A DNA stretch of 64,000 nt from Narthecium ossifragum (taxonomy: Eukaryota; Streptophyta; Magnoliopsida; Dioscoreales; Nartheciaceae): positions 19,298,957 to 19,362,956 of the forward strand of contig OY986965.1 in assembly GCA_963920575.1 (NCBI GenBank). The letters are read 5' to 3'. Numbering within the stretch: the stretch's first letter is position 1; each line of letters opens with the position of its first letter. This document shows, piece after piece, positions 1-64,000 of this stretch. A program made the translations under genes and the position numbers. Below the pieces are notes generated by a model. The model saw only the letters and a list, made by a program, of their open reading frames with translations, ran no database searches and was not told the origin of the DNA.

Positions 1-1170
1 TGCATAGGTGGGATTCCTTGGACACATGGTCTCGGCAGAAGGGATCTCAGTGGACGCCGCCAAGGTCGAGCCAGTAATACAGTGGCAGAGACCGAGAACA
101 GTGTTCGAGGTCCGCAGTTTCCTGGGCTTGGCGGGGTACTACAGGCTGTTCGTGCGGGACTTCTCCAGAGTTGCCCGTTCGTGTAGGATGATGCTAGTGA
201 GCGAGCCTTCGTCGAGCTGAGGACCAGGTTGACCAATGCACCGGTGCTGATCGTCCCCGAGCGAGGTGTTGGTTACAGTGTCTACTGCGAAGCCAACGGT
301 GAGGGTTTGGGGTGTATCCTCATGCAGGAGGGCCACGCAGTTTCCTATGGTTCTCTCCAGCTGCAGAACCATGAGAGGAACTACTCGACCCATGACTTGG
401 AGCTAGCAGCGGTGGTCTTCGCCCTGAAGACCTGCCGTCATTACCTCTATGGCGAGAAGTTTTTTGTCTTCTCGGACCATAAGAGCTTGAGGCACGTTTT
501 CACCCAGCGTGACCTCAACCTGAGGCAGTGACGCTGGATGGAGCTACAGGAGGACTACGACTTTGAGTTGCATTACCATCTTGGTAAGGCAAATGTCGTA
601 GCAGACGCGCTGAGCAGACAAGTGAGAGATACTAGAGCAGCAGTTGCAGGGTTGTCAGCACGGCAGTGGCGAGCCAGTCGGGGCTCGAGTTTGAGGATCG
701 GGGATCCAGTAGCTTTCTCTACGCAGTGCAGAGTATGGCAGCAGTTCTAGCAAGACTGTTAGAGGTACAACACAGTGACCCAGAGCTCGAGGAGTTACGC
801 ACAGCAGCGGGCACAAAGGGCGCAGACGGAGACTGGACAGTATCGCTAGACGGAGGGCTACGGTTCCGAGGCAGAGTAGCAGTTCCAACAGATCCGGTTC
901 TTCCAGACGACGTCCTACGAGAGTTCCACCACTCTCGTTTTGCAGTTCATCCCGGCGGCACCAAGATGTTCTAGGATCTTCGGCGACAGTTCTGGTGGCA
1001 CGGGATGATGAGGGCAGTGACGGAGTTCGTATCGAGCTGCCTTGCCTTACCTGTCAGAATATCAAGGCAGAGCACCAGCGGACTCCGGGGTTACTTCAGC
1101 CGTTTCCACTAGCTGAGTGGAAGTGGGAGCACATCACGATGGACTTCGTGACCGGGCTAACGAGATCTCC
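1..1170 (+). pseudogene. Tekay-like Ty3/gypsy pol, RT end to integrase N-terminus (element T1)
   Basis: This is the middle of a chromovirus polyprotein that would copy element RNA into DNA and integrate it. Reading 5' to 3' I see the end of reverse transcriptase ([16 protein letters not shown], then a [11 protein letters not shown] block), an RNase H domain (YSVYCEANGEGLGCILMQ, then FSDHKSLRHVF), the connection [13 protein letters not shown], and an integrase HHCC zinc-finger region near HPGGTKM. It is dead: bases are missing after the GYYRLF block near 200, a TGA replaces an arginine codon at 529-531, there is a frameshift near 650-700, and a TAG at 973-975. The reading stops at 1170, where a minus-strand LTR has inserted, and resumes at 19014. 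The window edge cuts its upstream part. Assignment to Tekay/Del rests on the chromodomain-like tail downstream and the long LTR. Confidence 0.9.
1166..1170. repeat. Left target-site duplication TCTCC
   Basis: TCTCC at 1166-1170 is repeated at 19014-19018, exactly outside the TGTCGCG... and ...CCTCACA ends of a minus-strand LTR. Removing 1171-19013 and one copy rejoins the T1 integrase reading frame. Confidence 0.9.
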
Positions 1171-1753
1171 TGTCGCGCCCCGACCCGCGTAGGCCCAACC
1201 GGGCCGGGCGACGCGAACCGGAACCTAACTTACTATGGAAATGTTGACGAGGTTGCCCTCTAATCGTAGTGGTCTCCCTAGCAATTCATAATCATCATAT
1301 ATTATACAAACAATCACAAACCTCAAAACACTAAACTTGATATAATACAAATCATCAAAACAGAGAAATTATACATTTAACACTCCCGTAGGAGACTATC
1401 TATAACAAAAGGGTAACACTGAGATCGCCGCTCCTCAAGCACCACCAGACGCCGCCACGTCACCAAACACCTACCTGGTAGGGGCGACCAAAGAAGAGCT
1501 AGCGCCAGCACATGCAAAACGCAGCCCGGGTAGAAGTGAGCACTAAGCTCAGCAGGGACACTATACTACGACAGTCATAAGGGAGGGGAACACAACAGTG
1601 TCGCCCTCAAGCAAAGGCTGGGTGTACACAGGGGTCCCATAATCCCACCGCGTGTCCCGGAAAAGAGGCCTCAGTCATGGTCCCCAGCTGAACTGGTCAC
1701 ATGTTGGGTCGCCCTCAGCGAGGCAGGAAACCGGCACTGCCTTCTCACTAGCA
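1171..1753 (-). repeat. TK1 LTR, 3'-terminal piece (R1 3' LTR, part 1)
   Basis: It begins with TGTCGCGCCCCGACCCGCG, the reverse complement of the TK1 LTR end, and follows the same order as the LTR copies at 6682 and 17625. It stops at CTCACTAGCA, where the TK1 sequence should continue with GGAAACC but instead runs into a tRNA-Asp primer-site remnant. The junction shares the three bases GCA with both partners. Confidence 0.88.
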
Positions 1754-1768
1754 ACGGCGCCAAAAACT
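1751..1768 (-). other. Remnant of an AT1 primer binding site next to LTR-A
   Basis: GCAACGGCGCCA followed by AAAACT is the same sequence that joins the tRNA-Asp primer site to the LTR at 9106-9123. It shows that LTR-A once had a second internal region on this side, now lost. Confidence 0.75.
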
Positions 1769-3248
1769 TGATGAATAAATTTTATATCTCGCAAGTATAC
1801 GAATCGGTGCAATCAGTATAATAATAAGACGAGTATCGTACCCACAGAGATTTGCAAAGATTATTAGAGTGAAACGCTGAAGAACAGAAAAGAAAGACAA
1901 TAAGGAAGGGAAAATAAGAAATATGAAGTATCGAAAATAGAAGATCAAATAACGAAATAAGAAAATGATGGAAATATGATAGATGAATACTAAGGTTCCG
2001 ATTTCACCATAACATCCTCATTCTATGCATTGAATCACTCAAGATCTCAGTTTAATTCCAAGGGCTCGTTCTTCCGGTATGATGATCCGTTCGATTGCGG
2101 TCTTCACCAAGTACCCTCAATTGACCCTAGTTAATGAACCCATAGCTAAGGTTCAATCAAGAATCCATTAAGCTCTGAAAAACAATTATGAACCAAGAAG
2201 TGTTTTAGCTTGAACCTGGCTTCGACTAAATCTCATTCATTCATAGATCCTGTAAGATTAGGGAATGAACCCTCGCCCAATCTCACATAACACAATCTAT
2301 AATACTTCTATTGGCTAGATAAACGTATTTAAGATCTCAGTTATAATAATGAATGAAACTAGGAAAATAAACTGATTAAATAATCATGATCCATTAACAT
2401 AGAATGATTCAGTTAGGCTACATCGGTTTCTTAGCAAAGAGATTAGCCATTCATGTTCATAAAAACAACCAAGATATGCAAAAGAAAGATAAGAAAGAAA
2501 AACCCTAGATCTTCGTGCGGTCTTCTCCCCTCTTTCCGGCCTTCAAAACTCCTCCAATAGTGCTGGCTAACCTCCCCCATAAGTCTTGGACGACTTCCTT
2601 AAATATGGGTAAGCAACCCTAATTTTGCTTCAACCTCTGGATTAAACCTGGTCCGTTCATTTTCAGGTCGTCCGACAAGAGATCGATCTTCTTTCTTTTC
2701 TCAATTTTCGTAACCTGGTTCGCCCCGACTAAGATCGATCTCTTTAAGGAAAGGATCGATCTTCTTTCTCCGTAAATTCCAAACCGTCCAGGTTCAGATC
2801 GATCTTTTTCAAGGAAGAGATCGATCTCTTTCATCAGTTGTTGACGACGCCCACAAGGATCGATCTTTCTAGTAAAGAAGATCGATCTATTATTTCCTGC
2901 ATCTTTCTTCAGCTATTCTGCCCTGCGCACTGGTACGAAAAACACTGTAACTTCCTCTATGCAACTCCAAATCACGAACCGTAAAATTCTCCTGAAACTA
3001 GACTTCAAGATCTTTCTAAAGATGTATGACAGATCATCTGGTTCTTCATGAGCAGGTATAGTTTAATATTTCAAGTTGATCCATGTAATCTTTTCAGCTT
3101 CTTTGCTCCTTTTTCTTGCATTTTCCAAACAACTATGTGAAGCAACATATAGATATAAAAATAGTAATAAAGATGTTGATTAAAGATAATAATTTAATAA
3201 TTGAGATGATAATAAGGCTATTCAGAATGCACTTTCATGCACTCATCA
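1769..3248 (-). repeat. AT1 LTR-A (Athila-like)
   Basis: A 1480-bp LTR in minus orientation, from TGATGAATAA to CTCATCA. It matches LTR-B (9124-10603) in length and over most of its sequence, but a central block of about 300 bp, including the palindrome array, is quite different. On one side lies a polypurine tract and on the other a primer-site remnant, so it sat between two internal regions. Confidence 0.88.
2676..2892. repeat. Palindrome array, AGATCGATCT type
   Basis: Seven exact GATCGATC cores, most with AGATCGATCT-like flanks. They lie mainly in pairs about 21-22 bp apart, and the pairs are separated by roughly 40 bp of unrelated linker. The arms of each pair are imperfect inverted repeats. 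Confidence 0.85.
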
Positions 3249-3264
3249 CACCCCCAACCAGCTT

Positions 3265-3283
3265 ATTGCTAGTCTCTAGCAAT
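3265..3283 (-). other. Hairpin beside the AT1 terminal polypurine tract
   Basis: ATTGCTAG and CTAGCAAT are perfect 8-bp inverted arms around a 3-base loop, 16 bp from the LTR border. The same position in AT4 (60743-60764) has a different but equally perfect stem. Confidence 0.65.
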
Positions 3284-4157
3284 TCAAAGTGCATAAAATA
3301 TAATTAAGCACACTAACAGTTGAAGGATGTAGACATGCATGATAAAAATTTTGTCTTATCATGTCAATATTGTTGTACACCGTACAGAGCACAAAAACTT
3401 CTTATACTCATACACATACTACCAACATATGAAATCAACTTCTACACATTAAACATGCTAATCACCATCCAGAAGAATACATGTGACGTGTGAAATAAAT
3501 GTTATGTACAGAAGCAACTTCTACCCACCATTAGTCCAAACACACTACTATCTTCATGACCAATCATCCAACCCTCGCAATTTAAGTACAACATGCTCTT
3601 TTTTTTTCAACTATCAGACATTTTGCCTTTTTACGCGAGCACTCTCCGCTTCTTAAGGCGCAGAGACCCAGTTACTTAACAAAATACTAAGTAGTTTTTT
3701 TTTAGCTATTAGTGGTTCTACCTTTTTACACGAGCTCCCAGCTTCCTGAAGCAAGAACACCCGGTTACTCATTAGATCACCTAATAGTCGTTTAGGCACA
3801 GCTTAATCAAGCTCCATAACTTTTTCTCTTTTTTTTTACTTTTTTTTTATGCATGCAATACTTATCACTAGCTAATGCTGAAATCATGGTCTAAATTGAC
3901 AATAGCATGCTCATTCCTCTGGTGAGTATAATCGCTACTGCACAGAACGTGTTCGTGTGTGATTCACATAATGTTCTACCTTCAGGTTATCACGCATGCA
4001 ATCAATGTATACGCCAATCCATAAGAAAGCAGCATGTATAATAAGCATAAAAATTTCAGCTCATGTACAATTTAACACTATTATACCCACCAGGTAGCAT
4101 ATAATACTCAATGAATGCAATACTCAATAAATGTCTACACCCCTCAACCTGAAATTA

Positions 4158-4173
4158 ACATTGTCCTCAATGT
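4158..4173 (-). other. Internal hairpin before a second polypurine-like tract (AT1)
   Basis: ACATTG and CAATGT form a 6-bp stem with loop AGGA when read on the minus strand, followed by GGTTGAGGGGTG. The same order (hairpin with a purine loop, then a G-rich tract) occurs inside AT2, AT3 and AT4. Confidence 0.55.
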
Positions 4174-4385
4174 GTGCATCGTAAACAATAACATACATAG
4201 GAGGTGGCTATTCAAATTTCCATAGAAAGAAGAGATAACATAATATAAATAGGAAAGAGGCCACTTGATAGAGTAAGCGAACATCTCCTCAAGGATCTTC
4301 TAGGTGGTTGAAATCCTAAAAGAAATAAAAAAGAGAAAACATAAAACTAAAAATTGAAACTTGAAACTTAAAAACAAGTTACCTT

Positions 4386-4403
4386 GGTGGGTTGTCTCCC
4401 ACC
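4386..4403 (-). other. Post-ORF hairpin, GGTGGG/CCCACC version
   Basis: On the minus strand GGTGGG, loop AGACAA, CCCACC lies about 50 bases past the protease stop. Matching hairpins follow the ORFs of AT2 (29927-29942) and AT4 (59275-59292), with changed but still paired stems. Confidence 0.75.
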
Positions 4404-4452
4404 CAGCGCTTTATTTAACGTCTAGGCAAGACATACTGCAAAGCCTTAAGGT

Positions 4453-5550
4453 TCAGCTAGATTTGTTTGGCTGTAATGCTTCAAGCGGTGCGACGACCTC
4501 CTTTGCTCTCTTATAACTGTGCAAGTCATCCTTCCCTATCATCGAATCCACTTCCAAAGTAGTCTTCACTTGCTCCTGCCTGAAATTAGAGAACACCAAT
4601 GAATCTACAACATCTATTGAGAAGCAATCAAAAGAGTTTGAAGGATAGGACATAGACTCAAACACTTTAAATTCAACAGTTTCACCTAAAACTGTCATGC
4701 TAAGCTTACCATCCTTCACATTAATTATAGTTTCGACTGTAGCCATGAATGGACGTCCCAACAAAATAGGTAATTTTCTATCATTCAACGATTCATCATC
4801 CATATCCAATACCACAAAATCAGCAGGGATAATTAACTTATCAACTTGTACTAAGATGTCTTCTACAATGCCTAATGGATATTTAATTGAATGATCTGCA
4901 AGTTGTAGAGACATAGTAGTAGGTTTTAATTCACCCACATCTAACTGACGAAAAACAGAGTAAGGCATCAAATTAACACTGGCTCCTAAATCAAGCATTG
5001 CCTCCCCAATTTTTGTATCACCAACAGTAATATTAATGTTAAAACTCCCTGGATCCTTAAGCTTGGGTGGAAGCTTCCTTTGTAGACCCGCGCTTGCCGT
5101 CTCTGAAACCATCACCTTTTCATGAGGTTCATACTTACGTTTAGAAATACGTAGTTCCTTGAAGAACTTTGGAAAGGCTGGGATTTTCCTAATCACATGA
5201 AGTAATGGCAAGTTCACATTAACTTTAGATAATATATCATAAATTTCAGAATAAGACTTATCCATTTTGGCTTTCTTTAGGCGGCCTAGAAAAGGAATTG
5301 GCGGCACATATGACGGAGGATTGCTGTGAAGAACCTCCGGAACTGAATTTGCTCTCTTTTCATGATCAAAAGCTAATGTGGCCGGCGGTGGCCTCTTTGA
5401 GGGCTCTTCCCTCTCGACTTCCTCAACTTTATCATTACTACACATATCAGTAACTTCGGCATTAATATTATTATCAATTATCTTACCTGAACGAAGAACA
5501 ATAACTGCGTTGGCTTGGAAATCTGCCTGGAACATGGGCTCGTACAGCAT
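4453..5550 (-). pseudogene. AT1 Athila-like gag end and aspartic protease
   Basis: About 365 codons are open. The early part is a gag C-terminal and linker region (VIVLRSGK near residues 17-23). A retropepsin-like protease follows: active-site DLGAS near residues 187-191, and the flap-to-end motif ILLGRPFMA near 262-270. The enzyme would cut the polyprotein into its parts. The open frame stays intact to its stop at 4453, but it is out of frame with the upstream gag, which ends in a different frame at 5483; Athila gag and protease are normally one ORF, so a small indel near 5500-5550 probably broke it. No reverse transcriptase follows before the LTR, so the element was non-autonomous or lost pol. 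The first methionine at 5550 is simply the first after the frameshift. Confidence 0.85.
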
Positions 5551-7994
5551 CTGTAAGCTGTCCCACTTGAACTTCTAATTTCCCAATGGATGCTGCAACA
5601 TTCTTCAATTCTACATCATGTCGAGCAATGGCCGAATCTTGTTGTTCCATCCTTGAGTCTATTTTCTGCATAAAAGCTAACATAGTCGCTTCCAAAGACG
5701 ACTTAACAGGTTGGTTAGATTGATTAGCAATAGGCATACTAGCATTAGCAGTATTTTTCCATGAAAAATTCGGATGTTCCCTCCAACCTGGATTGTAAGT
5801 ATTTGCATAAGGGTCAAATCTAGGTCTTGGGTTATAACCATTCATCAAATTAGCTTGTTCTTGCACATATTCAGAAAATTCACTACCATAAGGGCATGAA
5901 TCAAACCTATGACCAACAATATTGCAAATTGAACAAACCTCAACCGGTTTTGCTTGTGTGGACATCATTGCGTCCATCTTCTTGTTGAGGGCTGCGATTT
6001 GCCTTGCCATGTCGTCATTCTGGTTAAGCTCATAGATGCCTCTCGCCTTATTCCTTGTGTCTCTCTGCTGCGAGTTTGATCCTAGCATCTCATAAATTTC
6101 GTACACCTCTGGTGGTGTCCTTTTGAACATCGCTCCACCTGCAGCATTATCTGCTATAGTCTGACAAGAAAGATTTAGTCCATCATAAAAATATTGCATC
6201 TGATTTTCTAAAGAATAGTTATGATGTAGATATTGCATCAAAAGCAACTTAAATCTATCCCATGCTTCATGGAATGGTTCTCCATCAGATTGCTGAAAAT
6301 TTGGAATTTGCCTTCTCAAGTTAGTAGTCATAGCATGAGAATAAAATTTGCTAATAAACTTGTTATAAATTGCATCCCAAGTAGTTAGTGATCCAGGAGG
6401 CAACGACATCAACCATCTCTTAGCTTTATCTTTTAGAGTATAAGGAAAACATCGCATCCTCAGTTGATCTTCAGTAATTGTACCTAGAGGAAAAGTCTGA
6501 ATAGTAGCATAATAATCTTTCACAAATGTTAGTGCATCCTCAGAAGGTAAACCATGAAATTCAGGAAGCATAGAAAAATGTAGATTTTTAAGTTCATAAT
6601 TCCTAGTCTCTGCAGGTAACACAATGCACGAAGGTGAGGTAGAAATAGTAGGCCTCGCGTACTCCTCCAAAGGACGTAAATTGTCGCGCTCGGACCCGCG
6701 TAGGCCCAACTGGGCCGGGCGACGCGAACCGGAACCTAACCTACTTTGGAAATTTTGGCGAGGTTTCCCTCTAATCGTAGTGGTTACCCTAACAAGTCTT
6801 AATCATCCTGTATTAATAACAATTACAAAATCTCAAACACAGGAACTGGAATAGATACAAAACCTCAAACAGGGAAATTATACATTTATCACTCCCGTAG
6901 GAGACTATCTATACAAAAAGGGTAAAACGGTATGATCGCCACCTCTCAAGCACCGCCAGACGCCGCCGCGTCACCAAACACCTGCCCGATAGGGGCGACC
7001 GAAGAAGAGCTCGCGCCAGCACCTGCAAAACGCAGCCCGGGTAGGAGTGAGCACTAAGCTCAGCAGGGACACTACACTACGACTCTCACAAAGGAAGGGA
7101 ATACAACAGTGTCGCACCCAAGCAAAGCCTACGTGTATCATAGGGGTCCCATAACCCCACCGGATGCCCCTGAGAGCCCCAGCCATGGTCTTCCAGCGAA
7201 CTGGTCACACAATGGGTCACACTCAGTAAGACAGGAAACGGCACTGCCAACTCACAACAGGATCCTGGGCACTGTTGGCGGATAGCACCGCTGGGTAGTC
7301 ACACCTGCCACCCAAGAGTTCTAGAAAGACTGGTTACCGGCTACACCTCGACTTGGCTCGAGGCCGACACAACCTCTAAACATCAAGCACAACAGTATTC
7401 ATGTCATCTAACCCTATCATCGAGAACGACTGAATACTACAAATCGAGTCCTGGACCAAGCTACCCGCCACGGTCCTAAGAGATAGATCCGGGCTACCCG
7501 GAAGCCCCGGATCGGCAACGCCCTAAACAGATGCAACTAGTGCACAACACAATGCATGCTATGAACATGCGCAGAAAAGATACATGTAAGCATGCAACAG
7601 GATGTGATGATATAAATACAAGGTCTAGGCACGGCACCCTGCCGGCCCGGGGTGGTGAGCAATGATTTAAGGTCTAGGGACTGCTGCAGTGGTACCACCA
7701 CCAACTGCCAGCAGTCCACCACAACACCTGCACCGGGAAACAACCCCGCAAACAACAGCTCACAAACATCGCAGATAAAAGCCCTCGGTGCACGCCGGCA
7801 TGCAAGGCTATGGAAAGCTGTAGGGCTACCTGCCCGTTTATTCTACACAATCCCAGGAGTCATCACTCCCCTGGTTCACCACTGCTCCATTATAGGGCTA
7901 ACATGCTTAATCGTATATACAAGGTATAAAGCGATAAGCAAAACCGGCATACCAAGCCCCGTGGGCAAAAGCCATGAAAACCCTCTCTGCTACT

Positions 7995-8240
7995 ACAGGA
8001 TCGATCCTCACCAAGGGAAGGATCGATCTTTTAAGTAATAGTGAGCTTCCCTCACTGTCGAGGCAAGGAAGATCGATCCTTCCTCCCAGGAAGATCGATC
8101 TTCTTCGCGACGAAGGGTAACCATGCCACCCAAGAACCAGGATCGATCTTCTCCAAGCAGGAGATCGATCCTTCATCGGGCGGGGCATGACCAACCAGAG
8201 AGATCGATCCTTCCTCAAGAAGGATCAATCCCGATGGGTT
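7995..8240. repeat. Palindrome array in the solo TK1 LTR, distal cluster
   Basis: Seven exact GATCGATC cores plus a GATCAATC variant, arranged as pairs about 20-26 bp apart. Flanks vary between AGGATCGATC and AAGATCGATC. The short frames full of D-R-S and I-D-P across it are a by-product of the repeat. Confidence 0.85.
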
Positions 8241-8570
8241 CGCCGGCGTCCTTCCGGCGAGGAATACCGCCGGAAGAGACACCCAAACATCACGAAACTC
8301 TGGGATCTGATAGATCAAGATCCCACGAGGCCAAAATCGGTAAAATCACTGAAAGCCAACAACTATATAATCAGATCTAAGCAAAAGAACTCGAAACAAA
8401 CCGGAAAACTCAAAACCCCAAAGAGAGATGTCGGTAGGATCCCTACTGGAGTAAGAGCAGCTTAGATCCAAGCAACTAGGCTTTGGATCGTCCTCAGATG
8501 CCTTCAAAAATCGCGAGATCTGAGCTCAAATCGCCGGATTTCAAAAGGAATTCAAGGAAGAAGATCTCGT

Positions 8571-8580
8571 CTGCTTTATA
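8571..8580 (-). promoter_or_regulatory. TATA-like box of the solo TK1 LTR
   Basis: On the minus strand TATAAAGCAG lies just downstream of the proximal palindrome cluster, at the position of TCTATAAAAC in the T1 LTR (20511-20520). It is the likely core promoter; the start site is not determined. Confidence 0.5.
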
Positions 8581-8603
8581 GGCAAACGAACCGACTTATG
8601 AAT

Positions 8604-8701
8604 GATCGATCCTTCCTCAAGGAAGGATCGATCCTTCATGACGATCTCACTTGACTTTCTGGCACGAAGAGGATCGATCTCTTAGCCTCAGAGGATCGAT
8701 C
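8604..8701. repeat. Palindrome array in the solo TK1 LTR, proximal cluster
   Basis: Two pairs of GATCGATC. The first is a perfect inverted repeat: GATCGATCCTTCCT (8604-8617) and its complement at 8620-8633, only two bases apart. Confidence 0.85.
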
Positions 8702-9099
8702 CTTTTTGTACTGAAAGCTAAACTTAGGCAAGAACTCAAGCCTAAGTCCGGATCTTTCGATCCCGGGTCCCACTAACCATTCTAAGCAAACATTTTCACA
8801 AACATGGTCAGTGTGTGTACCAGCGCGAGTGTGGAACTAGCCGACAAGGTGCAATTTACCAAATTGCCCTTGCGGCCCACAGCAAGCCACAGGAGGAGAG
8901 GGACGGGTCCTCACATAAATTGTTATTAAGCGCCATCTCCTCTTGTTCCTCCTCTTGAACTCCTAGATCTGATGTGGACAGGCTGTCTTTGTTAGATCTT
9001 TGCTTCCAACCAATTTGATCTACTTTATCGTTCAAGGGCAACAACTTTTCTTTCCGTGATCGGCGACCTTGCATTCACTACTAATAAACTCTAATCAAA

Positions 9100-9117
9100 T
9101 CCCCGGCAACGGCGCCA
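9100..9117 (-). other. AT1 primer binding site (tRNA-Asp)
   Basis: On the minus strand TGGCGCCGTTGCCGGGGA is the exact complement of the 3' end of plant tRNA-Asp. It starts six bases from the LTR-B end. Reverse transcription of AT1 would start here. Confidence 0.85.
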
Positions 9118-9950
9118 AAAACTTGATGAATAAGTTTTATATCTCGCAAGTATACGAATCGGTGCAATAAGTATAGCAGCAAGACTAGTATCGTACCCAC
9201 AGAGATTTGTCGAGATTATTAGAGTAAAACGCTAAAGAACAGAAAAGAAAGAAAATAAGGAAGGGAAAATAAGAAATATGAAGTCTCGAAAATAGATGAT
9301 CTAATAACGAAATAAGAAAACGATGGAAATATGATGGATGAATACTAAGGTTCCGATTTCACCATAACATCCTCATTCTACGCATTGCATCAATCATGAT
9401 GTCAGTTTAATTCCAAGGGCTCGTTCTTCGGATATGATGATCCGTTCGGCCGCGGTCTTCACCAAGTACCCTCAATTAACCCTAGCTAATGAACCCATAA
9501 CTAAGTGTTAACCAAGAATCCATTAAGCTCTGAAGAACAATCATGAACCAAGAGTTGTCTTAGCTTGAACCCGGCCTCGACATAAACTTATTCATTCATA
9601 GATTCTGCAAGATTAGGGAATGAACCCTCGTCCAATCTCACATAAAACAATCTATAATACTTTTATTGGCCAGATAAAGGTATTTAAGATCTCAGTTATA
9701 ATAATGAATGAAACAAGGAAAATAAACTGATTAAATAATCATGATTCAATAATATAGAATGATTCACTTAGGGTACATCGGTACCTTAGAAAAGAAACTA
9801 GCCACTCATGTTCATCATGAAGACAACAAAAGTGTTCAAAGAAAAATAAAGAAAGAAAGTCGAAGAAAACAAAACCCTAACGCGGCTTCCTCTCCTCCAG
9901 ATGCTCCAGAAAAGTCCTCCAAAAAGATCCCTTTTGATAACCCTAAGTAT

Positions 9951-9960
9951 CCTATTTATA
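9951..9960 (-). promoter_or_regulatory. TATA-like box of AT1 LTR-B
   Basis: TATAAATAGG on the minus strand, a near-ideal plant TATA box, just downstream of the palindrome array. LTR-A has a decayed version near 2598-2606. Confidence 0.55.
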
Positions 9961-10018
9961 GCACCAAAGTCTCTCCATCCACGGATTACATCTAAACCAT
10001 TGATTTTCTTCACTGGAA

Positions 10019-10255
10019 AAGTCCGATCGATCGGACTATGGGTGTCCGATTGATCGGTTGCGTAAAAATCCTCCGTCTCTTGCTATTCCCGAGTCCAATC
10101 GATCGGACTTTAGGTGTCGGATCGATCGGACTTAGTAAAATGGATGGAGGGATCGATCGGACTCTGTTCAGCTGAAAAATATACGTTCTGTCATGTTTCT
10201 GCATAGTCGGATCGATCGAACTCTGGGTTTCGGATCGATCGGACTTTCCAGCGTA
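10019..10255. repeat. Palindrome array, CCGATCGATCGG type
   Basis: The cores carry CGG/CCG flanks here (for example CCGATCGATCGGAC with GTCCGATTGATCGG about 20 bases on). This is a different flank type from LTR-A at the matching place in the same LTR family. Confidence 0.85.
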
Positions 10256-10603
10256 TTTACTGTTCTGCCATTCAGACTGCGCCATCGGTACTAAACTTGC
10301 CGTAACTTCCTCTAGGAAACTCGGAATCACGAACCGTAAAATTTTTCAGAAACTAGACTTCAAGATCTTTCCAACCATATATGGAACATCATCTGGTTCT
10401 TCATGAGCAGGTACAGTTTAATTTTGGAAGTTGATCCATATAATCTTTTCCGCTTCTTTGCTCCTTTTTCCTGCATTTTCCAAGCAACTATGTGAAGCAG
10501 CATATAGATATAAAAATAGGAATAAAGATGTTGATTAAAGATAATAATCTAGCAATTGAGATGGTTATAAGACTATTTAGAGTGCACTTTCATGCACTCA
10601 TCA

Positions 10604-11551
10604 GTACCACTGCAGCAGCTCCTTAGACCTTATTTACCTGTTCACCACCCCGGGCCGGCAGGGTGCCGTGCCCTGACCTTCTTATTTATATCATCACATA
10701 TTGCTGCATGCTTACATGCTTTATCCTGCGCATGTCATAGCATGCATTGTGTTGTGCATTAGTTGCATCTGTGTAGGGCGTTGCCGATCCGGGGCTTTCG
10801 AGTAGTCCGGATCTAGCTCTAGGACCGTTGCGGGTAGCTTTGTCCAGGACTCGATTTGTAGTACTCAGTCGTTTTCGATAATAGAGTTAGTTTGACCTGA
10901 ATACATGTTGTTTGAGGTTTAGAGGTCGTGTCGTATCCGAAGTGTTGCCGGAGTCCAGTGTCCTTAAACTCTTGGGGGAAGGAGTGCCTGCTCAGCGGTG
11001 TCCTAGTCCGCCAAACAGTGTTCTGTGTCCTGTTGAGAGTATGCAGTGTTTTGGGCATGCGTTCACGGACTTCCGGTAGGGCTATGGGACCCTTATATAC
11101 ACCTAGGATAGGCTTGGGGGATGACACTATTGTGTTCCCTCCCTTGTGAGTGTCGTAGTGTAGTGTCCCTGCTAAGCTTAGTGCTCACTCCTACCCGGGC
11201 TGCGTTTTGCAGGTGCTGGCGCTAGCTCTTCTTCGGTCGCCCCTATGGAGCCGGTGTTTGGTGACATGGCGGCGTCTGGCGGTGCTTGAGGAGTGGCGAT
11301 CCAGTCTTACCCCTTTTGTTATAGATAGTCTCCTATGGGAGTGATAAATGTATAATTTCCCAGTTTGAGGACTTGTATTTATATCAGTTTCAGTCTTTGA
11401 GTTTGTGGATATTTGTATAATACTGGATGATTGTGAATTGCTAGGGTAACCACTACGATTAGAGGGAAACCTCGTCAAAATTTCCGCAGTAGGTTAGGTC
11501 CCGCTTCGCGTCGCCCGGCCTGGTTGGGCCTACGCGGGTCGGGGCGCGACA
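10604..11551 (+). repeat. TK1 LTR, 3' part, plus orientation
   Basis: It starts GTACCACTGCAGCAGC, matching 21555 onward in the T1 LTR, and runs to GGGGCGCGACA at 11551, followed directly by a primer site. The upstream half is missing and replaced by LTR-B of AT1. It belongs to a third TK1 copy, distinct from T1 and R1. Confidence 0.9.
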
Positions 11552-11554
11552 ACT

Positions 11555-11566
11555 TGGTATCAGAGC
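11555..11566 (+). other. TK1 primer binding site (tRNA-iMet)
   Basis: TGGTATCAGAGC, the complement of the plant initiator tRNA-Met 3' end, three bases after the LTR end. Confidence 0.92.
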
Positions 11567-12232
11567 TTAGGCTGTAGATCCCAGGGTGTTAGGATCAGGA
11601 TTCGGTTGAGATTGAGCGTGGACTGGGTTAGTTCTATGTCTAGAACATCCGTGCATGCTCTCCTTGTGATGTGTTATGTCTTCCACTTTATTGATGTGTT
11701 GTTTGTTTTGTCGTTCTGACAAGTGAAAGCTCGTTTGCTGTTGGTGATTGTGCAGATGTCGTGAGCTCGCGGCCGACCTCCGGTTGCTGGTCGGGGTGGG
11801 GCACGACCTGGTCGACCCGCCCAACCGGACAGGACTGCTCCTGTCAGGGTGGTCCAGGCTAGACGGACTGTACCATTACCAGCGACAGTTTCGGTCGCAG
11901 AGGCAGAGGTCGTCCTCGCCGAGGAGGAGGCCCCTCTTTCGGTCGACGGGCGGGCCTCGAAGGCTATAACGAAGGCTTTCCAGCGACTGAACCCGCCTAG
12001 GTTCAGGAGTACGCCTGGACATCCGATCGCAGCGGACGATTGGGTCGACGGAGTCTCGCGCGTCCTGGAGGCTCTCTTCGTCGACGACGACCTGGTTCGG
12101 GTCACCCTCGCAGCGTTCCAGCTCGATGGAGACGCTCGTGACTGGTGGCGCACCGCCCAGCACACCAGTGACGAAGAGGTGCCACTGTGGGAGGAGTTCA
12201 GGGCGATGTTCTTGGACGTGCACTTCCCAAGG
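11567..12232 (+). pseudogene. TK1 gag, N-terminal part
   Basis: After a leader of about 280 bases, an open frame from ATG at 11849 reads a gag N-terminus. Its order is a basic, alanine-rich start, then AAIxKAFQRLNPPRFRS-like text, a WVDGVSRVLEALF segment and the capsid hallmark DARDWW near residue 92. That hallmark is typical of plant chromovirus gag (retrotrans_gag family). The frame is clean to about HFP at 12232, then switches abruptly into reverse-oriented LTR sequence, so the zinc knuckle and everything downstream are missing. The ORF formally continues to 12457, but the added residues come from the LTR and its GATCGATC repeats. Confidence 0.85.
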
Positions 12233-13098
12233 GACGATCGATCCTACTCGCGACGAGGGGGATCCGATGCTACCCAAGGCACAAGGATTGATCGTTCTCA
12301 CCCGAGAATGATCGATCCTGCTCGGGTTCAGCTTGACCAACAAAGAAGGATCGATCCCTCTCACAGAAGGATCGATCGCGATGGGTTCTCCGGCAACCCT
12401 CCGGCGAGAAATACCGTCGGAAAACTCCACCAAAACCCACAAAAACCTGGGATCTAGTAGTACGAAGGACCACAAGTCCAAAACTGGCGGAAATACTACA
12501 ATCTAACAAGTGTATAACAAGATCTAAACAAAAGATCACAGACAACCGGAAAAACTTCCAAAAACCTGGAAGAATTCTAGGTAGGATCCCTACCTATGCA
12601 ATAGCAGCTTCAATCCCAGCTGCTAGGCCTTGGATCGTCCACAACCTCTTCGAAATCCAGAAAATCTCAGCTCAAAAACTCAGATTTCAAAAGAGATTCA
12701 AGGAAGATGGTTACGTCCGTTTTATAGACAAACGAACTGACCTAACCGCGATCAATCCGTCCAAGAGGAAAGATCGATCCGTCCAAGAGAGTGATCTATC
12801 CGTCCCAAGAGGAACGATCGATCCTTCTCAATGATCCGACTTCCTGACATTGACCGATCGATCCTTCTAGCAAGGAAGGCTCGATCCGTCTTTCGTAGGA
12901 AGCTAGACTTGGGCTAAAACCTAAACCCAAGCCTGGATCTTTCGATCCTGGGTCCCACTTACCATTCTAGCAAAACATTAACACAACCATGGTCAGTGTG
13001 TGCCCACGTGGGAGTGAAACTAGGCGACAAGGCGTAATTTACCAAATTTCCCTTGCGGTCCACGACGAGTCATAGGACTAGAGGGACGGGTCCTCACA
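12233..13098 (-). repeat. TK1 LTR, 5' part (R1 3' LTR, part 2)
   Basis: Reverse-oriented LTR beginning inside a palindrome array (compare 20995-21010 of the T1 LTR) and ending GGGTCCTCACA at 13098. Beyond it lies the R1 polypurine region. The junction with the plus-strand gag near 12224-12240 runs through a shared CTTCCC/AAGGGA sequence, suggesting microhomology-mediated joining. Cores lie near 12236-12385 and 12765-12870. Confidence 0.85.
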
Positions 13099-13173
13099 TC
13101 CTAATACCCTTAAAGTAAATCTCGTCCCGAGATTCGATAATGGTAGGGCTCGGAAACAAAAGAAACAGCTACA
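13099..13173 (-). other. R1 polypurine region
   Basis: On the minus strand this reads TCTCGGGACGAGAT, then TTAAGGGTATTAGGA up to the LTR start. The same block precedes the LTRs of T1 (20042-20116) and TK2 (42943-43017). CTCGGGACGAG is itself an inverted repeat. Confidence 0.6.
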
Positions 13174-14275
13174 CTAGAAGACAAGACAAAAGTTACCTCG
13201 AGAAGGAAACAAGTGCGGATACTCCTGCCGCATGCGCGCCTTGCGCTCCCAGGTCATCTCCTCGACGCCTCTGTGCCTCCACAGTACCTTGACCAAGGGA
13301 ATCGTCTTGCCCCGCAAGACCTGATCCCTCCGGTCAAGTACTCGAACCGGCTGGTCAACGAACGTCGCGTCAGACTCAAGCTCGATGCCATCCACTCTGA
13401 TGACATGCGACAGGTCGGGGTGGTACTTCCTCAGCATCGACATGTGAAAAGTCGGGTGTACAACAGACATGTGCTGAGGAAGGTCCAAGCGGTAGGCTTC
13501 CTCGCCGACCCTCTCTAGCATCTCAAACAGTCCGATGAACCTCAGGGCCAACTTGCCCCCGCTGACAAACCTAACGGACCCTCTGTACGGTGCTGCTCAC
13601 AGGAACACACTGTCGCCAACTGCGAACTCAAGCGGTCGTCACCTCTGATCTGCATAGCTCTTCTGCCGGTTCTGAGCTGTCAGAAGCCTCTGCCTGATCT
13701 GCACTAAGCCCTCTGATGACCTCCTGACGATGTCTGGACCGGTGAGAGAAGCCTCTCCAACCTCTGTCCAACACACTGGGGAATGGCACAGCCTACCGTA
13801 CAATGCCTCAAAAGGTGTTACTCCAAGACTGGACTGGTAGCTGTAGTTGTAGATGAACTCCACCAAGGGAACGTGCTCCTCCCAGCTGCCTCCGGCGTCG
13901 AGGACACATGCTCTTAGCATGTCCTCCAAGATCTGGATCGTCCGCTCTGACTGCCCGTCGGTCTGTGGATGAAACGCCGTGCTGAACATCAGAAGTGTAC
14001 CAACTGCCTCCTGAAAGCCCCGCCAGAACCAGCTGGTGAACTTGGGCTCACGGTCTGTCACAATAGAAACTGGAACCCCGTGTAGTCTGACTACCTCTCT
14101 GACGTACAAACTGCCCAACCTGTCCGTCGAGTCTGTCGTCCGGATAGGCAGGAAGTGCGCCGATTTGGTCAATCGATCAACGATGACCCAAATCGCGTCA
14201 GTCCTCCTAGGAGATCTCAGTAGCCCGGTCATGAAGTCCATTGTGATGTGCTCCCACTTCCCACTTCCACTCAGC
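13174..14275 (-). pseudogene. R1 integrase core and chromodomain-like C-terminus
   Basis: This part would insert the DNA copy into the host chromosome. The first frame (14241-13639) carries the DDE core: an Asp in WVIVDRLTK, a second Asp in VTDREPKF, and a Glu in GQSERTIQ, so the catalytic triad looks intact. A stop near the joint with the next frame (13551-13174) separates the core from [20 protein letters not shown] and LPQHMSVVHPTFH sequence. The tail VRVLDRRDQVLRGKTIPLVKVLW followed by EEMTWE is the chromodomain-like module of Tekay/Del chromoviruses, thought to steer insertion to heterochromatin. In-frame stops separate it from the zinc-finger part near 14275-14335. Confidence 0.9.
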
Positions 14276-14896
14276 TAGTGGAAGTGGCTGAAGTAACTCC
14301 GGAGTCCGCTGGTGCTCTGCCTTGACCTTCTAACAGGTAAGGCAGCGCGATACGAACCCTGTCACTGCCCTTTTCATCCCACGCCACCAGTACTGTCGCC
14401 GAAGATCCTGGTACATCTTGGTGCCGCCGGGATGAGCTGCAAAGCGAGAGTGGTGGAACTCTCGTAGGACGTCGTCTCGAAGAACCGGATCTGCTGGAAC
14501 TGCTACTCTGCCTCGGATTGGTAGCCCTCCGTCTGGCGATATTGTCCAGTCTCCGTCTGCGCCCTCTGTGCTCGCTGTTGTGCGTAACTCCTCGAGCTCT
14601 GGGTCACTGTGTTGTGCCTCGAACACTCTGGCTAGAACTGATGGCATACTCTGCACTGCGTAGACGAAGCTGCTGGATCCCCGACCCTCAAACTCGAGCC
14701 CCAACTGGCCCGCCGTCCCTAGAGCCTGCCACTGCCATGCTGACAACCCTGCAACTACTGCTCTAGGGTCTCTCACCTGTCTGCTCAGCGCGTTTGCTAC
14801 GACGTTTGCCTTACCAGGATGGTAATGAAACTCGAAGTCATAGTCCTCTAGTAGCTCCAAGTCGTGAGTCGGGTAGTTCCTCTCATGGTTCTTCAG
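14276..14896 (-). pseudogene. R1 RNase H end and integrase zinc finger
   Basis: The order is KNHERNYPTHDLEL joined directly to LEDYDFEFHYHPGKANVV. About 40 RNase H residues that T1 retains (AAVVFALKTCRHYLYGEKF, FSDHKSLRHVF and RDLNLRQ) are missing, so the ribonuclease domain is deleted. The connection domain is open to the integrase HHCC region (HHSRFAAHPGGTKMYQD to SRCLTC). A stop follows at 14330, then a short duplicated stretch near 14256-14272. The element could not have completed reverse transcription in this state. Confidence 0.85.
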
Positions 14897-15960
14897 CTAG
14901 CGAGAACCATAGGAAACTGCGTAGCCCTCCTGCATGAGGACACACCCCAAACCCTCACCGCTGGCGTCGCAGTAGACACTGTAACCAACGCCTCGCTCGG
15001 GGACGATTAGCACCGGTGGACTGGTCAACCTGGTCCTCATCTCTACGAAGGCTCGCTTACTAGCATCATCAACACGAACGGGACGGCCTTCTGTATCAGT
15101 CTGGTCAATGTTCCGGCAACTCTGGAGAAGTCCCGCACGAACCGCCTGTAGTACCCTGCCAAGCCCAGGAAACTGCGAACCTCGAACACTGTCCTCGGTC
15201 TTTGCCACTATTCCACTGCCTCTATTTTGGCGGGGTCGACTGAGATCCCTGCTGCCGACACCACGTGTCCAAGGAATCCCACCTGTGCAAGCCAGAACTC
15301 GCACTTGGAAACCTTGGCATAAAGTCGATGCTCCCGAAGTAGCTGCAACACTGTCGCCAAGTGTCGCTCGTGCTCCGCCTCTGACCGAGAGTAGATAAGG
15401 ATGTCGTCGACGAACACCACCACGAACTCGCCTAGGAAAGGCCGGAAGATCCTCTGCATGAGATCATGAACGCCGCTGGTGCGTTCGACAGCCCAAACGG
15501 CATCACCACGAACTCGTACAGACCGTACCGAGTCCGGAATGCCGTCTTCGGGATGTCGCAATCCCAAACCCTCAACTTGTGGTAGCCGGTGCGGAGATCG
15601 ATCTTCGAGAACACTGAAGATCCTCGTAGCTGGTTAAACAAGTCGTTGATCCTCGACATCGGGTACCTGTTCTTCACCGTCACCCTGTTGAGCCGCCTGT
15701 AGTCTATGCAAAGTCGAAGGGTACCATCCTTCTTCTTTGCGAACAACACTGGCACCCCCAAGGGAGACATGCTGGGACGGATGAAACTTCTGCTGGTATG
15801 CTCGTCTAGCTGGGTCCTCAACTCACTCTGCTCTGCTGGTGCCATCCTGAAAGCTGGGAGAGAGATCGGTGCGGTACCTGGTACTAGGTCGATCTCAAAA
15901 TCGACCTATCTGGGCGGCGGAAGCCCTGGTAACACCTCAGGAAACACGTCGGTGTAGTCA
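14897..15960 (-). pseudogene. R1 reverse transcriptase
   Basis: RT motifs appear in order in two frames. The first (15845-15432) has [30 protein letters not shown] and [13 protein letters not shown], then [11 protein letters not shown] and [15 protein letters not shown] single-base shift near 15465 moves the reading to the second frame, with [13 protein letters not shown] (the catalytic box, FVDD instead of the usual Y-x-D-D) and [16 protein letters not shown] further break near 15208-15235 precedes the RNase H start (VYCDASGEGLGCVLMQ). It would copy RNA into DNA from the tRNA-Met primer. The upstream linker to protease (15846-16124) is frame-broken. Confidence 0.88.
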
Positions 15961-16124
15961 CACACGATCCGGGGAAAACTGCTATGCTACACTCCCTTAG
16001 AACCGAACAGGGACAGACTGCCCAACAAGGCTGAGAGCTCGCTGCCACGCCTCCCAACACCACAAGCAAAGGAATCGGCTGAGAACCGATCCCCCAACAA
16101 CACAAACTGTGTCCCATTGGGTGT

Positions 16125-16415
16125 TCAAGCGACCACCGTCCGGCGACCATAGTCGATGATAGCTCGGTATACTGCTAACCAGTCCATACTGACTATCACG
16201 TCAAAGCCGGTCATGTCTAGTACCCGCAGCTCTAGACAGACCCGGAGGCCTCCAACCTCCAACGAACACGATCGGCAGACCCCGTCTACCCTGACTGCCC
16301 CACCGATCGGTGAGTCTACAGACTGTGCCAACTCTAGCCAACTCATCTCTAATCCTAGCGATGTCACACACATGCTAGCAACATACGAAAGAGACGCCCC
16401 AGAATCTATCAGCAT
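16125..16415 (-). pseudogene. R1 aspartic protease
   Basis: A retropepsin-like domain: active site LIDSGAS at the N-terminus, hydrophobic core LRVLDMTGFDVIVSMDWL, and the ending YRAIIDYGRRTV. These match plant chromovirus proteases, where DVILGMDWL-type and IDC-type motifs are usual; Ser for Gly before MDWL and Tyr for Cys are likely decay. It is in the order gag-protease-RT expected for Ty3/gypsy. It is open over 97 codons but bounded by stops on both sides. Confidence 0.82.
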
Positions 16416-17343
16416 ATCTACTAAGGACTAGGAAGCTGAAAAGATTACCTCTGGCAACGGATGGCTCTGCCGCTGCCTGCTGGTATCGATGTACGGTGTC
16501 CAGCTGCTCGTGCATTGGGAGAGCAACCACACGCCCTCGCTGGCTGCCTCCACCCCTGGAGCAGCTCAGTCCAGCCCCTGACCCGCGCCCACCACTGCTC
16601 CCCTGCCAAGCACTGGGCCCTCCGCCTCTACTACCCTATGGCACAGCGCCCCTCGCCCACCACTGCTCCCCTGCCAAGCACTGGGCCCTCCGCCTCTACT
16701 ACTCTGTGGCAGAGCGCCCCGCGCTCCTCGCAAGGAACGGTCTCTACGGTAGTGCATCAGCTGCCCGCACAGGAAGCACGTGACTGACGCGCTGCCAGGC
16801 TGCTGACCCAGGCCTCCCCCTAACGAAGCCTGCCCAGACGGCCCGACCGTCCAGAAAAACTGGCATGCTGAACTCGGCAACTGCTGCTGGGACTGCTGCA
16901 GGCGCTGCGACTGCTACTGGAAGCGTCGCTGACGCTGCTGCTGGCCTCTGCCGAGTCCCCTTCTAAACTGGGGTCTCTGCGGTACACTGGTAGAGGATAT
17001 CGGTGGAACTGCCTGGCACCTCTCGTCCCGCAATTGTGCCTCCACTGCTAAGACATAGTTAAGAATTGCCGTGTACGTCTGGAAACGAAGGGAACTGGTC
17101 TGTCGCCTGATACCTAACTGAAGCCCCTGCTCAAACTGTTGTGCTCTGGCTAACGGATCTCCAGTCACAACTAAACCAAGGCGGGTACAGCCGAAGGAAG
17201 TCCAACAAGACTACCGCAGCAGTCCGCCTGTCGACAGGAGGGAGGACCCTCTCCTCGGTGAGAAAGGCCTCCTCCTGTGCGACCGCAACCGTCGCTGGTG
17301 ATGGCGCAACCCGTCTAACTCGGGCCGCCCTGACAGGTGCCAC
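16416..17343 (-). pseudogene. R1 gag, deleted and frameshifted
   Basis: The start (17343) reads MAPVRAARVRRVAP and stays gag-like to about LRLYPP. A deletion near 17165 then removes the capsid core including the DARDWW signature seen at 11849-12232. The next piece (17168-16914: DPLARAQQFEQGLQLGIRR) is the capsid C-terminus with a Q/R-rich tail. The zinc knuckle follows (16880-16566) as CFLCGQLMHYRRDRS: C, C and H are kept but the last Cys is replaced by Arg. A 68-bp tandem duplication then shifts the frame again. This gag could not package RNA. Confidence 0.82.
16588..16723. repeat. 68-bp tandem duplication in R1 gag
   Basis: Two adjacent, nearly identical 68-bp units (16588-16655 and 16656-16723), each starting CCCACCACTGCTCCCCTGCC. 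Because 68 is not a multiple of three, the second copy changes frame. Confidence 0.9.
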
Positions 17344-17609
17344 CCTGTCCGGTCGGGCGGGTCGACCAGGTCGTGCCCCACCCCGACGAACAACAGAAGG
17401 TCAGCCTCGAGCTCCCGACATCTACACAATCACCAACGACAAACGACCGTCCACTCGTCAGAAACGGCAGAACAAGTAGCACAACAATAAAGCGGAAGAC
17501 ATTTACAAGACAAAGAGAGCATGCACGGATGTTTTAGACATAGAACTAACCCATTCCATGCTCAATCTCAACCGAATCCTGATCCTACTCCCTGGGATCT
17601 ACAGGCTAT

Positions 17610-17621
17610 GCTCTGATACCA
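17610..17621 (-). other. R1 primer binding site (tRNA-iMet)
   Basis: GCTCTGATACCA on the plus strand, i.e. TGGTATCAGAGC on the minus strand, three bases from the LTR end. Confidence 0.92.
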
Positions 17622-17624
17622 AGT

Positions 17625-19013
17625 TGTCGCGCCCCGACCCGTATAGGCCCAACCGGGCTGGGCGACGCGAACCGGAACCTAACCTACTGCGAAACGTTTG
17701 GCGAGGTTTCCCTCTAATCGTAGTGGTCTCCCTAGCAATTCATAATTATCCTGTATTATACAAACAATCACAAACCTCAAAACACTAAATTGGATATAAT
17801 ACAAATCCTCAAAACAGAGAAATTATACATTTAACACTCCCGTAGGAGACTATCTATAACAAAAAGGTAAAACTGAGATCGCCGCTCCTCAAGCACCGCC
17901 AGACGCCACCACTTCACCAAACACCTGCCCGGTAGGGGCGATCGAAGAAGAGCTAGCGCCAGCAACTGCAAAACGCAGCCAGGGTAGGAGTGAGCACAAA
18001 GCTCAGTAGAGACACTACACTGCGATACTCACAAGGGAGGGGAACACAACAGTGTCACCCTCAAACAAAGGCTGGGTGTACACAGGGGTCCCATAACCCC
18101 ACCGCGTGTCCCTGAAAGGAGGCCTCAGTCATGGTCCCCAGCCGAACTGGTCACATGCTGGGTCGCCCTCAGCGAGGCAGGAAACCGGCACTGCCATCTC
18201 ACTAGCAGGAAACCAACATTGCTAGGCGGGCAACCAACACCGCTGAGTAGGCACAACCTCTACCAAAGAGATAGTGAACTGGACACCGGCTACACCTCAA
18301 CAATCGACTCGATGCCGACATGACCTCTAAACATCAAACCACATGTATTCAGGTCATCTAATCGTATCATCAAAAATCGACTGAATATTACAAATTGAGT
18401 CCTGGACCAAGCTACCCGCAACGGTCCTAGAGCTAGATCCGGACTACCCGAAAGCCCCGGATCGACGATCAACCCATCGCCAGCGTCCTACACAGATGCA
18501 ACTAATGCACAAAGCAATGCATGTTATGAGCACACGCAATAATATACAGATAAACATACAACAGTATGTGATTGTATATCAAACAAGGTCTGGGCACGGC
18601 ACCCTGCCGGGCCGGGGTGGTGAATAGGTAAATAAGGTGTAGGATCTGCTACAGTGGTACCACCACCAACTGTCAGCAGTCCACCACAACACCTGCACCT
18701 GGAAATAGCCCTGCAAAAAACAGCTCACAGATATCACAGATAAAGCCCTTGGTGCACGCCGGTATGCAAGGCTAAGGAAAGCTATAGAGCTACCCGCCTG
18801 TTTATTCTAAACATCCAGGGAGTCATCACTCACCTGGTTCACCAAGCCCAGATCTTTCGATCCCGGGTCCCATTAACCATTCTAGCCAAACATTAACACA
18901 ACCATGGTCAGTGTGTGCCCACACGGGTGTGAAACTAGCCGACAAGGTTCAATTTATCAAATTACCCTTGCGGTCCACGACGAGCCACAGGAGTAGAGGG
19001 ACGGGTCCTCACA
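17625..19013 (-). repeat. R1 5' LTR, internally deleted
   Basis: 1389 bp instead of about 2.2-2.4 kb. Both termini are present (TGTCGCGCC and GGTCCTCACA), but at about 18842 the text jumps from GGTTCACCA straight to AGCCCAGATCTTTCG. The lost kilobase is the part that in other copies carries both palindrome clusters and the TATA-like box. The right border makes the TCTCC duplication with T1. Confidence 0.9.
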
Positions 19014-20041
19014 TCTCCTAGGGGGAATGACGCAATTTGGGTCATCGTTGATCGATTGACCAAATCGGTGCACTTCCTGCCTATGCGGACGACAGACTCG
19101 ACTGACAAGTTGGGCAGTTTGTACGTCAGAGAGGTAGTCAGACTTCACGGAGTTCCAGTTTCTATCAAGTCATACCGTGACCCCAGGTTCACTAGTAGGT
19201 TCCGGCGGGGCTTTCAGGAGGTAGTTGGCACACTTCTGACGTTCAGTACGGCGTTTCATCCGCAGACAGACGGGCAGTCAGAGCGGACGATCCAGATCTT
19301 GGAGGACATGCTGAGAGCATGTGTCCTCGACGCAGGAGGCAGCTGGGAGGAGCACATTCCCTTGGTGGAGTTCGCCTACAACAACAGCTACCAGTCCAGT
19401 CTTGGAGTAGCTCCTTTCGAGGCGTTGTACGGTAGGCCGTGTCGTTCCCCAGTGTGTTGGACAGAGGTTGGAGAGGCTTCACTCACCGGTCCAAACATCG
19501 TCAAGAGGTCGTTAGAGAGGTTAGTGCAGATCAGGCAGAGGCTTCTGACGGCTCAGAGCTGGAAGATCAGAGGCGACGACTGCTTGAGTTCGCAGTTGGC
19601 GACAGTGTGTTCCTGCGGGCAGCACCGTACAGAGGGTCCGTCAGGTTTTGCAGCGGGGGCAAGTTGGCTCCGAGGTTCGTCGGACCGTTTGAGATCCTAG
19701 AGAGGGTCGGCGAGGTAGCCTACCGCTTGAACCTTCCTCAGCACATGTCAGACGTGCACCCGACTTTTCACGTATCGATGCTGAGGAAGTACCACCCCGA
19801 CCCATCGCATGTCATCAGAGTGGATGACATCGAGCTTGAGTCAGACAAGACGTTCGTTGAGCAGCCTGTTCGAGTACTTGACAGGAGGGATCAGGTCTTG
19901 CGGGGCAAGACGATTCCCTTGATCAAGGTACTGTGGAGGCACACAGGCGTCGAGGAGATGACCTGGGAGCACGAGGCGCGCATGTGGCAGGAGTATCCGC
20001 ACTTGTTCCCTTCTCGAGGTAACTTTTGTCATATCTTCTAG
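19014..20041 (+). pseudogene. T1 integrase core and chromodomain-like C-terminus
   Basis: Continuation of the pol cut at 1170. The reading resumes in [16 protein letters not shown] and carries the integrase core to about 19560, then shifts frame after LLTAQS into a second frame ending at 20041. The first catalytic Asp (IVDRLTK) and the Glu (GQSERTIQ) are present. The second is lost: the text is [10 protein letters not shown] where R1 has SIVTDREPKF, so a Tyr sits at the Asp position. The tail ends with VRVLDRRDQVLRGKTIPLIK, EEMTWE and YPHLFPSRG, the same chromodomain-like module as R1. T1 and R1 are close relatives of one subfamily. Confidence 0.9.
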
Positions 20042-20116
20042 TGTAGTTGTTTCTTTTGTTTCCGAGCCCTACCTTTATCGAATCTCGGGACGAGATTTTC
20101 TTTAAGGGTATTAGGA
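20042..20116 (+). other. T1 polypurine region
   Basis: Between the pol stop and the LTR: TCTCGGGACGAGAT, then CTTTAAGGGTATTAGGA. This purine-rich stretch is the likely plus-strand primer, conserved in R1 and TK2. Confidence 0.6.
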
Positions 20117-20324
20117 TATGAGGACCCATCCCTCTACTCCTATGGCTCGTCGTGGACCGGAAGGGCAATTTGGTAAATTGCGCATTGTCAGCTAGTTTCA
20201 CACCCACGTGGGCACACACTGACCATGGTTGTGTTAATATTTGGCTAGAATGGTTAGTGGAACCCGGGATCGAAAGATCCGGGCTTGGGCTTAAGTTTTA
20301 GCCCAAGTCTAGCTTCCTGCGAAA

Positions 20325-20495
20325 GAAGGATCGATCCTTCCTTGCTAGAAGGATGGATCGTTCAATGCCAGGAAGTCGGATCGTTGAGAAGGATCGATCG
20401 TTCCTCTTGGGACAGATCGATCGCTCCTCTTGGACGGATCGATCATTTCTCTTGGGACAGATCGATCGTTCCTCTTGGACGGATCGATCTTGCTT
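20325..20495. repeat. Palindrome array, T1 LTR proximal cluster
   Basis: GATCGATC cores recur every 22-23 bp at 20393-20490 (alternating linkers with CTCTTGGGACA and CTCTTGGACG), preceded by an imperfect inverted pair at 20328-20352. The TATA box lies immediately downstream. Confidence 0.9.
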
Positions 20496-20510
20496 AGGTC
20501 GGTTCGTTTG

Positions 20511-20520
20511 TCTATAAAAC
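20511..20520 (+). promoter_or_regulatory. TATA box of the T1 LTR
   Basis: TCTATAAAAC, about 395 bases into the LTR and about 20 bases after the last palindrome of the proximal cluster. It is the likely RNA polymerase II core promoter. The same arrangement occurs at 52765-52774 (TCCATAAAAC). Confidence 0.55.
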
Positions 20521-20859
20521 GGACGTAACCTTCTTCCTTGAATCTCTTTTGAAATCCGAGTTCTTGAGCTGAGATTTTCTGGATTTCGAAGAGGTTGTGG
20601 ACGATCCAAGGCCTAGCAGATGGGATTGAAGCTGATATTGCATAGGTAGGGATCCTACCTACAATTCTTCCGGGTTTTTGGAGGTTTTTTCGGTTGTCTG
20701 TGATCTTTTGCTTAGATCTTGATATATACTTGTTAGATTGTAGTATTTTCACCGGTTTTCGACTCGTGGTCCTTCGTACTACTAGATCCCAAGGTTTTGT
20801 GGGATTTGGTGGAGTTTTCCGACGGTATTTCTCACGGGAGGTTTGCCGGAGAACCCAAC

Positions 20860-21260
20860 GCGATCGATCCTTCTGTGAGAGGGATCGATCCTGCTTTGTT
20901 TTGTCATACTAAACCCGAGCAGGATCGATCATTCTCGGGTGAGGACGATCGATCCTTGTGCCTTGGGTAGCATGGGATCCCCCTCGTCGCGAGTAGGATC
21001 GATCGTCCCTTGGGGGAAGGATCGATCCTCGTTGGCACGGCAGTGAGGATATTCCCTACCGCGAGTAGGATCGATCGTACCTTGGGGGGAAGGATCGATC
21101 CTCCTTGGCACGGCTGTGAGGATGTTCCCTATCACAAGTAGGATCGATCGTCCCTTGGGGGGACGGATCAATTTTACTCGACACGATATGGAGAGATTGT
21201 TCTCTGCTATTAGAATGATCGATCTTCCCTTGGGGGGAAGGATCGATCTTCCCTTGGCTG
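20860..21260. repeat. Palindrome array, T1 LTR distal cluster with 72-75-bp period
   Basis: Eleven GATCGATC cores. From 20993 the units start at 20993, 21065, 21138 and 21213, i.e. a 72-75-bp tandem repeat. The first two complete units hold two cores about 23 bp apart followed by a roughly 49-bp linker (GGCACGGC...GAGGAT); in the third the second core has decayed. Confidence 0.9.
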
Positions 21261-22548
21261 AGAGAGAAATTCTTCTTGGTTTTGCCCACAGGACTTTGCA
21301 TGTACAGTTTCCTTTACTGTCTTATACTTGGTACATATGTTTAAGCATGTTAGCCCTATAAAAGGAGCAGTGGTGAACCGGGGGAGTGATGACTCCCGGG
21401 ATGTTTAGAATAAACGGGCGGATAGCTCTACAACTTTCCTTAGCCTTGTATGCCAGCGTGCGCCGAGGGCTTTATCTGTGATATCTGTGAGCTGTTGTTT
21501 ACGGGGCTGCTTCCCGATGCAGGTGTTGTGGTGGACTGCTGACAGTTGGTGGTGGTACCACTATAGCAGCTCCTAGACCTTATTTACCTGTTCACCACCT
21601 CGGGCCGGCAGGGTGCCGTGCCCAGACCTTGTTTGATATACAATTACTTATTTTTGCATGCTTACCTGTATATTCCTGCGTGTGCTCATAACATGTATTG
21701 CTTTGTGCATTAGTTGCATCTGTGTAGGACGTTGGTGATAGGTTGATCGCCGATCCGGGGCTTTCGGGTAGTCCGGATCTAGCTCTAGGACCGTTACGGG
21801 TAGCTTGGTCTAGGACTTGATTTGTTGTATTCAGTCGATTTCGATGATAGGGGTAGATGATCTGAATACATGTGGTTTAATGTTTACAGGTTGTGTCGAC
21901 TCCAAGTTGGATCTGAGGTGTAGCCGGAGTCCCGTGTTCTTGACTCTTGGGTCGAGGAGTGGCTACCCAGTGGTGTCCTGGCCCGCCAAACAATGTTCAG
22001 TGTCCTGTTGGGAGTCTACAATGTTTTGGGCCTGCGTTCACGGACTTCCGGTAGGGTTATGGGACCCTTGTATACACCTAGGGTAGACTTGGGGGCGGCA
22101 CTGTTGTGTTCCCTCCCTTTGTGAGTGTCGTAATGTAGTGTTCCTGCTGAGCTTAGTGCTCACTCCTACCCGGGCTGTGTTTTGCAGGTGCTGGCGCTAG
22201 CTCTTTTTCGGTCGCCCCTACCGGGCCGGTGTTTGGTGACGTGGCGGCGTCTGGCGGTGCTTGAGGTGCGGCGATCGTCTGTTGTACCTTTTGTTTAGTT
22301 AGCCTCATACGGGAGAGATTTTGTATAACTTTTACCCTGTTGAGAATTTGTATATATTTCAGCTTCAATCTTCGAGGTTTGTAATTGTATGTGAATACAG
22401 GATGATTATGAATTGTTAGGGAGACCACTATGATTAGAGGGAAACTTCCCCAAAATTTCCACAGTAGGTTAAGTTCCAGTTCACGTCGCCCGGCCCGGTT
22501 GGGCCTACGCGGGTCGGGGCGTGACATCCAGGGTCTCTATACTTTGGT

Positions 22549-22806
22549 ATGCCTACTGTTGCAATGCATTACCCCATCACGAACGTGCTTGGTTTTCACA
22601 AATTAGCATTATTTGCACCTACTGTGGTAACAATGTACGCGGGCGATGTTTCATTCGAAACATCGGTAGGTTATTTCTATCCCTTCCCTCTTTCCGTGCT
22701 TGAGGACAAACCTCCTTCAGTTGAGGGGTATGATTTTATCATGATTATAGGTAACTTGTGTTTGGTACAAATTGAGTTACAAGTGCGTCAATTTTTTTCC
22801 GGTTAA
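22549..22806 (+). CDS. Unrecognised short ORF in AT3
   Basis: 85 codons, from MPTVAMHYPITN to a stop at 22806. I recognise no family. It has a hydrophobic middle (FHKLALFAPTVVTMYAGDV) that could be a membrane segment, and a G-rich tract follows (TGCTTGAGGACAAACC ... GTTGAGGGG at 22698-22733) that resembles the internal polypurine modules of related elements. It may be the end of a longer ORF cut by T1 at 22526. It might be spurious: no repeat of it exists elsewhere in the window for comparison. Confidence 0.3.
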   Translation: MPTVAMHYPITNVLGFHKLALFAPTVVTMYAGDVSFETSVGYFYPFPLSVLEDKPPSVEGYDFIMIIGNLCLVQIELQVRQFFSG

Positions 22807-23555
22807 TTTTAATTGCTTACTCTATCTTGAATTCTATGTTTTGCATTGTAATTCCACTAGGAGTCACGTAGAGTTTAAGAGAGGGACGTGGACAGATTAG
22901 ACGCATGGTATTGTTCTTCGTTTTCTTGGCTTGGTAGGGGCATCTAATGATACGAGCAATCACGGTAGGGCATTCCGATGATTTTTCAGTGATTTTCTAT
23001 GGGTGGGCTACCATGTCCTAAATTCACACGTATTCACCTCAGCTTACAGGCATTTCCCTATGTTTTATTTTATTTTATTTTATTCCAATGTCCAAGTCCT
23101 TGTCCGGTTAGTTTTCAGGTTTTTCTATTATTTTTGGTAGGATTGATCTCTTATGTCTACTAGGATTCTGTTTGTTTTTTATTAAGTCCTGCCTTAACTC
23201 CAATTAGCCAATCCCTTATTGAATCACCGTCGGCCCACTCTTCACCCTCACCTCCTGAGTCCTGATCAATCCTCGCCGCACCATCTTCGCCCTCACGGTT
23301 TCGCCCCCCGACGCTGGCGACCTGAGCCGACTCCCACCGTCTTGCTTCCCCTATTTTCCTTCCCAACCCACTGACGCTCTCCTCTGTTTTAAGCCATCTT
23401 TCATCTTCCTTCCAGATCCAGAAGGATCGATCATCCCATCGATGGGATTGATCATCATATCGGGCACTGATTGATCCTTCCAAGTTTCTACCATCTTTCT
23501 TATTTTATCTTTTTATCTCACCAACGCACTTCATAGTCCGCAGGGTGTTTCCAAG
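22807..23555 (+). other. AT3 non-coding stretch
   Basis: AT-rich with a TTTTATTTTA run near 23062-23080. A small imperfect palindrome group lies at 23420-23480, with one exact GATCGATC followed by CATCGATG and GATTGATC. A minus-strand frame of 107 codons (23160-23483) is open but has no recognisable features. Confidence 0.5.
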
Positions 23556-23816
23556 ATGTCTCGATCTAGTCTGTCGTCATATTCGTCCAACGGTAGCCCA
23601 CCACAGTCGCCAGGGCCAGACTTCGAGCCTGGATCTCCAGTTTCACAGGCATCTGAGTGTTCTTCGCACGATGACTCTATGAGCACAGCTGACTCGAACC
23701 AACCACCGTCCCCGCCGGTAGTCTTCTGTTTCCCTCCTAGGGCGACTACTGAACCTGCTGATCCGACTGGACCCGCTATTGAATATCCCATCGGTATTGA
23801 GTTTTACGGGCCGATG

Positions 23817-25255
23817 TGATCGCTCGCAAATGCGTCGTTAACTGATATGCAAAATGCAATTTAGAAATTTATAAACCTTTCTTTCAACACTAAATTAATA
23901 AGATAGAATAATGGTGAAATACGGGGTCAGTCCTCAGGGAAACTTTGATTATGAAGGAGAAACCAGAATTAAATCTCAGAACTCTAAACCTAAGCGAAAA
24001 GGATTGATTTGGATTTTTGAAACTGATTAATTAAAACTAATTAAGAAAGCGATGTAAAAAGATTGAAATATATTAATGAGAGAAAACCTAGGGATTACTC
24101 AATCCACTTTAGTTTTACTTCCTGTATTCTCTAGTTATCCTCTTGTTTTCTTATCTAGACATTATAGATTCATAGCTTCTTAAGCTTACATGAATCCCTA
24201 AAAGAAGGAGAGTGTTTTCCAAAGGCATATTTTATCTTCGATTACCATAGATTGTCTTCGGGGTAACCTTAGCACAAGCTATCTTCACTAAGCATAAAAT
24301 ATCTCATCGGTTATTCACAAACCACATAAAAACCATCCTATAAATCTCTACCATCAATCACCGAAATCAAGTAAGACTACAAATACGTCAAGGAACTCTG
24401 TTCCCTCAACTCTTTTATCATTAAAACCAAATCTATAAGATCATGTCTAGAAAAAGAATACAAGATTCAACTAGAAAAATACAAGGAAGATCTACTAAAG
24501 CTTCATGAGATCCCTAAGTACAGAATTAGTTACTCATCTTTGTGACGGAAGCCTTAGATTCGATGAAGAACGATTGGGATCCACGTTGTAACTCCATCTT
24601 CTCCAGAGAATCCTCCAAACCCTAGTTCTCTATTTTCTCTCTATGGGGACCTCCAATTTTCGGCCAGCAAACACCTTCTTATAGGTGTATTCCCGGAATT
24701 AGGGTTTTGGTTTGAGATGGACCTCAAGTGCAACTCGGATTTCTTAGTTTAAGTCTGACAGTCTCTTCCGGTCATGACTGGGTTCAACCCGTCCGGAATT
24801 TGAACATGTGGTCAACATGAAAGATGTATATTAGGAAACCTTCTATCCTCTCCCGAAGATTTAGACTTACCTAGAATATGTGGCGAATATTCTCCTGAGC
24901 GTCGACGGACTAGTCTTCCAGCATCTGTTTATCTTCATATTCTTGAAAACTGCTATTAATCTATCCAGAATCTCGCAAAGTGTCCAACATGAAAGTTGTG
25001 CACCTTGAAGTTTTCTATAAGTCCTCCAAATGTCAGGAATTTATGATTTATCTGGAGAATTGGGTGAATTCTTTTCAAACTGACAGCGGAGGAGCGTAAT
25101 TTCCACAGATTAGTCTTTTTCTGTATTTTCTAACTTGAATCTTCATTAAACCTGAAATCAATTAACAAACTATCAAATACAACCACTCTCGGGCTAACAA
25201 ATGTAAATTAAGGGGTTTAAGTATGAATATTTAGTGACTCATCACACCCCCCAAC
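23817..25255 (-). repeat. AT2 3' LTR
   Basis: From TGATCGCTCGCAAATGCG to GTGACTCATCA. A TATA-like CTATAAGAAGG lies on the minus strand near 24676-24686. No GATCGATC array lies in this LTR; the AT2 family carries its palindromes in the leader instead. Confidence 0.92.
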
Positions 25256-25916
25256 TTACACTTTGCTAGTCCTCGAGCAAAGACAATATAAAAAGAAAGC
25301 AATAAATCTAACTAGCCACTTTCGTAGGTCTCTCGGTTGCACTTAGCATGTGCAACAAGCCTTTAAACCCCTGGGTTACCCCAGTGGAGGAGTTATAGTC
25401 TCCTGAGGGTTTTCAGGGATGACACCCACAAACATCTATTCATTCCCTTAAATATACCATTAGAAACCAATCACGATATTCATCAACTCTAATGCATGAA
25501 ATAGAAATCATATCCATGAATATACCCTTCAACTCATAGTCACATAAAAACATAGTAAATCATAACATGTCATAACATATTTCCAACACTTCAACATATT
25601 TAATCATGATTAAAAATAACTTTAACACTCCTATATGTGAATGGGGTTCAACATGCTTCAGAGCGTCAATTATATCTAAACACTTCAACTATTCAAGATC
25701 ACAATCCTATCCAAGCACATATCATCCACTTATCACATAACAATATCTGGTTTTCTTTTTCTTTTTCTTTTTCGTAGGAATTTCAACTGTTTTAAGCGAA
25801 CACCACGCTGGTTAGGCACACTGCCCGGTTACTAAGTTGAAAATCCTCATTTTTTCTTTCTTTTTTTTTCAGGAAATTCAACCGTTTTACGCGAACACCA
25901 CGCTGGCTAGGCACAC
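25256..25916 (-). other. AT2 polypurine tract and adjoining 3' non-coding region
   Basis: On the minus strand AAGTTGGGGGGTG abuts the LTR. A 7-bp stem (CTTTGCT at 25261-25267 with AGCAAAG at 25276-25282) lies beside it. Further in is a repeated block, TTACGCGAACACCACGCTGG ... TGCCCGGTTACTAAG, with one copy at 25790-25850 and a second from 25880 that is split by the solo LTR and resumes at 28248. Confidence 0.75.
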
Positions 25917-28242
25917 TGTGAGGACCCATCCCTCTACTCCTGGGTCGACCGGCTGGGTCGGGCCCGTAGCTCGTTGGTTTGCTTCGCGTCAAGCGCGCGA
26001 TCCGGTGGATCGTATTGTTTCTTGAACCACAAGGGTAATTTGGTAAATTGCACCTTGTTGGTTTGTTTCACACCCGCGTGTGCACACACTGGCCTTGTTT
26101 GTGTTAGTGTTTGTTTAGAATGGCTAGGTGGACCCGGGATCGGAAGATCCCACTCGGGCGCGCAGAAGCTTGCCTTTGGGCAGCTGACGACCCTTGAGCG
26201 ATCGATCTCTCCAAGGAGCGATCGATCAGACTCGCGTCGGTGGCTTTTTCTGCTTCGCGAGGATAGCCGTCACTGGCCGTCGCTCTCTCTTGTCAGAAGG
26301 GGAGGACTTTCCCTCCCCTCCTTCACCTTTCTCCCCTCTTTTCCGGCTGTCCCCTCCCCCTTTCCTCCTTTTCTCCTTCCCCTTCTTCCTTCTTCTTCTT
26401 CCTTCCTCTTTTCTTCTCTCCCGACGGTTCTCTTCCCCTGTTTTTCCGGCAGCCACCTTCCCCTCTTATTTTCTTCCTCCTCCGGCCATCATTTTGAGTG
26501 TTCTAAGGCTCGTTGGATCCATGGTAACGAGAGGAAGGCTCCTGGTGTGGTTTGGAGGCTTGTTGGTGTCTGGTTGCGAGGGATCAGCCGAGGAAAGCGT
26601 TCTTCAGTAGGTTCTTCTACCTAGATCTAGCCGTTGGATCTTGTTGATCTTGGTGTTGTTAGTTTTCTCATGACTAGTAGGTTTTCTGATATAAGTTTCA
26701 TGATCTTCGGTTGAGTTTTTAGTAGGATTTATGCACGATTAACCTCGGATTCTCTGGTTTCTGCTGTTCTTGAAGAACAGCCGGCTTGCGGCGAGTTTTT
26801 CGGCCGGTACGTACAAGATCCTGGGTTGTGATGAACATAAGAGTTGTAGATCTTTGAATCTACTCTCTAACCCAACTGATGTCATAATTTTTCGATTTTC
26901 CTACGATTTGGTATGAATTGTTTACTGGAGGGCTGTGTGGTAGCAATTAATTGGTAAGTTAGTTTGATTAACGGTTTTGATTAGTGTTTTCCCGTTAATC
27001 CAACCGTTGGATGATTATGGATTTTGGATATGTTGATCCTGGTGTGTACATCTACTGATGGCTAAGTTGGATCTTGAATCCGATGTCATTTGGATGTCGG
27101 ATCGACGGGATCAATTAGCCCCTAAGTAGAGGTTTTGTGTGTTTGAATATGATATTATATTTCGGAATATAATATAATATTATTTACTGTTCATCATCGT
27201 TTTCGGGGTTGCTTCCCTTTGCAGGAGTCAACTGTTGACGATCGCGGTACCATCGTAATGCCGGGACCTGCTTCGGATCGGCTGACAGCGGTCGGTAGTA
27301 CCGCTGCAGCGATCTGGTTGACTTATGTGATGCCTTATCATATTGTTGCATGCCTATCTCCTGTTTGTGTATGTTCATAGCATGCATTCTCTGTTGTGCA
27401 TTAGTTGCATTGGTTAGGGCGTGGGTGATCTGTGGGTCGCCGTCCTGAGGCTGGAAGCTCGGACTTAGCCCTAGGACCGGGGTTGGGTAGTTTGGACCCG
27501 GTTTGAATTGTAGTGTCCAGTCAAACTTGATGATAGGCCTAGATGACTGGTGCACTTATTGCTTGATGATTGTAGAGGTCGTGTCGGCCTCTAGTCGGAT
27601 CTGAGGTGTAGCTGGTGTCCGGTGTTCTTAAAACTCTTGAGTAGAGGAGTTGCCTACTCAATGGTGTCTCTTCCCACCAAACAGTGTTCACTGTCCTGTT
27701 AAGAGTCAGCAGTGTTGTTTCCCGCTACTGAGTACTGCTCCTGAGCCTCAGGGACACGCGGTGGGGTTATGGGACCCCTGTATACACCAAGGTTCTGCTT
27801 GAAAGCGGCACTGTTGCGTTTCCCTCTTCCTTCTGTGTGTCGTAGTGTAGAACCCTACTGAGCTTAGAGCTCACACCTACCCGGACTGCGTTTTGCAGGT
27901 GGCCCCTACCGGGGAGTTGGTCGGCGGTGCGGCGGCGCCTGGTGGACTTTGAGAGGTGGCGATCTTTACTGTTTTTATACTTTTGTTAGATAGTCTCCTA
28001 CGGGAGTAATGTTGTATTCGAATCTTCCCCTCTCCGAGGTTATGTATATTAAACACTTTGGATTTTGAATCTATGGTTCGAGGTTCTGCTAATTAATGTC
28101 TTTTAATTGAGGGTGCTTTTGGTGAATTGCTAGGGAGACCAATAGGTTAGAGTGAACACTCGCCAGCTTTTCTTCCGCGTTTTGTTAGGTTCCGGTTCAC
28201 GTCGCCCGCCCCGGTTGGGCTTTCGCGGGTCGGAGCGCGACA
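25917..28242 (+). mobile_element. Solo TK2 LTR inside AT2
   Basis: 2326 bp from TGTGAGGACCC to GGAGCGCGACA, with flanks CACAC (25912-25916) and CACAG (28243-28247): a 5-bp duplication with one mismatch. The interrupted GGCACAC/TGCCCGG motif is seen uninterrupted at 25830-25840. A pair of cores at 26198-26226 forms an imperfect inverted repeat (GATCGATCTCTCC and GGAGCGATCGATC). The polypyrimidine tract 26300-26480 yields spurious charged ORFs. Confidence 0.9.
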
Positions 28243-28680
28243 CACAGTGCCCGGTTACTAAGTTGAAAATCCTCTTTTTTTTCTTTTTTTTTCTTTTTTT
28301 TTCGCTTACTCAGATAATTGCATGTGTGCATATATTTTCTGTGTCATGACATAAAATTGTAAACCTATCCCAGTATCATGCTTAGAATCTAATATCAACC
28401 CCTTAACATGTGGAAGTGAACATGTGCATTAGGATATGTCAAGCCATCCTTAAATCATGGTAAAAGTGTTAAAGTATAGAAATAATGTCATGTATAGCAA
28501 AAATTTGATATTTCTTATATGACATACAAGTCTCAGAATAATTCATAAGATAAATTTCTAAATCATGCACCTTTGTAAAATCATATCATAATTTCATTCT
28601 TTTGACATAATTCAAGGGATGTATAATATTTGGTTACCAGAAAATAAAAATAAAAATATATGAGGATAAAATTTATGAAT

Positions 28681-28717
28681 GCTACCCCCAACTTAAATGT
28701 AATTGTCCCCAATTACA
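28681..28717 (-). other. AT2 internal hairpin and polypurine-like tract
   Basis: On the minus strand TGTAATTG, loop GGGA, CAATTACA (28698-28717) is a perfect 8-bp stem, followed by TTTAAGTTGGGGGTAGC. This is the same layout as the AT1, AT3 and AT4 internal modules. Confidence 0.65.
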
Positions 28718-29926
28718 CTAAGTCATAAAAATAAATCAAGAAGTAAAGGGTAGAGATAACCATAATGAACGCCTTAGAAATAGATTTCTCTCTCTTCCAA
28801 TTTTAGTTTAGGCACCGTCATCATAGAATAAACACTTCCTTCCCCACCATAACCTGTCACACAATTATATACCTTTCGAAAATGATCAAATATAACAAAT
28901 AAAAGTCCAATAAGGCATTAGAATCATAGAAAATTTCGGCAGAGTCTCCTTTGTAATAGCATGATATAGCAACCTTGTACAAGCATTCAATCCACAAAAA
29001 TTAAATTATAGACATGAAAATATTAAAATACAGGAAATTATCCATGCATAACATCAATAATATTCAGCAGCCATAATATCATCCTGATTGAATATCGGGA
29101 CCGTCCGATCGGAAATTGAAGCTCTGGAACACCTGGATCGTGTCCAGGCAACCATCGGACGGCTTGAAGCTCGCCGGAAGTGATTACCGGTGAAACGGCT
29201 TCGTCGGAGGACGGGAAGGGTACATGAAGCATCGTGGAAGCCTAAAGAACTCATCTATGTAGTTTGATCGTGGAATTGAGGCTTTCAGGTAGGAGATCAG
29301 AGATGGCCGGCGCGGAGAGGTTGATTGCCGGAATTGGATTCCGCTGATCGGGGCTCCAATCAAGGACGATACCGATTGAGAAAGGATCGTGGAAGGCCAA
29401 GGAAGTGTTATATGGGGTTTGATTGAAGAATGGGGCTTCCAGGCGGCGGACAGGAGGTGGTCGGAGAGGTGGATACCGCGGGGGTCGAAGCCGATGATTC
29501 AGCCATCAAGGAATGGTTTTGACGGAGGAGGAAGCTTCGTGGTGACCAAAGGAAACTTTTGGAGGTGTTTGGGAGCAATGGGCGGCCGTGGATGATGGTG
29601 TCGACGATGGCCGAGGGCCTCGCCGGCGTCGGAGGAGACGGTTTCGAAGGAAGAGGAGGACGAAGTTGAGGAGGTGGAAGGTTGGCGGAGGTTATGGTAC
29701 TGGTTTGGAGGGATGAGGGCGGCCGGAGAGACGGCGATGGGCGGTGGGTGGTGACGGCTCGGGGACGAGCCTACGAGCCGGGAGGACGAGCCGTGATCAA
29801 AGAACTGAGAGGGAGGAGAGAGGAAAAACAAGAAAATGCAAGAAAAATCTGAAAAATTAGAAAAAGACTTGGAAAAAATTCTAAAAATTAAGAAAAATCA
29901 TAAAAACTAAAAAGAACTCCTAAAAA

Positions 29927-29942
29927 CTGGGTTGCCTCCCAG
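29927..29942 (-). other. Post-ORF hairpin, CTGGG/CCCAG version
   Basis: CTGGG, loop AGGCAA, CCCAG on the minus strand. Compare GGTGGG/CCCACC in AT1 and GTTGGG/CCCAAC in AT4. Confidence 0.75.
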
Positions 29943-30598
29943 CAAGCACGTAATTTTATGCCTTTCGCTCGACGTCCCGAAAAGGTGCAATTATAGCATG
30001 GATCCGACAATCCGACGACATCGATCACCCCACTTAGAATAAATTCCGTCATATAATGCTTCAAACCAGACCTAGCCCCACAGTAAGTGCAGTATTTGAT
30101 GATGTAGGCCAATCAGTTCTTTCCTCCCCACACGTGAACTAGAGACTCCACCCTCTATCAATGGCAACCTATCATCATGTTTCATCTTGCAACCCGGTCT
30201 ACGGTATGTGTCCCTCATAATGTTGGAACCCGGAAGTGAACATGGAAGGGATTTCGATCTCAGAATGGGTGTAGGCAATGACGATGGTGTAAATATAGGT
30301 AAAGGAGGAGGTGGTGGCTCAAGTTTAGAATATATTGACACATCTATGCAAAAGTGTGTGCTAACATAATAAGCACGAACTTGTCCAGGATCTAAATCAG
30401 GTGCAAGAGTACGAGATAATGGTGGACGGACGGGGCTCAACCACCCAAGAACTAGTTTCGAGCAAGATGTGTGGTTTGATGTCATCTTTCGATTGGGCAG
30501 TGTCCTGATTAACATCATCATCAGATTCAGGAACATAGGCATTCAAAATATTAGACATAATGTCATTCTTTAATTCAACATCATCATCCTCAGAATCC

Positions 30599-30805
30599 TA
30601 CTCATCCCAAATTGTAGGCAATCTATCATCATGCAGTTTAAGATCATAATCATCATCTTCAGAATCATACTCATCCCAAATTATAGGCACTCTATCATCA
30701 TGCAGTTTAAGATCATAATCATCATCTTTAGAATCATACTCATCCCAAATTGTAGGCAATCAATCATCATGCAGTTTAAGATCATAATCATCATCGTCAT
30801 CAGAG
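30599..30805 (-). repeat. Three 69-bp tandem repeats encoding acidic 23-residue units
   Basis: Units start at 30599, 30668 and 30737, each beginning TACTCATCCCAAATT. On the minus strand they encode Asp/Glu-rich units of the type YDLKLHDDR...IWDEYDSE. The length is a multiple of three, so the frame is kept, though a stop interrupts between units near 30760. Confidence 0.9.
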
Positions 30806-31770
30806 TCATAAACCCTCGAAATTGCAGATAATCTATCAATCATTATAATATGAGACTTATCATCAAAGCAACCAATCAAAGTATCAACATGGAAGCATTC
30901 ATTCTCACACTCAGGCAAACATGTAGTCTTAAAGATGTTCAGTTTAACATGCATATGGCCAAAAGAGACATCCATGACACCAGTTTGACAGTTGATATTC
31001 GCATTTGCTGTAGCTAAAAATGGACGTCCTAAGATGATAGGCACGGTTTTTTTACATTGAACAGCGGGTTCCATATCCAAGACGACAAAGTCGACAGGGA
31101 AAAAGAAGATGTCCACCTTCATTACAACATCTTCTACAATGCCTCTAGGAGTCCTAATGGATCTATCAGCCAATTGTAGACTGATCGGTGTGGGTTTGAG
31201 CTCTTCCATCCCAAATTCCTTATAAAGCTAGTAGGGCAAAATGTTAACACTGGCTCCTAGGTCAAGAAGGGCACCATCAATCTGGTAGTCTCCTAGGCAA
31301 CAGGGTATGGTAGGGGTACCAAGGTCCTTTAATTTGGGTGGCGTGTCATGTTTCAAAATCGAATTGACTTGTTCAGGTAGAAGGATTTTCTTGTCACCTT
31401 TGTGTTTTGTCTGACGTTTATGAGTGCACAGGTCCTTAAGAAATTTGGCATACGAAGGAATCTGACGAATGGCCTGAAGCAAGGGTATGTTGATGTTGAC
31501 ATGTTTGAAAGTTTCAAGGATTTCCTCAGTAGGTCTTCAGGCTTTGATGGTTGGGTACGGATCCTTAAGGGCTACAAGAAATGTCACTTTTGGAATGTAT
31601 TTAGCTGGATTAGGCTCTCTAGAATCAAGATGGGCCAGTATCAGGTGAAAAATAAGAATCATCTTGGGATGGATGTTTGATCTTCGGATCGGGCGTTTGA
31701 TCATTCAGATTAACAGGTTCACCTATTTGATTATCTACTGTTTTCCCACTTCTAAGGGTCACAACGGCTT
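30760..31770 (-). pseudogene. AT2 protease region
   Basis: The frames 31482-31228 and 31209-30760 together make an Athila-type retropepsin: PPKLKDLGTPTIP, active site ALLDLGASVNILPY, a TAG-type stop just after it (near 31228), then LADRSIRTPRGIVEDV, DFVVLDME and IILGRPFLATANA. Upstream (about 31640-31770) the linker VTLRSGKTVDNQIGEP is recognisable but in a different frame. The C-terminus runs into the acidic repeats. It would process gag. Several stops and frameshifts make it inactive. Confidence 0.82.
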
Positions 31771-33330
31771 TGGCACTCTCGAAGTTTTGGCTTTCTACAT
31801 AGTGCTAGCCTCTTGGGTTGGTGACAGATTGACTTGAAAAATGCCCATCCTCTCTTTTAGACAAGTTATTAGATAGCTGCCCAACTTGTTTTTCTAAATT
31901 TGAAACAGATTGAATCGTTGAAGATAAGTTGTTTTTCAATAAGGAGACATCACCTTTGACAGTTGAAATTTCGACCTTCATGGATGACATATCCTATTGA
32001 TATCACCTCTCATCTCTAAAAGTGTACTCATGATTGAATTTAAAGTGGGCTCAGTTGATGATTCAGGAGGAGGAGGTTGAGAGGTATCCTGTGGATAATG
32101 TGAAGAGTACCCAAGGTTTGAATTTGCAAAAGGTTTAGGTGGGTACTTGAAAGTAGATGGATTGGTTGTGTTGCCTTGCCCAGGAAGATTACTTGATTGT
32201 TGTGGTTTCCAACTAAAATTAGGATGATTTTTCCAACCTGGGTTGTAGGTATTCGAATAAGGGTTATTTTGAGGTTTGGAAAAACCATAAGTTGCATTAG
32301 CTTGTTCCTGAAAAAGTCAGGGAAATTGGGAGCCAAATGACAATCAGTGATATGATGATCCGAGCTAAGACAAAGGGCACATGTCTCACGAGAAGTGTTA
32401 GGCAATTGTTGAGCAAGAGATTGGCCTATTTTCAACTTGTTTAAATCTTTAGTTAGGAGGGCTACTTGTGCGGAGAGACTTTGAATTCAGAAATTTCATG
32501 AATTCCCCGAGAATTACGAACAGTGGTAGACCGACTTTCAGAAACTGAGACATTGTGTTGTGAATTTTCAGCAAGGTTGTCATACATTTCCCAAAGAGTA
32601 GTCCAAGGTTTACTAAGAACAACACCCCCGCAGCAAGCTTCGACCATTGTCCTATACCGATCATTAAGACCATTATAAAATGAATGGGCTAATTGTCACT
32701 CAGGTACTTCATGATGGGGGCACTCTCTAAGAAGATCCTTAAATCTTTCCCAAGCTTCATGAAACATCTCATCTTCATTTTGCTTAAAAGAAATAATCAT
32801 GGTTCGATAATTTTGAGTTTTAATGATAGGAAAATATTTTTTAAGGAAAGCATCCTGAAGTTGATCCCATGTTGAAATCGAGTTTGGAGCTAAGGTTTGA
32901 AGCCAATGTTTAGCCTTGTCTTTCAAAGAAAAAGGGAAGAGCTTGAGTCTAAAGGCATCATCATTAAAATGCTGAAGTTTGAACATGGAAAGGATTTCAA
33001 GAAAGCTAGCAATGTGTCCATAGGGATCCTCATTCTCACGCCCATAGAAAGAAGGTAAGGCTGTAATCTAGTTAGGCTTAATCTCATAATGTGTAGCATT
33101 GATGGTAGGTGGGTTGATACAAGAAGCATTGGTATAAGGTCCAGGTAGGAAGTGATTCCTAATTGGGTCTTCTCTATGATTGTCATCATTTCCACCCCTA
33201 CCCATATTATCATTAGGGTCAATGACATGTTCCTCGTGTTCAGCCATTAAGGATTGGAAGTTGCTTATGGCTTCCTGGTAATTACTTAGAGATTTTTGTC
33301 CCAAGGTTCAAGCTGCTCGAAGTGTGGCCT
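31771..33330 (-). pseudogene. AT2 gag
   Basis: Broken into several frames. The N-terminal piece is at 33304-33068 (MGQKSLSNYQEAISNFQSLM). The capsid piece (32986-32696) has FPFSLKDKAKHWLQTLAPNS and MFHEAWERFKDLL, then a stop at HHEVPE. A region with disagreeing frames follows (32673-32449). The zinc knuckle is intact near 32400 (CALCLSSDHHITDC, CX2CX4HX4C), and the coiled-coil end is at 31990-31805 (SNLEKQVGQLSNNLS). This is the usual Athila gag order. At least four frame changes or stops are needed to read it through. Confidence 0.82.
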
Positions 33331-33806
33331 CTATTTCTAGATCCAAAGGTTCCATCGGATTAGGTAATGATCGTCTGCCTTGCATCCAAGATCACATAAA
33401 AAGAGAAAAACAAAATAGAAAATTCGGAGGAGAGGACAAAACTCGACAAACAACAATTGAAACGAAAAGGTTTGAAGCAAAAAGGCTTAGCTGACTGTGC
33501 AGTTCCGATCGGTCGGTTTCCTGTCCGATCAGTCGCTCCAGACCGCAACTCCTTCACTCGAAGGCCACTTCAAAGCAGATGGCGAAGTCCGATCGATCGG
33601 ATTCAAGTCCGACCGGTCGCTCCAGGTGCCTGGCAAGTTGTGTTTTTCTTCAAGAAAAATCTGTTCCAATGCTGCAAAAATTCCAGAAAATTGTCAGAAA
33701 AATCATAAAAAGGTAAAATAAAGTAAAGAAATATAAAAATCTAACTACGCTCAGAAAAAAGACTTCAGAGAAAATTCAATCGATACTCTGTTGTAAATCA
33801 AAAGAT
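33331..33806 (-). other. AT2 leader with a variant palindrome group
   Basis: Between primer site and gag. At 33505-33625 lie paired sites of the CCGATCGATCGG type (also CCGATCGGTCGG and CCGACCGGTCGC), spaced about 20-24 bp within pairs. This places the palindrome array in the transcribed leader instead of the LTR. Confidence 0.7.
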
Positions 33807-33824
33807 TCCCCGGCAACGGCACCA
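33807..33824 (-). other. AT2 primer binding site (tRNA-Asp)
   Basis: Matches the tRNA-Asp 3' end complement with one mismatch (TGGTGCCGTTGCCGGGGA on the minus strand), five bases from the LTR end. Confidence 0.82.
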
Positions 33825-33829
33825 AAAAT

Positions 33830-35265
33830 TGATCGCTCTCAAATGCGTCGTTAACTCATGCAAAACGCAATTTAGAAATTTATAAACCTTTCTTTCAACA
33901 CTAAATTAATAAGATAGAATAATGGTAAAATATGGGGTCGGTCCTCAGGGAAACTTTGATTATGAAGGAGAAACCAGAATTAAATCTCAGAACTCTAAAC
34001 CTAAGCGAAAAGGATTGATTTGGATTTTTGAAACTGATTAATTAAAACTAATTAAGAAAGCGATGTAAAAAGATTGAAATATATTAATGAGAGAAAACCT
34101 AGGGATTACTCAATCCACTTTAGTTTTACTTTCTGTATTCTCTAGTTATACTCTTGTTTTCTTATCTAGACATTATAGATTCATAGCTTCTTAAGCTTAC
34201 ATGAATCCCTAAAAGAAGGAGAGTGTTTTCCAAAGGCATATTTTTTCTTCGATTAGCATAGATTGTTTTCGGGGTAAACTTAGCACAAGCTATCTTCACT
34301 AAGCATAAAATATCTCATCGGTTATTCACAAACCACATAAAAACCATCCAATAGATCTCTACCATCAATCACCGAAATCAAGTAGGACTGAAAATACGTC
34401 AAGGAACTCTGTTCCCTGAACTCTTTTATCATTAAAACCAAATCTATAAGATCATGTCCAGAAAAAGAATACAAGATTCAACTAGAAAAATACAAGGAAG
34501 ATCTACTAAAGCTTCATGAGATCCCTAAGTACAGAATTAGCTACTCATTTTTGTGACGGAAGCCTTAGATTCGATGAAGAATGATTGAGATCCACGTTGT
34601 AGCTCCATCTTCTCCAGAGAATCCTCCAAACCCTAGTTCTCTCCTTTCTCTCTATAGGGACCTCCAATTTTTGGCCAGCAAACACCTTCTTATAGGTGTA
34701 TTCCCGGAATTAGGGTTTTGGTTTGAGTTGGACGTCAAGTGCAGCTCAGATTTCCTAGTTTAAGTCTGACAGCCTCTTCCGGTCGCGAGTGGGTTCAACC
34801 CGTCCGGAATTTGGACATATGCTCAGCCTGAAAGATGTAGATTGGGAAACGTTCTATCCTCTTCCGAGGATTTGACATTATTTGGACTTACTTAGAATAT
34901 TTGGCGAATATTCTCCTGAGCGTCGACGGACCAGTCTTCCAGCATCTATTTATCTTCATATTCTTGAAAACTGCTATTAATTTGTCCAGAATCTCGCGAA
35001 GTGTCCAACATAAAAGTTGTTCATCTTGAAGTTTTCTATACGTCCTCCAAATTTCAGGAATTTATGATTTATCTGGAGAATTGGGTGAATTATTTTCAAA
35101 CTGACAGCGGAGGAGCGTAATTTCCACAGATTAGTCTTTTTCTGTATTTTCTAACTTGAATCTTCATTAAACCTGAAATCAATTAACAAACTATCAAATA
35201 GAACCACTCTAGGGCTAACAAATGTAAATTAAGGGGTTTAAGTATGAATATTTAATGACTCATCA
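33830..35265 (-). repeat. AT2 5' LTR
   Basis: From TGATCGCTCTCAAATGCG to ATGACTCATCA, 1436 bp, nearly identical to 23817-25255. A TATA-like CTATAAGAAGG lies on the minus strand near 34687-34697. Confidence 0.92.
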
Positions 35266-35567
35266 CGATGCCACCTCCTGATGCGTTTACCCGCTTCGTC
35301 TATGACATCCAGCATGACCCAGAACTTGAAAATCCTTGAGTATCTTTTCGGCTCCCAGACTGATCCGCGGTTGTCGTGCCACTACGTTCCCTGATTGACC
35401 CGGCTCTCCTGTCGCCACCTAGATCGCCATATGCGTCGGACGACCCTGATCGTCCACCATCCCCGAGGTCTTGTGATGATGATTCCGACGAATTGTCATC
35501 CTTAACATCTCGGCACTATGATTGGGACGATGAAGATAGCAATGATGAGATGGACGACGATTGAGTA

Positions 35568-36794
35568 GTTATTCTTACTTGATTTTTAGGATTATTTTAG
35601 TAGATTGATGATTCTCTAGGTTTTCTTTTAGCTTGGTAATAGGATCTGTTGTAGGGGGACTAGTCTAGGGACTTGATGTCCTTTTAGGAGTATAGTTTCT
35701 ATTTTCATTGATTGTACTAGGTCTTCGCCAATAAATTTAAGAGATATTCTATTTTCGTATATCTTATACTCTCTATTATTTCTTCTATTGCTCATACTAT
35801 TATATTTGATCTTTGGAGAGGTACGCTTATGCTAGGTGTGCTCGTGCACCTTGATAGTGGACGATTAATCACTACTGGTGTATGTATTGGTATCGTATTT
35901 GTTAGTTGTCTCTCCTATAACATGGTGCATTTTATGGATTTATTTTTTTTAGTAGCTTAGAGAGACAGGAATAGCCTCACATAGCGCCAGTCTACTGCTT
36001 GGAAGGCATGGTGATCGTCATGCATGCGTCGACTATAGCTGGCATGATATTCTGGTGATTTCTACCCTTTATTCCTTGCTTTATTTTGGTGACTTAGTGT
36101 AATTGGGGGCAATTAAATTTAAGTTGGTGGGTAGCGTCTAGGAATTCATGTTTATTTATTTATTTAGTTCATGATAACCAACTATTATACATCCCGTAGA
36201 TCATGTCAGAGGAATGACATTATGATACTTGTTGATAAAGAAGCTTGATTTAGAAATTTTTTCTATGAATTATTAAAAATTTATATGTCATAATAAGACG
36301 TAGAAAATTTAGCTATGCATGACATTATCTCTATACTTTAACACTTTTACCATGATTTAAGGATAACTTGACTTATTCTATTGCACATATGCACTTCCAC
36401 ATGTTTAGGAATTGAAATCAGATTCTAAGGCTGAAACTAGGATTGATTTATAATTTTATGACATATCACAGAAGATACATGAACACATGTAATTTTTCGT
36501 TCGCGACAAGTATGTGTTGGCAAGTGTAAGGCTTTCAACTTAGTAACCGGGCAGGATTCATGACCAGCGTTCTGTTCAAATAAAACGGTTGAAAGTCCTT
36601 ACGAATGAAAAAAGAAGAAACATGATTTCATCTTAGTAACCGGGCAATATTCCTGCTCAGCATGTTGTTCACGTAAAACGGGTGATTTCCCTTGTGTGAA
36701 AAAAAACAAAAATAAAACAAAAATGAAAGAACAGTTATTGTTATGTGATAGTGGAAAATATGTGCATGTCTAGAAGTGCGATCTTGAATGGTGG
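35568..36794 (+). other. AT3 3' non-coding region
   Basis: AT-rich. An internal hairpin (TAATTG, GGGG, CAATTA at 36100-36115) is followed by TTTAAGTTGGTGGGTAGC. Two copies of TTAGTAACCGGGCA...AAAACGG (36538-36590 and 36632-36682) mirror the duplicated block of AT2. No gene is seen. Confidence 0.6.
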
Positions 36795-39200
36795 TGTGAG
36801 GACCTGTCCCTCCATTCCTGGGTCGACCGCCTGGGTCGGGCCCGTGGCTCGTTGTGGACCGCAAAGGCAATTTGATAAATTGCGCATTGTTGGTTTGTTT
36901 CACACCCGCGTGAGCACACACTGACCTTGTTTGTGTTAGTGCTTGATTAGAATGGATAGGTGGACCCGGGATTGGAAGATCCCAGCTCGGGCGCGCTGAA
37001 ACTTACTTTTGGGCAGCTTACGGCCCTTGAGCGATCGATCGGACTCGTGAGCGAGTCGGTGGGTTTTTGACCCGTTTGGATCGATCCAGCCTATCTTGGA
37101 TCGATCCATTTGGCCTTGGATCGATCCGGGTACTGTTGCTGGGCAGTTGAGCTAGCAGCAAAGCAGTTGAGCGGCGAGGACGGCCGTGTGTCGTCGCTCT
37201 CCGTTGTCAGAGGAGAGGACCTCTACTTCATCTTCTCCTTCACCTTCCGCCTCCTTCCCGCGGGCTCTGTTTCCCCTGTTCTGGAAGCCCCTTCTTCTCC
37301 TCTTTTCTCCCTCCTCCGGCCATCGTTTTGGGAGCTTCAAGGCTTGTTGGATCCGTGGCGGCATGAGGAAGATCCCTGGCATGGTTTGGAGCTGAGTTGG
37401 TGACCGTTTAGCGGGGAATCAGCCGAGGATTAGCCCAGTTCGGTAGGTGTTCTACCTACGAGAGTGGTTTAGGGGTGTTCTCTTGGTATAGCCGTTAGAT
37501 CTTGATGTAATTGTGTTGTTGGATGCATGATGCTTAGTATAATCTCTGGTTTAAGTTTCATGAACTTTGGTTAAGATTTCAGTAGGATTTACGCATGTTT
37601 TATCTCGGATTTTCCGGTTTCTGCTATTCTTGAAGAACAGCCGGTTTGCGGCGCGTTTTTCGATTGGTACGTGTATTATCTTGGGTTGTGTTGAGAATAA
37701 GAGTTGTAGATCTCTGAGTTATCTTTCCATTACAGCTTATTTCACATTTTTCTTATTTTTCTACGAATTGTGATGACTTTTCTCGTGGCCTGCGACGAAA
37801 CTGATCTGAAGTTGGTATGAAGCTGAAGCTGTTTGGAGCGATCCAAATGTTCCGGATCGATCCCAAGGCTATTTGATGAGGTTTTGTGGACTATTTTTAG
37901 TGGTTTTGATTAGTGTTTTCCCGGTAATCGAACCGTTGACATCCCGATTTTGGATATGTTGATCCCAGCATGTAGATCTACATGAGTCTAAGTTGGATCT
38001 TGAATCCGACGTCGTTTGGACGTCAGATCGACGGGACAATTAGCCTCTAAGTAGAGGTTTTGGTGTTTTGAATATAATAGTATAATGTCGGATTATAATA
38101 TTATATGTTTACTGTTCATCAGTTTTCGGGGTTGCTTCCCGTTGCAGGAGTTCACGGTTGACGGTCGGGGTACCGTCGTAATGCCGGGACTCGCTGCGGA
38201 GAGGCTGGCAGTGGTTGGTAGCACCGTTGCAGCGATCCATTTAGACTTGTATGGTGCCTTGACATACTGTTGCATGCCTATTTCTCTTGCTTGTGTATGT
38301 TCATAGCATGCATTCTCTGTTGTGCATTAGTTGCATAAGGTTAGGGCATGAGTGATTTGTAGATCGCCGTCCCGAGGCTGGAAGCTCGGATTTAGCCCTA
38401 GGACCGGGGTTGGGTAGTTAGAAATCGGTTCGAATTGTGGTGTCCAGTCAAACTTGATGATAGGCTTAGATGACTGGTACACATGTTGCTTGATGATTAT
38501 AGAGGTCGTGTCGGCCTTGAGTCGGATGCTGAGGTGTAGCCCGTGTTCCACTGTGTTGACCCTTGAGTAGAGAGTTTGACTACTTAGCGGTGCTATTTCC
38601 CGCCTGCAGTGCCGGTACCTGCTTGTGGGCCAGCAGTGTTGTTTCCTGCTACTGAGCGTGACCAGACATGTGACCAGCTCGGCTAGAAGACCATGGTCGT
38701 GGGCCTCAGGGATACGTGGTGGGGTTATGGGGCCCCTGTGTACACGCAGGTCTTACTCGAGAGCGACACTGTTGCGTTCCCCCTTCCTTCTGTGTGACGT
38801 AGTGTAGACCCCTACTGAGCTTTATGCTCACTCCTACCCGGGCTGCGTTTTGCAGGTGCAGGCGCCAGCTCTTCTTCAGTAGCCCCTACCGGGCAGGTGT
38901 TTGGTGGCGCGGCGGCGTCTGGCGGGGTTTGAGGACCGGTGATCCCTTTTTACACTTTTGTTATAGTTAGTCTCCTACGGGAGTATGATGTAAAAACTGT
39001 TGTAACCCCTTTGAGGTTTTTTTTGAATATTATATTATATCTTTTGAGGTTTGAATTTCTTGTATTATTCAGGGGTGCTTATGAACTGTTTAATGAAATC
39101 AGTAAGTTGGGGGGAACCCCTCGCCATTATTTCCGCATTTAGTTAGGTTCTGGTTCGTGTCGCCCGGCCCAATTGGGCTTTCGCGGGTCTGGGCACGGCA
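36795..39200 (+). repeat. TK2 5' LTR
   Basis: 2406 bp, TGTGAGGACC to GGGCACGGCA. It holds palindrome cores of the TGGATCGATCCA kind at 37075-37130, one GATCGATCGG at 37032, and a single core at 37853. The 3' LTR is about 110 bp longer, mainly because of extra repeat units. Confidence 0.92.
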
Positions 39201-39203
39201 GCT

Positions 39204-39215
39204 TGGTATCAGAGC
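39204..39215 (+). other. TK2 primer binding site (tRNA-iMet)
   Basis: TGGTATCAGAGC three bases after the LTR. Confidence 0.92.
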
Positions 39216-41055
39216 ATAGGTTGTAGATCCCAGGGTTAGGATCAGGATACGGTTGAGATTGAGTGTGGGATTGGATAGTTCTAGGTCTAGAACATCCTTG
39301 CATGTTTGTTTGCGATCGTGTGTGATGTGTTGCCTTTCTGTTTGTAGCTGTGTTTTGTTGCTTCCCGGTTGCGTCATGACGACTTAGGGGGAGATGTGCA
39401 TGCGCACCGGTGTCGTCCGTTCCCTCACCTGACAGTGTCTCTCCCCGTGCTGGAGATGAGCGAGTTGGGATTGGACGTGTGTTGCAGAGGCGATGTTGGA
39501 GATCCTTCGACAGTAGAGGACTGATTGAAGGAGGTGTCCCGGATCCCGGATGTTTTGGACATCCTGGAGTATCGCTTGCTTGGGAAGCTGTTGTTTTCTT
39601 GCCTTCCTAGGAAGCGATTCGTAGTGGCGCTTGTCGGGGCCACTAGGGACAGTGTTGGTTGTGTGTTGAGAATAGTTCACGTACTGTTCTCTGGCACCTA
39701 CCCTTGGAGGGTGGTGTAGTTGGGAGTACCCTCCTATGGTTCTGGGTACTCGCACCGCGTGGTGACACATGGGTTGGCTGGTTCATCTGACTCGGTAGGC
39801 TAGGGCGACAGCAGGGTGCACCCTGGACTGTGCGTTAGCTACTGCGACAAGTGACTTGAGGGTTGACACCGGGCAGTTTCCCGGTGGTCGTGGTGAGTTT
39901 CGGGGTTGTCGTTCCTGCTTCTGGGGAACGGCAGGGTAGCCGTTGGCAAAGGCAGTGGTTTCAGCATCAGCAAGATCCATGGCAGCAGCAGCGTCGTGCC
40001 GGTCCTTTGAGAGGTAGCCTGGACCGTCATACTGAGAGGTAGTTCACCGGGTGCTCGAGTGCTAGCCATTTTGGGTCTTTCCACCGACGGTGCCGGTTGC
40101 GAGGGGCGCTGGGCGCTTACCACAGAGCAGTCAGCCGTGACGCATGGTGTGGGCCAGAGCGGTGGACTAGTGCCTCAGTTGGGGCAGGTACCTGGGGCAG
40201 ACGCAGGAGTTGGTAGCTTCAACAGCAGCCAGTTTCAGAGCCGCCACTTTCAGCTTCTCGCAACTTGTGTTTTCCTTCGTGACTCTGGGTTTTCACCCTT
40301 GCGACTCGTCTCCGTGTAGCCATGTCGGCTTGGGACTGGAGTCGGGTGTGGCTTGAGAGTAGCCACCGATTGGGACAAGAGCTTGGGTTGGTTGCTCTTG
40401 TCGCGGCGTTTCCTAGAGGTTGGGAACCTCTAGGTGTCCGTTGCCCACGTGTGGTGCACGTTGGGGTTCGACGGCTTCCTCAGTTGCGTCGGTTGGTCGC
40501 ACACCGGGTTGTGCTTCTTTGGCCGTGGGAAGGTGTCGTGAGCACACCTAACGGCGCTGTTTCACTCTCGTTGAAGATCGCGGTTCGGCGATCCTTCTGC
40601 TTGTCAAGAGCTGGGGTTTGTTCACCGGCTTGTAGTGAACTCCTTCCCTGTTGTTTTCGAGGGTGCTCTAGTGAGCAGCTTTCCCCTCGTGTTGCTGTTG
40701 TTGTTTGTGCAGCTGTCCTTCTTGAGGAGCTTTCTGGTTGTCGCCTTCGCGGGACACCGAGTTCGAGGTCGAGATTTCCTTTGGGCGGTTGAGAGCGTTG
40801 CGAGTTTGCATGTGGATGCCAGCAGCATTTGGAGAGTCGAGGACTCAGTCGGCCGAGTCGGTAGCTTGGGATTTCGTTCGCCCAGGTGTGTTACCTCAGA
40901 GTGTGTTCCGGTTCTCATTGTGGATGGTTCCCTCCATACATGCATGGGCGTCAGGAAGCTAGTCAGTGTTGTAGCACAAAGTATGCGCCCGCTACAGTGT
41001 AACTATGATGTGTTAGCAGTTGAGAGACTTGTCGACCGCTTCAGAGTTTGACCTT
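39216..41055 (+). other. TK2 leader and gag region, unreadable
   Basis: The leader (39216-39370) still resembles the TK1 leader at 11567 onward. After that the plus strand is G/T-rich and I find no capsid signature, zinc knuckle or protease motif in any frame. Open frames of 156 and 138 codons (40322-40792, 40635-41051) have no family resemblance and probably reflect the skewed base make-up. Confidence 0.5.
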
Positions 41056-41220
41056 CGCATCGACTACACCAACTGAGGATTCGGGATTGCGACATCCCGG
41101 AGGCAGCCTTCCGTACGAGGTACGGACTGTGCGAGTTTACAGTGATGCCGTTTAGTCTGACGAACGCACTAGCAACTTTCACAGATCTGATGTAGAGGAT
41201 CTTCAGGCCGTACCCTGATC
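41056..41220 (+). pseudogene. TK2 reverse transcriptase fragment
   Basis: A short readable part: a [23 protein letters not shown] segment, then [17 protein letters not shown] and RIFRPYPDQ. It corresponds to the RT core between the TGYHQLRI and APAAF blocks. It is interrupted by stops (TGA near 41072, TAG near 41192) and by a lost Gly in MPFGLTNAP. From 41221 to about 41860 nothing is recognisable except scattered RNase H-like words. Confidence 0.7.
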
Positions 41221-41860
41221 AGTTGCAGTATCGTTCATCGACAGCATCCTATTTACTGGCGCATTGAGGAGGAGCACCAGCGATATTTGGCGTTTGCATC
41301 GTAGCTGCCAAGGGTGTATCGGCGTTATTTGGCTCCCAGCGCGAGGTCTTGGCCTTCAGAGGCAGGTTTTGACGGACGGGCAGTCTCAGCGGCAGGCAGA
41401 TCAATTGATTCAGCCGGGCTCGACACAGATGTGCGATAGCAGAGGTTGAAGACGGTGTTCAAGATTTAGTAGAGGCATCTCCAAGACTTCGGGACCGTTG
41501 ACCAGAGTGACCAGGAGACCGGAGCTTTTGCCTTAAAGTCACTGAGTCAGTGCCTTTGAGGGTGTTAGCCACCAGCAGTGGTTAAAGAGGCTAGAGCAGA
41601 TTTGGTGGATTTGTCAGCTCATCAGAGACAGACAATCAGTTAGATCAGATTTCAAGGATCAGATTCCAGATGACCTCCCCTTCGGTGTTTGCAGCATCCC
41701 AGCTCTCCCGGCCAGAGTGATATAGACCCAGGGTACGTATCCGGAGCTCGTGGAGATCCGTGTTGTGGTTGGTACCGAGCACATGATAGAGGGCTGGACA
41801 GCGTCAGCAGATGGCAGGTCGTGCTTAGGTAGCAGTGTTGCAGATTCGGCAGACCCATTA

Positions 41861-42950
41861 CAGCCTGTTCCAGTATCAGAGTGGGAGCGGAAGCACACCA
41901 TGGTGAACGTCATCACCAGATTGCAGGAGGCTGCTAGGTAGAGTACGTCCCACTGCTAGAGTTTTCCTTTTCCAGCAGCCATCAGTCCAGACGGGTGCAG
42001 TGACATTCTAGGTGTAGCACGGCAGTTCGTGCCGTTCATCCGATTGCTCAACCGACGTTGTTGAGGCACCATCCACCATCCCAGCAGGTTCTGGCGGGAC
42101 TTCCAGGAGGCAGTTGGCGCACTCTTGACTTTTAGTACGGCATTCCTTCCGCAGACAGACGGGAAGTCAGAGCGGACGATCCAGATCTTAGAGGACATGC
42201 TGAGAGCATGTGTCCTCGACGCCGGAGGCAGCTGGGAGGAGCACGTCCCCTTGGTGGAGTTCGCCTACAACAACAGCTACCAGTCCGGTCTTAGAGTAGC
42301 ACCTTTCGAGGCGTTGTACGGTAGGTCGTGTCGTTCCCCAGTGTGCTGGACAGAGGTTGGAGAGGCTTCACTCACCGGCCCAGACCTTATCAGGCGGTCG
42401 TCAGAGAGGTTAGTGCAGATCAGGCAGAGACCTCTGATGGCTTAGAGCCGGCAGAAGAGTTATGCATATCAGAGGCGACGACCGTTAGAGTTTGCAGTTG
42501 GCGACAGGGTGTTCCTGCGAGCATCGCCGTACAGAGGGTCCGTCAGGTTTGGCAGGGGTGGTAAGTTGGCGTCGAGGTTTGTCGGGCCGTTTGAGATCCT
42601 AGAGAGGATCGGCGAGGTAGCTTATCGCCTGGATCTTCCTCAGCACATGTCAGCTGTGCATCCGACGTTCCATGTATCGATGCTGAGGAAGTATCACCCA
42701 GATCCGTCTCATGTCATCAGGGTGGATGACATCGAGCTCGAGGCAGACGCGACATTCGTCGAGTAGCCAGTTCGAGTACTTGACCGGAGGGATCAGGTCT
42801 TGCGGGGCAAGACGATTCCCTTGGTCAAGGTACTATGGAGGCACAGAGGCACCGAGGAGATGACCAGGGAGTGCGAGGCGCGCATGCGGCAGGAGTTTCC
42901 CTTATTGTTTTCATCTCGAGGCACCTCTTGTACTGTCTTCTAGTGTAACT
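41861..42950 (+). pseudogene. TK2 integrase and chromodomain-like tail
   Basis: A degenerate SEWERKHTMVNVITRL (normally EWKWEHITMDFVTGL) near 41880 starts the core. The text from about 42085 is suddenly well preserved: [29 protein letters not shown] with Gln changed to Lys, then [15 protein letters not shown], and after a stop and frame change at 42445 the [16 protein letters not shown] and chromodomain-like end (VRVLDRRDQVLRGKTIPLVK). A TAG after DATFVE (42765-42767) breaks it once more. The first two catalytic Asp residues fall in the decayed part. The good part closely resembles T1 and R1. Confidence 0.85.
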
Positions 42951-43017
42951 GTTTTTCTGTTTCCGAGCCCTACCTTTATCGAATCTCGGGACGAGATTTC
43001 CTTTAAGGGTATTAGGA

Positions 43018-45533
43018 TGTGAGGACCTGTCCCTCCATTCCTGGGTCGACCGCCTGGGTCGGGCCCGTGGCTCGTTGTGGACCGCAAGGGAATTTGGTAA
43101 ATTGCGCCTTGTTGGTTTGTTTCACAGCTACGTGTGCACACACTGACCTTGTTTGTGTTAGTGCTTGATTAGAATAGTTAGGTGGACCCGGGATCGGAAG
43201 ATCCCAGCTCGGGCGCGCTGAAGCTTGCTTTTGGGCAGCTTACGGCCCTTGAGCGATCGATCGGACTCATGAGCGAGTCAGTGGGTTTTTGACCCATTCA
43301 GATCGATCCAAAAATTTTGGATCGATCTAGCCTATCTTGGATCGATCCATTTTCGCCTTGGATCGATCCGGGTACTGTTGCTGGGCAGTTGAGCTTGCAG
43401 CAGAGCAGTTAAGCGGCGAGGACGGCCATGTTTCCCCTGTTCTGGAAGCCCCTCCTTCCCCGGCCTTCCCCCTCACTTTTCTTCCTCTTCTCTTCCTCTT
43501 CTCTTTCCCCTCCTTCTTCCTTCCTTCTTCTTCTTCCCGCGGGCTCTGTTTCCCCTGTTCTGGAAGCCCCTTCTTCTCCTCTTTTCTCCCTCCTCCGGCC
43601 ATCGTTTTGGGAGCTTGAAGGCTCGTTGGATCCGTGGCAGCATGAGGAAGATCCCTGGCATGGTTTGGAGCTGATTTGGTGACCGTTTAGCGGGGAATCA
43701 GCCGAGGATTAGCCCAGTTCGGTAGGTGTTCTACCTACGAGAGTGGTTTAGGGGTGTTCTCTTGGTATAGCCGTTAGATCTTGATGTAATTGTGTTGTTG
43801 GATGCATGTTGCTTAGTATAATCTCTGGTTTAAGTTTCATGAACTTTGGTTAAGATTTCAGTAGGATTTATGCATGTTTCATCTCAGATTTTCCGGTTTC
43901 TGCTATTCTTGAAGAACAGCCAGTTTGCGGCGCGTTTTCCGATTGGTACGTGTATTATCTTGGGTTGTGTTGAGAATAAGAGTTGTAAATCTCTGAGTTA
44001 TCTTTCCATTCCAGCTTATTTCGTATTTTTCTGATTTTTCTACGAATTGTGGTGACTTTTCTCGTGGCCTGCGATCCAAATGTGCCGGATCGATCTGAAG
44101 CTGGTATGAAGCTGAAGCTGTTTGGAGCGATCCAAATGTGCCGGATCGATCCAATACTTTCTGGATTGATCCAAATGTTCCGGATCGATCCCAAGGCTGT
44201 TTGATGAGGTTTTGTGGACTATTTTTAGTGGTTTTGATTAGTGTTTTCCCGGTAATCGAACCGTTGAATGTTTCCCAATTTTGGATATGTTGATCCCAGC
44301 ATGGAGATCTACATGTGTCTAAGTTGGATCTTGAATTCGACGTCGTTTGAACGTCGGATCGACGGGACCAATTAGCCTCTAAGTAGAGGTTTTGGTGTTT
44401 TGAATATAATAGTATAATGTCGGATTATAATATTATATGTTTACTGTTCATCGGTTTTCGGGGTTGCTTCCCGTTGCAGGAGTTCGCGGTTGACAGTCGT
44501 GGTACCGTCGTAATGCCGGGACTCGCTGCGGATCGGCTGCCAGCGGTTTGTAGCACCGCTGCAGCGATCCATTTAGACTTGTATGCTTCCTTGACATACT
44601 GTTGCATGCCTATTTCTCTTGCTTGTGTATGTTCATAGCATGCATTCTCTGTTGTGCATTAGTTGCATAAGGTTAGGGGGTGGGTGATTTGTAGATCGAC
44701 GTCCCGAGGCTGGAAGCTCGAATTTAGCCCTAGGACCGGGGTTGGGTAGTTAGGACTCGGTTCGAATTGTGGTGTCCAGTCAAACTTGATGATAGGCTTA
44801 GATGACTGGTACACATGTTGCTTGATGATTATAGAGGTCGTGTTGGCCTTGGCTCGGATGCTGAGATGTAGCCCGTGTTCCACTGTGTTGACCCTTGAGT
44901 AGAGAGGTTGACTACTTAGCGGTGCTATTTCCCGCCTGCAGTGCCGGTACCTGCTTGTGGGCCAGCAGTGTTGTTTCCTGCTACTGAGCGTGACTAGATA
45001 TGTGACCAGCTCGGCTGGAATACCATGGTCGTGGGCCTCAGGGACACGTGGTGGGGTTATGTGGCCCCTATGTACTCCCGGGTCTTACTCGAGGGCGACA
45101 CTGTTGCGTTCCCCCTTCTTTCTGTGTGATGTAGTGTAGAACCCTACTGAGCTTTATGCTCACTCCTACCCGGGCTGCGTTTTACAGGCGCAGACACCAG
45201 CTCTTCTTTAGTAGCCCCTACCGGGCAGGTGTTTAGTGGCGCGGCGGCGTTTGGCAGGGTTTGAGGACCGGTGATCCCTTTCTACACTTTTGTTATAGTT
45301 AGTATCCTACGGGAGTATGATGTATAAACTGTTATAACCCCTTTGAGGTTTTTTTTGAATATTATATTATATCTTTTGAGGTTTGAATTTATTGTATTAT
45401 TCAGGGGTGCTTATGAACTGTTTAATGAAATCAGTAAGTTGGGGGGGAACCCCTCGCCATTATTTCCGCATTTAGTTAGGTTCTGGTTCGCGTCGCCCGG
45501 CCCGGTTGGGCTTTCGTGGGTCGGGGCGCGATA
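43018..45533 (+). repeat. TK2 3' LTR
   Basis: 2516 bp, TGTGAGGACC to GGGCGCGATA. Relative to the 5' LTR it has an extra core near 43300, a duplicated TTTCCCCTGTTCTGGAAGCC segment (43431 and 43550), and two extra cores in 44060-44190. Confidence 0.92.
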
Positions 45534-45984
45534 GGTTGAATGCGTGGATATAAAGGATATTCTGATAACATGTAGAACCAAATTCACACACTGGAGAGTC
45601 AAAGTTATTTTTGAATCATGATTAAACATGTGGAAGTATTTGAAGTATGTTATGACATGTTTTGATTTACTTTGCTCTTATGTGACTATGAATTTAGGAA
45701 TATATTCATGGATATTATTTCTATTTTATGCATTGGAGTTAGTGTATATTGTAATGGATTTCTGATGATATGTCAAGGGGATGTATAGATGTTTGTGGGT
45801 ATCATCACTAGAAACCGTCAGGAGACTATAACTCCTCCACTGGGGTAACTTAGAGGTTTAAAGCCTTGTTGTACATGCTAAGTGCAATCGTGAGACCTAC
45901 AAAAGTGGCTAGTTAGGTTTACTGTTTTATTTTTACTTTTGTCTTGCTTTGCTCGAGGACTAGCAAATATCAAGTTGGGGGGTG
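45534..45984 (+). other. AT3 3' non-coding end with polypurine tract
   Basis: It ends TTTGCTCGAGGACTAGCAAA (45948-45967, a 6-bp stem around a mismatch) and CAAGTTGGGGGGTG next to the LTR. This block is shared with AT2 and AT4. Confidence 0.75.
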
Positions 45985-47448
45985 TGATAAGACGTGAAAA
46001 GTGCACAAATCACCATTATAATTTGACTTTGTTAGTTTCCGAGCAATGCTTCGTTGACTGTTTTTATCCTATTTCTGGTACAACCAATCCTAGTACATGT
46101 TAGATCTTGTTTGGAGTCAAAACGAGCTCGTTCGGGCAACTCCAACATGAAGGATCAATCATCACTTCATCAAAGGATCGATCATTCAAGTGCATCCACA
46201 GGGCGTGATCAACCACACAAGGGAAGGATCGATCATCTCCTATGTGAATGATCGATCCTTTACGGGCATGGCTAGCAATTGAAGACAAATGATCGATCCT
46301 CCTACATGGAAGGATCGATCATTTGATTGCCAGGAAGGAAATCAATGGCCAGGATCTAATCCTGGAGTGGGATGTTCCTAGGCTGTAAATAAACATATTT
46401 TAGGGTTTTTAAGCTCTTGTTCTCTCATGGACGGGAAGGAGAGTTTTCTTTCCACTGGGAGATTTTTCATTTTAGATTCTTTTGGAGGAGATCCATGGCG
46501 GAACAGTTTCCTCGACCTTCACCTATGGATCAACCCCTAAAGATGAGTAGCTAAACCCCTCACCAAGGGATTCTTATGATGTAACTAGGGTTTCTATTAG
46601 GGATTTCTAAAATCTAGGACTTGTATACCTTTTTGCATGACTTATATGGATTGATCTTAATTCGTTTAGAATTTGGGTGTTAGTTTATTATTGGATGTTT
46701 GGATTGTTCTAATGCGTGATAGATCAAGAGCATTGCATGTTAGGGCTTGAATTGGACTCATCTAATAGGAGGATCATGCTAGAACCATAGTTTCTTAGGT
46801 GAACTCTTTTCTGTGCCTAAGGATTGTATAGTGCTAGGACCACTATAATAGTGCTAGAACCACTACGTTCTATTCCTAATCCTCCATTTATCCTCTCTTT
46901 CTAGATTTGGCTATCAAGGTGTGAGAACCATCTTGATCTTATACCTAAATCCATATAATACTTACTTTCTCGCGATGAGTTCATCCTAACCCGAGGATTC
47001 ATTAGTGGTGATCATAACTAACCATTAGATCACTGATTTTTAGATAATATCTCTCACCGACAAGGAATCCTAACCGGAACTTGTTGAGTGAGTGATAGGG
47101 AGAACTAGTCATTCACCTATCAACCATTAGGAAAACCATTCAATGTGATTAGTGTGCCCTACTCTTAGGAAGACCTGGTAGAACCCGTGTTACGGATTAA
47201 GAATTCCTTGGTCTCTTTTCTTGCATCTATAAACCCTTAAGTTTCAAGCTAGTTTAGTATTAATTCCAAACCTTTCCTCAACTCATTAGTTGGAGACTAT
47301 ACAAAGCATTTCGACTCAATCCTAATTCCCTGTGGATTCGACTCAGACTCACTGCTAGCTACCCCTAAAGTAGTTAGTTAGAAGGTTGATTATAAATTTG
47401 TAATTTTGCGTAGACTTGTTAAGCCACGACACTTTTCAAGCGCTATCA
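45985..47448 (+). repeat. AT3 3' LTR
   Basis: 1464 bp from TGATAAGACGTGAAAAGTG to TTTTCAAGCGCTATCA. The two ends are partly inverted copies of each other. It carries perfect hairpins at 46224-46325 and a plant-like low-GC body. Confidence 0.88.
46140..46335. repeat. Palindrome array with asymmetric, mutually complementary arms
   Basis: AAGGATCGATCAT (46224-46236) and its exact complement ATGATCGATCCTT (46248-46260) flank an 11-base loop. CAAATGATCGATCCT (46286-46300) and its exact complement (46311-46325) flank a 10-base loop. Here the arms pair with each other and are not fully self-palindromic. Confidence 0.93.
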
Positions 47449-47658
47449 TAGGCATACCCTCTACTCAAGAGTCAGCACAACTGGACACCGGCTACACCTC
47501 AGAACCCGACTCGAGGCCGACATGACCTCTAAAATCATCAATCAACAGATGTTCGAGTCATCTAGGCCTATCATCGAAAATCGACTGAACACCACCATTC
47601 AAACCTGGACCTAGCTACCCAACCCCGGTCCTAGGGCTAAATCCGAGCTTCCAAGCCT
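47449..47658 (-). repeat. TK2-type LTR fragment
   Basis: It matches the reverse complement of the TK2 LTR (for example 27460-27660), starting TAGGCATACC and stopping at AGCCTCGGG. It is the target into which AT3 inserted. The right junction with AT2-type gag shows no LTR end, so it is a truncation. Confidence 0.75.
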
Positions 47659-48334
47659 CGGGAAATATTTTTAAGGAAAGCATTCTGAGATGATCCCATG
47701 TTGAAATCGAATTTGGAGCTAAGGTTTGGAGCCAATTGTTAGCCTTGTCTTTTAAAGAAAAAGGAAAAAGCTTGAGTGTAAAGGAATCATTATTAAAATC
47801 CTGATGTTTGAACATGGAAAGGATTTCAAGGAAGCTAGCAATGTGTTCATAGGGATCCTCATTCTCATGCCCATAGAAAGAAGGTAAAGCTATAATCCAG
47901 TTAGGCTTAATCTCACAATGTGTAGCATTGATGGTAGGTGGGTTGATACAAGAAGCATAGATATAAGGTCCGGTAGGAAGTGATTCCTAATTGGGACTTC
48001 TCTACTATTGTTATCATTTCCACCCCCAACCCATATTATCATTAGGGTCAATAACATGTTCCTCGTTTTCAGCCATTAAATATTGCAGGTTACTTAAGGC
48101 TTCCTGGTAATTACTTAAGAATTTCTGTCTTAAGGTTCTAGCTGCTCGAAGTGTGGCCTCTATTTCTAGATACAAATGTTCCAACGGATTATTTAGGGAT
48201 CGTCTGCCTTGCCTGCAATTTCACACCAAAAAGAGAAAAAGAAAATAGAATATTCGGAGGAAAAGAAAAAATTCGAAAAACAATGCTTGAAACAAAAAGT
48301 TTTGAAGCAAGAAAACTAACCTGACAGTGCTCGC

Positions 48335-48485
48335 AGTCGATCTCACGGTCGATCTGACGGTTGACCGTGGGACTATGCACCCTTACTTGAAGAAGTGATG
48401 GTCGATCGTTGCATCGACCCTGAGAAGCGTTTTCCGTGACAGAGCCTCATGGTCGATCCGGCGGTCGATGTGGCGATCGACGGTC
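48335..48485. repeat. Variant palindrome group, GGTCGATC type
   Basis: In the leader: repeated CGGTCGATC with partners such as GCGATCGAC, spaced about 12-24 bp. The position corresponds to 33505-33625 of AT2, where the sites are CCGATCGATCGG instead. Confidence 0.7.
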
Positions 48486-48672
48486 CGTTTGCTTCAAGGT
48501 AAAATCGTTCCAATGCTGCAAAAATTCCATAAAATTGTTCAAAAAATCCTAAAAATATAAAATAAAGTAATTAAAAATAAAAATATAACTAAACTCAGAA
48601 AAAGAGTTAAGTGAAAATTAAATCGATACTCCATTGAAAATCAAAAGAATTCCCGGCAACGGCGACAAAAAT

Positions 48673-50081
48673 TGATCAGTTGCAAACGCGTCGTTAAATC
48701 AGATGCAAACTCAATTAAAAGTAGAATTTATAAACCCTTATTCAAAGTACTAAACTATTGGGTAGAATAGTGATGAAACCACAGGGAAAACTTTGATTAT
48801 GAAGGAGAAATCAGAATTAAATCTCGAAACTTTAAACCGAAAGCAAAAATGATTGATTTGGATTTTAGAAACTTATTAATTAAAATTAATTAAGAAAGCG
48901 ATCTAAAAAGATTGAAATATATTAATGACAGAAAACCTAGGGATTACTCAATCCACTTTAGTTTCACTTCTTGTACTCTCTAGTTATCCTCTTGTTTTCT
49001 TATCTAGATATTATAGATTCACAACTTCTTAAGTTTACATGAATCCCTAAAAGAATGTGAGTGTTTTCCAAAGGCATATTTTATCTTCGATTAGCATAGA
49101 TTGTCTTCGAGGTAACCTTAGCACAAGCTATCGTCACAAAGCATAAAATATCTCATCGGTTATTCACAAACTACATCAAGACTATCCTATTTATCTTTAC
49201 CATCAATCACCGAAATCAGGTAGGCCTCAATATACGTCAAGGAACTCTGTTCTCTCAACACTATTATCATTAAAAACATATCTATAAGATCATGTTCAGA
49301 AAAAGAATACAAGTATCAAACTAGAAAATACAAAGAAGCTACACAAAAGCTTCATGAGATCCCTAAGTACAGAAATTACCTACTCATCTTAGAGATGGAA
49401 GCTATAGATTCGATGAAGAACGATTGGGATCCACGCCGCGGCTCCATCTTCTTCAGAGAATCTTCCAAACCCTAATTCTCTCTAATTTTCGGCCAGCAAA
49501 CACCTTCTTATAGGTCTATTGCCGGAATTAGGGTAATGACTAAGTTGGACTTCTACTACAACTCGGATTCCCTAGATTAATTCCTGGTTGTCCTACTCCG
49601 GTCGCATTTGGGTCCAATCAAGCCGGAATTGGAAAACAAGTCCAACATAAAAGTTGTCAATTAGTACATCTTCTATCCGCTCATGAAGATTTGATAATAT
49701 TCGGACTTACCAAGAATATTTGGCGAATATTCTTTTGAATAGCGACGAACCAGTTTCCCAGCATCTGTTTATCTTCATAGTCTTCAAACCTGGTATCAAT
49801 TTGTCGGGAATCTCGCAAAGTGTCCAACATTAAAGTTGTTCGTCTTGATGTCTTATCGAAGTCCTCCAAATTTCAGGAATTTAAGGTTTATCTGGAGATT
49901 TTAGCCGGTTCTTTTCAAACTGACATTGAAGCGTAATTTCAACATATTAGCCTTTTTCTATATTTCCTGGCTTGAATCTTCATTAAACCTGAAATCAACT
50001 AACAAACTATGAAATACAAATACTCTCGGGCTAACAAAGATAAATTAAGGAGTTTAAGTATGAATATTTAGTGACTCATCA
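48673..50081 (-). repeat. AT2-type LTR
   Basis: 1409 bp from TGATCAGTTGCAAACGCG to GTGACTCATCA, diverged from the AT2 LTRs. Confidence 0.88.
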
Positions 50082-50235
50082 CACCCCCCAACTTACACTT
50101 TGCTAGTTCTCGAGCAAAGAAAAAATAGAATAAAAGCAATAAATCTATCTAGCCACTTTCGTAGGTCTCACGATTGCACTTAGCATGTGCAACAAGCCTT
50201 TAAACCCCTGGGTTATCCCAGTGGAGGAGTTATAG

Positions 50236-50710
50236 GGGTTATTTGCCTAAAAGGCCCCCCGGTCATCCCTATTAGCAGACCGAGACCCCAACCCCTAATA
50301 TTTTGCAGATTCGAACCCCAAACCTCCTAAATCCCAAAATTGCCCTCTGATTCCTCCCGACATTAATGACCATATTCATGTGGCATGGCCATCCGATTGA
50401 ATAGCCGTCATATGGTAGTGGACACGTAGCGTGTTTTCATTCGTCCACGTAAGATTTAAATAAATAAATAAATAAATAAATAACGTCCCGTCGACATAAG
50501 AGGAGAGGTTGTCACTCACTCACGCCTCCTCCTCCTTCCCGCCAGTAGAAGTTTCTCCCCGCCAAAATTCTTACCGGTACTTACATATTCACCTGCTTCA
50601 TCTCCTTCCCATTGTCATCTCCTTTTCCCCTTCACCTGCTTCACCTACATCCTTGCATGACAGTCTTCTCCCTTGAAGATAGCAGTCCCCCCCCGCCTCT
50701 TGGACTTTCA
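50236..50710. other. Unassigned segment ending at the SIRE primer site
   Basis: It begins abruptly as GGGGTTATTTGCCTAAAAGG, is C-rich in part, contains a (TAAA)n microsatellite (50457-50483), and ends GGACTTTCA just before the primer site, as a copia LTR would. I could not find the LTR's 5' end, so where the flank stops and the LTR starts is open. Confidence 0.4.
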
Positions 50711-50712
50711 AT

Positions 50713-50724
50713 TGGTATCAGAGC
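50713..50724 (+). other. SIRE primer binding site (tRNA-iMet)
   Basis: TGGTATCAGAGC, then AGGTCTCTACTT, a typical start of SIRE/Maximus internal regions. Confidence 0.85.
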
Positions 50725-50779
50725 AGGTCTCTACTTCTCTACTTTATAGGTTTAATAGCCCGTAGAGGTTCCTAAATCG

Positions 50780-52435
50780 ATATGGAAAACATAGAGGAGT
50801 AATTCACAAATAGGCCACCCTACTTCAATGGTTCAAATTTTGGTAATTTAAAATGAAAATGGAGATTTTTATACAATCTATAGACTATGAAGCTTGGATG
50901 ATGATGATAGAGGATGTACCCATTATTCCTATGCAGATCATTGAGAAAAGGGAAGTTCCAAAAACCAAGAGTGAGTATACCGCAGCTGACTTAAGGAGCC
51001 TCCAAATCAATGCCAAGGCAAAAAAACTACTTATTTTGTGCCCTTAGTCCAAATGAGTTTAATAGAGTTTCTGGATGCAAAATCAGCTAAAGAGATTTGG
51101 GAAAAACTTGAGGTCACATATGCAGGAACTAGTCGAGTTTAGGAATCCAAAATTAGTATGTTTGTGCATGAATATGAACTTTTTTCATGAAGGATAACGA
51201 AACTATTTGTGAGATGTTTACTCGTTATACTAATATCATGAATGTTCTTGAATCAATTGGAAGAATTTATGCTAACGATGAGGTTGTGAGAAAGATTCTT
51301 AGGTGTCTACCTAAATCTTGGGATCCCAAAGTGACGGGCATCAAACAAGCTAAAGATCTTTCAAAATTGTCACTCGATGAGCTCATGGGTTCCCTCATGA
51401 CCTATGAGATGATTTTGATGAGAAGCAACGAAGAAGGAGATAAAAAGAAGAAGACGGTTGCTTTCAAGTCATCTAGTAAAGACCCATCCGATTCAAGTGA
51501 AGGAGATGATGATGATGAATTGGTGATGATATCAAGAAGAATTCAAAAGATCTTAAAACGCCTAGGAGGAAAGAAATTCTTCAAGAAAAGATTTCCCAAA
51601 GGTGAAAAATCTAATGCCAATACTTCTAACTCCAATGAAATAATTTGTTATGAGTGTAGGAAACCCGACCACTACAAGAGTAAATGTCCTGAATACAAAA
51701 CGACATCAAAGGAGTTTAAGAAGAAAAAGGCAATGATTGTTACTTGGGAAGAAAGTGATGTGGAAACCTCATCCGATGAAGAAGAACAAGAGGTAGCCAA
51801 CATATGCTTAATGGCACACGGAGATGAGGAAGATGAGGAAAAAGAGGTAGAAGATGAGCTTGCATTTGAAGAACGTTTTGATGCTTATCATGCTTTAGCT
51901 AATAATTTCAAGTTCCTTAAAACGAAATACTATACTACTTGTATGGACTTGAAGAAAGTAGAAGAAGAAAAATTAGATGCCATGCATAGGATTGGAACCT
52001 TGGAAAAAAAAAACAAATGCACGCTAGACAACAAGTCTTGTGACACTAGTGACACACTTGAGAAGGAACTCAAGGACACTCAATACGAGCTCACCATATT
52101 AAAGAACACAACTATGATATGCAAAGGGAACTCATCTACTTGAGGAAATCCAAGAGAGATCTCACTCTTGAGGTTGATGACTTAAAGATCACTCTATCTA
52201 AATTTATGAACAGTAGAGACAAGCTAGATGAGATCCTTGATAGCCTAAGGAGCTCCTTAAAAAAGGAAGGAATTAGCTACAATCCTAGGAAGATGAACAA
52301 CCAAAAGAAGACTAACTTTGTTAAAGCATCTTCTCATCCTCCTAAGGTAGAAAAAGCACCTATATGTCATTATTGTTGCAAAGTAGGTCGCATTGCACTT
52401 AGTTGCTATATGCACTTAGTTGCTATATCATGAGG
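50780..52435 (+). pseudogene. SIRE/Maximus-type copia gag
   Basis: Ty1/copia gag, which would bind and package element RNA. The start ATG at 50780 reads MENIEE and hits a TAA six codons in; a frameshift then leads to KMEIFIQSIDYEAW (50853 onward), and another near 51030-51050. From 51187 a 318-codon frame runs: ETICEMFTRYTNIM, a long lysine- and acid-rich region, a zinc knuckle CYECRKPDHYKSKC near 51650 (CX2CX4HX4C intact), and a coiled-coil segment. A frame change near 52120 gives the last 104 codons with a second knuckle, CHYCCKVGRIALSC, whose His is replaced by Arg. It ends in a short tandem TGCACTTAGTTGCTATAT, where a solo LTR cuts it; pol resumes at 63022. Confidence 0.88.
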
Positions 52436-52639
52436 TGTGAGGACCCGTCCCTCTATTCCTGTGGCTCGTCGTGGATCGCAAGGGCAATTTGGTAAATTGC
52501 GCCTTGTCGGCTAGTTTCACACCCGCGTGTGTACACTCTGACCATGTTTGTGGAAATGTTTGGCTAGAATGGTTAGTGGAATCTGGGATCGAAAGATCCG
52601 GGCTTGTGCTTAAGTTATAGCCAAAGTTTAGCTTTCTGC

Positions 52640-53350
52640 ACCTAAGGGATCGATCTCCCTAGCTAGAGGATCGATCTCTTAGTGCCAGACAGTCAAACCC
52701 GATTTGGCAAGGAAGATCGATCTTTTTCTCAAAAGAGATCGATATTTCTTGAGTCGGTTCGTTCGTCCATAAAACGAACGAAACCTTTTCTTTTGATTTT
52801 TTTGGAAAATCCGAGATTTCAGCCGTGTTCTTGCTGGATTTGAGTTCGTTTGAGGAAGATCTAAGGCCCAGTAGTTTGGATTGAAGCTGCTATTGCATAG
52901 GTAGGGATCCTACCTACAGTCTTCCGGGTTTTTGGAGTTTTTCCGGTTTGATTTTGTTCTTTTGCTTAGATCTGTTAAAATACATATTTGTTTTCCATGA
53001 TTTCACCGGTTTTGGACTCGTGGGTTCTTGATCTACCAGATCCTAGAGTTTTGGGGGATTTAGTTGTATTTTTCAGCGGTATTTCACGCCGTCCGGTCGC
53101 CGTAGAACCCATTCGGATCGATCTCCCTTGAGGCAAGATCGATCCCTTCTGGGTCGTCACGCCCAGCCCGAGCAGGATCGATCCCTCGGCTGGAGAAAGA
53201 TCGATCCTTGCCTGGGTTGAGGTGGCGGGTTCCATGTCACGAAGAAGATCGATCCTTCTGGTGGAGAAGATCGATCTCCTTCGGTTGACAGGGACGAGTT
53301 TCTCCCAAGTGCTAAGAAGATCAATCCCCTTGGGAAGGGAGATCGATCTC
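52640..53350. repeat. Two palindrome clusters in the solo TK1 LTR
   Basis: Proximal cluster 52646-52745, with a TATA-like TCCATAAAAC at 52765-52774 just after it. Distal cluster 53117-53355 contains the perfect inverted pair GGATCGATCT and AGATCGATCC. The spacing follows the T1 LTR. Confidence 0.85.
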
Positions 53351-54099
53351 TTAGTGGCTGAGGAGTGTTTTCAAGTGGCTTTTGCCCGCGGGGCTTTGTG
53401 TGATGGTTTTCTCTACTGTTTTATATCTGGTACATATGTTTAAGCATGCCCTATAATAGGGGCAGTGGTGAACCGGGGGAGTGATGACTCTCGGGATGTT
53501 TAGAATAAACGGGTGGGTAGCCCTGCAGCTTTCCCTAGCCTTGCATGCCGGCGTGCGCCGAGGGTTTTATCTGTGATATCTGTGAGCTGTTATTTGTGAG
53601 GCTGCTTCCCGATGAAGGTGTTGTGGTGGACTGCTGACAGTTGGTGGTGGTACCACTGTACCAGCTCATAGACCTTATTTACCTGTTCACCACCCATGGC
53701 CGGCAGGGTGCCGTGCCCAGACCTTGTCTGATATACAATCACATACTGATGCATGCTTATTTATATATTCCTGCGTGTGCTTATAACATGCATTGCTTTG
53801 TGCATTAGTTGTATCTGTGTAGGGCGCTGGCGATGGGTTGATCGCCGATCTGGGGCTTTCGGGTAGTCCGGATCTAGCTCTAGGACCATCACGGGTAGCT
53901 TGGTCCAGGATTCGATTTGTAGTATTCAGTCGATTTCGATGATAGGGTTAGATGACCTGAATACATATGGTTTGATGTTTAGAGGTCGTGTCGGTCTCGA
54001 GCCGAGTGTTGAGGTGTAGCTGGTGTCCGGTTCACTGCCTCCTTGGCAGAGGTTGTGCCTACTCAGCGGTGTTGGTTGCCCGCCTAGCAGTGTTGGTTT

Positions 54100-54948
54100 T
54101 GATGAGACGTGAAAAGTACATAAATTAACCCCTTAATTTACCTTTATTAGTCTTCGATCAAGGTATTTCTAATAATCTTCATGGTATTTCAGGTACAAGA
54201 GTGCTCAACAGAAATTAGATCAACTTTGGAGCTTAAACGAGCCTATTCGAGCACATTTAGGTACATGGGTCAAATTCAAAGATTAAACTGTACCTTCTCA
54301 AGAAGAACCAAATAATATGCCATAGATGATTGGAAAGCTCTGGAAGTCTAGTTTCTGGAGAATTTTACTGTTCATGATTCCTAGTTTCTTAGATGAAGTT
54401 ATGGCATTTTTGGTACCAATGCGCAGTGCTGAATGACAAAAGAGATAATATGCAGAAAAGAAGATCGATCTTCTGTGTATAAAAGATCGATCTTTGTACT
54501 GTAGCAGAGATGACAGAGAGCAATAATTCAAAAGATCAATCTTCTCCCTATAGAAGATCGATCTTCTGCGGGCGTAGCCAGTTTTACGAGATAAAAAGAT
54601 CGATCTTCTGCGGGCGCAGCCAGTTTTACGAGATAAAAAGATCAATCTTCACCCCTAGAAGATCGATCTTTCACGGGCAAAAGAGATGACAGAGCGCGAC
54701 ATTCTAGAGGATCGATCCTCGCCTACTAAAAGATCGATCTTCATCGGGGCGCACCCAACAATCAAGAATAAAGATCGATCTTCATCTATAGGAAGATCGA
54801 TCTTCATCTATAGGAAGATCGATCTTTCACGGGACCAGCGATCACACGGAAGAGGAAGATCGATCTTCTACCCTATAAGGATCGATCCTTTTGTGCCAGC
54901 CGAGCAAAATCAATGGTCCAGATCTAATCCGAGTGGGGGAGGCTTGTG
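54100..54948 (+). repeat. AT4 5' LTR, truncated
   Basis: Matches the 3' LTR from its start to about GGGGGAGGCTTG, then changes to ORF sequence. The missing part would include the TATA box, the rest of the LTR and the primer site. Confidence 0.82.
54461..54890. repeat. Palindrome array, AAGATCGATCTT type, expanded
   Basis: Twelve exact GATCGATC cores and two GATCAATC variants. The 3' LTR of the same element has six in 170 bp. Several linkers here are duplicated (CTTCTGCGGGCG and CAGCCAGTTTTACGAGAT, CTTCATCTATAGGAAG). Confidence 0.92.
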
Positions 54949-56234
54949 TACTATAGTATTTCTATCTTTTGGCTTGGTCCTTGTTTATGTGATTGTTTAT
55001 ACAAGGCCGATGAGTATATGCCACCGGGTGGCGCAATGAACGATTATTTTTTACCATTTAATTATGCACCTGCTTATGTTCATGATACATATGATTTCTC
55101 AAATTCGGCATATAATTCGCATTCATACACCTATGATGCAGATTTGAGTAATCATCCATACTTTTATTGGAAACCCCAAGGTCAATACCTTCTTGATGTT
55201 CAACCACAAAACATGAGCTCACCCGACCAATATTTTGCACTTAGCTCTACATCGCCCTATCTTTCTCAAACACAATACCCACCACCCCAACATAGGTACG
55301 AGCCCCCCCATTTCTTTTGAACCACAAGCACAAATAGATCCATCTTTAGATGAAAGGATCCTTAAAGCTCTAGAGTCTTTTGAGGCACAAAACCAACTTA
55401 TACGTTCTCACTCGCAATCATTAGCCAATATAGAAGTTCGAATTGAACAACTAGCTTCATTGATTGATTCAGACTATGATAAGGTTGATGGTTGTGTGAG
55501 TGAGCCAGTGCCTCCCAATTTTAATAATGATGCTTGTGATGCTTATTTTACCAGTGTTAAGAATGCATGCAATGATGTGATCTCTTTTGAGGTGTTACCG
55601 GTTCATGATATTATGGATAATATTTTGCCTTGTGAAGTGAATGAATCGGTCCCTCCGGTGTTTCTTGATGATAATGGTATAGATGAATGCATGCATGATT
55701 TGGTACCTCCCATGTGTCATGATAATGTTCTTAATGATATGATTTCCAATCATATTGAGGTTTTATGAGATATCATGATGCCGGTTTATGAAACCTTCCT
55801 CAAGGACACACCTAAGATTGAGGATGAATCATTTGATATTAATGTGCCGGTTTATGAAGCTTTTCATGAGGATATACTTGATTTTGATAATGATTCATGC
55901 GATATTGTGTCGCCGGTTTATGAAGATTTTCATGAGCATAGATCTGATTTTGAGGAGGATGATTCTTATGATATTGATTTACCGGTTCACGAAGCTTTTT
56001 ATGAGGGCTTACCTATTCTTAATGCATTGGATGACAATGATATCTTACAAATTTTCGATGATTATGGGGATGATGACGTTTGCAATGATAAATTGCCGGT
56101 TTTTGACGTGTCGGATAAGAATGATGTTATGCCTTGTTTAAATGATCATGAGGACTCTAATGAAATTTGCGAGAGCTTTTATAGTAAGCCTCAAATTGAG
56201 CCTTTACCTTCCATATCATCCACACTAGGTGAAC

Positions 56235-58824
56235 TGTGAGGACCCGTCCCCCTATTCCTGTGGCTCGTTGTTGACCACAAGGGCAATTTGGTAAATTGCA
56301 CCTTGTTGGCTTGTTTCACACCCGCGTGTGCACACACCTGCTTTGTTTGATTTATGTGGTTGAATAGAATGGCTAGGTGGACCCGGGATCGGAAGATCCC
56401 AGCTCGGGTGCGCAGAAGCTTGTTTTTGGGCAGCTGGCGGCCCGTGAGCGATCGATCGCCCCTAGGAGCGATTGATCGGACTCGGGAGTGAGTTTGCGTA
56501 TTTTTCGTCGCGAGGACAGCCGTCGTGGCCGTTGCTCCCTCTGTCAGAGGGAGGGGATGGTCTCTCCCCTTTTTCCCGGCATTTCTGGCTTTCCCCCGGA
56601 CTCTTCTTCTTCTTTCCTCCCCTTCTCTTCTCTTCTCTTCTTCTCTTTTACTTCTTCTTCTTCCCGCAAGCAGAGCTTGCTATGTTTTCTTCCGACCGCT
56701 CCTCCTTCTTCGCCGTCCTTCCTCCTCCGACCACCATTTTGGGAGCTTGAATGCTCGTTGGAATCGTGGCGATGTGAGGACGATCTTTGACGTGGTTTAG
56801 TAGCTTGGTTAGCAGCTGTTTAGCGGGGATCATCCAAGGAGTAGCAGTCTCGGTAGGTGTTCTACCTACATGCACTATTTAATGGGTTTCTCCAAATCTA
56901 ACCGTTGGATCCGGCTGATCTTCATGTATTAGTTGCATCTTGCCTAGTAGAGTTTCTGTGTTAAGTTTCATGATCTTTAGATGAGTTTTGAGTAGGATTT
57001 ATGCATGATTAATCTCGGATTTTCCGGTTTTCTGCTGTTCTTGAAGAATAGCCGGCTTGCGGTGAGTTTTCCGGCTTGTACGAGCATGATCTTGGGTTTT
57101 CTTGAATACAAGAGTTGTAGATCTCTGAGTTAGCTCTCCATTCCATTTTATTTCGCATTTTTCTGATTTGCCTACTAATTGTTATGAATTGATTACTGGC
57201 GGGCTGCGTTGCAGTAATTATTTGGTAAGTTAGTTTAATTAGTGCTTTTGATTAGCGTTTTTCCGTTAATCTAACCGTTGGATGAATCTGAATTTTGGAT
57301 ATGTTGATTCATGCATATAGATCTACTGGAGGCTAGCTTGGATCCCAAATCCGACGTCAGTTGGACGTCGGATCGACGGATCAAACTGCTGCTATATAGA
57401 GAATGTTGTTCTTGTTCTTGGGCCTTCTGTGTTGGGATCGATCCATGCAAGTCGGATCGATCCGACTTCAGGTTGGATCGATCCATGGGTATGTTGGATC
57501 GATCCAGGTTGCACCAAGATGGTCTGTTCATTGAGGGCTGTCGGATTGATCCCTGGGCACATTAGGATTGATCCAGGGTTTCCCAGGAACAGTATCTGAG
57601 GGCAACAGGGAATGGCATGTTAGTGATATTACGATAACTGATGTTTGTTTATATTGTTATATTATTTGCCTGCTTATACTGTCTTGTTTGTTGCATGCTT
57701 TACTGTTTTACTTATCTGCTTTACTGCTTTATTATCTGTCTGTCTATATTGTTAATTATCTGCCTGTTTATTCTATTGTTTTATTATTGTCTTGCTTTCC
57801 TGTGCATTAGAGGCATGTTAGGCTAAGGCGTGGGTTTGGGGTTGTCCCTAGTACTCCAGTATCAATAGCTAAGTGTTGGCTGTCGTTACGCCGGTATGGG
57901 TATCCTACTGGTAGTGTCATTGTCCACCCTGTATCTGGGATTATCGGAGAAAGCCCCATCCTTGATCAGTGGCCATCGGAGGGACATACTATGGACAGGA
58001 ACCCTGGGGGTATCGAAGGGATTTATGGGTGTCCTACTGGTATTGTCATTGTTCACCCTGTATCTGGGATTATCGGAGAAAGCCCCATCCTTGATCAGTG
58101 GCCATCGGAGGGACATACTATGGACAGGAACCCTGGGGGTATCGAAGGGATTTATGATTTGGAGTTTAGGGGTTGTATTGGCTCTGTGCTTTGAGTGCTG
58201 GGAGACGGTTGTCGTAACCACGGTTGTTCCGACAAGTGTGGAGATCCCGCTTGGAGAAGGGTGTCCTACGGGTAGCGTCATTGTCCACCCGGTGTCAGGG
58301 AATATCGGAGAGCCCACCCCTGAACTGTGGCCATCGGAGGACGTACTTTGGACAGGTGCCCTTCGGGTTATTGACGGGATTTATGGGGTCATTGGCAGGC
58401 CTCAGCACTTGGCACAGAGTTAGTACGGTTGGAGTCGCCCTTCCTTGTGTGTGTCGTAGAGTAGAACCCTACTGAGCTTTTGCTCATTCCTACCTGAACC
58501 GCGGTGTTTGTAGGTATAGGTACCAGTGCACCTCCTGTGGGCCCCCGGTGTTCGTCCTGCGGCAGCGCGTCGCCAGCAGACCATGTTTGTGGGCCAGGAC
58601 GGTTTCTTCTGTGTTTTTGCGGAAACCTCAGATGATGTAATTTTTTTTGTATAACCATGTTATATGTAAATATTGTTATAAATACAGTTTTAGTTCAGTA
58701 ATGGTTAGATTACTGTTGTCTTTTATTTATTCTTGTATCTGTTCTGCCAGCTTGTTGTCAGTAGATGTAGGATCTCCCCCCTCGTGTCCCGGTCCGGGTG
58801 GGTTTCTTGGGCCAGGGCGCGACA
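56235..58824 (+). mobile_element. Solo TK3 LTR inside the AT4 ORF (TSD TGAAC)
   Basis: 2590 bp from TGTGAGGACCC to CCAGGGCGCGACA, flanked by perfect TGAAC (56230-56234 and 58825-58829). It shares the start, the GCAATTTGGTAAATTGC inverted repeat and the terminal motif with TK1/TK2 but differs through most of its length, so it is a third subfamily. Cores lie at 56455 and 57437-57505. Confidence 0.93.
57895..58386 (+). repeat. 129-bp tandem repeat in the TK3 LTR
   Basis: Two nearly identical units (57895-58023 and 58024-58152) and a diverged third (about 58253-58386) containing TGTCCTACGGGTAGCGTCATT. The unit is a multiple of three, so frames stay open across it by accident. Confidence 0.88.
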
Positions 58825-59274
58825 TGAACATTTTGAGGGGCCGGACCTTGTTTTGATTGAAGACCATGCCAATTTTCCACGTTATTTCATCAAGGACCTC
58901 ATTGAAACTCCTTACCCTTCAAGTACTTTGTTCGCTAAGAGCAATCCCTACTTCTTTGATAAAACTTGTTTGCATGAGTTCTACTCTCTTCGGACCATGT
59001 ATTTCTTTATCTTGAACCATCGGCCCCCAAAAGCCAATTTTAAAATGGCCCCATTTATTGCAATACATGGCTTGAAGGGTGGTAATTGGCCAATGACTGA
59101 CGCCTTGCATGATTTCATTGCCAATGATGCTTCACTCTTCTTTGATAAATCATGTGTCCATGTCTTTTCCATTCTTCAATCCATGTATTTCTTTACGTGG
59201 AACCATCGTCCACCCAAATTCAATTGTGTTGTACATAGCATAACGTCGGACAGAAGACGGTAAAATGAGCGCTT

Positions 59275-59292
59275 GTTGGGAGGCAACCCAAC
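59275..59292 (+). other. Post-ORF hairpin, GTTGGG/CCCAAC version
   Basis: GTTGGG, loop AGGCAA, CCCAAC, 12 bases after the ORF stop. Third member of the set at 4386-4403 and 29927-29942. Confidence 0.78.
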
Positions 59293-60780
59293 ATTTCCAT
59301 GCTTCTTTGATTGTTTAGTTGCTTTCTTGCATGCTTGATTGTTTTGTTTTTATTTTCAGCATGTTTGCTAGGTTCCAATGAGTTTTTCCATGCATCCGGT
59401 ACGCTAGTTTAGGCCTTGGTATGTTCAGATCTTTGTACGATGTTAGGCCAAGACCATGATGTTTGTACTCTTGCTTTTATTGGAATAACCCTTGGTTATA
59501 TTTCATATCTTCTTTGCATTTGGCCAAGGATACCTTCACATGGATGCTTTGAAGCACATCAGGTTATCTCTTCCCTTTTACACTTCATATGTGCTTGAGG
59601 ACAACCACATTTAAGTTGGGGGGTACATTTGCATGTTCGATAACCTGTGTACCTTCACTTAATTTATCAATTTACATGCATTGATGACTATGTGAAATTA
59701 TTTTTGTCTTAGATGCTTGTCTTAGAGAACCATTGCACGGATTTTCTTGATTTTCATGCCTTATAAAAACTTGTGAATCATTGGATAAATGACATTTTTC
59801 TTTTACTTCAATTTGGCTTGGCACATTGTAAGACTAATTGGGTGGTCCCAATCACTTGCGCACTCACACTTGTATGAAGGGTTAAGTGATTATTTTGAGT
59901 AGGAACATTGATAGATTGAGATTCTAGAACATATTCATGATCAATTGATGTGATTTATAGTTGTGTTAGAAAATTTTCATTGACTAGCCTTGATTCGTAT
60001 CCTTCTAGGTTCGGGTAATTAAGTCTGTGGGGTGTTTTACACCTAATGCCCTAAAGCAGCATGGCATGGGAGTCATTGACCCAACACTCACTACATGGAC
60101 CTAGTAGAAAGCTTAATGGATCAAGGCACTGCACAGTCACATTAGTTGAATAAAAGCATAATGGTTATTAGTTGTGATTCGTGGCCTTCTAGGTTTGGGA
60201 GATTAAGCCTGAGGGGTGCCTTTACACCTAGTGCCCCAAACCATATGGTTTGGGAGTCACTGGCCTAAATCCTGTTACATGGACCTAGTAGAAAGCCTAA
60301 GGGATCATGACATTGCACAACCACATTCTCTATTCCTCGAAAAAAAAGATAAAGAGAGAAAAGCAAAGAAAAAAAATATGATTCGTGTTGAATAAAACAT
60401 GTCACATGTTCAATTAATTTGAATTGCTAAGGATGATTGATCTTGATTGGCTCCCTACTTAGATGATTACAAGAACCCGATTACTTGGTTGCTCCTTTCA
60501 CGACACGGGATTATTCAATTATGTCTTAATTTTGTCAAGTGTTTTGAAGTCTTGGAAGTATATCATTTATGTTCTTATTCATTTGCATTTTACTTGGCCA
60601 TGACTTGAGAGATGAAATTCATGTATGGAAATCTACTTTGAGCATCGGAGTTGAGAATTGCTTGCATATGAATCAATGCATTTTATTTTGACAAATTAGT
60701 GGTTTTGATTGTTTAGTTGTTTGTGTGTTTCTTTCTTTTTGGCTTTGCTCGAGGACGAGCAAAGTGTAAGTTGGGGGGTG
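59293..60780 (+). other. AT4 3' non-coding region
   Basis: Contains an internal hairpin with polypurine-like tract (59589-59625), a diverged duplication (59991-60145 and 60175-60328), a 20-bp perfect palindrome (60235-60254), and the terminal module: an 8-bp stem CTTTGCTC/GAGCAAAG (60743-60764) followed by AAGTTGGGGGGTG up to the LTR. No gene is seen. Confidence 0.7.
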
Positions 60781-61140
60781 TGATGAGACGTGAAAAGTAC
60801 ATAAATTAACCCCTTAATTTACCTTTATTAGTCTTCAAGCAAGGTATTTCTAATAATCTTCATGGTATTTCAGGTACGAGAGTGCTCAACAGAAGTTAGA
60901 TCAACTTTGGAGCTTAAACGAGCCTATTCGAGCACATTTAGGTACATGGGTCAAATTCAAAGATTAAGCTGTACCTTCTCAATAAGAACCAAATAATATG
61001 CCATAGATGGTTGGAAAGCTCTGGAAGTCTAGTTTCTGGAGAATTTTACGGTTCGTGATTCCGAGTTTCCTAGATGAAGTTATGGCATTTTTGGTACCAA
61101 TGCGCAGTGCTGAATGGCAAAAGAGATAATATGCAGAAAA

Positions 61141-61310
61141 GAAGATCGATCTTCTGTGTATAAAAGATCGATCTTTGTACTGTAGCAGAGATGACAGAGA
61201 GCAGAAATTCAAAAGATCGATCTTCTCCCTATAGAAGATCGATCTTCTGCGGGCGCAGCCAGTTTTACGAGATAAAAAGATCGATCTTCACCCCTAGAAG
61301 ATCGATCTTT
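61141..61310. repeat. Palindrome array, three hairpin pairs
   Basis: Six cores in three pairs, 21-22 bp within pairs. The third is a perfect 14-bp inverted repeat: AAAGATCGATCTTC at 61276-61289 with its complement at 61297-61310, loop of seven. The second pair has a 13-bp perfect stem with a six-base loop. Confidence 0.92.
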
Positions 61311-61370
61311 CAGTGTCAGTTAAGAAAAATGAAGGTCCCAGATGTAATCCGAAGGGGAGAAGCTTGAGGG

Positions 61371-61380
61371 CTATAAATAC
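61371..61380 (+). promoter_or_regulatory. TATA box of the AT4 LTR
   Basis: CTATAAATAC about 60 bases after the last palindrome; the spacing resembles that in the TK1 and AT1 LTRs. Confidence 0.55.
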
Positions 61381-63021
61381 CAAACTTTGGGCTCTTATTG
61401 GGGATTCCTTTGGACAAAAAGAGGCTAAGGAAAGGGGCAATCCCCTTGGGCAATGAAGGGAGCTCTCATCCAAGAGGGAGGAGATTGATGAAGAAGAGGA
61501 TCCATCTCTTCTCCATGGCTTCTCCATCGAAGATGAGTAGCTAATTTATTTACCTAGTGGAATACCATGATGTTTTAGGTTTTCTTTATAGTTTTCTTTG
61601 GATTTTTAGATGTTGTAAACCCTATTGAGACAAGATTGTATGGATTTATGCTTCATTTATCATCTTTGTAGTTGGATTCTAATATTGGATGGATGAATTC
61701 TTTGGTTTGTATAAGCTAGAACCTTGTGCCCAATAAGTGTTTGTTGATATTCCCCAATGAGTAGGTTGTGCTAGAACCATGACCACTTGTGTTGAAGGGA
61801 GTCTTGGCTCTAGGTTAGGGACTTGGTTGTGCTAGAACCACTCCAATCCACATCTAACCTAGCATCTATCCTATCTTTTATAGTGTTTTGGATTCGAGAT
61901 GCTAGAACCACCTCGATCCATTACCATATTCCATAGAACCCAATTCCTTGCGACGAGATGATCCTAACCCGACCTCTCGTTAGCGATGATCGTAGCTAAT
62001 CCCTCGATCGCGAACATTCTAGCATACACCTTTTGCGACGGATAGTCCTTATCCGGTTATTCGTTAGCGACGACCTTTGTTAGCCACAAGGTAGTCGATA
62101 TTGTAGTGTCTCGATAGAATTGCACATCTTGATTCATTAGAAAGCTATGATTGAGCCTAATCCAGATTGGGATTCCCTAGGACCTCTCTCTATCAATTGA
62201 ATCATTTACATGCTTTCTTAGTTTTCTTATCATAAAACCCAAAAACCATTTCTTTTATTATCCTTGTAGGAACACTTAGATTGAGGTAAGTAGTTTAATT
62301 GTTTCCTTACGCATTCCCTGTGGATTCGACTCGGACTCACCGCTAGCTACCCCCAAAGTAGTTAGTTAGTAGTTCGATTATAAATTTGTAATTTTGATCC
62401 GGCGCGTTAAGCCGTGACACTTTTCACGTCCCATCAGGTTTTCTGCTAGTGAGATGGCAGTGCCAGTTTCCTGCCTCGCTGAGGGCGACCCAGCATGTGA
62501 CCAGTTCGGATGGGGACCATGACTGAGGCCTCCCTTCAGGGACACGCGGTGGGGTTATGGGACCCTTGTGTACACCTAGCCTTTGCTTGAGGGTGACACT
62601 GTTGTGTTCCCTCCCTTGTGAGTGTCGTAGTGTAGTGTCCCTGCTGAGCTTAGTGCTCACTCCTATCCGGGCTGCGTTTTGGAGGTGCTGGAGCTAGCCC
62701 TTCTTCGGTCGCCCCTACCGGGCCGGTGTTTGGTGATGTGACGGCGTCTGGCGGTGCTTGAGGTGCGGCGATCGTCTGTTCTACCTTTTGTTTAGTTAGA
62801 CTCCTACGGGAGAGATTTTGTATAACTTTTTCCCTGTTGAGGATTTGTATATTTCAGTTTCAGTCTTTGAGGTTTGTAATTGTATGGTAATACATGATGA
62901 TTACGAATTGCTAGGGAGACCACTATGATTAGAGGGAAACCTCGTCAAAATTTCCGCAGTAGATTAGGTTCCGATTCGCGTCGCCTGGCCCGGTTAGGCC
63001 TACACGGGTCGGGGCGCGACA

Positions 63022-63553
63022 TGAGGCATGCTAATGCTAACCAAATTTGGGTACCTAGACATACATCTTCTTCTCTTATGCATAGTACTAATGCAAATGG
63101 ACCCAAAATGATTTGGGTATCAAAAATTAAGGTTTGATCTCTTATTTGTAGGAGTGTATGAGATCTAAGATCATGACCAACACAAAGACTAAAAGATAGT
63201 ACCTTGATAGTGGATGCTCAAGACACATGACCGGAGAAAGGAGCATGTTCTCAACCTTTCAATCCAAAAATGGAGGAATGGTGACCTTTGGAGAAAATGC
63301 AAAAGGAAAAATAATTGGCATTGACAATATTGGTATAACCTTTTCCATTATTATCGAAAATGTTCTTTTGGTTGAAGGTTTGAAACATAATTTTCTTAGC
63401 ATTAGTCAATTATGTGATAGAGATAACACAGTTATTTTTGAAGATTCAAAATGCTATGTCAAGAATGCTCTTAGTGATAAAATCTTGTTAGTAGGTCATC
63501 ACATGGTAATGTATACACCTTTTATCTTAATGATCTTCTTTGTAATGATGATG
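63022..63553 (+). pseudogene. SIRE/Maximus-type copia protease region
   Basis: Continuation of the SIRE polyprotein. A linker (NANQIWVPRHTS, then GPKMIWVSKIKV followed by a stop near 63136) leads to the copia protease active site YLDSGCSRHMTG at about 63200-63235. The frame is then open as FGENAKGKIIGIDNIG, VLLVEGLKHNFLSISQLCD and VIFEDSKC, typical of copia protease and the start of integrase. An AT2-type LTR cuts it at 63554, so integrase and reverse transcriptase lie to the right of the window. Confidence 0.88.
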
Positions 63554-64000
63554 TTATGAGTCACTAAATATTCATACTTAAACTCCTTAATTTACCTTTG
63601 TTCGCCCGAGAGTATTTGTCTTTGATAATTTGTTAGTTGATTTCAGGTTTAATGAAGATTCAAGTTAGAAAATACAGAAAAAGGCTAATATGTTGAAATT
63701 ACGTCGCTTCGCTGTCAGTTTTAAAAGAATTCGCCAAAATCACCAGATAAATCCTAAATTCCTGAAATTTGGAGCACTTCTTTAAGCCAGCAAGACAAAC
63801 AACTTTCATGTCGGACACTTTGCAAGATTCCTGACACATTAATACCGGTTTTGATGACTATGAAGATAAACAGATGCAGGGAAACTGGTCCATCGACGTT
63901 CTGGAGAATATTCTCCAAATATTCCAGATAAGTCTTAATATTATCAAATCTTCGGGATCGAACAGAAGACTTCAGAATCTACATCTTTCATGTCGGACTT
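63554..64000 (+). repeat. AT2-type LTR, 5' part, cut by the window end
   Basis: TTATGAGTCACTAAATATTCA (expected TGATGAG, second base changed) and onward match the reverse complement of the LTR at 48673-50081. It marks a further nested insertion in SIRE whose remainder lies beyond 64000. Confidence 0.85.

Follow-up and report, generated by a model that had tools for sequence, protein, structure and literature searches.

Tnt1 boxes and the heat-shock elements of ONSEN are U3 sites that occur repeatedly upstream of the TATA box and serve host factors, and to our knowledge each such cis-regulatory repeat array belongs to one element family. The closest known system to the arrays described here is the repeated motifs (RM boxes) of the Sireviruses, which are Ty1/copia elements. 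The parts of PMC2829016 compared describe LTRs in which many palindromic boxes, 8-32 per element, form clusters upstream of the TATA box, with a core of CGG-CCG in all but one element, an element-specific symmetric extension of this core, and an association with CpG islands. Passages of PMC5735166 describe arrays of VANC binding motifs in VANDAL DNA transposons; these motifs keep one orientation, often lie in tandem repeats, and are bound by a TE-encoded protein. Cis-regulatory repeat arrays in LTR retrotransposons are also the subject of a general remark in the part of PMC10760457 compared.

Here we analyzed the window, a 64-kb stretch of Narthecium ossifragum DNA whose LTRs carry arrays of sites around the word GATCGATC. 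As in arrays of the Tnt1 and ONSEN type, repeated sites lie upstream of the TATA box in the LTR, with a binding protein that is putative in our case; unlike in those arrays, one core is common to unrelated families genome-wide. The Sirevirus boxes resemble our sites in being palindromic repeated motifs clustered upstream of TATA (here in the 18 of 31 LTRs with a TATA match within 130 bp). However, the core is GATCGATC rather than CGG-CCG, and it is carried by two lineages of Ty3/gypsy-type LTRs and by one LTR type that is copia-like. In addition, our sites form pairs about 22 bp apart and keep a phase of 10.4 bp, neither of which is described in the compared parts of PMC2829016, where "helical" and "spacing" appear only in reference titles. 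What is new is one core across unrelated lineages, together with the pairing, the helical phase and a flank code. Among the matches listed for searches on GATCGATC, palindromes, LTR enhancers and VANC, no title or abstract describes these arrays.

The earlier note had put the number of GATCGATC copies in the window at about 100, and the exact count is 103, against a mean of 1.29 and a maximum of 5 in 100 shuffles. Globally, the word occurs 202,613 times in the 379-Mb genome, whereas its reversed-word control occurs 8,576 times, so the count is far from expectation and the enrichment is real and genome-wide. No site was found in 5 of the 20 stretches of the genome sample, and hence no host target genes are evident. 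Among the best 120 of 336 hits, a RING-finger protein matched coconut at 60%, Typha at 54% and Musa at 51%, which suggests a monocot with no close relative in that set; for rbcL there was one weak RuBisCO fragment, below cut-off. By our own assignment scheme, some of whose probes were cut from the window LTRs themselves, 65 of the 103 window copies fall in TGTGAGGACC-type LTRs (TK), 35 in TGATGAG-type LTRs (AT and X), and three are isolated. The features of the window are listed below.

2681..2887, sense minus: seven GATCGATC in an X (Athila/Tat-like) LTR.
7999..8701, sense minus: TK-type LTR in which arrays of 4 + 7 sites flank TATAAAG; the TATA lies 23 bp past the final site in the 5' array.
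10025..10240, minus strand: five sites with flank code GTCC/GGAC in an X LTR; TATAAATA lies 64 bp past the last site.
12236..12863, minus strand: TK-type LTR with arrays of 3 + 4 sites; the TATA distance is 45 bp, and the gap contains the decayed site GATTGATC.
15596, 23425 and 33591: isolated GATCGATC copies outside the typed LTRs.
20116..20289, plus strand: block A, the conserved 5' part of TK-type LTRs, directly upstream of the arrays.
Near 26020, 36795, 43018, 52436 and 56235, and minus copies ending near 8916 and 13099: further copies of block A.
20329..21248, plus strand: TK-type LTR with arrays of 6 + 11 sites; TATAAAA lies 23 bp past array 1.
26200..26227, plus strand: TK-type LTR with one site pair and nothing TATA-like within 130 bp.
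37033..37126, plus strand: TK-type LTR whose array of four sites lacks a TATA-like match within 130 bp; extra site at 37855.
43255..43368, plus strand: TK-type LTR whose array of five sites lacks a TATA-like match within 130 bp; extra cluster at 44088-44190.
46176..46320, plus strand: five sites in an AT-type LTR; TGTAAATA instead of a TATA match.
52648..53348, plus strand: TK-type LTR with arrays of 3 + 7 sites and a degenerate CATAAAA instead of TATA.
54100..62436, plus strand: AT4 element, TGATGAG..CATCA, with 5-bp target-site duplication GGTTT, nested in a TK-type LTR; its 5' LTR is without the downstream part.
54463..54887, plus strand: 12 sites in the AT4 5' LTR remnant, with visible tandem duplication.
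56450..57504, plus strand: a single site and a cluster of four (57436-57504) in a TK-type LTR.
61144..61307, plus strand: six sites in the AT4 3' LTR; TATAAATA lies 64 bp past the last site.

Within the arrays the sites are paired, as had been claimed, at a spacing of 19-24 bp with a mode of 22. Genome-wide, 77,693 pairs have a start-to-start distance of 18-24 bp, compared with 17 for the control. The other distance classes hold 5,129 pairs at 25-37 bp, 49,656 at 39-50 bp (a class that includes double 20-22 bp steps spanning a middle site) and 4,119 at 53-57 bp. The linkers between pairs (n = 75, selected range 28-46 nt) form two length groups, 30-36 and 38-46, and within arrays identity has reached the background level at a distance of 6 bp from the site. 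The linkers are therefore unrelated on average, as the earlier note had it. They are not so throughout, because some arrays contain local duplications (for example 54556-54668) and a GACAGAG box is common to the long linkers of AT-type and copia-type LTRs. Tandem duplication, present in the array at 54463-54887, in L034 and in L031/L032, was likewise rejected as a general origin of the arrays, since linkers are on average at background identity. The strongest period in the site distances is 10.3-10.4 bp with a phase of about 0 (602 distances, scan of 8-30 bp, coherence 0.39), while 200 gap-jitter nulls gave a mean coherence of 0.06 and a maximum of 0.114 at 10-11.1 bp. The period is 10.4 for TK, 10.3 for AT/X and 10.2 for copia-type clusters, each exceeding the maximum of its own null, with the reservation that copies within a lineage are kin, so that neither these distances nor the TATA spacings are independent. 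Such helical phasing is what is expected of an enhancer array bound by transcription factors.

The TATA box follows the last site in 18 of the 31 LTRs, at 22-23 or 63-65 bp in 15 of them and at 45, 53 and 86 bp in the other three. The distances are 22, 22, 22, 23, 23, 23, 23 and 45 bp in TK LTRs (8/15), 53, 63, 64, 64, 64, 65, 65 and 86 bp in AT/X LTRs (8/14), and 63 and 63 bp in the copia-type LTRs (2/2). At 45 and 86 bp the spacing is extended by a single 22-bp step, and the gap contains a decayed site; at 53 bp it is about one helical turn shorter. In the remaining 13 LTRs, 7 of the 15 TK LTRs among them, the 130 bp past the last site contain nothing TATA-like. The second array of TK LTRs lies about 350 bp downstream of the TATA box, a position for which a simple upstream enhancer has no need. 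One copia-type LTR and two AT LTRs have a 33-bp core-promoter block in common (2 of 14 comparisons above shuffles), so the equal TATA distance of copia-type and AT LTRs may represent a single event.

Many of the arrayed LTRs in the window belong to one superfamily, TK, with shared ends. The LTRs near 8.9, 13.1, 20.1, 26.0, 36.8, 43.0, 52.4 and 56.2 kb have a common 5' block and their 3' parts also align; therefore these eight are not separate kinds. Retrotrans_gag, SH3_Tf2-1 and rve (below cut-off) matches were found near TK LTRs. Arrays are also borne by an Athila/Tat-like LTR unrelated to the TK superfamily and by a third LTR type, of solo LTRs with copia-like ends. By ORF inspection, no pol was recognized in L035, which is flanked by solo LTRs L030 and L036. 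The ends, the primer-site type and the promoter of TK LTRs are unlike those of AT/X LTRs, two primer-site types occurring among the carriers. With sites masked, only 1 of 24 TK-AT/X comparisons scored above its 60 shuffles (27 vs 26), whereas positive controls reached 169 and 232. None of the six comparisons of TK with copia-type LTRs exceeded shuffles. The earlier note had proposed seven kinds of element, no other LTR sequence in common between the Tekay-like and the Athila-like ones, and a module acquired or converged upon repeatedly. The lack of shared sequence stands between the TGTGAGGACC and TGATGAG types, and the repeated acquisition or convergence stands for two lineages, probably three, rather than seven. 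Descent of all arrays from one LTR block, with no second acquisition, fits the shared ends and site positions within the TK superfamily, where common descent does apply, as well as the 33-bp promoter block. As an account of every array we regard it as very unlikely, given that TK and AT/X show no alignment outside the sites and that TK and copia-type LTRs show none above shuffles.

Each site is palindromic beyond its core. Identity above background within arrays ends 4-5 bp from the core and the pattern is palindromic, with flank information at positions -1 to -6 of 1.01, 0.84, 0.60, 0.69, 0.37 and 0.20 bits; about 4 bp of palindromic flank is particular to each array. When the upstream array was compared with the downstream array of the same LTR in 11 TK LTRs, flanks agreed at 0.51, versus 0.357 across LTRs (0 of 20,000 permutations). 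The sites also outlast the linkers. In alignments for which cores had been swapped for random 8-mers, with three random maskings pooled, sites were exactly conserved in 25.7% of cases against 8.1% for other 8-mers where LTR identity was below 75%; further masked comparisons gave 53.5 vs 22.8% and 71.2 vs 40.3%. This stricter test replaced an unmasked LTR alignment (69.1% vs 15.4%) and lowers the contrast.

These observations bear on two further explanations. A short palindromic unit of set size among mostly unrelated linkers could suggest tiny mobile hairpins repeatedly inserted into LTRs. However, spacing and TATA distance are invariant, which leaves this claim unsupported, and sites occupy homologous positions in diverged LTRs; the probability of such insertions is, in our judgment, minimal. 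We take GATCGATC to be also the DpnII fill-in ligation junction, and an assembly or Hi-C artefact would account for the exact string match and for nothing else. Homologous site positions in diverged LTRs, pairs at 19-24 bp with matched flanks, and 202,613 copies make an artefact exceedingly improbable. Conversely, dense native GATCGATC could mislead pipelines that treat this string as a DpnII Hi-C junction.

It had also been suggested that each pair forms a stem-loop in the element RNA, serving dimerization, packaging or as a source of small RNAs. Over 95 pairs, the inner arms are more complementary than under global shuffling (z 7). One TK array of 411 nt reaches a folding z of -6.3, and small RNAs are drawn to palindrome clusters of maize Sireviruses in the part of PMC10760457 compared. 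The strong folding of this one array stands as a result, but an array of palindromes would give high folding anyway. Complementarity hardly changed when arms were permuted within the array (0.535 against 0.516, z 1.75, reached by 39 of 1000 permutations), leaving a weak pair-specific residue; pair-specific hairpins were accordingly rejected, complementarity being mostly a property of the array. Selection at the RNA level was rejected as well, with no G.U excess in the arms: G.T and A.C mismatches stand at 64:63 of 500 cells (TK 48:40, AT/X 16:23; 102 pairs). For RNA one would expect neither the TATA distance nor a 10.4-bp phase across unpaired linkers, and the arrays of AT-type and copia-type LTRs lie upstream of TATA, which would place them outside the 5' leader. 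Rfam at gathering thresholds gave nothing at the arrays. Overall, the hairpin proposal is unsupported and we consider it improbable.

Another explanation is that the arrays bind an anti-silencing (demethylating) protein, VANC-like and either host- or element-encoded, whose co-evolution with its sites would produce the flank code. Dense arrays of a short motif in non-coding TE DNA with family-specific variants do resemble the VANC targets in the passages of PMC5735166 compared, and the flank code is common to both separated arrays of one LTR. In addition, the segment between the two TK arrays has kept its CpG, with observed/expected ratios of 1.03 and 1.19 in two LTRs versus 0.60-0.84 in LTR ends and coding parts. 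On the other hand, with cores removed, the linkers of four window arrays are CpG-depleted at 0.63-0.73, not above LTR ends, so that the arrays themselves are no clear CpG islands. Our sites are palindromic and their linkers near background identity, with local duplications in some arrays, unlike the one-orientation, often tandem VANC motifs, and the compared passages of PMC5735166 give no TATA-phased layout for VANC. The set TATA distance points to transcription, and we find an anti-silencing role unlikely.

We think that the arrays are probably promoter enhancers bound by one putative dimeric protein family, in the simplest case a family of host transcription factors. The earlier suggestion that a dimeric host or element protein binds near the promoter gains support from the helical phasing, the TATA spacing and the palindromic footprint. 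Site conservation, the matched flanks, the presence of arrays in unrelated LTR types and the CpG kept between the TK arrays of two LTRs also speak for the enhancer reading. The 13 LTRs without a TATA-like match, the downstream TK arrays, the CpG-depleted array linkers, the site-free sample stretches, the weak pair-specific arm signal and the kinship of copies within a lineage speak against it. The proposed site would be a palindrome of 16-18 bp around an invariant GATCGATC core, the core being fixed by the design of the search (CGGTCGACCG occurs separately in the genome sample). Paired sites would lie two helical turns apart on the same face of the DNA, at a set distance upstream of the LTR TATA box, and the predicted binder would be a host-encoded dimer or pair of dimers that activates transcription. 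Differing flank letters might reflect paralogues or variants of the putative factor, or a tuning of affinity. LTR lineages may have kept or gained arrays because the factor would drive expression where elements must replicate. GARP/ARR-B and GATA factors are possible candidates for binding GATC-containing sites. No binder of GATCGATC was recognized in titles and abstracts of the matching literature, among the matches listed.

More tentatively, one putative dimeric DNA-binding family may license much of the LTR retrotransposon load of this monocot, reading an 8-bp core plus a 4-bp "address" that is matched between the arrays of one LTR. Factor paralogues and LTR families could then co-evolve as lock and key, with unrelated lineages joined by convergence or by swapping of promoter modules. 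If the enhancer reading is true, one host regulator would account for how the promoters of several unrelated retrotransposon lineages are built, and about 200,000 genomic sites of this putative regulator would be marked, offering a direct handle on what turns the elements on. The arrays would also exemplify enhancers that LTR lineages gained convergently or traded with one another, and their core and address variants would form a natural series for protein-DNA co-evolution.

The 8-bp palindrome GATCGATC (hereafter the site, or core) occurred 103 times in the window, against a mean of 1.29 and a maximum of 5 in 100 dinucleotide shuffles, which upheld the estimate in the earlier note of about 100 copies where about one was expected by chance in 64 kb. 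The genome-wide excess that the note had left to be checked was also found: the whole assembly (379,400,290 bp in 150 contigs, with the window at C3:19298957-19362956) contained 202,613 copies, compared with 8,576 for the word in reversed letter order. We also sampled 20 stretches of 10 kb (200 kb) at round coordinates on six contigs, together with short pieces, and in the 200 kb GATCGATC ranked first among 8-bp palindromes with 172 copies. Five of the 20 stretches (L009, L010, L012, L015 and L016) held no site; a RING-type host gene was located in L009, and a 758-aa ORF in L016 was read as PPR-like.

The sites stand in rows, or arrays, within several types of LTR. Self-comparison and end alignment revealed a common 5' block in the LTRs at about 8.9, 13.1, 20.1, 26.0, 36.8, 43.0, 52.4 and 56.2 kb. 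Most of these TK LTRs start with TGTGAGGACC(C/T)GTCCCTC or nearly so; the 26.0-kb copy was alignable only downstream of this start. LTR 3' parts with a GCGACA-like end, followed in some copies by TTGGTATCAGAGC, were grouped with them, and the TK 5' end word occurred 5,214 times genome-wide. ORFs beside TK LTRs matched gag, SH3_Tf2-1 and, below the cut-off, rve, and we take the lineage to be Tekay/chromovirus-like. The second type, AT/X, starts with TGATGAG and ends with CATCA (AT4 and X copies). Past the end of the X LTR at 9.1 kb lies TTTTTGGCGCCGTTGCCGGGGA, presumably a primer site of the tRNA-Asp type found in Athila/Tat elements. Loci L031 and L032 outside the window represent an additional AT-like family. 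The third type (L036 and its relative L030), known here from its LTRs, has ends that we take to resemble Ty1/copia.

Features of the window and of sample locus L036
54100-62436: AT4 element, TGATGAG..CATCA, TSD GGTTT
about 1751-3248 and 9106-10603: X LTR copies, TGATGAG type
L036: LTR of the third type, TGTTGGGG..CCCAACA, TSD TACTT, read by eye
32706-32812, + strand: Rfam snoR71 (RF00097) match, 53 bits, in retrotransposon-rich DNA
6217-6322, + strand: Rfam snoR71 (RF00097) match, 41.1 bits, opposite a gag ORF at 5483-6802 on the minus strand

Because it lies opposite the gag ORF, the second snoR71 match may be TE-derived or a false family match. AT4 was inserted inside a TK LTR, and its 5' LTR lacked a downstream part found in the 3' LTR.

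TK and AT/X LTRs did not align with each other. With sites and 4 bp on each side masked, only one of 24 TK versus AT/X comparisons exceeded the best of 60 shuffles (27 vs 26), while two within-lineage controls reached 169 and 232. The L036/L030 type aligned above shuffles with TK in none of six comparisons and with AT/X in only two of 14. The names TK, AT/X and copia-type are putative assignments that draw on ends, the type of primer site and a small number of domains rather than on trees.

Each array has its own palindromic flank code. Flank agreement within an array extended 4-5 bp and was at background at 6-11 bp, climbing slightly beyond that where adjacent sites enter; left flanks agreed with the reverse complement of right flanks (35 arrays, 239 full-flank sites). 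Within arrays, positions -1 to -6 carried 1.01, 0.84, 0.60, 0.69, 0.37 and 0.20 bits (42 arrays, 299 sites). Between arrays there was only a weak signal of G at -4, A at -5 and purine at -1, plus mirrors. The codes include GAAG, AGAA, GACG, GTCC, GTTG and TGGA, and those of the copia-type end in AT. In 11 TK LTRs, the flanks of the two arrays bordering the start region agreed at 0.51, compared with 0.357 across LTRs (0 of 20,000 permutations), a match to which LTR clade kinship contributes.

The sequence around the sites decays sooner than the sites themselves. In 36 pairs from nine homologous TK LTR pieces, site-guided alignment gave exact conservation of 69.1% for sites and 15.4% for other array-region 8-mers. 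In a stricter test, cores were replaced by random letters before alignment and three maskings were pooled. Below 75% identity, 25.7% of sites were conserved, compared with 8.1% of other 8-mers and 6.5% of CpG-centred controls; in the two higher identity classes the values were 53.5 and 71.2% for sites, 22.8 and 40.3% for other 8-mers, and 20.3 and 37.6% for CpG-centred controls. CpG transitions made up 21 of the 53 one-mismatch sites located 20-24 bp from an exact site, as the decay of methylated CpG would give.

Within pairs, neighbouring sites were 19-24 bp apart (mode 22), with few distances at 25-37 bp, and pair-to-pair start distances concentrated at 60-64 and 68-74 bp.

Genome-wide exact pairs by start-to-start distance, with control
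18-24 bp: 77,693; control 17
25-37 bp: 5,129; control 70
39-50 bp (including two short steps summed over a middle site): 49,656; control 27
53-57 bp: 4,119; control 26

Across 602 distances of up to 150 bp, a scan of periods from 8 to 30 bp was strongest at 10.3-10.4 bp, with a coherence of 0.39 and, at 10.4 bp, a phase of 0.12 bp. In 200 null runs that jittered neighbouring gaps by as much as 6 bp, coherence at 10-11.1 bp averaged 0.06 and peaked at 0.114. The period recurred in TK (15 clusters; best 10.4 bp, coherence 0.326, null maximum 0.180), AT/X (13 clusters; 10.3 bp, 0.554, 0.219) and the copia-type (two clusters; 10.2 bp, 0.699, 0.564), the nulls being guides rather than exact probabilities since every set contains related copies. 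As the distances are in phase with this period, the sites tend toward one side of the helix.

In LTRs that have a TATA match, the arrays also mostly keep a set distance from it. Such a match (TATAAA, TATATA or TATAAG) lay within 130 bp past the first array's last site in 18 of 31 LTRs.

Distance from last site to TATA (bp)
TK: 22, 22, 22, 23, 23, 23, 23, 45
AT/X: 53, 63, 64, 64, 64, 65, 65, 86
Copia-type: 63, 63

The outliers at 45 and 86 bp equal one extra 22-bp step, and a decayed site fills each gap (GATTGATC and AATCGATC, respectively); 53 bp is about one helical turn less. The other 13 LTRs (7 TK, 6 AT/X) had no such match within 130 bp, degenerate boxes being visible by eye in some, and one TK group looks TATA-less. 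A second array in TK LTRs lies about 350 bp downstream of the TATA box. CpG o/e between the paired TK arrays was 1.03 and 1.19 (two LTRs); LTR ends and coding parts gave 0.60-0.84, core-free linkers of four window arrays 0.63-0.73, and pooled array linkers 0.86 vs 0.76 in flanks.

Two further motifs were seen near the sites. A 33-bp block (AAAATCAATGG..GATCTAATCCGAGTGGGG) lies between last site and TATA in one copia-type LTR (L036, about 728-760) and two AT LTRs (window 54905-54940 and L011), with L036 alignments of 39 and 34 against null maxima of 25 and 27. Judged from sequence, it is possibly a traded core-promoter module, its carriers being otherwise without similarity. Of 75 linkers, seven carried GACAGAG at offset 19-21 from a site; these are long linkers (41-42 nt) of AT or copia-type LTRs, e.g. 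61174-61214 and in L036, and the box is a possible second factor site within the array.

Arms within site pairs are complementary, which could point to RNA. Observed complementarity was 0.535, compared with 0.516 after within-array permutation (z 1.75). It is thus mostly an array-level property, the permutation barely lowering it, with a weak pair-specific residue since only 39 of 1000 permutations reached the observed value. Mismatches in 500 oriented-arm cells showed no RNA signature (G.T 64 vs A.C 63; TK 48 vs 40, AT/X 16 vs 23). One TK array had a strong predicted fold (z -6.3), as a row of palindromes would in any case. An RNA role is a residual possibility.

Among the matches listed, from open-licence literature, there was no published description of these arrays. 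PMC2829016 describes Sirevirus RM boxes (repeated motifs) as palindromes whose CGG-CCG core is constant and whose symmetric extensions differ between elements; they number 8-32 in each element, lie upstream of the TATA box and are linked with CpG islands. The arrays described here would be alike in manner of working but miss two defining features, the core and the Sirevirus host. Relative to that description, what appears new is that unrelated lineages share one core, that the sites are paired and in helical phase, and that flank codes are matched. Also enriched was a second palindrome, CGGTCGACCG, with 14 copies in the 200-kb sample, several of them 53-117 bp apart (L018, L020, L021, L022 and L025). 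It is identical to the Vitis Sirevirus RM consensus in Table 3 of PMC2829016, and Sirevirus RM arrays may also be present in Narthecium ossifragum.

Our reading is based on one genome, in which copies of one lineage are not independent. The arrays would be rows of palindromic sites for a candidate protein dimer, with site pairs two helical turns apart on the helix face fixed by the TATA box. The main rival is that the protein is an anti-silencing factor of the VANC-like kind rather than a transcription factor. Because unrelated elements use the arrays, we infer a host transcription factor, and their sequence and geometry fit a promoter enhancer with putative dimer-binding sites.
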